A DNA stretch of 39,007 nt from a virus, in IMG/VR virus record IMGVR_UViG_3300020472_002467, positions 1 through 39,007 of that record. The stretch is one strand, 5' to 3'. Positions 1-39,007 of the stretch are shown here, in pieces. Positions within the stretch are counted from its first letter, which is position 1. Every line of letters starts with the position of its first letter. The notes under the pieces were generated by a model. That model was not told where the DNA came from, ran no database searches, and saw only the letters and a program-made list of their open reading frames with translations. Made by a program: the position numbers and the translations under genes.

Positions 1-62
1 CCGTAGCCGATGGAGGCATATATTACGACGGTACTGACTTTTGGCATGGAGATACTGACTAA
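1..62 (+). CDS. 3' end of an upstream structural or fibre protein (partial)
   Basis: The frame beginning at base 3 is open from the window edge to the TAA at 60-62. It encodes 19 residues rich in Gly, Asp and aromatics and ending in HGDTD. Gly/Tyr/Asp-rich tails of this kind are common at the ends of phage fibre or appendage proteins, but the fragment is too short to assign. Its stop overlaps the next start (TAATG), which places it in the same operon. Confidence 0.45.
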   Translation, partial: VADGGIYYDGTDFWHGDTD

Positions 63-268
63 TGGGTATACTAAATAAGGTTTCTAAAAATAGTGAATTT
101 TCGGAATTAACTAATAAGCTACAATTAAATACTGGCGATCTTGAATTTATATTACTTGCTATTAAAAATTCAATGATTTCTGGAGCTCAGCTAGATCAAG
201 CAGTAGCAACTATTACAAAAATTCAAGGTATGTATACGGCACTACAAAAAGCGGTTAAAAAGAAGTAG
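62..268 (+). CDS. Small hypothetical phage protein, 68 aa
   Basis: This short, mostly helical, basic-ended protein (C-terminus KKK) starts at an ATG overlapping the upstream stop. It has no Cys, no signal peptide and no membrane segment. Residues 20-60 look like two amphipathic helices, which suits a small structural or adaptor protein. I do not recognise a family. Tight coupling to both neighbours and ordinary AT-rich codon use support it as a real gene. Confidence 0.6.
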   Translation: MGILNKVSKNSEFSELTNKLQLNTGDLEFILLAIKNSMISGAQLDQAVATITKIQGMYTALQKAVKKK

Positions 269-277
269 GGTTAAAAG

Positions 278-1093
278 ATGAACACATCAACTCCTTTGAG
301 AGAGCTAAGAGCAAAATACAGAACTGATTTTGTAGACTACGATTCCTATCTTACAATAGCTACTTCTAGCTTAGACAATCCCGATTTAGGTAAAATACTA
401 AATCCTAGTTCTCACTATGAGAGTATTAGTATTTTAAAAGATAGTCTAGCGGAAAGTTTAGATCATAGAAAAGATAAAAAAGAGCTTATTGGCTTAGCAG
501 CTAATCAGGTAGGGATTCCAATATCTGCTGTTTACTTTGAATACTATCAAGATGGTGTTTTAAAAAATTCATTATTAACTGATCCAGAAATAAAAGCTGT
601 AGATAAAGAAACTCCTCGCCTTTTTTTAAAATTAGTTAAATGTCCTAACTCTCCTTCCCCTTATCATATTGGTATATTTAATATGAATATAGCAGTCGCA
701 TCATCTAATTCACCAACATTCACACTAAAGGTTGCGGAGCATATAGATAGTAATGGTCTTATATCAGCCAATCTTCAAAGGATCATATGGGCTTCAAAAG
801 GATACTTGCCAGGTGATAGTGGTGAACTTCCAATGAATTACTATAATGTATCAAAAGCAGTAGAGTCCAGTGAAAAGTTGAAAAGCTTATTTAATTGTTG
901 GATCCATAAAGATGAAATTGATTTAATATTAAGTAAATTTAAAATTGTAGATCATCTTGGCCTGCATACTAGGGGTGCATTCTACCTTCATCAAAATCTA
1001 ATTAATCTTGCTTCACAGAATCTAGATAAGGAATGGATTCGTATTCCTGGTTTAGATTTATTTAAAGATATTAATAATTTACTTGTAAATTAA
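278..1093 (+). CDS. Peptide deformylase-like protein lacking the HExxH metal site
   Basis: The protein has 271 residues. Residues 72-79 read GLAANQVG, an almost exact peptide deformylase motif 1 (GxGLAAxQ). The PDF layout continues with a TDPEI segment near 101 (usually INPEI) and a motif-2-like VKCPNSP around Cys122 (usually EGCLSxP). At 167-175 the sequence QRIIWASKG occupies the place of QHEIDHLNG. The PDF Cys ligand is therefore kept, but both His ligands and the catalytic Glu are missing. About 90 unrelated residues follow. In active PDFs these residues bind Fe or Zn and remove the N-formyl group from nascent proteins, so this copy is probably inactive and may have a binding or structural role. 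The motif alignment was made by eye. GroES follows 45 bases downstream. Confidence 0.6.
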   Translation: MNTSTPLRELRAKYRTDFVDYDSYLTIATSSLDNPDLGKILNPSSHYESISILKDSLAESLDHRKDKKELIGLAANQVGIPISAVYFEYYQDGVLKNSLLTDPEIKAVDKETPRLFLKLVKCPNSPSPYHIGIFNMNIAVASSNSPTFTLKVAEHIDSNGLISANLQRIIWASKGYLPGDSGELPMNYYNVSKAVESSEKLKSLFNCWIHKDEIDLILSKFKIVDHLGLHTRGAFYLHQNLINLASQNLDKEWIRIPGLDLFKDINNLLVN

Positions 1094-1137
1094 TATATTT
1101 TTTCTTAATTTTAGCTACGTATAAAAATGGAGAAACT

Positions 1138-1437
1138 ATGAGTTTTAATTTAATACCTAAGGCAGACAGAGTTGTTATAGAACTAGATACTGTTGAAACT
1201 AAAACAGAAGCAGGGATTATAATTCCAGATAGTGCAAAGGAACGGCCACATACTGCTAGTGTAATTGCTGTTGGTCCAGGAGTGTGGATGAGTACAGGCA
1301 TTCAAAGAAAGCCTGACGTAGAAATTGGAGATAAAATTATGTTTTCTAAATACTCTGGAACTAAAGTTACTGTAGATGAAAAAGAGTATGTAATCATCAG
1401 AGAAGCCGACATCATAGCCTCATTCAAGAAGGACTAG
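1138..1437 (+). CDS. groES: GroES-like co-chaperonin
   Basis: At 99 residues this is the usual GroES length. It follows the family pattern: an N-terminal strand with DRVVIE, then a mobile loop (about residues 18-32) with ETKTEAGIIIP, whose Ile triplet corresponds to the GroEL-binding hydrophobic tripeptide. Next come VIAVGPG in the core, a GDKIMFSKYSGT strand and a C-terminal IIREADIIA strand. GroES caps GroEL and helps fold substrates. Phage versions such as T4 gp31 tune the host chaperonin for capsid protein folding, which fits this capsid-gene neighbourhood. The start has a GGAG ribosome site a few bases upstream. The AT-rich 44-base gap before it holds no convincing promoter. Confidence 0.93.
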   Translation: MSFNLIPKADRVVIELDTVETKTEAGIIIPDSAKERPHTASVIAVGPGVWMSTGIQRKPDVEIGDKIMFSKYSGTKVTVDEKEYVIIREADIIASFKKD

Positions 1438-1439
1438 CA

Positions 1440-1760
1440 ATGCCAAAGTATAGATGGACAGATGATAAAATTATAGAAGAGATTCTTGATTTAAAACCAC
1501 AGCATCGATACTCTACTTATGTTAAATCTGTGAATGGAGCATTATGGAAAGCAGCAGAGAGACATTTTGGATCATGGGGAGATGCTATTAAAGCTGCTGG
1601 TTTAAATTATGATGATATATTAAGGTGGGGTCCTAGAATTGCTCCGAATAGGGGTAAGGGAGGTCTTTGTCATCATGGAGATTGTACTAATGTTCATCAT
1701 GCAAATGGTCTATGTCAGAAACATTATAATCGAGCACGTTACCATAAAACAAAGACATAA
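1440..1760 (+). CDS. DNA-binding protein with HNH-associated repeat and zinc knuckle
   Basis: Residues about 35-60 (LWKAAERHFGSWGDAIKAAG) match the repeat found beside HNH and other homing endonucleases, a small helical DNA-binding unit with a hallmark FGSW..A...AG. Residues 77-95 form a Cys-x4-Cys-x9-Cys-x2-His cluster ending in GLCQKHYNR, a zinc-binding pattern common in phage DNA-binding proteins. No HNH or GIY-YIG catalytic motif is visible, so this is more likely a DNA-binding regulator, or an endonuclease relic, than an active nuclease. It starts 3 bases after the groES stop, so the two should be co-transcribed. Confidence 0.65.
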   Translation: MPKYRWTDDKIIEEILDLKPQHRYSTYVKSVNGALWKAAERHFGSWGDAIKAAGLNYDDILRWGPRIAPNRGKGGLCHHGDCTNVHHANGLCQKHYNRARYHKTKT

Positions 1761-1762
1761 CT

Positions 1763-2236
1763 ATGATAGTAGTATTACATTATGCTGATGGAGAATTCAG
1801 TACAATCCATTATGAAAGAAAGAGGCTAGAAACATACTTAGCCCAACAAATTAAGAGTACTGCAGACTTTGATAAAATGGATTTCATCAGAATAGAGTAT
1901 GAAATGCATCATGAGTTAGTAATTCCTAAGGGAATTAAAATTAATAGATTTTTGAGAAATAGATTTGAGGCTTACACTGATAAAGATGGAGGAATGATAT
2001 GTATTCCCTGTGTAACCTTTCAATTATGTGAAGATGAAGAATTATGGGAGAAGACAGACTTAAACCCTAGTACTATAATGTTTAAGGATATTATAGTACT
2101 TCCAATGAAAGTGGAGAGACAATTATTAAGATTATTCGAGATATCAAAAGATGCCTTATTTAAGAAGAGAAAAAGTAAACAGAAACCCAAAGGGCGTAAG
2201 CGGGGATCACAAGGTAGGAAAAAGCGAAAGCGCTAA
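1763..2236 (+). CDS. Hypothetical protein with very basic C-terminal tail
   Basis: The 157-residue protein has an alpha/beta-looking body and a C-terminal stretch of about 25 residues made almost wholly of Lys, Arg, Gly and Ser, which suggests nucleic-acid binding. The coding sequence for that tail overlaps the next gene by 86 bases in another frame, so its composition may be partly shaped by the overlap. Two Cys (near residue 75, CIPC-like) are close together. No family is recognised. Confidence 0.6.
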   Translation: MIVVLHYADGEFSTIHYERKRLETYLAQQIKSTADFDKMDFIRIEYEMHHELVIPKGIKINRFLRNRFEAYTDKDGGMICIPCVTFQLCEDEELWEKTDLNPSTIMFKDIIVLPMKVERQLLRLFEISKDALFKKRKSKQKPKGRKRGSQGRKKRKR

Positions 2237-3272
2237 TGTAACCCCTGAGTCAGTTACATCACAAACTGCTCTAATAGAAAGTATTTATGATGACGAAGTT
2301 AGATTAAATATGTTAGAGACAGCGGAAGATAAAGTTGCTGATTTGGAAAAATTAGCGGAGGACGCATTAGCAGATATTAATTTATTAATAGATCCTGATA
2401 AAAACTTTCCTTTAGTGAAAGCCATGTCTACCTTAAAGGGTGAACCAACCTTAATGTTGGATGGAGAAGTTATCCAGCTAGCAGCAGACTTGGCTATGGA
2501 TGGTTTTACTCATATGAATGGTTTTGATCCGGTAGCGGCAATGTTAGGCTTACACGGTGGAGGAGATGATAAACCGGATGTACCTGTGCCTAGATTATTT
2601 ATGGATTGTGAAGAAATGGGAGCTTTAGGTAATGTCCCATCTCCTGGAGACCCAGACTATGAAACTCAGTCTGTAGAAGATGTACATGTTGAAGTAGAGC
2701 AAGTTAAAGCTATGGATATTTATACTAAGTTGTGGAAATTATTTAAATATTTTCCAGGAGTTGATATTAGAAGTTTTCTAAAAAAAATAAGAAACAGGTG
2801 GACTAAGAGACCTGTTAATAGGGCAATAAGATGGGTAGAATGTAGAATGATTAATCCTGGTCTTTTCCTTCTTACTGGAGACGCACCAAGCTGTAAACCA
2901 GGAGAGGATGCAGATGATCCACCAGATCCAGGGGAAATTTATTATTTAAATGAAGAAGATTTAGAAGGAACAGGATTAGATTGTATGGAAGCAGCAGGCA
3001 TGATACAAGCATATACACACAGAAACATGGATAAGGATAAAGCGATAGCTTTAATGAACTCAGCGATGGAAGAAAGAGCAATGCATGAAGCCAAAAAGTT
3101 CGGACAACTATCTTTAAATATTAAAAATAAGGAAAGATTTAAAGACAGAATAGAAGGATTATATGATTCTACTAAGAATAAGCCCAGATATAAAAAAAGA
3201 TTTTATGATCATAAGGATAGTTTTGTAGGAAATATAGGCAATACTAATATAACTATGAAGGCAGAAATATAA
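2151..3272 (+). CDS. Hypothetical acidic phage protein, 373 aa
   Basis: A long acidic open frame. The first ATG (2151) makes it overlap the upstream gene by 86 bases. The next in-frame ATG (2310) would remove the overlap but has no clear ribosome site, so the start is uncertain. The N-terminal part (to about 90) looks helical and acidic. A Gly/Pro/Asp-rich segment around 125-180 follows, then a basic helical segment (about 200-230) and a helical Lys-rich C-terminus. No catalytic motif is seen. Its place among virion and accessory genes suggests a structural or assembly role, but that is only inference. Confidence 0.6.
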   Translation: MPYLRREKVNRNPKGVSGDHKVGKSESANVTPESVTSQTALIESIYDDEVRLNMLETAEDKVADLEKLAEDALADINLLIDPDKNFPLVKAMSTLKGEPTLMLDGEVIQLAADLAMDGFTHMNGFDPVAAMLGLHGGGDDKPDVPVPRLFMDCEEMGALGNVPSPGDPDYETQSVEDVHVEVEQVKAMDIYTKLWKLFKYFPGVDIRSFLKKIRNRWTKRPVNRAIRWVECRMINPGLFLLTGDAPSCKPGEDADDPPDPGEIYYLNEEDLEGTGLDCMEAAGMIQAYTHRNMDKDKAIALMNSAMEERAMHEAKKFGQLSLNIKNKERFKDRIEGLYDSTKNKPRYKKRFYDHKDSFVGNIGNTNITMKAEI

Positions 3273-3556
3273 TGGATTATGATACTTTATATAGACACGA
3301 AATATATTTAGGTGATTATAGGATTGATTGGACAGATCAAAAGATCACAGTAAATTGTAATTGTAGTCATCAACCAGAACTAGAGATTTTCTCGGACACA
3401 CCAACAGTTTGTCCTTATTGTAGCAGACGCTATTCTATTTTAGAAATAGTTAAGATAGAGGTTCCAGCTGAGCTAGAGGATGAGGATATTCAGCATACTG
3501 AAGAGATAACTGTAGATGAGCTTGTAAATGAAGATAGAAGAAGGAGAGATATGTAA
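3272..3556 (+). CDS. Small zinc-ribbon protein
   Basis: The 94-residue protein carries CNC near residue 30 and CPYC near 48 with SRRYSI after it, spaced as in a treble-clef or zinc-ribbon fold. The last 35 residues are strongly acidic and end in a run of Arg. Its ATG overlaps the previous stop (TAATG) and its own stop overlaps the next start. Zinc ribbons of this size in phages often act as adaptor or regulatory proteins. No specific partner can be named. Confidence 0.6.
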   Translation: MDYDTLYRHEIYLGDYRIDWTDQKITVNCNCSHQPELEIFSDTPTVCPYCSRRYSILEIVKIEVPAELEDEDIQHTEEITVDELVNEDRRRRDM

Positions 3557-4005
3557 TGGGCTTTATGTTAGATCAACTTAGAAAAAAGCTTAAGAAAAAG
3601 CAAGCAGCATCTAATGCTGGAGTATCTTTTAAAAGAATTCCTAGAAAGGATATTACATTTTTACCATCCAATACCACGGCTGGACAGATAACTAATTTTG
3701 TTAATAGCAGAACTATAGAGCTAATAACTTCAGTTGGAGGAGAAGATAGGTTTATTGAAGGGGATTTTACAGTAGATTATATAGACAGAAGTAGTGAAAA
3801 GGATTATACAAGAAATGAAACTCATACACTAGAGAGTCAGGTGTCAAAACAAAACACTGGAAATTGGAGTAATAATAATCAAGAAGTTGATTGGGAAACT
3901 AAGAGTGTTTCCGTAGAGTCTCAAATAAAAGATGGGCTAGATATTAATGCTTTACAATTTTATATGATTATTATAGAATTTACTGAATTAAAAGAAACAA
4001 GTTAA
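3556..4005 (+). CDS. Hypothetical beta-rich phage protein, 149 aa
   Basis: A basic N-terminus (RKKLKKKQ) precedes a body of alternating polar and hydrophobic residues, typical of beta strands, with many Thr, Ser and Asn. There is no Cys, signal peptide or membrane segment. It is translationally coupled to the zinc-ribbon gene by a TAATG overlap. The end (FYMIIIEFTEL) resembles an edge strand of a virion protein. No family is recognised. Confidence 0.55.
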   Translation: MGFMLDQLRKKLKKKQAASNAGVSFKRIPRKDITFLPSNTTAGQITNFVNSRTIELITSVGGEDRFIEGDFTVDYIDRSSEKDYTRNETHTLESQVSKQNTGNWSNNNQEVDWETKSVSVESQIKDGLDINALQFYMIIIEFTELKETS

Positions 4006-4035
4006 CATATAACTAATTAAAACCAAGGAGTTTAA

Positions 4036-4635
4036 ATGAATAGACTTATCTATATCACAGAGGATATTAGGTCCACTAGCAACGTACATCAGAGAGAAGA
4101 TTCATTAATTAGACGAATTACTGATGACATTATCTACCTTAATCTTATATCACAAAAAGATCCCATTAATGTACTAATAGATACGGATGGCGGTAACTTA
4201 AAAACAGCGTTAGCTATCTATGATGTACTATTATCATCAAAAGCTCCAATACACACTTATGGTCTATCTGAAGTTAGCTCCGCTGGTGTTCTAATTTATA
4301 TAGCTGGAAAGAAACGTTTTGCTTTTAAGCACACTCAATTTATGACTCATGAAAGTTCTCTTTCTGTTGGTGGTAGTAAAAGAGACTTTGAATCTACCGC
4401 TGCACAGTGTCTTGCTCAGAATGCACAAGTTGAAAAGATTTTTAAAGAGAAAATAAAAATGGGAGCTAGAAACTTTAAGAAATTACATACAGTAAGTAAT
4501 TACTTATGGGCAGATGATGCTAAAAAATATAAGATAGTTACAAATATTATTTCAGAACTTCCTAAAACTTTAATAAGTGGCTCTATTGAGTTTGCTATGG
4601 AACCAGTATCATTGGAAATGACTAGTGGTAAATAA
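4036..4635 (+). CDS. clpP: ClpP-like serine protease
   Basis: The 199-residue protein has the ClpP/crotonase-type layout: IDTDGGN at 48-54 (oxyanion region), ALAIYDVL after it, then SSAG at 81-84 with Ser82 as nucleophile and MTHES at 103-107 with His105 as base. The C-terminal YLWADDAKKYKI corresponds to the FMSAxEAxxYGLID segment of ClpP. The catalytic Asp that normally lies just before it is not obvious; Lys, Leu and His stand there instead. ClpP normally forms ring-shaped compartments fed by ClpX or ClpA. A separate prohead protease exists at 15802-17148, so this one may act in host takeover or protein quality control rather than capsid maturation. A strong AAGGAG site precedes the ATG. 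Confidence 0.85.
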   Translation: MNRLIYITEDIRSTSNVHQREDSLIRRITDDIIYLNLISQKDPINVLIDTDGGNLKTALAIYDVLLSSKAPIHTYGLSEVSSAGVLIYIAGKKRFAFKHTQFMTHESSLSVGGSKRDFESTAAQCLAQNAQVEKIFKEKIKMGARNFKKLHTVSNYLWADDAKKYKIVTNIISELPKTLISGSIEFAMEPVSLEMTSGK

Positions 4636-4969
4636 ATATATAGTATATACTTTGATAGTATTTTTGGCTAGCAACGTACTTATCTGGTATCAAGTTAATA
4701 GTCAATTAGTGTGGGACTGGGCCAAGACAACTAAATCAATGTGGTTTATGGCCCTAATGGGAGTACCTATTAGCCTTCTATTCTGGTTTGGAACTAAATG
4801 GGGGTATCAAGGTTTTGGCAATCTATGGGCTGTTAGGTTTATGGGATTTGCAACTTCTATGCTTGTATTCCCTATCATGACTTATTTATATTTAGGAGAA
4901 GCAGTAACTATAAAAACTGCTATTACAATAGGATTAGCAGTTATAATAATGATACTACAATTTATTTAA
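4625..4969 (+). CDS. Four-helix integral membrane protein
   Basis: Four hydrophobic helices are visible, at about residues 4-22, 39-57, 66-88 and 94-113 of 114. Short polar links contain conserved-looking Trp, Gly and Pro (WYQVNSQLVWDWAK, GVPISLLFWFGTKWGY). This should be an inner-membrane protein. Its half-transporter look (LGEAVTIKTAITIGL) recalls small multidrug-resistance or EamA-like units, but I cannot assign a substrate, and a holin role is also possible. It starts with GTG inside the end of the clpP-like gene (11-base overlap), so the two are likely coupled. Confidence 0.7.
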   Translation: MVNKYIVYTLIVFLASNVLIWYQVNSQLVWDWAKTTKSMWFMALMGVPISLLFWFGTKWGYQGFGNLWAVRFMGFATSMLVFPIMTYLYLGEAVTIKTAITIGLAVIIMILQFI

Positions 4970-4979
4970 GGAGACTATA

Positions 4980-5351
4980 GTGCATAAAGTAGAATCAATA
5001 GAAGAATTACCTCATCCAGTTAGAGCAATGGCTAGAAACTTTTTAGAGAGTGATACTAATGAACCAGAGATCTTTGAAGTAGTAGTGGATGAGTATGATC
5101 ATTTAGCTGGTTCTCAAGATGTGGTAACACAGTTATTATATTGGAGAACTGAACATAAATTTTATGCTGTATTAGCTGGGGACGCAGAAAGGACTATAAC
5201 CTCAGATATTATTCATCATGATCCTTTCAAAGTAAATAGATCTATTTTAGCTTTTTATGAAGTAGATTCAGCAGCTATACAATTATGGCAAAGTAAATAT
5301 AAAAAGAAATCATTAAACGAGGATATATTAGAATTCGATGAAGAAGGTTAA
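4980..5351 (+). CDS. Hypothetical acidic protein, 123 aa
   Basis: GTG start with a good AAGGAG site 8-13 bases upstream. The protein is acidic, soluble and mixed alpha/beta. It has a His/Asp patch (IIHHDPF around residue 77) and a helical, charged C-terminus. No family is recognised. Its last 14 bases overlap the next gene. Confidence 0.55.
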   Translation: MHKVESIEELPHPVRAMARNFLESDTNEPEIFEVVVDEYDHLAGSQDVVTQLLYWRTEHKFYAVLAGDAERTITSDIIHHDPFKVNRSILAFYEVDSAAIQLWQSKYKKKSLNEDILEFDEEG

Positions 5352-5574
5352 AGATATAAATTTAAATACCTATAAACCATTTCGTAAGAAGGTATGTAAG
5401 CTAATAGATAAAGATATATTATCCAAAAATACATTGGATCAAAAAGAAATGAATATCTTTGTAAAGTTATATAGAAGCAATGGAAAGCACTGTACTTACT
5501 TATTGGCTTTATGTAAAGCTATTCATTCTACTAATCCAAAGTTATATGAAAGATTAGAACAATTAAAGGCTTAA
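5338..5574 (+). CDS. Hypothetical basic helical protein, 78 aa
   Basis: A Lys-rich, all-helical-looking protein with two Cys (positions about 19 and 52). It begins within the last codons of the previous gene and ends one base before the next start region, so it is part of the same transcript. The size and charge would suit a small nucleic-acid-binding or adaptor protein. No family is recognised. Confidence 0.55.
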   Translation: MKKVKDINLNTYKPFRKKVCKLIDKDILSKNTLDQKEMNIFVKLYRSNGKHCTYLLALCKAIHSTNPKLYERLEQLKA

Positions 5575-5575
5575 A

Positions 5576-6382
5576 ATGGCAAAAGAATCTGACATAACTA
5601 ATAGGAACAACTATATTCCCGAAGAGCTTAGTAAAGCTTTAGAAAGAATAGAACCTGATGAAAAGGTTCAACTATCTAATCTTCCGGCTGTTCCGGAAAT
5701 AAGTAAAATTCTATCTGCTTATCCTGATAAGATGAGAGATAAGTTAGAGTTGTCCAGAGAACAAGTAGAAACGTTAATTAAAAACGCACAGATTTCTACG
5801 TTTGGAGTTAATAATACTCTACCTATGGTTTGTCAGAATGATGAGTGTCCATTCTCTTCTATTTGTTCTTTTTATAAAATGGGGATTGCTCCTAAAGGAG
5901 AAAGATGCCCAGAAGAAATATTATATTTAGATGCGATGGTTCCACAGTTAATTACTGATATGGGTGTTGACCTTGAAAACTATTTAGAAATAAATATGGT
6001 ACAGGAATATGCGGCTACGCTTCTAGACGAAAGAAGAGCTAGAAACATGATAGCTATGGAAGGAGATGTAAAAGAAGTAGCTACTTCCGTAGTGCAAGCC
6101 ACTGGTACCGTGCTTTATCAAGAGCAAATAACACCATATGTAGATATAAAAGAAAAAGCATCAAAGAGATTAAGTTTAATTAGAAAAGAATTATTGGCGA
6201 CGAGGGAACAACGAGCCAAGTATAAATTAAGTGATGATAGTGATCCTTCTACTAGAGCAGCAGAAATGAGAGAAAAGTTTGAGCTTCTTAAGAGTAGGGA
6301 GGATATGAAAAAGACTATACAAAAAGAGAATTTAGACCAAGCGTTTCAAGAAGACGTTAAGAAACTAGGTAACGGAGAGTAA
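5576..6382 (+). CDS. Cysteine-cluster helical protein; possible terminase-associated protein
   Basis: The protein has 268 residues. A cluster around residues 85-111 (VCQNDECPF, then SSICSF, then GERCPEE) gives four Cys in a Cys-x4-Cys-x5-Cys pattern with a final Cys about 14 residues on, suited to Zn or an Fe-S cluster. The rest is long charged helices, with coiled-coil-like heptads from about 190 to 265. I have an impression of similar 'C....CP....C...G..CPxE' proteins near terminase genes in other phages, and a small-terminase or packaging role is conceivable. That is memory-level inference, not a motif that proves function. The stop is one base before the next start codon. Confidence 0.5.
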   Translation: MAKESDITNRNNYIPEELSKALERIEPDEKVQLSNLPAVPEISKILSAYPDKMRDKLELSREQVETLIKNAQISTFGVNNTLPMVCQNDECPFSSICSFYKMGIAPKGERCPEEILYLDAMVPQLITDMGVDLENYLEINMVQEYAATLLDERRARNMIAMEGDVKEVATSVVQATGTVLYQEQITPYVDIKEKASKRLSLIRKELLATREQRAKYKLSDDSDPSTRAAEMREKFELLKSREDMKKTIQKENLDQAFQEDVKKLGNGE

Positions 6383-6383
6383 G

Positions 6384-7112
6384 ATGGGTATTAAAAAAGT
6401 AGTACAAGGAACAGGAAGTGTTTTATCTTCGCTATGGAGAAATAAAGGAGCGACTTTAGGTGTTGCAGGTTTAGGAACCGCAGCTACTGTTGTAGGAGCT
6501 CAACGTGTTGGTCAGAATATTCCTATGGGATTTGATCAAGAAAATCCATTTAATCCTAAGAATTTTAAACATAAATCATTTACAGAACGACAATCTACGG
6601 TTGCATCATTAGGTATGTTTAATCATATGGCAGGGGGCGGAAGTCCTTGGACTGCGAGTGGCGGTGCAATGAAAGGAATGGCTGATTATAATGTAGCTAG
6701 AGCAAAAGATATATATGCTACTTCTGGTTTACCAGGAGGCGGAGCTACTCCCGCTGGAAAAGCTTCTAGGTGGGGTATGGCAGCAGGAGCCACAATGGGT
6801 GGTGTTGCAGGTTTAGTTATGGGCGGTTTAACTAGAATGCCTATGGGAAGAGCAATACTAGGATTTGCTGGACTTGGAGCTGCGACTGGTGGTTATAACG
6901 CTAGAAAAGTTTCACTACAAGTTATGGAATCTTTTAATCAAGCCAAGAAGAGTTCCTTAAATAGAAATAAAATGGCTAATAGATCAAGAACAGCTGGGTC
7001 AGGTTTTAGAACTTGGACTAAGGGTAATAGAATGGGAAGACCTGGACATTTAGGAATGGACGGATCTGTTCCTTTTTCAATGCATAAAGCTAGGCATAGG
7101 AGCACTATATAA
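6384..7112 (+). CDS. Gly/Ala-rich phage protein with hydrophobic segments, 242 aa
   Basis: Two glycine-zipper-like hydrophobic stretches (about 22-42 and 132-168, with repeated GxxxG spacing such as GVAGLVMGG) are separated by a polar Asn/Phe/Pro segment. The last 60 residues are Arg/Lys-rich and end near KARHRSTI. This suits a membrane-inserting or DNA-contacting virion protein, for example an ejected protein, but no family is recognised. It is coupled by a TAATG overlap to a second Gly/Ala-rich gene of similar style. Confidence 0.55.
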   Translation: MGIKKVVQGTGSVLSSLWRNKGATLGVAGLGTAATVVGAQRVGQNIPMGFDQENPFNPKNFKHKSFTERQSTVASLGMFNHMAGGGSPWTASGGAMKGMADYNVARAKDIYATSGLPGGGATPAGKASRWGMAAGATMGGVAGLVMGGLTRMPMGRAILGFAGLGAATGGYNARKVSLQVMESFNQAKKSSLNRNKMANRSRTAGSGFRTWTKGNRMGRPGHLGMDGSVPFSMHKARHRSTI

Positions 7113-8152
7113 TGGCAGCAGGAGCTTTTCAAGCTACCTTTGGTGCTAGCGCAATTGGAGCTTCCTTGTATGGAGGAGCTAATTGGGGAACCGGACAGGC
7201 TACTGGGGTTAATCCATTAACAGGTATTACTCCATTTCCTTGGGAAGGCGCTTTACTTGGAGCAATGAGTGGTAATCCATTTAGAGCTGTAGGAAACGTA
7301 TATAGAGGTATTGCAGGTCCTAAGATGAAAACTACTATGTTAGCAGGTGCAGCTGGTAGAGCAAGTGATGCGTACTGGGGTTTACCTCCAACGGTTGGTG
7401 GATCAATGCAGACTATAGAGAAGCCTGGGTATTTTACAAGAGGAAGATACCATGGTCCATTAGGCTGGAAGACTTTACTATTAGGTGTAGACAGTGGGGG
7501 TATATGGGCTAAGATGTCAATTGGTAATGTAGGCTTATCTGCTGTGGAACTTGCCGCTAATCTATTTGGAGGAATAACAGGTATTGATTCTCCGCTAGTT
7601 AATAAGCTAGCCAATGCAAGAAAGCTAGGAATTGCGGGGATGGCGAATATAGGAGATGGTATTGGATCTAAAGGTTATGGAATGGGGAATACTTGGCTAT
7701 ATGAAATAGCAGGAGTTGATCCAGAAAACTTAGGAGTTACAAGCGCTAAAAAAGCAGGAGTGAGAGGTAGTGGCTTTAAAAAAGCTCCTAAAGTAAGTAA
7801 GAGTGCAATTAAAAAAGGTATTGCATTGGTTGGACAATCTGCAGGAGCTAGATCATTTCAAGTTGCATCAGGGGCCTTTTCAATTTATGCATGGTACGCT
7901 ACATTTAGAGATATAAGTTCGTTCGCAGGAACAGTAGCAGCTGAAGGAGTAGGATCAGCAGCTCGAGCCTTATTTGACTATACACAAGATTTAAGAAAAC
8001 ATGAATTTGGTCACGGTAGACTTCCTGGGGCAATGTCCTCATCAGCTGCTGCGACAGAAAGACAACGAGCTCTAAGAGCTAGTTATAGTAGTAAAATTAA
8101 CCCTAGTGGTAGAATGTATGGCAATGAAGCTATGTATCACCACTCAAGATAA
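7112..8152 (+). CDS. Gly/Ala-rich phage protein, 346 aa
   Basis: This is the same compositional style as its upstream neighbour: Gly, Ala and Ser dominate, with hydrophobic helices near 45-70, 140-165 and 250-275 and a basic linker (KKAPKVSKSAIKKG) around 225. No catalytic motif is visible. Its high Gly/Ala content and amphipathic helices recall tape-measure or ejection proteins, and the open-ended tail protein at 37687 starts in a similar way. The role is unproven. The gene for ribosomal protein bS21 follows 8 bases later. Confidence 0.55.
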   Translation: MAAGAFQATFGASAIGASLYGGANWGTGQATGVNPLTGITPFPWEGALLGAMSGNPFRAVGNVYRGIAGPKMKTTMLAGAAGRASDAYWGLPPTVGGSMQTIEKPGYFTRGRYHGPLGWKTLLLGVDSGGIWAKMSIGNVGLSAVELAANLFGGITGIDSPLVNKLANARKLGIAGMANIGDGIGSKGYGMGNTWLYEIAGVDPENLGVTSAKKAGVRGSGFKKAPKVSKSAIKKGIALVGQSAGARSFQVASGAFSIYAWYATFRDISSFAGTVAAEGVGSAARALFDYTQDLRKHEFGHGRLPGAMSSSAAATERQRALRASYSSKINPSGRMYGNEAMYHHSR

Positions 8153-8160
8153 GGAGTACA

Positions 8161-8337
8161 ATGGTAGTCGTAACACCGAAGTATAAAGATGAACCTTTTG
8201 AACAAATGTTAAGAAGGTTTAAAAAGAAGGTAGATTCAACAGGAGTTATTAAAGAAATATATTATAGGAAGTATCACAGGAAACCGAGCCTCGCTAAGAA
8301 GGAACCTAAACCATCACCATGGCCAAGAAAAAAGTAA
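8161..8337 (+). CDS. rpsU: Ribosomal protein bS21, phage-encoded
   Basis: The 58-residue product contains EPFEQMLRRFKKKVDSTGV followed by YYRKYHRKPS and a basic tail. This reproduces the bS21 pattern (EPF...LRRFKR....G...E.R.R.....P...R) at nearly normal length; cellular bS21 is about 60-70 residues. bS21 sits on the small ribosomal subunit near the anti-Shine-Dalgarno region and affects initiation. Some phages are known to encode it. A strong AAGGAG site lies at 8151-8156, five bases before the ATG. The gene ends 19 bases inside the next coding sequence. Confidence 0.9.
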   Translation: MVVVTPKYKDEPFEQMLRRFKKKVDSTGVIKEIYYRKYHRKPSLAKKEPKPSPWPRKK

Positions 8338-9074
8338 TAGTAGGAGCTAATCAGTTATTAATAACAGATAATGGTGAAGTGATTAAAGCAAAAAAGCTAT
8401 TAAATCATTCATATAAGCTTCTTCAATGGGATAATAAATATTCTGCAATTAGCGTTGATAATGCTGAGAAAGTAATAAGTAAACTTTATATACTAGGCGG
8501 AGCTCAGGGTAGGACATTAACTTGTGGAGATAATGTAAGTTTATTATCTTCTAATCAGAATACTTCTATAGATATAGATAAATTAGTAGATACAATTCAA
8601 GAAGCTAAGGTTTTCAGATATCATCCTATATTTGGAAGTAAAGAATTGAGTAATTTAGATATTGATTTTCTAGCGGCCTCATTAAATAATATCCAGCATA
8701 AAAGACCTAACTCTTACTTAAATCAACCTATACCTTTATATTTATCAACTTTAAATAAGAATAGTTTAGAAAAGTTAATTAATATAATATTTAAGAATGG
8801 GCACATAAAGCATTTAGATCAGACGAGCAAGGACCTCATGATAATATTACTAAGTAAGCTTGGAATTTATTTTGATGCTCAACCAAAACAAAGCTCGGAT
8901 AATATAACAGGAAGTATTAAATTACGAGAGTCTAAATTAAGAGTAAACCTTAATCAAACTAAAAAAGAAAGTGTTAGACTCTTAGATACTTTAGAAAAAG
9001 AAGAAGCGATAGAGTTAACATTTAACGAAACTAATAGGGCGGTATTGGGAAGTTTTTTATGTCAGATAAACTAA
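8319..9074 (+). CDS. Possible intein-derived, degenerate LAGLIDADG-like protein
   Basis: The protein has 251 residues. Residues 12-80 can be read as a worn Hint domain: LLITDNGEVIKAKKLL like intein block A, and GRTLTCGDNVSLL like block B without its TxxH. Residues 117-125 (FLAASLNNI) and 153-163 (LINIIFKNGHI) line up with the two LAGLIDADG helices, and LLSKLGIYF near 177 resembles the 'LL.rLGI' that follows them in intein endonucleases. The acidic catalytic position at the end of each motif is Asn, so a working endonuclease is unlikely. It lies directly upstream of the terminase, which carries an endonuclease-free intein. The similarity was judged by eye, and an unrelated phage protein remains possible. 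Confidence 0.4.
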   Translation: MAKKKVIVGANQLLITDNGEVIKAKKLLNHSYKLLQWDNKYSAISVDNAEKVISKLYILGGAQGRTLTCGDNVSLLSSNQNTSIDIDKLVDTIQEAKVFRYHPIFGSKELSNLDIDFLAASLNNIQHKRPNSYLNQPIPLYLSTLNKNSLEKLINIIFKNGHIKHLDQTSKDLMIILLSKLGIYFDAQPKQSSDNITGSIKLRESKLRVNLNQTKKESVRLLDTLEKEEAIELTFNETNRAVLGSFLCQIN

Positions 9075-11398
9075 CAGAACAAGAATTATTAGAAGCGCAA
9101 ATATTAGCAGATCCTGTATACTTTGCAGAGATGTATTTAAAATCACCTGCAAATCCAAAGGAGGATTTAGTTCTTCGCCCATACCAAAAAGAAATACTCA
9201 GAGATCGTACTCAAAAAAGAGTATTAAGAATGGGGCGTCGTACAGGTAAAACTGTTACTCTAGCTATTGAAGCTATTTGGAAAGCTTACACTCATACGAA
9301 TAGAGAAGTTCTATTAGTAGCGGGTTATGACTCTCAAGTACAAACAATATTTAATTTAATTTTTAGAATGGCACGAGACGCTACCTTTATTTCTACCTCT
9401 ATAGAGAGAACTAGAATGAGGCCTTATGAGATCTGGTTTAAGAATGGATCAGTAATTATGGGTTACGTTGGAAATAATGCGGTTCGTGGTAAGTGCTTTC
9501 CTCCTACTACAAATGTAGTAATGTGGGACAGAACCTTGAAAACAATAAAGGATCTAGAAATTAATGATGAGGTACTTTCGGTAGATACAGACTCGAAAGA
9601 TGGATTAGCAGTGAAAGGTGTAGTGACAGCTGTACATGATAATGGAGTTAAAGATATTTACTCTATAGAAACCACTAGTGAGAGAGTTGTGCATGCTACA
9701 GAAAATCATAAATTTATGTTATTATACAGAGGATGGACTGAAATAAAGGATATGAATACGCAGGAGAAGAAAGAGAACTTGGCTGACTTTGTTTCTATTA
9801 TTCACCCCGATGGCAAGGCCTATTGGTCTAGAGTCAAAACTATTAAGAAGATTGGTAAATCACGAACTTATGATGTAACTATAGATAAATATCATGACTT
9901 AGTTGTATTTAATGAAGTTGAAGGATCTGCAAAGGGAGTTGCAGTAGGAGTAAATGTAACCTCTGGACAAAAAGTTACCGGTGGGCATACTGGTGGTTTT
10001 CTAGCACATAATTCCGCTAATGATTTATATATTGACGAGGTAGACTCTATACCCTTTAACTCTTTAATAGAGGCAGTAATCCCTATTGAAACTACCTATA
10101 AGGATACTACATTAACAGTGTCAGGAACTCCTACAGGTAGGAGAGAATACTTTTATAATGTTTCTATGAATAAGGATGAGCTTAATTTTGGAGAACATCA
10201 TTTCCCATCTATGGTTAGTCCAGAGTGGTCTCCTCAAAGAGAAAAAGAATTAAAAGTTATTACACCAATGTCCCAGTTTGAGCATGAGTACCTTGCAGAA
10301 TTTGGAAGCTCAGCAGATGGTGTATTTAAAAATCATCATATAGATCCTAACTTATACGTATATAATTATAGTGATCTTAAATATAATCCAAAGAATAAGT
10401 ATATACTAGGAGTAGACTGGAACGAATCTCAGTTTGGAGTACAAGCAGTTATACTAGAATATTTAGTACAGCCAGAAGAAGTTATTCCTTTCAATGATGG
10501 AGATTGGAAAAAAGAAGATGGAACTATTGTTAATCCCGTGGTAAAACAAAATGCACTAAGAGTATTTTATGCTGATAATATAGATGGAGCAGAATTTACA
10601 AATGTCGGAGCGGTTGAGTTTATCATAAAGTTAATGAAAAAATTTCATTTTACAAAATTAGTTTTTGATAGAGGGCATGGAGAAGCAAATTATGAAATGT
10701 TACGTGTTGCAATTAAAAATGGAAAAGGTCCTCTAGGTACAGATGCTTTTGGACTATCTGAATACTTACAAGGAGATAAGATGGTTTCCTTGGATATGGG
10801 AGGTTCATCAGAAGTAATTGATCCTGTTTCCGGAACTACCACAAAAGCATTAACTAAGAATGTTATGGTTAAAAATTCTCAGCTTATGAATGAAGAAGGA
10901 AGATATATTATACCTGCAGTTGATAAGCAGGGGCAGACTGTAGAGAATGATGAGTTAAATTTAGTAGGGCAGATGAGAGGATATGTAGTTGCTAGATATG
11001 GAAAGACTGGAGAAATTTATGAATCTACAGTAAGAGATGGATTAGATCACAGACTTGATGCATTTATGCTAGCCACTCATGGCTACACACTATTAAGCAA
11101 TGATTTTTATAGATGGGAATCCGATTTAGTTGCAGAGCAATCAGAGACTATTTTAACAGCGAATGTTAAGCCTGGATGGAGATCTGACTTAAAAGATCAA
11201 AAAGTACCTTCAGTTGAGAATGGGAATGGCATAACTATATATAGACACGGTGACTATTCTAGCCCAGGAGAACCTGGAGAATATGTCAGAGATAAAGATG
11301 GAAATTTAAAAAAGTATGGAGAAAAACAACAGGCTAGATCTAGTAGATTTAAACATACTGAAAGAACACTAATTAAGAAACCTAAGAGAAGATTTTAA
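9059..11398 (+). CDS. terL: Terminase large subunit with an intein
   Basis: The ATPase and nuclease motor packages DNA through the portal. Walker A is GRRTGKT (59-65). After the intein (residues 146-318), Walker B is LYIDEVD (323-329), followed by the coupling motif SGTPTG. The C-terminal RNase H-fold nuclease has Asp453 (GVDWNE), Asp537 (VFDRGHG) and Asp663/Asp667 (DHRLDAFMLA). Removing the 173-residue intein leaves 606 residues, a normal length for this family. The intein lies between RG(K) and the Walker B strand, a site where splicing is needed for ATPase function. The ATG overlaps the upstream gene by 16 bases, and the stop overlaps the next ATG. Confidence 0.95.
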   Translation: MSDKLTEQELLEAQILADPVYFAEMYLKSPANPKEDLVLRPYQKEILRDRTQKRVLRMGRRTGKTVTLAIEAIWKAYTHTNREVLLVAGYDSQVQTIFNLIFRMARDATFISTSIERTRMRPYEIWFKNGSVIMGYVGNNAVRGKCFPPTTNVVMWDRTLKTIKDLEINDEVLSVDTDSKDGLAVKGVVTAVHDNGVKDIYSIETTSERVVHATENHKFMLLYRGWTEIKDMNTQEKKENLADFVSIIHPDGKAYWSRVKTIKKIGKSRTYDVTIDKYHDLVVFNEVEGSAKGVAVGVNVTSGQKVTGGHTGGFLAHNSANDLYIDEVDSIPFNSLIEAVIPIETTYKDTTLTVSGTPTGRREYFYNVSMNKDELNFGEHHFPSMVSPEWSPQREKELKVITPMSQFEHEYLAEFGSSADGVFKNHHIDPNLYVYNYSDLKYNPKNKYILGVDWNESQFGVQAVILEYLVQPEEVIPFNDGDWKKEDGTIVNPVVKQNALRVFYADNIDGAEFTNVGAVEFIIKLMKKFHFTKLVFDRGHGEANYEMLRVAIKNGKGPLGTDAFGLSEYLQGDKMVSLDMGGSSEVIDPVSGTTTKALTKNVMVKNSQLMNEEGRYIIPAVDKQGQTVENDELNLVGQMRGYVVARYGKTGEIYESTVRDGLDHRLDAFMLATHGYTLLSNDFYRWESDLVAEQSETILTANVKPGWRSDLKDQKVPSVENGNGITIYRHGDYSSPGEPGEYVRDKDGNLKKYGEKQQARSSRFKHTERTLIKKPKRRF
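9494..10012 (+). other. Mini-intein within the terminase
   Basis: This codes terminase residues 146-318. The first residue is Cys (CFPPTTNVV, block A). Block B is ATENH, with the TxxH His at 217. Block F is TYDVTIDKYHDLVVFN, and block G is GGFLAHN followed by Ser319, a standard His-Asn|Ser splice junction. There is no LAGLIDADG or HNH endonuclease between blocks B and F, so it is a mini-intein. About 25 Gly/Val-rich residues separate blocks F and G, where most inteins have only a short link. All residues needed for splicing appear intact. Confidence 0.92.
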
Positions 11399-13701
11399 TG
11401 GCAACTAATGCAGACTTATTAAAAGCGATTCAAGACTCTGCGACAGCAGGTGCACAAGCAGAATTAGATTCACAAGTTGAATTTCTAAAAGATGGTGTAG
11501 ACGCAGCTAGAAGAGCTTTGGAGCGTGAAAAAAGTAATTTACCTAGACAGTATTGCGAAGGCGCACAGGGTACAATACTCTCTCATCCCGATAAAGAAAG
11601 TTGTGAAGCTGCTAGTGGGGTATGGCAAGATAGAAGAAATGCTGGCGAAAAATTAAAAGATAAATACGAAAAGACTAGAGATGCTTTACCTAATTATTTG
11701 GATAGAGCTACGGAGAAGATGCGTAATGCCGCAAAGACTATAACAGACAACAGTAATCCTAGAAATAAAACTGCAAGAAAAACATCTTATATAGATATAA
11801 ATTATGGAGTATTTAGAACTGCATGTATGGATGGAGATGAAAGTATAGTATTTGAGAACTATGATGCTGCTCTTAATAGATTAAGATTACCAACTAAACT
11901 TTGGGGAGGTAAGAAGTTTAAGAGAACGCCCGAAGACGTTAACTATACTGAAGATGCAAATATGTTTATGGGTCCTACAAAAGTTAGTGTTCAACGAGCT
12001 ATCACTTCAGATATGCCAGAGCCTAATGATCCTAAGGATCAAGTTGCAGCGTTTACTATGGCTATTAAAAGTATGAGTTGGTCTAATGTTGATCCGACTA
12101 AACCGACTACTGGGCATTTAACTGTTGAGTTTTATACAATACCAGGAGCTGGATCTGTCTTTCCAAATGCAGACTTTAGTGCTCATATTCCTCTAAACTT
12201 AACTGATGATAAGTATGATAATCAGACTATTCAGTTTGGAAGGTATGTAAATACTGGAGCTTCCTCTGTAGATTTTATGAGCTCTTTTCACCAAGCTTGG
12301 AGACATGATACTGTTAACAGATTACAAGCTGATGGAATTAACTTGACTGCTAAAATCATTGATGTAGCAAATGAAGAGATTCTTTCTCGTGAATTCTTTT
12401 GTTGTATTTTCTTTGAGATTATAGCAGCTAGTCCTGAATTAAAAGAAGTAATTGGTGATGATCCTGGATTAGATCCTAGTGATTTAGGTAGGTTAAAAAT
12501 ACTTGCATTAGAAAAGAAAATAAAAAAAATTAAGAAAAATGAGGACTGGGAAAGTGATCCAATACTAGTAGCACGAGTAAATGCACATGAAGAAAAGATA
12601 GTTTATTACGAAGAACACGGATATAGTGTTCAGGACTTTTTGAATGAGCAAAAAGGATGGATGTTAAAACTTAAAAATATTTTAGAAATTATAGCTGGGT
12701 TACTAACTACTCAAACTTTTCAATTTGGATTTCCTGCACTAGCTATCAATATATTAGAAATTTTGATTAATAGTGTATACGCTGTTTTAATGATTATATT
12801 AGAAGAAGTACAAAAACATGTATTAGCTGAATGTTATGAATGGGTAGCTAAACAAAAAGCAGAAAAGGAAGAAAAAGTTAAAGAGACTTTAGAAACTGAA
12901 GGTGTTTGTGTAGATGCAGAAGAACATGGAAGTAGAACCTCTTGTCAAGAAGCAGGCTTTGTATGGGAACCAGGTGCAACTTGGGAAACTGCTGCAATAA
13001 ACTGTTTACCTTGGGAGCAGATACTAATTGTTGTGATTGATTCCTTATTCGGTAATGATGGTTTATTTAAACATCTTAAAGGATTTGTAGATAGAGTAAA
13101 AGCTGATATGCTATTAAAAACTAAACAGCTTGAGACAGAGTCTATGGATATTAACGAAGCATTAGAAAATAATAAATATCTAAAGTATCTATTACAATCC
13201 ATAGATATTTTAGATTGGTTGTTATCTCTAAATGCTGAAGCATTACAGTTTTGTGATATGTATAGTAGAAACTTATCTATGTTAGGTCCTGACGCATATA
13301 AGAAAACAGTAGAAGATGGATTAAGTGGCGGCCCTAATACAGGAGGTCAAAGCATAGAGGTAGGTGGTAATCAGGATAATCTAATTGGAAATCCTGATAT
13401 TCTACAAGGAAATGTGCCTGGAGCAGGGGGAAATCTCTCAGCAAGCGGTAGAATGGCTTCAGATTATCATTCGTCTTCAAAGATTGACATAACTGGTAAT
13501 ATAGTCAACCCATTAGGTTTATTACTTTATCAGACTGATGAGGATATAAAGAAGTTTTTTACTCAATATATGGGGCTTACACCAGCAGAAGCTGAAGAAG
13601 CAGTGACTGGAGAAAAAAGGGGACAATGTATGAAAAAATTATCTGAGGATGAAGCCCAGCAATTAAAACAAATTCTTAATAATTCGAGGATGGAGGTATA
13701 A
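11398..13701 (+). CDS. Large virion protein with two Cys-Cys-Trp modules, 767 aa
   Basis: The protein lies between terminase and portal. The N-terminal 120 residues form charged helices. A soluble beta-rich part (about 130-310) follows, then a coiled-coil segment (365-410), a hydrophobic helical block (about 428-470, possibly membrane-associated) and another helical Lys/Glu segment. The last 130 residues are Gly/Asn-rich. Two copies of the recurrent Cys...Cys-x3/4-Gly-x1/2-Trp motif occur at 53-76 and 504-523. No enzyme motif is seen. Position suggests a portal-associated, neck or ejected protein. No family is recognised. Confidence 0.6.
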   Translation: MATNADLLKAIQDSATAGAQAELDSQVEFLKDGVDAARRALEREKSNLPRQYCEGAQGTILSHPDKESCEAASGVWQDRRNAGEKLKDKYEKTRDALPNYLDRATEKMRNAAKTITDNSNPRNKTARKTSYIDINYGVFRTACMDGDESIVFENYDAALNRLRLPTKLWGGKKFKRTPEDVNYTEDANMFMGPTKVSVQRAITSDMPEPNDPKDQVAAFTMAIKSMSWSNVDPTKPTTGHLTVEFYTIPGAGSVFPNADFSAHIPLNLTDDKYDNQTIQFGRYVNTGASSVDFMSSFHQAWRHDTVNRLQADGINLTAKIIDVANEEILSREFFCCIFFEIIAASPELKEVIGDDPGLDPSDLGRLKILALEKKIKKIKKNEDWESDPILVARVNAHEEKIVYYEEHGYSVQDFLNEQKGWMLKLKNILEIIAGLLTTQTFQFGFPALAINILEILINSVYAVLMIILEEVQKHVLAECYEWVAKQKAEKEEKVKETLETEGVCVDAEEHGSRTSCQEAGFVWEPGATWETAAINCLPWEQILIVVIDSLFGNDGLFKHLKGFVDRVKADMLLKTKQLETESMDINEALENNKYLKYLLQSIDILDWLLSLNAEALQFCDMYSRNLSMLGPDAYKKTVEDGLSGGPNTGGQSIEVGGNQDNLIGNPDILQGNVPGAGGNLSASGRMASDYHSSSKIDITGNIVNPLGLLLYQTDEDIKKFFTQYMGLTPAEAEEAVTGEKRGQCMKKLSEDEAQQLKQILNNSRMEV
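11554..11625 (+). repeat. Cys-Cys-Trp module, copy 1
   Basis: Encodes residues 53-76 of the 767-residue protein: Cys53, Cys69 and Trp76, with six residues between the second Cys and Trp (CEAASGVW). Confidence 0.6.
12907..12966 (+). repeat. Cys-Cys-Trp module, copy 2
   Basis: Encodes residues 504-523 of the same protein: Cys504, Cys516, Gly520 and Trp523 (CQEAGFVW). It sits directly after a Lys/Glu coiled-coil segment. Confidence 0.65.
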
Positions 13702-15449
13702 TGGCGGAGCAAAAAAGATCTATTTTAAATCCTTTTACTTGGTTTGGAGGTAACTCTGAGTCACTAGAAGATAGAATAGAAAATATAATCAATAAAAGAA
13801 ACACTACAGTTTCTACTAAACAAGGTCCTAATTTTGTAAAAGATGCTAAATCATTTAGTGTTGCAAACATTTTAAAAACTCTTAAGTCAAAAGTTCTGTC
13901 TGCGATTGATGGAGGCATGAGAGGTGCTTTCACTAAACCAGAGTGGGATTTTAAAAAAATACATTTAGCTTTTAGTAATGAATCTATATTTAGACGTTCG
14001 GTAGAAAAATATGTAGAACAAATAAGAAAGCATGAGTGGGAATTTGTAGGTAATAATCCAACTACAGTTCAATATGTTAGAAGAAGATTTGATCAGATGG
14101 CTACAGTAACTAATAAACCAACCTCTGAGCTTTTTGATGAAATAGCATTTAACTTGGTATTATATAGTAACGCATTAGTAGCTAAACAACGAAACAGAAA
14201 AGCATCGGGAGGAAAGCCTAGAACAACTTTTGATGGGTATAGTAGAGTTCCGGTTGCTGGTTACTTTTGTGTAGATCCATCGACTCTAGAAGTAGATAGA
14301 GATGAGTATGGTAATGTACGTAAATGGAAACAGTTAAGAGAGGATACATCACTACCTCGATTCTTTACTAAAGAATTACAGAATAATGATAGTGAAGTAG
14401 AATGGCCTCATTATAATATGATACACATTAAAGATAAGGGCGCTTCTCCCTCTAACTATTTTTTCGCAATGCCTATGGCTGTTCCTGTGATAGCTGACAT
14501 GCAAGCGTTAAGAGAGCTTGAAGAACTTTTATTATTAGAATCTATTAAAGTAGCGGTTCCTAAATTGCATGCTAAAGTTGGCAGTAAGGAACAACCTGGA
14601 ACACAAGAGCAAGTTGATGATCTAGCTTCTACTATTAGAAATCTAACAGGCGACGGGGTAATGATAACTACAGAAAGAGTTACCATTGAAGATGTAGCTA
14701 AGGCAACCAGTGCAAATAACATATTAACTGCTGCTATGACTTACTTTAGAGCAAGAGTATTAGCGGGATTAGGAATGTCTGATGTAGCTATGGGAGCGGG
14801 AGATACTGCTAATAGAGCAACAGCTCAAGTAATGAGCTCAGAAATTCAAAGTACATCAGCAAAATTTCAAAGAATATTAAAGAAGGCGATAGAGTTTCAT
14901 ATTGTTAGAGAACTTTTATATGAAGCAGGTTATACAGAATTTACATTGGATCAAGAGAATATGGTTACTTTATCTATACCAGAAGTAGCTTTACAAGAAA
15001 AGATCACAAGAGAAGCTCATCATTTAAATTTATATTTATCTAATGGAATAACTCATTCTGAGTTAAGAAAAGAATTAGGTAAAGATTTACTAGAAGGAAT
15101 ACAAGAAGAGGATATGTATCTTAATAGGGTATCTATTCCATTAGCAGAAGCAGGAGCTGTTTCAGATACTCCCCAACAGAATGCTTCTAGTAATACAAGT
15201 AGACCTTCTAATCAACATGGTACTCAACTAGCAAAACCTAAAGTTTCAAAAGATTCATACCATAAATTATGGAATAATTGCCTAAAAGTCAGGACGAAGA
15301 AGGCATTACTGGAAACTCTGTCACAATCTGACTTAGACCCGTATGACATAACTATACTGCAGGTAATGATATCTAACTATTTGAATACCTACAACTTAAA
15401 AGACACAGTGAAGTTTGTTTTCACAGCATTAGAGGATAAGCTTACTTAA
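13701..15449 (+). CDS. Portal protein
   Basis: The 582-residue protein has the usual portal order: a basic N-terminal segment, then the wing and clip region with IYR-like helices, and the long stem helix (MQALRELEELLLLESIKV, about 270-290). Next is the ERVTIEDVAKATSANNILTA region leading to the ARVLAGLGMSDVAMG turn, and a helical crown. This turn and the following ANRATAQVMSSE are typical of myovirus portals, where the segment precedes the helical barrel. Twelve copies would form the DNA channel at one capsid vertex and dock the terminase. Its position next to terminase, protease and scaffold agrees. Confidence 0.9.
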   Translation: MAEQKRSILNPFTWFGGNSESLEDRIENIINKRNTTVSTKQGPNFVKDAKSFSVANILKTLKSKVLSAIDGGMRGAFTKPEWDFKKIHLAFSNESIFRRSVEKYVEQIRKHEWEFVGNNPTTVQYVRRRFDQMATVTNKPTSELFDEIAFNLVLYSNALVAKQRNRKASGGKPRTTFDGYSRVPVAGYFCVDPSTLEVDRDEYGNVRKWKQLREDTSLPRFFTKELQNNDSEVEWPHYNMIHIKDKGASPSNYFFAMPMAVPVIADMQALRELEELLLLESIKVAVPKLHAKVGSKEQPGTQEQVDDLASTIRNLTGDGVMITTERVTIEDVAKATSANNILTAAMTYFRARVLAGLGMSDVAMGAGDTANRATAQVMSSEIQSTSAKFQRILKKAIEFHIVRELLYEAGYTEFTLDQENMVTLSIPEVALQEKITREAHHLNLYLSNGITHSELRKELGKDLLEGIQEEDMYLNRVSIPLAEAGAVSDTPQQNASSNTSRPSNQHGTQLAKPKVSKDSYHKLWNNCLKVRTKKALLETLSQSDLDPYDITILQVMISNYLNTYNLKDTVKFVFTALEDKLT

Positions 15450-15461
15450 GTGGGAGTATCA

Positions 15462-15809
15462 ATGGATAAAAAAGAATATACAGAATTTAGATGTCCTTCT
15501 TGTGGCTCTTTACTTTGCAAGTATTTTGATAGAGAAAATCCTTATGCAGTAGAGATTAAATGCCAGAAAAGAGGATGTGGTTCAGTAGCAATAAGAGCTA
15601 ACTGTGTACCAACGAAGTTAGTAGAATTAAGGTGTGATCACGTTGATGAAAAGAAATCAGAAAAATGGGGAGCACCAACTATTTGTAATAAATTATTAGC
15701 AAAACTGATACCTGGAACAGATATTGAAATTAAATGCCCTAGATGCAAAAAAATAACTTATAGCTTAGATCAATTTCCAGAGTTATTATCGGAGGATACT
15801 TATGAGTAA
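15462..15809 (+). CDS. Double Com-like zinc-ribbon protein
   Basis: Two successive zinc-ribbon units are visible: FRCPSCGSLLCKYF with VEIKCQKRGCG, and CDHV...ICNKLLAKL with IEIKCPRCKKITY. The second is very close in pattern to phage Mu Com (CxxCNKLLxK...IEIKCPRCK), a small zinc protein that binds mRNA and activates translation of mom. I chose the ATG at 15462 because GGGAG lies 5-9 bases upstream of it; the GTG at 15450 overlaps that site. A binding or translational-control role is plausible, but no mom-like target is in this window. Confidence 0.7.
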   Translation: MDKKEYTEFRCPSCGSLLCKYFDRENPYAVEIKCQKRGCGSVAIRANCVPTKLVELRCDHVDEKKSEKWGAPTICNKLLAKLIPGTDIEIKCPRCKKITYSLDQFPELLSEDTYE

Positions 15810-17148
15810 ATTATTAGCTTCATTTTCGGATGAGCAAGTCAGTAATGCAACTGACAATCACTTAGTAGTGAATCAATCAGGAAATGAAAAGCCGGATTCT
15901 ATAATCATTACTATAGACGCTACCCACGCTGGGTACAAAAACAAAAATTTCTTTTATTATGATCCACAATCTATGAAGTACGCAGTACAGCAAGACACGT
16001 GGACAAAACCTTTTGCCAAACCATTACTTAAGAATCATGACCTTGAATCCGAACCTTTAGGTAGAGTTCAAGCAGCAAGATACATCGATACGATGGATGG
16101 CAAAGGGTACACTCAACTGGATGTTAAAGTAACAGACAGTGAGGCTATTGATAAAATTTTAGACGGTAGATATTTAACCGTGTCAACTCACGGTGCTCCT
16201 ATGAAGGACGCCGATTTAAGGCACAACTTTGTGCAGTGTTCCGTATGTGGAACAAACTTAAACCAGGATGAATGGTGCGGCCACAGTAGAGGTCAAATGT
16301 ATGAAGATGAAGATACTGGAAGAGAAATGGTATGCTTCTGGAAAGTAGGAGCTATGGATTACAAAGAAGTATCTATAGTTAATAATCCTGCTGATAATGA
16401 TGGTTCTACTGCTGCCCAAATAACAGCTGTTTCGATGATCGATGGAGAAAATCCGGCGATGGGAACAGACGAAGAAAATAAAAATTCAAATTTTTTAATT
16501 TTTAAAGATTCAGATGTAGAATATGCAGATGAATCTTTTTTAAATTTAGAAGATCAAAAATCAGTCGTAGCTAATATAGCTTTATGGGATTCTGTTGGGC
16601 AAGATGCTGAGAAGTATGTAGCCAGTAAGGGTCTTATACTTAGCGCTAACAAACCTTTTAAAGGCGATATAGTTGGCATAGCTGGCGATGCAGATGGTGA
16701 TCTACTTGCTGAAGATGATTCTAAAGCAGGCTATCCACCTAACTGTAATGCTGGATATAAAGTTGCAACTGTAGAAGGTGAGAAGAAATGCGTTTCTAGT
16801 AAAGGTAAAACTTCTTCCAAGAAATCTTATGATGCTGAAGCATTATTAGAGGATATTCTAAATATAAAAACATCAGAAACTGATGCGAATACTAAATCTG
16901 TAGAGAAAAAGTCTAATTCGTCAGAAGACTCTGAAGACACAACTGCCATTAACGATAAAGAGTACGATCATGATTTAACAATATCAGATGACGCTATGGA
17001 AGAGTTATTAGATAAAGGTGAATCATATGTAGAAGTAAGCTCTGGTTCTCAAAAAATGACCATATGGGTTAAATACGATGGATCAAAGTTTAGTGCTGAT
17101 TCGGAAGAGCAGATTCAAACATTAAGAAAGATGTTTGAATTAGTATAG
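15802..17148 (+). CDS. Prohead protease with zinc insert and long C-terminal extension
   Basis: Residues 30-200 match the prohead protease fold. LLKNHDLESEPLGR (His79) holds the catalytic His with the GR strand after it. LTVSTHG (Ser128) is the nucleophile strand, and DYKEVSIVNNPAD (186-198) is the classic C-terminal signature. Between them, Cys146, Cys149, Cys159 and His161 (CSVCG...WCGHSRG) form a likely zinc site. Residues 210-448 are acidic and low in complexity, possibly a scaffold-like delivery tail that the protease trims. The enzyme should cleave scaffold and capsid N-termini during maturation. The start overlaps the zinc-ribbon gene by 8 bases. Confidence 0.85.
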   Translation: MSKLLASFSDEQVSNATDNHLVVNQSGNEKPDSIIITIDATHAGYKNKNFFYYDPQSMKYAVQQDTWTKPFAKPLLKNHDLESEPLGRVQAARYIDTMDGKGYTQLDVKVTDSEAIDKILDGRYLTVSTHGAPMKDADLRHNFVQCSVCGTNLNQDEWCGHSRGQMYEDEDTGREMVCFWKVGAMDYKEVSIVNNPADNDGSTAAQITAVSMIDGENPAMGTDEENKNSNFLIFKDSDVEYADESFLNLEDQKSVVANIALWDSVGQDAEKYVASKGLILSANKPFKGDIVGIAGDADGDLLAEDDSKAGYPPNCNAGYKVATVEGEKKCVSSKGKTSSKKSYDAEALLEDILNIKTSETDANTKSVEKKSNSSEDSEDTTAINDKEYDHDLTISDDAMEELLDKGESYVEVSSGSQKMTIWVKYDGSKFSADSEEQIQTLRKMFELV

Positions 17149-17184
17149 ATTGACATAACTACAGACAAATAGGAACGTATAATT

Positions 17185-17946
17185 ATGAAACTAAATGAAA
17201 ATACAATCAAAACACTAGAGGCTAAATTAGCTGAATCTAGTGATGAGCAAATTGAAAGGATAAAACTTTTAATTGAAAATAATAGTGAAGTTTCTGATGA
17301 TGTAAAAGAAGCATTACTTAAAGTTATATCAGATTTTATAGCAGGGAAAGAAGAAGCTACTAAAGAAACTGAAGAATCTACAGAAGAGGTTGAAGAAAAT
17401 TCAACTGAAGATTCTGCTCCAGCTGACTTAGTCCAAGCTTTGGAAATTCCTGGTATGAAAGAGTATATTGACTCTGCAAATAAAGAGGCTTTTGATAAAG
17501 GCTATGCAGAAGCAAATGCTCTATCTTCAGTAGAGAAAGTAGAAACTACTTCAGAGAAAGTAGAAGTATCTAATGAAGACAGTGAAAATGATAATACTCC
17601 CAGCGAGGATGTAAAAAAAGTATTAATCGACTCAATAATACAGTCAGCCACTGCTCTACGTAAACCTGAAATAGACTTAGAAAAAGTTTCGGAGTCTCAG
17701 GATAAATACAGAGAAGAGTTGGAAGGCAAAGATCATGAGGATCTTAAATCCATATATAGCGATTTAGCTAAGTCTATGGTTGATTCTTTTGTTAATGCTC
17801 CAACGGAGAGTCTCCCTCAAGAAGCTATTTCAGAGGACGCTCCAGAAGGTTTGGAGGACAAGGAGAATGATGCTGACAAGAGCGATGCATACAAAATACT
17901 TAAAGGTTATTTTAACTCTAAAACAGATAAACAAGGAGATAAATAA
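17185..17946 (+). CDS. Prohead scaffold (core) protein
   Basis: The 253-residue protein is highly acidic (many Glu, Asp and Ser), nearly free of aromatics and Cys, with helical coiled-coil-like stretches at both ends and disordered Glu/Ser runs between. It lies between the prohead protease and the shell genes, the usual site of a scaffold gene. Scaffolds fill the prohead, guide capsid assembly and are digested by the protease. There is no sequence signature beyond composition and position. The ATG is preceded by AGGA 10 bases upstream. Confidence 0.75.
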   Translation: MKLNENTIKTLEAKLAESSDEQIERIKLLIENNSEVSDDVKEALLKVISDFIAGKEEATKETEESTEEVEENSTEDSAPADLVQALEIPGMKEYIDSANKEAFDKGYAEANALSSVEKVETTSEKVEVSNEDSENDNTPSEDVKKVLIDSIIQSATALRKPEIDLEKVSESQDKYREELEGKDHEDLKSIYSDLAKSMVDSFVNAPTESLPQEAISEDAPEGLEDKENDADKSDAYKILKGYFNSKTDKQGDK

Positions 17947-17948
17947 AA

Positions 17949-18971
17949 ATGGCTAAGATTAATTTTACAGCAGGTGGAACAACAAGAAAACTTAAAGCAA
18001 CTCCTGCTAAATATAGACAGTCTCCCGGTAGACCTAATATCTCACAATCAGACGGGGTAAGACCTGCATTTCCATTAATGCCTTGGAAAGGTATGAATGG
18101 TGCTGGTTATGAAGATGTATCTACTGGAGATCAAGTTGTAATACCAAAAGGCCGAATTGTTTCTGCTATCACTGCAAATGGTGGTGCGGATGTAATAGGC
18201 GATGGTTCTACTTATTATGGTGTAGGCAAAGGCGTTATGGGATTAATAGTTCCAGCTAACGGTGGAGCTACAAGAGACGTTGCAGCAGAGTATAATGAAG
18301 CTGGTTGCTTAGCAGCTGGTTTAGTATGGTCGGGTGGCGACTGTGCTACACTTACTCTAGATGCAAACTCACCTATCGGTGTTGTTGAACATGACGTTTT
18401 CATGGACGAAGCTGATGGCGCATTAAACTACCAAAGTAGAAACAAAAACTGGGGAGTTCTTTCTCACCAGTTAATTAAAGTTCCTTACGTAGATGTAACA
18501 GCATGGAATGGTAAAACTGGATTAACAGACGACGTTGTCGATGATCCTGATTCAATGGGTACTGAAGGTGCAGTTTATAAAGCACTTGAGAAAAAATACT
18601 CATTCATGGTAAGCTCAGGTAAATCTGGTAAAGGTTTAGCTGGCGCTTTAGTAGCTGCTGACAACTATGGAAACTATGCAGAAGTAACTTCTGTAACAGC
18701 ACAAAATGTAGGTAAACTAATGGGTGTTGATTATAGATTCAATAAGGACTTACTAGACACAGTTCAATCTAAGTGGGAAGACGACGCAGCATATAGAACT
18801 GCAGGTACCGGTACTAAAGGTATACCTCAATTCTTATATGATTTCGTTTACGATGCATTAGTAGCAGATTCTGGTTATACAGTTGACGCAGCTACTGTAG
18901 GTAACGATATATACACAATGTGTGTAACTGACAAGATCTTCGGTGAAGCTTGGATTTTAATTAACGTATAA
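17949..18971 (+). CDS. Shell-associated (decoration-like) protein, paralog A
   Basis: The 340-residue protein shares its N-terminus (MAKINFT...TPAKYR), an IPKGRIVSAIT strand, a VEHDV segment, a NKNWGVLS...QLIK segment and a C-terminal LLDTVQSKWEDDA block with the next gene, so the two arose by duplication. It lacks the 464-residue copy's central insertion but has a short segment with Cys120, Trp127 and Cys132. Beta-rich, Gly-rich character and position just before the capsid gene suggest a capsid decoration or minor shell protein. No named family is recognised. Confidence 0.65.
   Translation: MAKINFTAGGTTRKLKATPAKYRQSPGRPNISQSDGVRPAFPLMPWKGMNGAGYEDVSTGDQVVIPKGRIVSAITANGGADVIGDGSTYYGVGKGVMGLIVPANGGATRDVAAEYNEAGCLAAGLVWSGGDCATLTLDANSPIGVVEHDVFMDEADGALNYQSRNKNWGVLSHQLIKVPYVDVTAWNGKTGLTDDVVDDPDSMGTEGAVYKALEKKYSFMVSSGKSGKGLAGALVAADNYGNYAEVTSVTAQNVGKLMGVDYRFNKDLLDTVQSKWEDDAAYRTAGTGTKGIPQFLYDFVYDALVADSGYTVDAATVGNDIYTMCVTDKIFGEAWILINV
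18306..18344 (+). repeat. Cys-Trp-Cys variant of the module
   Basis: Encodes residues 120-132 (CLAAGLVWSGGDC) of paralog A. The Cys-x3-Gly-x2-Trp core is intact, but the partner Cys comes after the Trp. Paralog B has no equivalent segment here. Confidence 0.55.
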
Positions 18972-18991
18972 ACTAAGAGGAGAAAAGTAAA

Positions 18992-20386
18992 ATGGCAAAG
19001 ATTAATTTTACAAATAATGCAGGCCCTAGTACTTCTAGGAAAATGCAATCGACTCCTGCTAAGTACAGAGAGTCAAAAGGTAGACCTAATATTAGTCAAT
19101 CTGATGGTATTAGACCTGCTTTTCCATTAATGCCGTTCGCTCACTTGCCTGTTAGTTTTACAGATGTTACTACTACAGATGCTGTAGTAATACCTAAAGG
19201 TAGAATTGTATCTGCTATCACATCTAACGGCGGTGTTAATACCGGCGGTGATATGGATGGTTCTACTTATTATGGTGTAGGCAAAGGAATAATGGGACTT
19301 ATGGTACCAGCTAACGGTAATGCTGCTAGAACAGTAGTATCACCAGTTGATGCCGCTGATAAAATTATTTCAGCTAACGCACCTATAGGTATTGTAGAGC
19401 ATGATGTCTATCAAGATATCAATGGTGACAACTTGAACTATGATATGAGAAATAAGAACTGGGGAGTTCTTTCACAACAGTTAATCAAAATACCTGCAGT
19501 AGACACTTTTGAATTTGATAAATTCACAGGTGAAGTATCTGGTTTCTTACCAGTTAGCGCTACAGGTACTGACGGTGGACAAGAAAATGTAGCAGGTTCA
19601 GTTGCGGCTGAAACTGTAGCATTTAATGCTGCTGCTGGATCAACTGCAGCATTCAGTCCTGCAACTGGTTATTTAGCCGGTAGTTTTGCTATCGTTTCTA
19701 TAACAGTTGATGGATTTATTCAAGACGCAGGCGTTATTGCTGCTTCTACAATGAATGATACCGGTGATATTGATATCGTTGGTGCTGAAGGTTGTTCAGA
19801 CGCTGCTGGTACAACAGAAGCTATCTGTACAGACGCAGATGGTGTAAATGGTACTTGGGCTGCTTTAACAGGCAATCCAGTTAACAGAACTGTTTCAGCT
19901 ACATACACATATGACTTTGATAACGCAGGAACTGGTGCTCCAGCTGTTGCTTTAACTGGTTCTATGGGTTATACTGAATGTGAAAAGAAATACTCATTCT
20001 TAACTTATAATAGTGAGGCTGGTGAAGGATTGGCAGGAATGCCAGTTGCACCAGATTTTTACGGCAATTTCAAAGAAGGCGCGTCTACTAAAGACGCTCA
20101 GACTGTAGGACTTCTAATGGGTGTTGATTACCGTTTCGGTAAAGACATGTTAGATACAGTTCAGTCTAAGTGGGAAGACGATGCTGAATTTGCTACTGCT
20201 GGAACAAGAACAAAAGGTTTACCTCAGTTCTTGTATGATTTCGCTTACGCAGCTTTAAACGGCTACGTATTGAAAAAAACCAGTACCTGGGATGCTGTAT
20301 GGCCAGGTAAGGATGCTGCTGTTGTAATCAAAGATGCCGTGGACGCTGGTGTTTTTGGTGAGGCATGGATCCAAGTAAACGTCTAG
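18992..20386 (+). CDS. Shell-associated (decoration-like) protein, paralog B
   Basis: The 464-residue duplicate of the preceding gene shares the N-terminus, central strands and C-terminal VQSKWEDDA...GLPQFLYDF block. It is longer because of an Ala/Gly/Thr-rich insertion (about 185-325) that includes a Cys-Cys-Trp module at 268-289. It starts 20 bases after its paralog with AAGAGGAG upstream. The role is probably the same: a shell-surface protein, perhaps with the inserted domain exposed outward. Codon use is somewhat richer in C-ending codons than in the early genes of the window, as expected for an abundant virion protein. Confidence 0.65.
   Translation: MAKINFTNNAGPSTSRKMQSTPAKYRESKGRPNISQSDGIRPAFPLMPFAHLPVSFTDVTTTDAVVIPKGRIVSAITSNGGVNTGGDMDGSTYYGVGKGIMGLMVPANGNAARTVVSPVDAADKIISANAPIGIVEHDVYQDINGDNLNYDMRNKNWGVLSQQLIKIPAVDTFEFDKFTGEVSGFLPVSATGTDGGQENVAGSVAAETVAFNAAAGSTAAFSPATGYLAGSFAIVSITVDGFIQDAGVIAASTMNDTGDIDIVGAEGCSDAAGTTEAICTDADGVNGTWAALTGNPVNRTVSATYTYDFDNAGTGAPAVALTGSMGYTECEKKYSFLTYNSEAGEGLAGMPVAPDFYGNFKEGASTKDAQTVGLLMGVDYRFGKDMLDTVQSKWEDDAEFATAGTRTKGLPQFLYDFAYAALNGYVLKKTSTWDAVWPGKDAAVVIKDAVDAGVFGEAWIQVNV
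19793..19858 (+). repeat. Cys-Cys-Trp module, long-spaced variant
   Basis: Encodes residues 268-289 of paralog B: Cys268, Cys279 and Trp289. Nine residues separate the second Cys and Trp instead of the usual six. It lies within the insertion that paralog A lacks. Confidence 0.5.
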
Positions 20387-20545
20387 AAAAAAAAACAATA
20401 GGACTAAGAGTCCAAAAGTGGTAAATTATCATGTGATGTTTATCACAGTTATTTTAATAATGAAAGTAAAGTTATTATTAAAAGGAGAACTCCTTTAATG
20501 AGAGTCTGCTTTATATTACTTTATTAATTATGGAGATCATAAAAA
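20387..20545 (+). promoter_or_regulatory. Structured 5' leader of the major capsid gene
   Basis: This 159-base gap has a chain of inverted repeats: GGACT/AGTCC (20401-20413); TGTGAT/ATCACA (20432-20447); a perfect 10-base stem TTTTAATAAT/ATTATTAAAA (20452-20461 with 20474-20483); and AAAGGAG/CTCCTTT (20481-20496). The last two share bases 20481-20483, so they compete. The fourth buries an AAGGAG ribosome site that would serve a 9-codon frame starting at 20498. A 12-codon frame (20460-20498) also runs through it. The capsid gene's own GGAG is at 20532-20535. This looks like transcription or translation control of a highly expressed gene. Confidence 0.5.
20432..20447 (+). promoter_or_regulatory. 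Perfect CRP/FNR-type palindrome
   Basis: The sequence TGTGATGTTTATCACA matches the CRP consensus TGTGA-N6-TCACA at all ten fixed bases. It lies about 100 bases upstream of the capsid ATG. A TATTAT at 20473-20478 could serve as a -10 box, putting the site near -45 from a start. The same bases can also form an RNA hairpin, so protein binding is unproven. Confidence 0.35.
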
Positions 20546-21898
20546 ATGAAAATAAGTAAGCTAACATCAAAGCAGGCTCATGCTCAAAAACTTATTTATG
20601 ATATCTTTACGAATAATGGTGTTGTAGGTGTAGAAACCGAAGATAGAGATAAGTTAAGTCTGCAATTCGACTTCAATGATGTTTTCAAAATTGACTCAGT
20701 CATGAAAACTGAAGGGTTAGACGAATTCAAAGACGTATTCTTTACAGAAGACTTAACTCGTTTCATCGGTACTACAGTTACATCTATCGTTCAAGAAGCT
20801 GTCGAGCCAGAACTTCTAGTTGTTCCTAATCTTTTTAAGCAAATTGCTTATGAAGGTCCAGGAAGAACTGTGGAGATTGGCGGAGTAGGTGCACTGCATG
20901 CTGCGGAAGTTCCTGAAGGTCAGGAATATCCAGAGGCAGATTTCTCATATGGTGATGGATACATCATCCAATTGGGAATCGCAAAACATGGACTAAAATT
21001 ACGAATTACTCAAGAAGTTATCGATGATAACCTTTTCGATGTATTCGGAATGTGGTTACAAATGGCAGGTCGCGCACTCGCTAGACACAAAGAAGAATAT
21101 GGTATTATGCTTCTGAACGACATGGGTATCACAGTCGCTGATAACGGACAAGCTAACGATGACACAGAACTTGGACATATGTCCGGTCGTGACATTGCTG
21201 GTAACTTTAACGGCACAATGACTGCTAATGATATCTTTGACATGTGGGTATATGGTTACCTACGTGGATTCAACTACGATACCTTATTGATGAATCCTCT
21301 TGCATGGAAAGTCTTTATGAACGACGATAAAGCAAGAGAGATATTCTTCTCTAACGGAGTTATAGCTTCAAACAGACAACCTGATGGTTCAGGTGCAAGC
21401 ACATTTGGTGCTGGTTTTGGTGGCTTAGGTTATAAATCAGATCCTTACGGAAATGATTATAATAACTTAGCAGCTAACCAATTAGCTGGTCCAAATCCTT
21501 TCACACAAAATCTGAATCCTTTAGGTGCGTCTTTTAACATTGCTCCTAAGTATTTACCTTCACCATTAAAAATCATCGTTTCACCTCACGTAGGTTACGG
21601 ATCATCAACTGTTGGCGGAAAAGCTGTAAAAGTTACCGACATCATGATGGCTGATTCACAAAACGCTGGTCTTTTAATGACAAAAGAAGGTATCTCTATG
21701 GATGAATGGGCTGACCCAGAAAGAGACATCAGATCGATGAAGATAAAAGAGCGTTGGGGTATGGCACTTCTTGCTCAAGGTAAAGGTGTTGCCGTTGCGA
21801 AAAACGTTGTTATCGCTGATAACTACCAATTCGAGAACAGTAATACTGCTACTCTTGATGCAAAAGTTGTTGACCAAGCTGCTATCTCTGGATCGTAA
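20546..21898 (+). CDS. Major capsid protein
   Basis: The 450-residue protein fits the HK97-fold of myoviruses. A helical N-terminal arm is followed by VVPNLFKQIAYEGPGRTVEIGGVG (E-loop and N-arm strands), AAEVPEGQEYPEADF, then the spine region with KLRITQEVIDDNLFDVF and the long helix of the P-domain (MWLQMAGRALARHKEEYG). An A-domain strand follows with FNYDTLLMNPLAWKVF. It is flanked by shell paralogs, scaffold and protease, as expected. The N-terminus is presumably removed by the prohead protease. A strong leader and a terminator frame the gene as its own high-output unit. Confidence 0.9.
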   Translation: MKISKLTSKQAHAQKLIYDIFTNNGVVGVETEDRDKLSLQFDFNDVFKIDSVMKTEGLDEFKDVFFTEDLTRFIGTTVTSIVQEAVEPELLVVPNLFKQIAYEGPGRTVEIGGVGALHAAEVPEGQEYPEADFSYGDGYIIQLGIAKHGLKLRITQEVIDDNLFDVFGMWLQMAGRALARHKEEYGIMLLNDMGITVADNGQANDDTELGHMSGRDIAGNFNGTMTANDIFDMWVYGYLRGFNYDTLLMNPLAWKVFMNDDKAREIFFSNGVIASNRQPDGSGASTFGAGFGGLGYKSDPYGNDYNNLAANQLAGPNPFTQNLNPLGASFNIAPKYLPSPLKIIVSPHVGYGSSTVGGKAVKVTDIMMADSQNAGLLMTKEGISMDEWADPERDIRSMKIKERWGMALLAQGKGVAVAKNVVIADNYQFENSNTATLDAKVVDQAAISGS

Positions 21899-21934
21899 GA
21901 ACCAGTAATAGTAACGAACGCAACTAATTAATTT

Positions 21935-21970
21935 TGGTGGGGGACTTTGTTCCCCCACTAGATTAATTTT
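21935..21970 (+). terminator. Rho-independent terminator after the capsid gene
   Basis: A GTGGGGGA / TCCCCCAC stem (21937-21944 with 21951-21958) with a 6-base loop is followed by a T-rich stretch that is short and interrupted. It sits 38 bases after the capsid stop. Confidence 0.7.
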
Positions 21971-21993
21971 AAACTATAAATAAGGAGTATAGC

Positions 21994-22662
21994 ATGGCCG
22001 AACTAAGTAGTAAAGCTAAGTATATTAGATTAGCTCCAGGAAACGCCTTTTGGCGTACTGATGACAGTGAGTTTATGTTAACGGGTATTGGCGACAAAGC
22101 TAAACCTTTTGCTGAAACTTCTAGTATTCCTAAGGATATTATTCCTAAGGTAAACCAGGCAGTTAAGGCAGGGACTTTAGAGTTTGTTAAAAAAGATCCT
22201 GAAGCATATACTGATCAAAAGTCAGAGAGCAATCCTATAGTAACTGGTATAAATAAATCTAGCCTAAAGTGGAGTGATGAAGGCAGGGAAAAAAGTGGTA
22301 AAGCTTTAAAGACACCATCTTTTTCTGCTTATAACTTGACTATAGACACAGAGGATCCTGTGTATAAAAGTGCTTTTAAAATTATGTCTCTTCCTGCCTC
22401 TCGTGCAGTAATTGGTGAAATGACAAAAGTTCTTACACAGGTGAATGACAAGTCAGAACGTAAAAAACTCTTACTTGCATGTGCTTCTATAGAAACAAGT
22501 GGTAAGAATCCTGCTGCAAGTGCTCGATCACAGGTTGTAGAATATTTATCCGATGCACTTTTTGACCTAGGTGAACGAAATGGTATTAGCGGTATTACTG
22601 TTAGTACTGACGAAGACGCTTTAGTGGAGGAGGTTGTACCTGTAAAGGTCGATCGATCCTAA
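21994..22662 (+). CDS. Hypothetical head or connector protein, 222 aa
   Basis: The start is preceded by AAGGAG. The first 70 residues look beta-rich (KYIRLAPGNAFWRTDDSEF). A linker follows, and from about 115 helical segments with Lys/Glu and an LLLACASIETSGKN motif recall a helical-bundle connector. The C-terminus is acidic. Its place directly after the capsid gene and before the neck genes suggests head completion, but I recognise no family. Confidence 0.55.
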   Translation: MAELSSKAKYIRLAPGNAFWRTDDSEFMLTGIGDKAKPFAETSSIPKDIIPKVNQAVKAGTLEFVKKDPEAYTDQKSESNPIVTGINKSSLKWSDEGREKSGKALKTPSFSAYNLTIDTEDPVYKSAFKIMSLPASRAVIGEMTKVLTQVNDKSERKKLLLACASIETSGKNPAASARSQVVEYLSDALFDLGERNGISGITVSTDEDALVEEVVPVKVDRS

Positions 22663-22770
22663 GTGGGTTTATTAAACCCTGGCGGAAAAGCCTTAAAACG
22701 AAAGCTAAAAAAACCTAAGAAAAAAGAAGCTATTAAGCCGAAGGATAAGAAGAAGGAAACAAATGACTAA
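22663..22770 (+). CDS. Very small Lys-rich protein, 35 aa
   Basis: The frame begins with GTG immediately after the previous stop and ends in a TAATG overlap with the next gene. About half of its 35 residues are Lys or Arg, with PKKKEAIKPKDKK-type runs. An AAAGG lies 15-19 bases upstream of the GTG. Perfect fit between the neighbouring genes supports a real gene, though such low-complexity frames arise easily in A-rich DNA. Confidence 0.4.
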   Translation: MGLLNPGGKALKRKLKKPKKKEAIKPKDKKKETND

Positions 22771-24134
22771 TGGCGTTTAATGTTAAAGAAGTATCATACT
22801 ATGATGAGCACGGAACTGCGCATAATGCGTTAACTGCAACTGATGTACCTATTGCTTCGCCAATAGATATAAAATTGTCAGAAAACGTTGCATCTTCTTC
22901 TGTATTATCATTTTCTGTTACATTATTAAGAACATTAGAAGATGGCGGAAATGAAACTCCTGTCGACATTACGTTAACTCAACCTCAAGCTGATATAGTT
23001 AGGATTGATCCAACGGCTGATCTAATAGAATCTGGGCATTACACTGTCTATGTTCCTCGTAGCACTTATGGCCTTAAGTCTGAGAATGGAGATACTTTAC
23101 AAAAAAGTTTCTCTTTTTCTTTTAGTACTGTGGCAGGATCAGGTACAGCACCTGCTCCAAGTGAGACTGAAGTAGACATTGCTGAACAACCAGCTATCCC
23201 TGAAGAACTATTCCTTGTAACAAGTACACCCTCGGTGGACGCAGTTATGCAATATGGCTATGGAAGCGTAATAGCTAAATTTGATGGAAGAGTTCCTTCA
23301 ACAACCACAGTAGAAGTAAGTACGAGACATCCTTTGGGACATAGTCTTGTGCATAGTTCTCTCTGGGTTGCAAACATGTTAGAACCTATTGTTGTAGGTT
23401 CTGAGGTCTATATCTCAAGTAAAATGATCTATGGAGATTTAACAGCAGAACAAATTGCTAATCTAACAGTGGTAGGATCTGATCCTATAACTAATGATAG
23501 TATATTAGTTCTTGATAAAACTGCAGATAACGATGGAAATGTTACTTTAGATTTTGACCCAAATACGCTTTTTGAAATAACAGTAGATATTCCTGTCAAT
23601 GAACAAAGTCCAACTGTTGGATTTATGGGTTTATTATATCCATTTTTTACGACCGTTCCTGAAACTAAGTTAGAAGTTGGTCCCTTTATAGAACAGTATA
23701 ATGATTTTACTATTGCCTTAGCTATATATAGACACAGCATAACTGCTGGTCAATTGTGGCAAGGTACAACTATTGATCCTTATACACCTCCTACTCGCGT
23801 TGCTGAGTATGTGATGGCTAGAACTAAAAGAGATATATTATCAACATTCTACACGGATCCAGGTGGTGCGGGTGCGGGAAGTTTAGCTCTTGGAGATTTA
23901 AAACTTTCTGGTAAAAACCTCACATCATATCTGAATGATAGTTTAAGTGCATTAGATTTAAAAATTGTAGCTTTGGAAAATATGCTTAAAAAAGGAGATT
24001 TATCTAAATCACCTTTCACTGATCATGGACACCAAAGCCTACCAGTTCAGACATCTGGCGCAGCATTTGGAGAAAACTGGGGAACCGATTTCGGATCGAA
24101 AGGATTTAATAGAAACCTAGATAAGAAGGCTTAG
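22770..24134 (+). CDS. Virion protein with N-terminal Ig-like (Big_5-type) domain
   Basis: Residues 20-120 show the pattern of bacterial Ig-like domains of the SbsA/Big_5 type: IDIKLSENV at the start, a Pro/Thr strand, RIDPTADLIESGHYTVYVP and a closing FSFSFSTVAG. The middle (150-330) is beta-rich and the C-terminus (350-454) is helical, then polar with HGHQSLP. Ig-like domains in phage virions usually face outward and may bind cell-surface sugars. Position after the capsid genes suggests a neck, collar or capsid-surface protein. Confidence 0.6.
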   Translation: MAFNVKEVSYYDEHGTAHNALTATDVPIASPIDIKLSENVASSSVLSFSVTLLRTLEDGGNETPVDITLTQPQADIVRIDPTADLIESGHYTVYVPRSTYGLKSENGDTLQKSFSFSFSTVAGSGTAPAPSETEVDIAEQPAIPEELFLVTSTPSVDAVMQYGYGSVIAKFDGRVPSTTTVEVSTRHPLGHSLVHSSLWVANMLEPIVVGSEVYISSKMIYGDLTAEQIANLTVVGSDPITNDSILVLDKTADNDGNVTLDFDPNTLFEITVDIPVNEQSPTVGFMGLLYPFFTTVPETKLEVGPFIEQYNDFTIALAIYRHSITAGQLWQGTTIDPYTPPTRVAEYVMARTKRDILSTFYTDPGGAGAGSLALGDLKLSGKNLTSYLNDSLSALDLKIVALENMLKKGDLSKSPFTDHGHQSLPVQTSGAAFGENWGTDFGSKGFNRNLDKKA

Positions 24135-24136
24135 TC

Positions 24137-24601
24137 ATGGGTAAGATATGGGGAAGATCATCCAAAGGCTCTCCAATAAAGAGAACCTTTGATAACATCA
24201 TCGATAACTATGGACATAAAGTTCTATACAGACGATATAATGTAGGAGTAGAAAGTAAGTATTATGATGCTGCTACAGGAGATAGTCAGGGTGGAGCTAA
24301 GTGGACATTTACCGATGAAGTAATTGAAGTTCGCCATGATCCTATGTCTGTAAGAGGAGCGGTAGGGACAACGATACAAGATTCTAAGATGTATGCGAAG
24401 AGTAACGTTAGACCTAAACGAGGGGATGTTATAATTGAATTAGATTATGATTTAATTGATGATGAACCTAGCGAATCCGACTTGTACTATGCGCCTCATA
24501 GAGAAGCTTTTGAAATCACAGAAGTTGATATCAAAAGAGGCTTTAAGGGCAAGACAGAATTTTATTTACTGAGAGTGGTACCTCACTTAGGAGATTACTA
24601 G
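24137..24601 (+). CDS. Neck / head-closure-like protein, 154 aa
   Basis: Beta-rich with a conserved-looking RPKRGDVIIELDY segment near 95-107 and a final EFYLLRVVPHLGDY strand. Head-completion and stopper proteins often have a similar 'P..GD.i..' turn. It begins two bases after the previous stop, and its stop overlaps the GTG of the next gene. The assignment rests on position and this local pattern. Confidence 0.5.
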   Translation: MGKIWGRSSKGSPIKRTFDNIIDNYGHKVLYRRYNVGVESKYYDAATGDSQGGAKWTFTDEVIEVRHDPMSVRGAVGTTIQDSKMYAKSNVRPKRGDVIIELDYDLIDDEPSESDLYYAPHREAFEITEVDIKRGFKGKTEFYLLRVVPHLGDY

Positions 24602-25272
24602 TGGCAAACACAAACAACGATACAGTTGAAATAACTTTATATAATGACGGTGTCAGTGGAGCTTCAATGCCTCTTACCATTAATGGTGAAAGCATAGTTG
24701 GAAACGCTGGTCCACTGGAATACATAAGGAAACTTGAAATAGGATTACATTCGCTTAAGCCAAACCTGCAGTTTAGCGCGGCGTATCCAGAGTGGGTGAT
24801 TAATAAAGAATCAACCATGCAAGTTGAAAACGGTATTGTTTGGAGTGTTAATAGAATGCTACCAGTAAACTTAGGAGGTAAACCACTTAATAATCCTGAG
24901 GCTGGAACTAGAGAAGTTAAACCTCGTTTAAGAGAAGATATTATGCTAGACGATGGAACAGCTTTACGAGTATTAGCTCAGAGATTTACAGTTTTTTATC
25001 AATTTGATATTTTTGCTAAAAATGCAAATGATGCGGAAGAACTAGCAGATTGGTTTCAGTTTGCTTTTATGGATCATTTTGGTGGTTTATTTGGATCCCA
25101 TTATACTGTGTTTAGGCAGAGATCGAAAGATAAAGATGTAGAGGAATTAAATCAATCCTTTAATGTTAGAAGCATTGAGTATACGGTTGACCTAGAAAGA
25201 TATACAGCAATTCCTCAAAGTTTAATAGATATCATAACTTTCAAGGTCAATACTGACAAGAATAAAACATAA
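24601..25272 (+). CDS. Neck or tail-completion-like protein, 223 aa
   Basis: A GTG start overlaps the previous stop (TAGTG). The protein is mixed alpha/beta, with aromatics clustered around 140-185 (FTVFYQFDIFAKN, ADWFQFAFMDHFGG). It lies directly upstream of the tail sheath, where tail terminator or neck proteins are encoded in many myoviruses. The 'F.D..f.........' arrangement is suggestive, but I cannot confirm a family. Confidence 0.5.
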   Translation: MANTNNDTVEITLYNDGVSGASMPLTINGESIVGNAGPLEYIRKLEIGLHSLKPNLQFSAAYPEWVINKESTMQVENGIVWSVNRMLPVNLGGKPLNNPEAGTREVKPRLREDIMLDDGTALRVLAQRFTVFYQFDIFAKNANDAEELADWFQFAFMDHFGGLFGSHYTVFRQRSKDKDVEELNQSFNVRSIEYTVDLERYTAIPQSLIDIITFKVNTDKNKT

Positions 25273-25325
25273 CCTAGAGTTATATTTTTTTAAAAAATGA
25301 ATAATAAATATGGAGATTAATTCAA

Positions 25326-27692
25326 ATGGCAACCCCAAAAGTAACTAGAACGCTGTTCGACAATAATCTTGATCGAACAACTCCACAGGGACCACAGAAT
25401 CGAAGTGTCGTAATACTCGGTACTGGAACTGATGGTCCTATGTACGAAGCAGTTAAAGTTACCTCAAGTGCAGATGCATCCGATGTGTTTGGTGCTTTTG
25501 GTGATGGTACACTGGTTCGTGGTATTAAAGAATGTTTTGATGCTCAGGTCGGTTCTCAAGCTGCTCCAGACGTCTGGGGTATGAGAATCGGAGGAAACAA
25601 ATCAGGTAGAGCTTCAATGAATCTAGCAGATAGTAATAGTGATACTGTTTTAGCTGTAGAAGCGCTTTATGATGGAAGCACATACAATGGTGTTTTTATG
25701 AAAAAAGCATTGGATACACAAGCTAACGCTCAGATGATTTTCTTATGGAATCCAAAAACTCAATTGTTTTCTAAATTCTCACCAGACCTAAATGTAAATG
25801 ATTTAGCAGCTGCTATTAATTCAGATCCCAATGCAAGTTCAGTCGTATACGCTACAGCACAAGACTTCAATGATTCTTTCGAAGTAGCAATTCAAACATC
25901 GACTTCTGAAGGATCGCATAGTGGAAGTGATATTAGAATACAATTAGCTAATCATTCACAAGAAATAGCAGGAAATGGTATCGAATCTATAGATAGTATC
26001 TACAGCATTAGTGATAGTGCAGACGTAACTTTACCGGCTAATAGTCAAACATTAACACCTGGCACCTTTATAGGCGCTACCGGTGATGGTGTTTGGGACG
26101 GTATTGTAGGAGAGACAGGTACATTAGCTGCAAGTGAAGCACTAAGTAATGGTGCATTTACTGTAGTAGACGGTGACCCTGACTTTGATATAGCTGAAAC
26201 ATTAAGTGCAACTGAGAATGAGCTGATTGCAGATGATGCTCAAAAATCAGTATCATTAATTTTTGTTAAAGATGATGCTACAGAAGTAACTTATACAATA
26301 GATATTGCTATCTCTGGTACATCAGTAACAGGTCAGCTAACTAACACACTATTAATAGCTGGTGGTTTAGCTGCTAATGATGTAGTTACTAGTGCTAGAA
26401 TAGAATGGACAGAAACTATAAGTGACTTTGCATATAATTCATCACCAGGTAGTGCTAAGCAATATAAAATAAATGATGCTGGAACAGCAATAGAGTTTGG
26501 CGCAACTATGCCTTACGCATTAACACTAAAATATCATCTTAAAAAATACTATGAAATAGGATCAAACGCAACTGTAAATGATTCTGTTTCTGGTGATTTT
26601 TCTATAGTTGATACCACAATGACTTCAACTAATAATACTGGTACTGGTAGTACTGAAATGTTTTATTTCGGACTAGAGTATCAAAATATTGGTGATGATC
26701 CAGCCTGGGGCTCTACAGAGCAGCCTTTCAGTTTGGGTGGTGGTGCTAATGGAGCTGTTCTAACTAATTCAGACTTAGTAGGAACACTGGATGAAGCATA
26801 CGAAAACTTTGTATCAGACTTTTTTGATATAATGTGTGTAGTGGATCTAACAATGGATGCAAAACTTGCCTCTGGAGCATATGCTGGCTTTGGTCAACAG
26901 ATGTCTACTTTCCTAGATGGATTTAATGGAGAGATGATTGGCTTAATTGGTTTTGAACCATTAGTTGGAACTGGAGTAGGTGGAAGAGTATTAAGGCAAA
27001 ATGTTAAGGACAGGATAACCTGGTTAACATCCCCTAATTCTTCACCATCTCCTGGAAATATAGCAGCAGTTTTATCTGACTTCCATCAACCGTTTATGTA
27101 TGCGGTAGATATAGAAGGGATTTTCTCATCTAATGGAGTAAGATATACAGCTATTTCTACAGCAGCTGTAGCAGGTTTAATAGCCGCTATGCCTACTGAG
27201 GAAGCTATATTCCGTTTCACTGTACCAGGTGTAGCAGGAATGAGATACAGATATACTGAAATAGATCAGATTACAGGTTCTAGACAAATAGACCTATTAT
27301 CTGATGCTAGGATTGCAACAGGTATGATTGACGGTGGTGTAAAAATCACTGAGTCAAGAACCTTAGCTAAGCCCGGATCTGATTTTGAAAACTTAATGAC
27401 AGTATTAATACTTCAAGAAGTTTTACAAATATGCAGAACTGTAGCTAAAGACTTTATAGGTAAAGTATCTAGCGACCCTCTTATTCAAGCTTTCCAAAGT
27501 AATTTGGATAAGCAATTAGGAGATGCGTTAGTACCTAGAGTCTTAAGAGGTTTTAAAGCACCTATTACAATGACTCCTGGCGAAAGAGTATTGGGACAGA
27601 TTACTATCCCTCTTACTTTAAGCCCTCAATTTGAGATTAGAGATGTACACTATAATGTACAATTAACTGCCGAAGATGTAACTTCAGCTTAG
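25326..27692 (+). CDS. Contractile tail sheath protein
   Basis: The 788-residue protein has an N-terminus with RSVVILGTGTDGPMYEAVKV and SSADASDVFGAFGDGTLVRGIKECFDAQ, the standard start of sheath proteins. Its C-terminal part includes DFENLMTVLILQEVLQICRTVAKDFIGK and ends in strands (FEIRDVHYNVQLTAE) that interlock subunits. The middle, about 180-490, is Thr/Ser/Ala-rich and probably an inserted surface domain, making it longer than T4 gp18 (659 residues). The protein forms the sheath that contracts to drive the tube into the host. GGAG precedes the start. Confidence 0.93.
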   Translation: MATPKVTRTLFDNNLDRTTPQGPQNRSVVILGTGTDGPMYEAVKVTSSADASDVFGAFGDGTLVRGIKECFDAQVGSQAAPDVWGMRIGGNKSGRASMNLADSNSDTVLAVEALYDGSTYNGVFMKKALDTQANAQMIFLWNPKTQLFSKFSPDLNVNDLAAAINSDPNASSVVYATAQDFNDSFEVAIQTSTSEGSHSGSDIRIQLANHSQEIAGNGIESIDSIYSISDSADVTLPANSQTLTPGTFIGATGDGVWDGIVGETGTLAASEALSNGAFTVVDGDPDFDIAETLSATENELIADDAQKSVSLIFVKDDATEVTYTIDIAISGTSVTGQLTNTLLIAGGLAANDVVTSARIEWTETISDFAYNSSPGSAKQYKINDAGTAIEFGATMPYALTLKYHLKKYYEIGSNATVNDSVSGDFSIVDTTMTSTNNTGTGSTEMFYFGLEYQNIGDDPAWGSTEQPFSLGGGANGAVLTNSDLVGTLDEAYENFVSDFFDIMCVVDLTMDAKLASGAYAGFGQQMSTFLDGFNGEMIGLIGFEPLVGTGVGGRVLRQNVKDRITWLTSPNSSPSPGNIAAVLSDFHQPFMYAVDIEGIFSSNGVRYTAISTAAVAGLIAAMPTEEAIFRFTVPGVAGMRYRYTEIDQITGSRQIDLLSDARIATGMIDGGVKITESRTLAKPGSDFENLMTVLILQEVLQICRTVAKDFIGKVSSDPLIQAFQSNLDKQLGDALVPRVLRGFKAPITMTPGERVLGQITIPLTLSPQFEIRDVHYNVQLTAEDVTSA

Positions 27693-27759
27693 TGTAAGTG
27701 TGACATATCTAATATGAGTTGACTAGGAGCTAACTGCCTCTGAGTAGTCCTTATACTTT

Positions 27760-27793
27760 AAGAACCCTGTCAATGATGGGGTTCTTTTATTTT
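27760..27793 (+). terminator. Rho-independent terminator after the tail sheath
   Basis: Stem AAGAACCC / GGGTTCTT with an 11-base loop, followed by TTTTATTTT. An ATG at 27773 lies inside the loop, so it is unlikely to be used to start the tube gene. Confidence 0.8.
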
Positions 27794-27805
27794 GGAGAAA
27801 TTGAC

Positions 27806-28399
27806 ATGTCATTTAAATCAAACGTTGATACAAACCCAGGATTAGTTACTACTTTTGCTGGATCAGATATAAAAACGGTGTTTGGTAACGTAGAGATCGG
27901 CAATCTTCAAGGTATTTCATGGTCCATAAACAGAGAGGTTCGTCCTATATTTGTTTGTGGTGATCCTAACGCATTAGCTTATTCTAAGAATAAGCGTGGT
28001 GTAGCTGGATCAATTGTTATGACTTGCTTTGATAGAGCCGCACTCCGTGATATAATGGAGCTTTCTTCAGTACATCGTACTGATCAAAGTTTTGTTCCCG
28101 GCGTAACTCAGACAGCAAATGGGACGGGAAGTCCTTTTGGTGAAGATACTAGGGTAGCTATATACTCTGATGAAATTCCACCATTCGATATTACTTTATA
28201 TGGTAAGAACGAATTTGGAAAACAAATGGTTATGAGAATTTTTGACGTAACTATTATATCAGAAGGTGCTGGTATCTCTATTGATGATGGTATTCAAGAG
28301 GCTCAATTCACTTATGTTGCAAGACATATTGATGATTGGAGATCTGTTGAAGGACCTGCAGGTGCTGCTGAGAATAGCATTGTTACTACAATCACTTAA
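27806..28399 (+). CDS. Tail tube protein
   Basis: I start it at 27806 (MSFKSNVDT), because GGAG sits 10-13 bases upstream and the earlier ATG falls in the terminator. The 197 residues follow a tube-fold order: a loop with GISWSINREVRPIFV (the ring loop), a GVAGSIVMTCFDRAAL strand pair, a PPFDITLYGKNEFG strand and a C-terminal FTYVARHIDDW strand. It lies right after the sheath, as in other myoviruses. Related domains occur in three further proteins downstream, so this one is the likely main tube subunit. Confidence 0.82.
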   Translation: MSFKSNVDTNPGLVTTFAGSDIKTVFGNVEIGNLQGISWSINREVRPIFVCGDPNALAYSKNKRGVAGSIVMTCFDRAALRDIMELSSVHRTDQSFVPGVTQTANGTGSPFGEDTRVAIYSDEIPPFDITLYGKNEFGKQMVMRIFDVTIISEGAGISIDDGIQEAQFTYVARHIDDWRSVEGPAGAAENSIVTTIT

Positions 28400-28411
28400 G
28401 ATAAAAATAAT

Positions 28412-28442
28412 ACTAGAGGGTAATATAAACCTACCCTCTAGT
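28412..28442. other. Perfect 11-base-pair hairpin between tube and giant gene
   Basis: ACTAGAGGGTA / TACCCTCTAGT with a 9-base loop. There is no T-run after it on the plus strand, but the complementary strand has TATTATTTTTA next to it. It may be a processing or stability element, or a terminator for the other strand. Confidence 0.45.
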
Positions 28443-28460
28443 AGCACTTATGGAGTATAG

Positions 28461-31400
28461 ATGGCTAATCCTAATGAAATTATAGATCCGCAAACGCAAG
28501 AGAACTTAAAGAATCAGCAGGCTGAAGCTGATGAAAGAGCGAGTAAGAATTTCAATGTCGGTGGAGGTGGTGCAGCTGGTGAATTAGATACTGGCACATT
28601 TGGACAGACATATACCCCTGCTCCTCCTAATACAAATATTGCTTATTCAGGATCTGACTGTAAAGCTTTTATAGTTACTTATGGACAAGTAGCTAAAGAC
28701 TCCTTCATCCCACTTAAAAATTTATCTGCAATCAGTTATTCTATTCACCGAGATAAAGCACCTGTACGTAGTCTAGGACATTATGTAGCCACGGATTATA
28801 CTAAGGGTACTAGAACAGTAGCAGGAAGTATTGTTATTGTTAATTTTGATAGAGCTGCTTTCTTTGAATTAGTTAGTGGAGTAGATATTTATGGTGCTGC
28901 AGGAAAGAATATAGAAGTAGCAGATAACATTCCAGCTTTTGATATTATGCTGGCTTTCTCAGAGGAAAATAAGGGAAGGCATAGTTCACTGTGGACTAAT
29001 GGAGCAATAGGACCACCTAAGCCGGATAAGGCTGCAGACTTTTCATATATGTGGATTCGTAATGTACATTTTGTAGATGAAGGATCAGTAACAGGTACAG
29101 AGGAAGCTTACCTGGAAACTACTTTTCAATACGTAGCGGAACATGTGGAATACTTAACACCTAATAATGTGAATATTGGAACCTCACCTGTAGCAAATAT
29201 TGCTAGTACAGTTGGAGGAAGTCCAAGTACTACGCCCTATACACGAGCTCTGCCTCATAGGCACTATGAAGATCAGAGAGATGAATTAGCTAATTGGGAT
29301 ACTGGACAAAAGCAAATGGATTTGGTGTTTGATAGAGATGAGGTTGGGCAATTTAATGCTAGCTTTGATTATAGTATATCCTCAGAGTCTAACGCAGACG
29401 CTATTAAAACTGCTGGATCGGATCCCCACGAATGGGTAAGACCAGATACTAATTTAATATTTGTGGATGCTGATGTACCTACACATCTATTAGGAGCAAT
29501 GTCCTCTATTAATGACTTAACAGTGACAGGGACGCCTCAAGGAACAGGAGCTGAACATGTTAATATAGAATTTGAAAGCTTCCATCCAGATGCAGATATA
29601 ACTAATAATAATATTATTCATATTACTAATGCACATTTATTTCATGACTATGATAGGAATTGCTGGCAAAAATTATGGGGCCTAGAAAAGCCTCCTGTGT
29701 TTGGAAATAAATTTCAGAATGATCTACATAATGTTGCAAAGGCCAAATATGAAGAATTTGAAGAAACTCTAGTATATGATGGAGCGGTTATGACTCCTGG
29801 TGTCGTTGATTTTACTCTAACTGGAGAAGTTGATAATGGTGCTATTGTAGGTTTTTCTAATGACGTAGATGATCATTTTAAAGCAATTAGTTCTGTAAAA
29901 GAGCATTCAGTTGTTTTAAGTGCGGGTTTAAATCCTGGTGATCCCGGCATAGCCTCAGTAACTATTGATGAAGCTGATGTGCAAGAGACTCTAACTGAAA
30001 CGTTTGAAATAGACTTAGAGCCACTTATAGATCAATACACTATCTCTAGGTCCTATATTAATAACGGGTTTGATAGAATAGATGTAGATGTTTGGATTAA
30101 CCAAACTGATCTGCAACCATCCTCTTTAGGTACTGGTGCTGCAATGATGCCTAATAGAGCAGATTTAGAAGATCTTCAAGGATCAACAACAGGACCAGAT
30201 ATCAATCAATTACAATTTAAATGGTTTGAATTTTACTCTACCCCGCAAGTAGCGCCTGATCATTGTGATAATGCAGGATACGCTGATGCGGTCACATGTG
30301 GCGCAGCAGGAGCAGCGTGGGTAACTGGAGCACAAACCACTGGTAAGTTTACTATATCAGTACCTCCAACACCGTTAATAGATAAACAAGTATCATCAAC
30401 TAGATCAGGACCAGGTATACTTGGAGCTAATAAACAATTTCAAGCAGATAAAACAACAGCAGGAGAAGACGTAATTGCAACCTCCTTAGTTACAAGTGGT
30501 CCGTCCGTAAATAGAGATCAAGTAGTACTACAAGTAGATTCTCCTACTGGAATGGACCTATCTGGCTTTTTTACTTTAAGTAAACATGAGGATGTTGTAG
30601 ACTCGGAAGGAGTACTCGTCTCTACTGATATTGAAATATCAGGATATGCTCAGGCTATTCCTGGAAGTGATTTACACCTTGTACCTCCTACGTCAGTGAC
30701 AACAGAGTATACACAAAATATTGGTACATACACTTATACATCAACATCTGACATACAGGACTTTGCTTTTGTTCCTCCTGCAGACACTCATCAAATCTCT
30801 AGTTTTGATCAACTAGATTGGGACTGGACAGATACTACATATTTCCATACTGATTTATTACCCAATATAGGTTATAGCCATAATCATCAAGTGGGTTCAA
30901 ATAACTTTCAAATTAGTGGAGCCAGACAATGGACATATAAATCAGTTACAAAACAGCTTAGTGGGTTCACTAGCCAGTTTGCAGTATTAACAGATACCGT
31001 TCCTCTAGTGTCTTTCTATCAAGATAAATATCAGTTTAAATCACAAGGACAAAACAACAGTGTATATGTTAGAATTAAAACACAAGATGGAATTGATGTA
31101 GCACAAGGTTTAATGCCTATAAGTTGGGATGCCAGCGGCGCTGTAGTAAATTTAAGTTCGTTTGGAGTTCCTAGTACTGGTGGTATTTTTACTATAACTG
31201 ATTTTAATACTGCTCCATGGCAGTCATATCAAGCATACTCAGTTGAAATACAATATGAATATAAGTATGTTGGAGATATACCTATAGGTATTCAATATAC
31301 TGCTGTAGATCCTACTCCGTTGTCGGTTACAGCAACTTTAGATAATAATGGAGCAGATACTGCTAGTGCTAGAGTTATAGATGAGAGTAGTATAGAAGTC

Positions 31401-33500
31401 ATTGTTGTTCAATCAGATGGTACGAGTAATACTAGCTTTACTACAGTTTTTGACGCAGATACTAATCAGTTAACTATTAATGACTTGAATTCCCACTTAA
31501 TATCTGATATTAGAATAGACTACCTATTTGAGTATATAGGGCTATTCCCGACTACTGTCCACTACTTTAGTTTTGCAGATAATTCATTTGCTGACACGGT
31601 AATACTTGATCTAGGGCAAGATGAGCCTATAAACTTTAATAAGGAGCAAGATGTGTCACTATCTTGCGCAGATTCTTCAGCCCAGATAGAACCTACCCCT
31701 TTTGGGATAGTGATAGGAGATCCTATTTTAAATACCACAACTAACAATTGGGAAGTCACGGTGTCAGAGATACCTGGAATGGTAATACATGATTCACATG
31801 ATGGATGGCTTGCTTCGTTATGGAATGGAATCTTTGGTGATCCTGGGATGCCAGAAGGAAACATTCTTATTAATATTAATTATAAAGTTTGGGATAGTAC
31901 TACAGCGGATCAACAAGTTCAAATTACATATGATGGATTAAAGGATAATCAGACTGGAACATGGGCATCTCACGATCAAGTAGCGGGTACTGCTCCATTA
32001 AATGGATTCACTGTAAGTAAAACTTATGAAGCAGATAAATATGAAAAAATTCAAATAATTAACCCAGGCTTATATACTGAAACACAAGGTACGTGTGATT
32101 GTAGTAATGCGCCAGATCCAAATGCATGTCCACCTGCTAGCCCTCCTCAGAATAGTTTTGATTGTGCAGCTGGAGGCGGTATTTGGGTAGCTGGATCAGG
32201 ACCTCCTGCGCATACTCCGCATGATGTAACTGGCTATCAACAGAATGTTACCCATGCTATGAACATAACAGAAATTACAGATTACGGTAATTTAAGTAGC
32301 CCTCCAACTGTAAGTTTTAATGTTGATGGAGTGTTAGGTATTATACCTGCTAAGAATATTTTAGATACAGGTTATTTTGCAGGTAACTATAAAGTTACTT
32401 TTGATTTAACATATGATGTACAAACTGGAGAACTTCCAATTGTATTTACTTACTTAAGAAAAACAGGAGATACATACCCAGCAATAGACAGCACGGTTAA
32501 CTTTGGATTTGAAGCTAGTGTACCTATCTTTACACATGATCCTACAGCTAATTTAGATGTTACGTTGGATATTATAGAAAAGGTTTACTTCTGTGGAAAT
32601 GATGGGGCTCTACCTGCAGAAGATTGTAGAAATGCTCCAGTAGATCCAGCTCCAGTAGAAGTTGAGGCTATTGTTCCGGTACACGATACGAACGGAGAAG
32701 CTTGCACAACAATTGATCCTAATGATCCTACTAAAAATACTCCTTCAGGCTGTAATCCAAATTATGGAGCAATTATTGGTCCGGATACTTTAAATGTTTC
32801 GAACCCATTACAAGCATATACACTACTAAAAGATCCTAATACGACGAGTGGATCCCCGTTTACTATCGAGTTTCCAACCGGTATTAATCCTCTTCCTGAC
32901 GCTCAAGGAGTACATCAGCCCCTAAACAAGGCTGCTGCTCCCACTTATAAAATAGATGTAGATTATAAAAAACTTGTATCTTATAATCCTCCTAGTGTGT
33001 ATGATACTCCTGGTTATCTTTTAACCGCAATATTAAATGTTACTAATTTTGATACATTTAAATTAGTTTTAGATATAGATAATAATAGCTTAAATTACTA
33101 TAGAGGATTAGGGGTATGTGAAGACACTCAGTACACTGTTATAGATGAGTGTATAGAAAATGATTTAGTTTGGACTGAAGATCCTAGTGAGGATATTGCA
33201 CTATGTGAAGCAGTAGGAGGAACATATGTAATGGAATCTCCTTTATTAGAAGATGAAATCATACAAGGTATATTAAAGCCAGCGGGTGTTTGCCAGTTAA
33301 GTACTAATTCAATAGACAGTTTGATAGCTGATCAAAAATTTGTACAGTTCAGCTTTATGCTTGTAGGACCAGGAACTACGGGACAAACTGATAGCGGTAA
33401 AAACATTTATAAGATATTTGAGTCATCAGAAAATTTTAATACTTTGGATAAGGCTGTAGAGGCCATGCAGCGACAATATGAAGAAGAGTTCGGAAAATAG
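28461..33500 (+). CDS. Giant tube-domain tail protein, 1679 aa
   Basis: Residues 55-235 repeat the tube layout of the gene just before: SAISYSIHRDKAPV, AGSIVIVNFDRAAFF, IPAFDIMLAFSEENKG and ETTFQYVAEHVEY. Residues 240-1679 are beta-rich, with at least three loosely repeated units ending in a Y.y.YvG..P..i.Y pattern (near 933, 1022 and 1318) and Gly/Thr/Pro linkers. Three Cys-Cys-Trp modules and one related Cys pair lie in this part. The fold plan suggests a tube-initiator, hub or decorated tube protein with surface domains for host binding or tail stabilisation. GGAG lies upstream of the ATG. Confidence 0.7.
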   Translation: MANPNEIIDPQTQENLKNQQAEADERASKNFNVGGGGAAGELDTGTFGQTYTPAPPNTNIAYSGSDCKAFIVTYGQVAKDSFIPLKNLSAISYSIHRDKAPVRSLGHYVATDYTKGTRTVAGSIVIVNFDRAAFFELVSGVDIYGAAGKNIEVADNIPAFDIMLAFSEENKGRHSSLWTNGAIGPPKPDKAADFSYMWIRNVHFVDEGSVTGTEEAYLETTFQYVAEHVEYLTPNNVNIGTSPVANIASTVGGSPSTTPYTRALPHRHYEDQRDELANWDTGQKQMDLVFDRDEVGQFNASFDYSISSESNADAIKTAGSDPHEWVRPDTNLIFVDADVPTHLLGAMSSINDLTVTGTPQGTGAEHVNIEFESFHPDADITNNNIIHITNAHLFHDYDRNCWQKLWGLEKPPVFGNKFQNDLHNVAKAKYEEFEETLVYDGAVMTPGVVDFTLTGEVDNGAIVGFSNDVDDHFKAISSVKEHSVVLSAGLNPGDPGIASVTIDEADVQETLTETFEIDLEPLIDQYTISRSYINNGFDRIDVDVWINQTDLQPSSLGTGAAMMPNRADLEDLQGSTTGPDINQLQFKWFEFYSTPQVAPDHCDNAGYADAVTCGAAGAAWVTGAQTTGKFTISVPPTPLIDKQVSSTRSGPGILGANKQFQADKTTAGEDVIATSLVTSGPSVNRDQVVLQVDSPTGMDLSGFFTLSKHEDVVDSEGVLVSTDIEISGYAQAIPGSDLHLVPPTSVTTEYTQNIGTYTYTSTSDIQDFAFVPPADTHQISSFDQLDWDWTDTTYFHTDLLPNIGYSHNHQVGSNNFQISGARQWTYKSVTKQLSGFTSQFAVLTDTVPLVSFYQDKYQFKSQGQNNSVYVRIKTQDGIDVAQGLMPISWDASGAVVNLSSFGVPSTGGIFTITDFNTAPWQSYQAYSVEIQYEYKYVGDIPIGIQYTAVDPTPLSVTATLDNNGADTASARVIDESSIEVIVVQSDGTSNTSFTTVFDADTNQLTINDLNSHLISDIRIDYLFEYIGLFPTTVHYFSFADNSFADTVILDLGQDEPINFNKEQDVSLSCADSSAQIEPTPFGIVIGDPILNTTTNNWEVTVSEIPGMVIHDSHDGWLASLWNGIFGDPGMPEGNILININYKVWDSTTADQQVQITYDGLKDNQTGTWASHDQVAGTAPLNGFTVSKTYEADKYEKIQIINPGLYTETQGTCDCSNAPDPNACPPASPPQNSFDCAAGGGIWVAGSGPPAHTPHDVTGYQQNVTHAMNITEITDYGNLSSPPTVSFNVDGVLGIIPAKNILDTGYFAGNYKVTFDLTYDVQTGELPIVFTYLRKTGDTYPAIDSTVNFGFEASVPIFTHDPTANLDVTLDIIEKVYFCGNDGALPAEDCRNAPVDPAPVEVEAIVPVHDTNGEACTTIDPNDPTKNTPSGCNPNYGAIIGPDTLNVSNPLQAYTLLKDPNTTSGSPFTIEFPTGINPLPDAQGVHQPLNKAAAPTYKIDVDYKKLVSYNPPSVYDTPGYLLTAILNVTNFDTFKLVLDIDNNSLNYYRGLGVCEDTQYTVIDECIENDLVWTEDPSEDIALCEAVGGTYVMESPLLEDEIIQGILKPAGVCQLSTNSIDSLIADQKFVQFSFMLVGPGTTGQTDSGKNIYKIFESSENFNTLDKAVEAMQRQYEEEFGK
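30264..30320 (+). repeat. Cys-Cys-Trp module, copy in the giant protein
   Basis: Encodes residues 602-620: Cys602, Cys613, Gly617 and Trp620 (CGAAGAAW). The flanking sequence is Ala/Gly-rich. Confidence 0.65.
32163..32186 (+). repeat. Cys-x6-Trp half-module preceded by a Cys cluster
   Basis: Encodes residues 1235-1242 (CAAGGGIW) of the giant protein. Additional Cys at 1212, 1214 and 1223 precede it (32094-32129). A Cys pair at 1378/1389 (32592-32627) has the usual spacing but lacks the Trp. Confidence 0.5.
33117..33227 (+). repeat. Tandem Cys-Cys-Trp module near the end of the giant protein
   Basis: Encodes Cys1553, Cys1564 and Trp1571, then Cys1582, Gly1586 and Tyr1589 (CEAVGGTY). This is a second core that keeps the spacing with Tyr in place of Trp. 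Confidence 0.6.
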
Positions 33501-33738
33501 TAAACCTATAGATATTATACATGGAGGCGATGGGCTTCCGGATTGGATGCAGTTTACTATTACTTTAAGTATGTTTGGGATGCTCTTATGGGTTCTTTAC
33601 CTACTCTTTCATCCCACCCTGTCACTAGATGAAAAGCATAGAGACTTATTAAATATTTTATTAGGAACCTTTATAGCTTCATTTGGAAAGGTTATAGATT
33701 TTTGGTTTAGACATTCTAAAAAAAAGGACAATAGATAA
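33478..33738 (+). CDS. Small membrane protein, holin-like
   Basis: The 86-residue protein has two hydrophobic helices (about 25-45 and 58-76). The second contains GTFIASFGKVIDFWF, recalling the 'G...A.f..vi.yWFG.S' end of small phage holins, and a basic tail (RHSKKKDNR) follows. A holin would pore the inner membrane for lysis, though lysis genes are usually not in the middle of a tail operon and no endolysin is near. It starts 23 bases inside the giant gene and has no strong ribosome site, so translation may be coupled. Confidence 0.55.
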   Translation: MKKSSENSKPIDIIHGGDGLPDWMQFTITLSMFGMLLWVLYLLFHPTLSLDEKHRDLLNILLGTFIASFGKVIDFWFRHSKKKDNR

Positions 33739-34584
33739 ATGAAAAACATGTATGAATATAGTAAAGTAGTAAAAGCAATGAGAGATTTTTTTCAAGGGGA
33801 AAAAGGCTTTATAGAAGTTCCTGCACAAAGTAGGCAATCTATACTAGCCGCATGTGAAGATCCAGCAACAGTTTCACAATATATATTTAGTGGAGTAAAC
33901 TGGCCCTTACCTCAAACTGGCCAAATGTGGCTTGAAAGAGACCTACTTGAAAATCCGAATGTTAAAGGCGTATTCTGTGTAACAACTAGTTATAGGAATG
34001 AACCTAATCCCGTTGAAGGACGTCATGATAAAATATTTCCAATGTTTGAGTTTGAATCACATGGGGATATGGAAGATATGATAAAATTAGAAACAGAATT
34101 ATTAAATCATTTAGGGTTTAATAATGCAAACACCAAAGATGATTATGCTCGTATAACATATGATGATGCTTCGGATAAGTATGGCGTATCAGAGTTAGAC
34201 TATGCCGAAGAAGAAGCTCTATGTAAGGACTTCGATCCTTGCACATTTCTCACTGATTTTCCATTAAGAACACATCCATTTTGGAATATGATGCATGCAG
34301 GTGATGGTATTTATAATAAAGTAGATGTTATAATGCATGGAATGGAAACTATTGGTTCTGCTGAAAGAGCGGTAGATGTACAAGAGATGAGAGATCAGTT
34401 TCACAATATATCTGATGGAGAATATGCTAATTTACTTTATAATCATTTTGGAAAGAAAAGAGTTGAAGATGAATTAGAAGAATACTTAGCTTTAGATATG
34501 TTTAAAAGATTTGGTGGCGGTATTGGGGTAACTAGAATGGTTGCTGCAATGAAAGCTGCTGGTCTTTTATTGGAGAAGGTTTAA
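33739..34584 (+). CDS. AsnRS/AspRS-like class II synthetase catalytic domain, or AsnA-like asparagine synthetase
   Basis: The 281-residue protein shows the class II synthetase core of the Asp/Asn/Lys subgroup. A motif 1-like helix-strand lies near 8-30. LPQTGQMWLE (57-66) stands for the 'SPQ' loop. Motif 2 is SYRNEP (84-89) with RHDKIFPMFEFE (95-106). FLTDFPLRTHPFW at 170-182 is the substrate strand. GMETIGSAER (201-210) stands for 'G.EI..GsqR', and motif 3 is GGGIGVTRMV (259-268). There is no N-terminal anticodon-binding domain, so charging of tRNA is unlikely to work as in AspRS. Archaeal asparagine synthetase-related enzymes and tRNA- or protein-modifying paralogs have this truncated form. 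Its place inside the tail operon is unusual. Confidence 0.8.
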   Translation: MKNMYEYSKVVKAMRDFFQGEKGFIEVPAQSRQSILAACEDPATVSQYIFSGVNWPLPQTGQMWLERDLLENPNVKGVFCVTTSYRNEPNPVEGRHDKIFPMFEFESHGDMEDMIKLETELLNHLGFNNANTKDDYARITYDDASDKYGVSELDYAEEEALCKDFDPCTFLTDFPLRTHPFWNMMHAGDGIYNKVDVIMHGMETIGSAERAVDVQEMRDQFHNISDGEYANLLYNHFGKKRVEDELEEYLALDMFKRFGGGIGVTRMVAAMKAAGLLLEKV

Positions 34585-35177
34585 TGAAAAACTTATTAAT
34601 AGCATTATTAGTAAGTTTAGGATTGTCAACTGAGTGGGGTTCTTCTATAAGTGTAAGGACCCCCAATGACGATTCGAAACCATTAGATTATGAACTCTCT
34701 ATTAAGTTTGAAGATAACGAAGATAAGTTTAAATATCTTATCAAACGAGATTGGGAAAGAGAGTTAGGGGAAAACTATATTGATGATGTAATTAAAATAC
34801 AACATCAAGTCCTTGGACACTTGTATTATGGTATAGATTATGTAGATAAGGAATCAAAACATATAAAATATACAACATATAACATAGGTGCTACAATTGG
34901 ATGGTTTAAAGCAGGGGTTGCTTTTAAAGATTCTGAAGACAAGCTAGAACCCTTATTAAATTTAGCTCTAGCTACTAAGCTTAAAAAGGATGATTTAGAA
35001 TATGCTGTATCTGTTTCAGCTAAGTCTGATATAACAGAGACTCACATATTTAATTTAAAAAGTGAAGTAAAAAAATGGATAACTAAAAAGGTTAATATCT
35101 TTGGGATATATAAACATGAATATTATAATGATCAAGAAGACTTTCAATTTAAAATAGGAGTTGGGGTAAAACTATAA
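34584..35177 (+). CDS. Exported beta-strand-rich outer-membrane-like protein
   Basis: A signal-peptide-like start (MKNLLIALLVSLGLS) precedes a mature part with alternating polar/hydrophobic residues and repeated Tyr, Lys and Asp in turn-rich strands (YELSIKFEDN, TYNIGATIGWFKAGVAFKD, FQFKIGVGVKL). This is the look of a small beta-barrel, although the last residue is Leu rather than the usual Phe. If exported, it could alter the host outer membrane, for example to block superinfection. It is framed by TAATG overlaps with the genes on both sides. The function is not known. Confidence 0.55.
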   Translation: MKNLLIALLVSLGLSTEWGSSISVRTPNDDSKPLDYELSIKFEDNEDKFKYLIKRDWERELGENYIDDVIKIQHQVLGHLYYGIDYVDKESKHIKYTTYNIGATIGWFKAGVAFKDSEDKLEPLLNLALATKLKKDDLEYAVSVSAKSDITETHIFNLKSEVKKWITKKVNIFGIYKHEYYNDQEDFQFKIGVGVKL

Positions 35178-35710
35178 TGTATTTTAACGGTACCAATGCA
35201 AACTTATATATAGACGGGCGATATGTTGCACATGCGGTGACTTTTGAGTTTAACGAGTCTATACAAAAATTACCTATATATGGGTATAAGTCTGTTGTTT
35301 GGGATACTGTTTTAAAGGGTAATAAAGTTGTTAATGGTGGCTTTTCTGTAAATTTAGAAACTGATCATAATATAGAGGAGTATTTAACTTCAGCTCTTAA
35401 TGATACATTAGGTACTCCTGATTTAAAAGGTAGAGCTGACTTCTCAAGAGATTTTTTTGATATCAAAATAATGTATATGAAACCTGAATTTGAAAAGACC
35501 TTATCTAAAGCTAATACAGGTACTAGTAGTTATGTTAACGATCCTTATTTTAAAAATATGCTTAAGGATGGAGAATATGAATACACTGCGGCCGTAGGTA
35601 TTATAACAGTAAAACATGCATCTTTGTCCCGAGTACAGCAATCTATAGTATCGGATGCAACTCCGATAATAGAATTTTATGAGTTTACAGCTAAGGACGT
35701 AGAATACTAA
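35177..35710 (+). CDS. Tube-fold tail protein, 177 aa
   Basis: Short FNGTNANLYIDGRYVAHAV start, then EFNESIQKLPIYGYKSVVWDTVLKG, GGFSVN and a C-terminal PIIEFYEFTAKDV strand. The 'ipIyGY.......G...v.G.f.vn' arrangement is common in phage tail tube and tube-initiator proteins. It is paired with the next gene, which starts with the same FxGTN style. Lying between the giant gene and the chaperone-like genes, it may be a tail-tip or tube-initiator component. Both ends overlap neighbours by TAATG. Confidence 0.6.
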   Translation: MYFNGTNANLYIDGRYVAHAVTFEFNESIQKLPIYGYKSVVWDTVLKGNKVVNGGFSVNLETDHNIEEYLTSALNDTLGTPDLKGRADFSRDFFDIKIMYMKPEFEKTLSKANTGTSSYVNDPYFKNMLKDGEYEYTAAVGIITVKHASLSRVQQSIVSDATPIIEFYEFTAKDVEY

Positions 35711-36567
35711 TGTTTTTTTCTGGAACAAATTTATTAGTAAAGTTACATGGGGGTCCTTATGCCTATCCTAAGGTAACAAGTACCTTTAGATTTCCTGTAA
35801 GTAAATTACAAGTAATTATTGAAAAAGGGGAATTAAGATATATGACTTCAGATGGAGCAGGAGTTCATACTAATCCAGTAGGATTTTGCTTTGATACTAC
35901 TGCCAAGACTTATACAAATCTCTATGAAACAGAATCTACTTGTGTAGAGCAAGGATTTAAGTGGCAACCATATGTATCTATTACTTCCGTCACAGATATT
36001 GCTGCAGTGCATTTAAATAATGTACATTTATCAGAAGCTTTAAGTCAAATGCTTGACTACTATAAAGAACATAATGTAAATAGACAGGATTATATGGCTC
36101 TAGCTGAGTGGGTACTAGATGTTAAAGACCAAGCATCTATAAATAAAACTTGGAGACCTGACGTAGGAAACGCAACAGGAGAAATTCTAGATGCTGTAGC
36201 TATTCAGTTTAGTTCTGAGCAGGCTTCTTCTCCTATTTATAATCCAGGAAGTATGCTCATGGATACCCAGATGAGAGGAAATACTATGGTCAATGGAACG
36301 GTATCTATTAACTATAAGTCAGAATGGAATAAAGATTTATTAGGATTTAACTCTGGATCTGTAATGGATTTAGAAATAATATATAACAGAGATGAGTTTG
36401 AATTAGATGAGTCTGTAACTGGAGCTCAGTACGATTATGAGTCAGACGCTTTTTCATACAAAATTCACGATATAGAATTTATAGGAAGAAGCCACGCTAC
36501 TAATCCTAGTCCAGAAAATATAGTAGAAAATTATCAATTTATAGGTAAATACCTCACATCAAAATAA
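35710..36567 (+). CDS. Tube-fold tail protein with inserted Cys-Cys-Trp module, 285 aa
   Basis: It starts with MFFSGTNLLVKL like its neighbour. After about 50 residues it has an insertion with Cys60, Cys78 and Trp85 (FCFDTTAKT ... STCVEQGFKW), followed by a helical segment (ALSQMLDYYKEH). The tube-fold strands then resume: SSPIYNPGSMLMDTQMRGNTMVNGTVSIN, the 'PIY...G..mvnG..siN' pattern shared with the 177-residue neighbour. It ends in IVENYQFIGKYL. Probably a paralog used at another tail position. Confidence 0.6.
   Translation: MFFSGTNLLVKLHGGPYAYPKVTSTFRFPVSKLQVIIEKGELRYMTSDGAGVHTNPVGFCFDTTAKTYTNLYETESTCVEQGFKWQPYVSITSVTDIAAVHLNNVHLSEALSQMLDYYKEHNVNRQDYMALAEWVLDVKDQASINKTWRPDVGNATGEILDAVAIQFSSEQASSPIYNPGSMLMDTQMRGNTMVNGTVSINYKSEWNKDLLGFNSGSVMDLEIIYNRDEFELDESVTGAQYDYESDAFSYKIHDIEFIGRSHATNPSPENIVENYQFIGKYLTSK
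35887..35964 (+). repeat. Cys-Cys-Trp module in a tube-fold protein
   Basis: Encodes residues 60-85: Cys60, Cys78, Gly82 and Trp85 (CVEQGFKW). The Cys pair is more widely spaced (17 residues) than in most copies. The shorter neighbour at 35177 lacks it. Confidence 0.65.
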
Positions 36568-36571
36568 TCAC

Positions 36572-36600
36572 TTGCACCGTTAAAAATAATATAGTAAATT
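36572..36600 (+). promoter_or_regulatory. Candidate sigma70-type promoter
   Basis: TTGCAC (36572-36577) and TAAATT (36595-36600) are 17 bases apart in the gap before the first chaperone-like gene. The -10 is weak and the region is AT-rich, so this may be chance. It would start RNA about 20 bases before the ATG, with GGAG inside the transcript. Confidence 0.35.
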
Positions 36601-36628
36601 ATATAACTTATTAATAAGGAGAATTCGC

Positions 36629-36994
36629 ATGACAGATAAAGAAAATATAATACCAGATTCGTACCCTTTGGGCGCGGATGGTCCTTCTCAAAAGGATGTT
36701 GATAAACTTAAAGAGGAACATGGGCTAGTAAGAGCTTGTTTTATTGGCGGAAACCAATACGTTATACGTATGATGAATAGATCAGAATACACAGACTTTC
36801 AAAATGAACTTAACGAAAGGATGCAAGCAGGTGATACATCGTTTGATGTAGACTCAGAAATCTCTCAAAGATATACTGTGTGGCCTGCAGACGTAGATTG
36901 GTCTCAAGAGCCAGGAGGCGCTGTTACTGTAATTGCACAAGAAGTATCTAAGTTTTCTGGATTTGTAGCTGACAGAGAAAGTGTAGAGCTGTAA
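36629..36994 (+). CDS. Tail assembly chaperone-like protein 1
   Basis: The 121-residue acidic protein contains EEHGLVRACFIGGNQYVIRMMNRSEY, then a variable helical part, then TVWPADVDW, PGGAVTVIAQEVSKFSGF. The next gene shows a related order (AAYGSVYVYSIEDKTIYYRTLNGWE, VLHPEPLPS, PGSISTLSSEI). Position just before the very long tail gene is where tail assembly chaperones are encoded; these coat the tape measure protein during tail building. Assignment rests on position and paralogy. AAGGAG precedes the ATG. Confidence 0.6.
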   Translation: MTDKENIIPDSYPLGADGPSQKDVDKLKEEHGLVRACFIGGNQYVIRMMNRSEYTDFQNELNERMQAGDTSFDVDSEISQRYTVWPADVDWSQEPGGAVTVIAQEVSKFSGFVADRESVEL

Positions 36995-37023
36995 AAGCTC
37001 TGAGCTTAGAATCTTTAATAAAG

Positions 37024-37054
37024 AAAAGGGGGAGGCTTACTCCCCTTTTTTATT
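37024..37054 (+). terminator. Rho-independent terminator between the two chaperone-like genes
   Basis: AAAAGGGG / CCCCTTTT stem (37024-37031 with 37042-37049), extended by a G-T pair, with an 8-base loop and a T-run continuing to TTATT. It lies 30 bases after the first gene's stop. Confidence 0.8.
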
Positions 37055-37082
37055 GACATACCTTTATTGTGAAGGATAAAAT
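37053..37082 (+). promoter_or_regulatory. Candidate sigma70 promoter with perfect -35
   Basis: TTGACA (37053-37058) and TAAAAT (37077-37082) are 18 bases apart directly after a terminator. The inferred start near 37089 lies inside the next coding frame, whose only long start is the GTG at 37069. Either this promoter serves the downstream tail gene or it is a chance match. Confidence 0.35.
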
Positions 37083-37671
37083 ACTAGAGTGGAAAGCTGC
37101 TTATGGCAGCGTATATGTTTACTCAATTGAAGACAAGACTATTTATTATAGAACTTTGAATGGATGGGAAATTCAAAGTGTTCTAGAGTTACAAAAGAAT
37201 AATAAGGCTAGTCTAGATGTTGAGATGGCGATGTGCGCTATGGCCGTATTGCATCCTGAACCTCTTCCTTCCTTTAAGAGACCTGGTAGTATTTCTACCC
37301 TTTCTTCTGAAATATGGGACAAGTCTTTCCCTACTGAAAGTTCGTTGCCTGCTTTAACTGAGCAAACCCGAGAATGGGCAAAAGCTAATTTAGAAGCAAA
37401 CTTTAGTATAGCATTATCTTCTATACTATGTAAGGTTATGCCTTCTCTAGATTTCGCTCATTTGATGGATTTACCATTGAGTAAATTAGTTAAAATAGCA
37501 GCTATAATAGAAGAAATCCTACAGACTCCTATACTATCTAAAGATGGTGATTTTGATAATAAAGCACAAGTACAACCAAATCGAGTACAAGATGGATATG
37601 GGGTTAGTCAAGAAGAAGCTAACCAAGCTAGTGCTGCCCTATCAAGTGCATTAAAATCTATTAAAAAATAA
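37069..37671 (+). CDS. Tail assembly chaperone-like protein 2
   Basis: The 200-residue paralog of the preceding gene shares the AAYGSVYVYSIEDKTIYYRTLNGWE block at its start and the P...PG....L..EI stretch near 70-90. Its C-terminal 90 residues are helical and extra. The start is GTG at 37069 with no ribosome site, and an in-frame stop at 37054-37056 rules out an earlier start. There is no slippery sequence linking it to the first gene, unlike lambda G/GT. Translation may depend on coupling or AT-rich context. The next long gene is in the same frame 15 bases after its stop. Confidence 0.6.
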   Translation: MKDKILEWKAAYGSVYVYSIEDKTIYYRTLNGWEIQSVLELQKNNKASLDVEMAMCAMAVLHPEPLPSFKRPGSISTLSSEIWDKSFPTESSLPALTEQTREWAKANLEANFSIALSSILCKVMPSLDFAHLMDLPLSKLVKIAAIIEEILQTPILSKDGDFDNKAQVQPNRVQDGYGVSQEEANQASAALSSALKSIKK

Positions 37672-37686
37672 CAAGAGGTACTTTCT

Positions 37687-39007
37687 TTGCGAGATTACGA
37701 CGAAGAGTTAGATCCTAGACAGGGGACCGCTAGTGCTATAAGTAAATCTTTAGGTAGTGCAATATCTACTATAGGTTTATTTGTCGGTGGTACTATTCTT
37801 GCAAACATAGGATTTAAAAGAGGCAAAAGTCACATATTTAAAGCCATGGCTAAGCATAGTAAAGGCTTTAGAGATGCGGCTAAGTACGCTCAAAAGGAAG
37901 GAGATTCACTAACAGCATTCCTTAGCAGAGCAGACTTTAAAGAAGGGTCTGTAATGGAAGGAGTTGGAGGCCTGGCCGGGTGGATGAGTACTGCAGCTAA
38001 CAGTGCAAGGTATTCATCTATTAAAGATACTTGGCAAGGAATGAGTAAAATAGAAAGATTTAGAGATTATAGAACTCTAGGTCGGGCAGGAAAAAGTGCA
38101 GTACATAGTGGTATCGCGGCTGGCTACGCTAGAGAAACAGCCTTTTTCTTTCCAGTAGTATATGCTTTAGATCATAATATAGGAAAGTTTGGAGGAGGAC
38201 CTGACACCAGGGATAGGCCAGCTTGGTATAATATACCGGGACATGCTAAGGAAATGGCAAAATTTCTCCCATCTTATATCGCAGGTGATGCTCTATTTAG
38301 GGGAGGTAGTAAAGTTGTTGGTGCTGGATTCGGAATGTTGGCTGATTCTTTTGCCAAGAATATACCTAAAGGAGTTCAATCTGGAATAGCTCAAACTGCT
38401 AGCTTTTTCAATAGCGGAAAGTACTTAGATCAGGAAATGATGGGACGTCCTATTAAAGAATGGGGAGCTGAGCTTCAATCAAGTCTGGGAGCCTTCGCAC
38501 ACGCAGTTGGTCCAGGACGTAAAAAACTTATTACGGCAACACAAAAAACTCAATCAAGATATGAAAAAACTGGAAATAGTCTACGAAATATTTATAAAAG
38601 AGGAGTAGAAGATTTTCATGAAAAGAAAAGTCAGTTATATAAGACTTCTCTTAAAAAGTATAAGCAAAGAATGGAAAGAATGGATAAGAACTCTGATTTT
38701 GCTGTTAGAGATAATTTTGATGACTTTATTCATTTTATGGGAACAGGCAGCGGAGAAAGTTTATATGCTAGAGTAATGGGAACAACAAACTATGCTGGGT
38801 CTGGTCGTGGGTTTATTCATAAACAATTTTATAATGAGTCTGATAGGCTTCCATACATGGCTAAACTCATGGGACTTCGAAGAGCTAAGGGATCTGACTA
38901 TAAGAATAATAAGTCTTTGGGTGACATATATGATACTTTAAAAAAGAAGCATGGTCGGGAAGGTAAAAAGAAATTATTAAAAGAAAATAGTAAGGATGAG
39001 TTTGTTG
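37687..39007 (+). CDS. Start of a long tail protein, probably tape measure (partial)
   Basis: A TTG start at 37687 has AGAGGT 8-13 bases upstream. The frame stays open for 440 codons to the window edge. The N-terminus (RDYDEELDPRQGTAS) precedes a glycine-rich hydrophobic helix (about 20-42, ISTIGLFVGGTILANIGF). Gly/Ala segments follow, then a Lys-rich coiled-coil-like region around 295-345 (KTQSRYEKTG ... KKYKQRMERMDK). The tape measure sets tail length and is threaded into the tube. Length, position after the chaperone-like genes and helical character fit. The end of the gene and so the family are not visible. Confidence 0.6.
   Translation, partial: MRDYDEELDPRQGTASAISKSLGSAISTIGLFVGGTILANIGFKRGKSHIFKAMAKHSKGFRDAAKYAQKEGDSLTAFLSRADFKEGSVMEGVGGLAGWMSTAANSARYSSIKDTWQGMSKIERFRDYRTLGRAGKSAVHSGIAAGYARETAFFFPVVYALDHNIGKFGGGPDTRDRPAWYNIPGHAKEMAKFLPSYIAGDALFRGGSKVVGAGFGMLADSFAKNIPKGVQSGIAQTASFFNSGKYLDQEMMGRPIKEWGAELQSSLGAFAHAVGPGRKKLITATQKTQSRYEKTGNSLRNIYKRGVEDFHEKKSQLYKTSLKKYKQRMERMDKNSDFAVRDNFDDFIHFMGTGSGESLYARVMGTTNYAGSGRGFIHKQFYNESDRLPYMAKLMGLRRAKGSDYKNNKSLGDIYDTLKKKHGREGKKKLLKENSKDEFV

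Follow-up and report, generated by a model that had tools for sequence, protein, structure and literature searches.

The window examined here, a stretch of 39,007 bases from a virus record, is part of the genome of a large contractile-tailed phage and raises the question of why one small pattern of cysteine, glycine and tryptophan recurs in several of its virion proteins. The initial annotation had described the pattern as Cys...Cys-x3-Gly-x2-Trp and proposed a compact, disulfide-knotted or metal-binding module serving head and tail as a host-contact or assembly tag. The major head protein shares 26-31% identity with Moorella phage MTATph1, Bacillus phage KLEB27-3 and Acinetobacter phage ME3, and a tail sheath gene is also present in the window. 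A 68 kb contig (G001) represents a relative of the window phage with 73-75% identity.

The Cys/Cys/Trp frame in the window

Inspection of the proteins proved every motif position listed in the initial annotation to be correct (Table 1). Its formula holds as a Cys/Cys/x6/Trp frame, whereas the strict form C-x3-G-x2-W is found in only three of the five main copies. What holds reliably is C-x(10-17)-C-x6-W, mostly with Gly at position +4 of the second Cys; Gly is at +5 in copy 1 of the 767-aa protein and absent from the copy at residue 1553 of the 1679-aa giant. Two copies have longer Cys-Cys loops of 15 and 17 residues, respectively, and two are incomplete, namely the one at giant residue 1582 and that of the 340-aa protein, which reads C120-x3-G-x2-W127 and has its second Cys (C132) downstream.

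Table 1. Copies of the Cys/Cys/Trp unit and its variants in the window; the profile from which the i-E values of copies 3, 4 and 5 derive itself includes these copies.
Feature	Protein (gene)	Residues	Window position	Strand	Key residues
Module copy 1	767-aa (11398-13701)	53-76	11554..11625	+	C53/C69/W76
Module copy 2	767-aa	504-523	12907..12966	+	C504/C516/W523
Half-module	340-aa (17949-18971)	120-132	18306..18344	+	CLAAGLVWSGGDC
Variant module	464-aa (18992-20386)	268-289	19793..19858	+	CSDAAGTTEAICTDADGVNGTW; C268-x10-C279-x9-W289
Module copy 3	1679-aa (28461-33500)	602-620	30264..30320	+	C602/C613/W620; profile i-E 6.5e-8
Variant copy with extra Cys	1679-aa	1212-1242	32094..32186	+	C1214 or C1223 / C1235 / W1242
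Module copy 4	1679-aa	1553-1571	33117..33173	+	C1553/C1564/W1571; profile i-E 1.4e-10
Half-module	1679-aa	1582-1589, downstream Cys1611	33204..33293	+	C1582...Y1589, Tyr replaces Trp
Module copy 5	285-aa (35710-36567)	60-85	35887..35964	+	C60/C78/W85; profile i-E 5e-10

The motif is real and occurs far above chance. When all 41 window proteins were shuffled 2000 times, the seven observed occurrences of C-x6-W (1.06 expected) were reached in none of the shuffles; C-x3-G-x2-W was seen five times as compared to 0.07 per shuffled set, and C-x(8-20)-C-x6-W seven times as compared to 0.20. A tightly matched control was provided by scanning IMG/VR with the DNA pattern for C-x-D-x2-Y-T-...-C-...-G-...-W at three spacings one residue apart, which matched 2, 82 and 0 contigs at 9, 10 and 11 residues, respectively. 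A scan of genome contigs with a pattern one residue too short returned 21 matches versus about 30 by our estimate of chance, and seven genomes among these gave no profile match.

The host genes had been described as not otherwise alike. BLAST indeed detected no mutual similarity among the 767-aa protein, the giant, the 285-aa protein and the 340/464-aa proteins, but the description fails within three paralogous pairs. The 340-aa and 464-aa proteins are 58% identical over 196 aa, the 285-aa protein pairs with the adjoining 177-aa protein, and the N-terminus of the giant (residues 56-230) is a paralogue of a 208-aa protein (27773-28399), to which it is 27% identical. The same region of the giant, a tail-tube-like domain followed by about 1450 extra residues, also matches a tail tube protein of KLEB27-3. 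No relatives of the 285-aa protein were found among the viral contigs searched, and the only relative of the giant among viral contigs was again G001.

All five full copies are present at the same places in G001, and a 3056-aa protein of this contig, located past the window's end, carries further copies. In the five orthologous pairs all 15 Cys/Cys/Trp frame positions are kept, whereas identity over the rest of the module is 44% as compared to 69-76% for the whole proteins. However, the two phages share nearly all Cys and Trp residues of these proteins, so that the frame result alone cannot single out the modules. A fixed frame with a fast-drifting interior would be expected of a structural clasp whose exposed face tolerates change. 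The G001 orthologue has a near-canonical module (CSDTQFTNENECLCGTGGVW) at the site of the giant's 1212-1242 variant and the same pattern at the 1582 half-module.

Occurrence beyond the window phage and predicted fold

A profile built from module copies (HMM A2) was searched against the PDB, as the initial annotation had suggested, and matched gp8 of phage T4 (1n7z, E 7e-7) and of phage KP1 (9f4a, E 7e-4), a result that is not fully independent because three gp8 sequences of other phages are in the alignment; no other PDB sequence appeared up to E 10. A two-module consensus, composed by hand before gp8 had come up as a match, likewise retrieved gp8 of several T4-like phages (E 0.4-10), together with a Vibrio-phage baseplate protein (E 4e-4) and the J protein of Colwellia phage 9A. 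In T4 gp8, the unit reads C142-x10-C153-x3-G-x2-W160 and lies within residues 137-164; T4 gp10 contains C331-x10-C342-x3-G-x2-W349 with a weak profile score (i-E 0.15). The window copies fit the module seen in these two proteins, namely the C-x10-C-x6-W frame in which the second Cys has a helix N-cap four residues before it and Gly at +4.

The baseplate wedge protein gp8 (PF09215; 1N7Z) thus contains the unit itself but is otherwise unrelated to the window proteins, and the literature examined does not treat the 137-164 stretch as a portable unit. The Pfam model of gp10 domain 3 (PF22670) gives weak matches to seven of 19 module sequences (best E 0.0096); gp10 of Vibrio phage VH7D does without the unit, which is therefore an insert in gp10 and not the domain itself. 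Pfam, PHROGs and NCBIfam hold no curated family for the module, with only the gp8 and gp10 models responding, and the module-bearing window proteins have no Pfam match, including none to Phage-Gp8 (PF09215). A literature search limited to open-licence papers revealed no description of the unit; an earlier one may exist elsewhere.

In the IMG/VR stretches fetched, the profile gave 141 matches in 112 open frames falling into 30 protein clusters, and among the 80 stretches listed, 20 carry modules in two or more proteins, while single isolated modules are common among the matches. PHROG assignments, where any, are overwhelmingly to virion parts: minor tail protein L, J fibre, head-tail adaptors including Ad2, head closure proteins Hc2 and Hc3, baseplate wedge proteins and tail protein phrog_10775. 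The hosts include gp13-, gp14-, gp6-, L- and J-like proteins, as well as one amidase-type protein (phrog_5107), and about ten of the 30 clusters have no family match. The unit of about 19-25 residues has the consensus C-S-D-x2-Y-T-x4-C-x2-A-G-x-T-W. Gly is present in 64 of 73 distinct x10 copies and an N-cap S/T/D/N in 84% of them, figures that lean high since the search required Cys and Trp and the main DNA pattern fixed D, Y, T and G. One stretch (L065) has units in tandem with a 23-residue period, which indicates that the unit is self-contained. In addition, three stretches (L103, L112, L054) encode very large proteins with long Cys-rich arrays of degenerate modules, with or without Trp.

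In bacteria the module is rare, with matches in 4 of 398 Pseudomonadota, 0 of 395 Bacteroidota and 0 of 289 Verrucomicrobiota genomes. Two of the four are TadG-like proteins with a PF13400 domain, which should probably be exported to an oxidising compartment where disulfides can form. The third has similar genes close by, but its own frame seems to have degenerated, and the fourth is a large protein without Pfam match. The two TadG-like genes (L130 904-2259 and L131 895-2349, both on the minus strand) have their units in alike surroundings within the protein, with phasin-like and ClpS-like genes, named by eye, nearby. A tag particular to this virion is not supported, as the same unit occurs in T4 gp8 and gp10, about 30 protein clusters and occasional bacterial TadG-like proteins.

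For prediction of the fold, a 35-residue window sequence from the giant's 1553 copy was modelled with AlphaFold2 together with 57 aligned modules. The model has a strand at 7-9 (first Cys), a helix at 17-22 (second Cys) and a strand at 27-29 (Trp), with a core pLDDT of about 90. Foldseek retrieved nine PDB chains, all with weak E-values, which reflects the tiny size of the unit; the argument rests on rmsd and on the identity of the proteins retrieved. Eight of the chains align at 3-4 A, whereas the ninth, KP1 gp8 (9f4a), aligns at 1.2 A over 23 columns (E 4.1); as Foldseek scoring takes in sequence besides shape, this is partly the same evidence as the sequence match. Among viral models, baseplate wedge proteins were matched at 0.8-1.8 A (named matches under 2 A: Aeromonas phage Ah1 and Escherichia phage R5505), and the Colwellia 9A tail protein was also retrieved. 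VIA-align of the 35-residue model, a query very short for this method, gave no Z of 2 or more. The full-length 767-aa model is poor (mean pLDDT 41) and unsuitable for a fold search, yet both copies still appear as strand-helix-strand between long helices; copy 1 comprises E51-54, H66-71 and E75-78 between two of these, with a local pLDDT of about 63-71. A window copy is thus predicted to adopt the strand-helix-strand fold present in solved gp8.

Gain and loss in homologous proteins

In the 767-aa family, whose outer members share 30% identity, copy 1 is present in four of four members and persists in relatives that are 75% and 30% identical. Copy 2 was found in L001 but is cleanly missing from the L067 and L118 homologues. 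In these two, copy 1 is followed about 25 residues later by another module, one missing from the window protein, and L118 alone carries a third one. Similar differences are seen between the window paralogues. The 340-aa and 464-aa proteins have their modules at different sites: the half-module of the former sits in an insert of about 15 residues that the 464-aa protein lacks, and the variant module of the latter, conserved in L001, lies in a region missing from the 340-aa protein. Copy 5 of the 285-aa protein belongs to a stretch of roughly 140 residues that the 177-aa paralogue lacks.

The same holds for T4-like and other phages. The gp10 proteins of T4, Acj9, MP1, VP8, Aeromonas 31.2 and Margaery have the module, whereas that of VH7D does not; this patchy presence agrees with the remark that Cys555 is the sole gp10 cysteine conserved across all T4-like phages (PMC3004832). 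The gp14-like protein of L086 contains two modules and T4 gp14 none; a gp13-like protein has a module that is absent in T4 and X1. In tail protein phrog_10775, one module lies within an insert of about 45 residues that is absent in Pelagibacter phages HTVC104P and HTVC115P. The gp8 module, in contrast, is kept in eight of eight T4-like phages compared. The profile detected no convincing module among the structural genes (45 and 48 kb) of the distant relatives MTATph1 and KLEB27-3.

We also considered recent copying between proteins of one genome. Modules in different families on one contig are 29% identical (22 pairs) as compared to 37% between contigs; same-contig modules are thus no more alike, which gives no indication that units were recently copied within the genome.

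Nature and role of the unit

The profile, indel and structure tests agree with the initial view of a compact Cys-clasped unit common to head and tail proteins, with likeness at the protein level only. The pattern is more widespread than the initial annotation had assumed, and the interpretation given there is correct in part. The unit has the appearance of a small building block clasped by a disulfide, not of a product of chance or a tag of one phage, and we are fairly confident that it is a portable beta-alpha-beta micro-domain, probably held by a disulfide, that sits in loops of unrelated virion proteins. The first Cys would be on a short strand, from which a loop leads into one or two helix turns with the second Cys; the N-cap S/T/D/N four residues before this Cys would start the helix and Gly would terminate it, and Trp would be on a second short strand running back beside the first. 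Given the two flanking strands, the points at which the chain goes in and comes out are probably almost adjacent, which would allow the unit to go into a loop or helical turn without disturbing the folded protein. With exactly two Cys at fixed spacing and no other conserved ligand, the two most likely form a disulfide, perhaps only once the particle reaches an oxidising environment. The cytoplasm in which phages assemble is reducing, and hence the bond would have to form late. The unit would then serve as a rigid, protease-resistant clasp or boss on the virion surface, with a tolerant exposed face that drifts fast.

A structural role, that is a clasped boss or spacer fitting any loop, is the most economical one, and we rank host contact, a redox lock and metal binding below it. 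In surface adhesion, a variable face would bind glycans or envelope components, with head and tail copies raising avidity. The fast drift of the interior within a fixed frame and the fibre or baseplate nature of several hosts would fit this role; however, the unit is also present in gp13- and gp14-like neck or head-closure proteins, which are poor sites for receptor binding, and its retention in gp8 of all eight T4-like phages, whose hosts differ, also speaks against it. We therefore regard adhesion as unlikely.

A redox switch or lock, in which a bond made in the free virion has to be broken at infection, has been proposed for Agrobacterium phage Milano (PMC10811340), and disulfides holding a phage tail until contraction provide a precedent. 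Milano virion proteins contain many Cys and disulfides, and the lock is built on interchain bonds in that phage's own proteins (PMC10811340), whereas here a conserved Cys pair lies within one small unit across unrelated proteins of many phages. Moreover, the clean loss of modules from homologues suggests that function is independent of them, making a lock improbable.

That the Cys/Trp pairs arose by chance or convergence in phage proteins under loose constraint is less credible still. The motif is short and some window copies are degenerate, but the shuffle test, the 2/82/0 spacing control, the conservation of copy 1 down to 30% identity and the module-free structural regions of the two distant relatives refute chance for the full copies, although the 340-aa half-module could still be due to it. 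Least credible is metal binding, which had been offered initially, in the form of a knuckle, e.g. for zinc: although two spaced Cys could act as ligands and two units could share one metal, no third or fourth conserved ligand was found in the 73 distinct x10 copies and isolated modules are common. A zinc knuckle or zinc finger was rejected, as it needs four ligands and each unit has only two conserved candidates.

Returning to the portable micro-domain, we lean, by a small margin, towards an unnamed unit shared widely among virions (T4-like baseplates, necks, lambda-like J and L proteins, heads and tails of large environmental phages), spread by loop gain and loss as a structural add-on and sporadic in probably exported bacterial proteins. 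Ig-like accessory domains are likewise portable in unrelated phage structural proteins and are gained and lost without clear requirement. The unit behaves comparably, yet on the modelled fold it would not belong to that family, whose members are beta-sandwiches of 80-100 residues, whereas the unit has about 20, is Cys-clasped, resides in loops and is predicted to be beta-alpha-beta. Short Cys-bearing inserts are abundant and unexplained in phage structural proteins, and one named unit would explain part of them. It would also offer domain-database curators a new model and a small loop-compatible scaffold. Since T4 carries two copies in proteins of known structure, gp8 and gp10, the role of the unit is testable there.

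Apart from the module, several other features of the window were noted. Genes read by eye as GroES-like, ClpP-like, small transporter-like and asparagine-ligase-like are located at 1138-1437, 4036-4635, 4625-4969 and 33739-34584, respectively. The large terminase (779-aa; 9059-11398) contains an intein at about residues 143-315 (Pfam Intein_splicing, E 1.7e-9), the end of which, ...AHNS, was read by eye; the G001 terminase has an intein as well. A G001 stretch (L005 2-2563) shows an intein-like C-terminal junction, ...AVHNS, followed by nuclease-like sequence, and by eye may represent a second intein.
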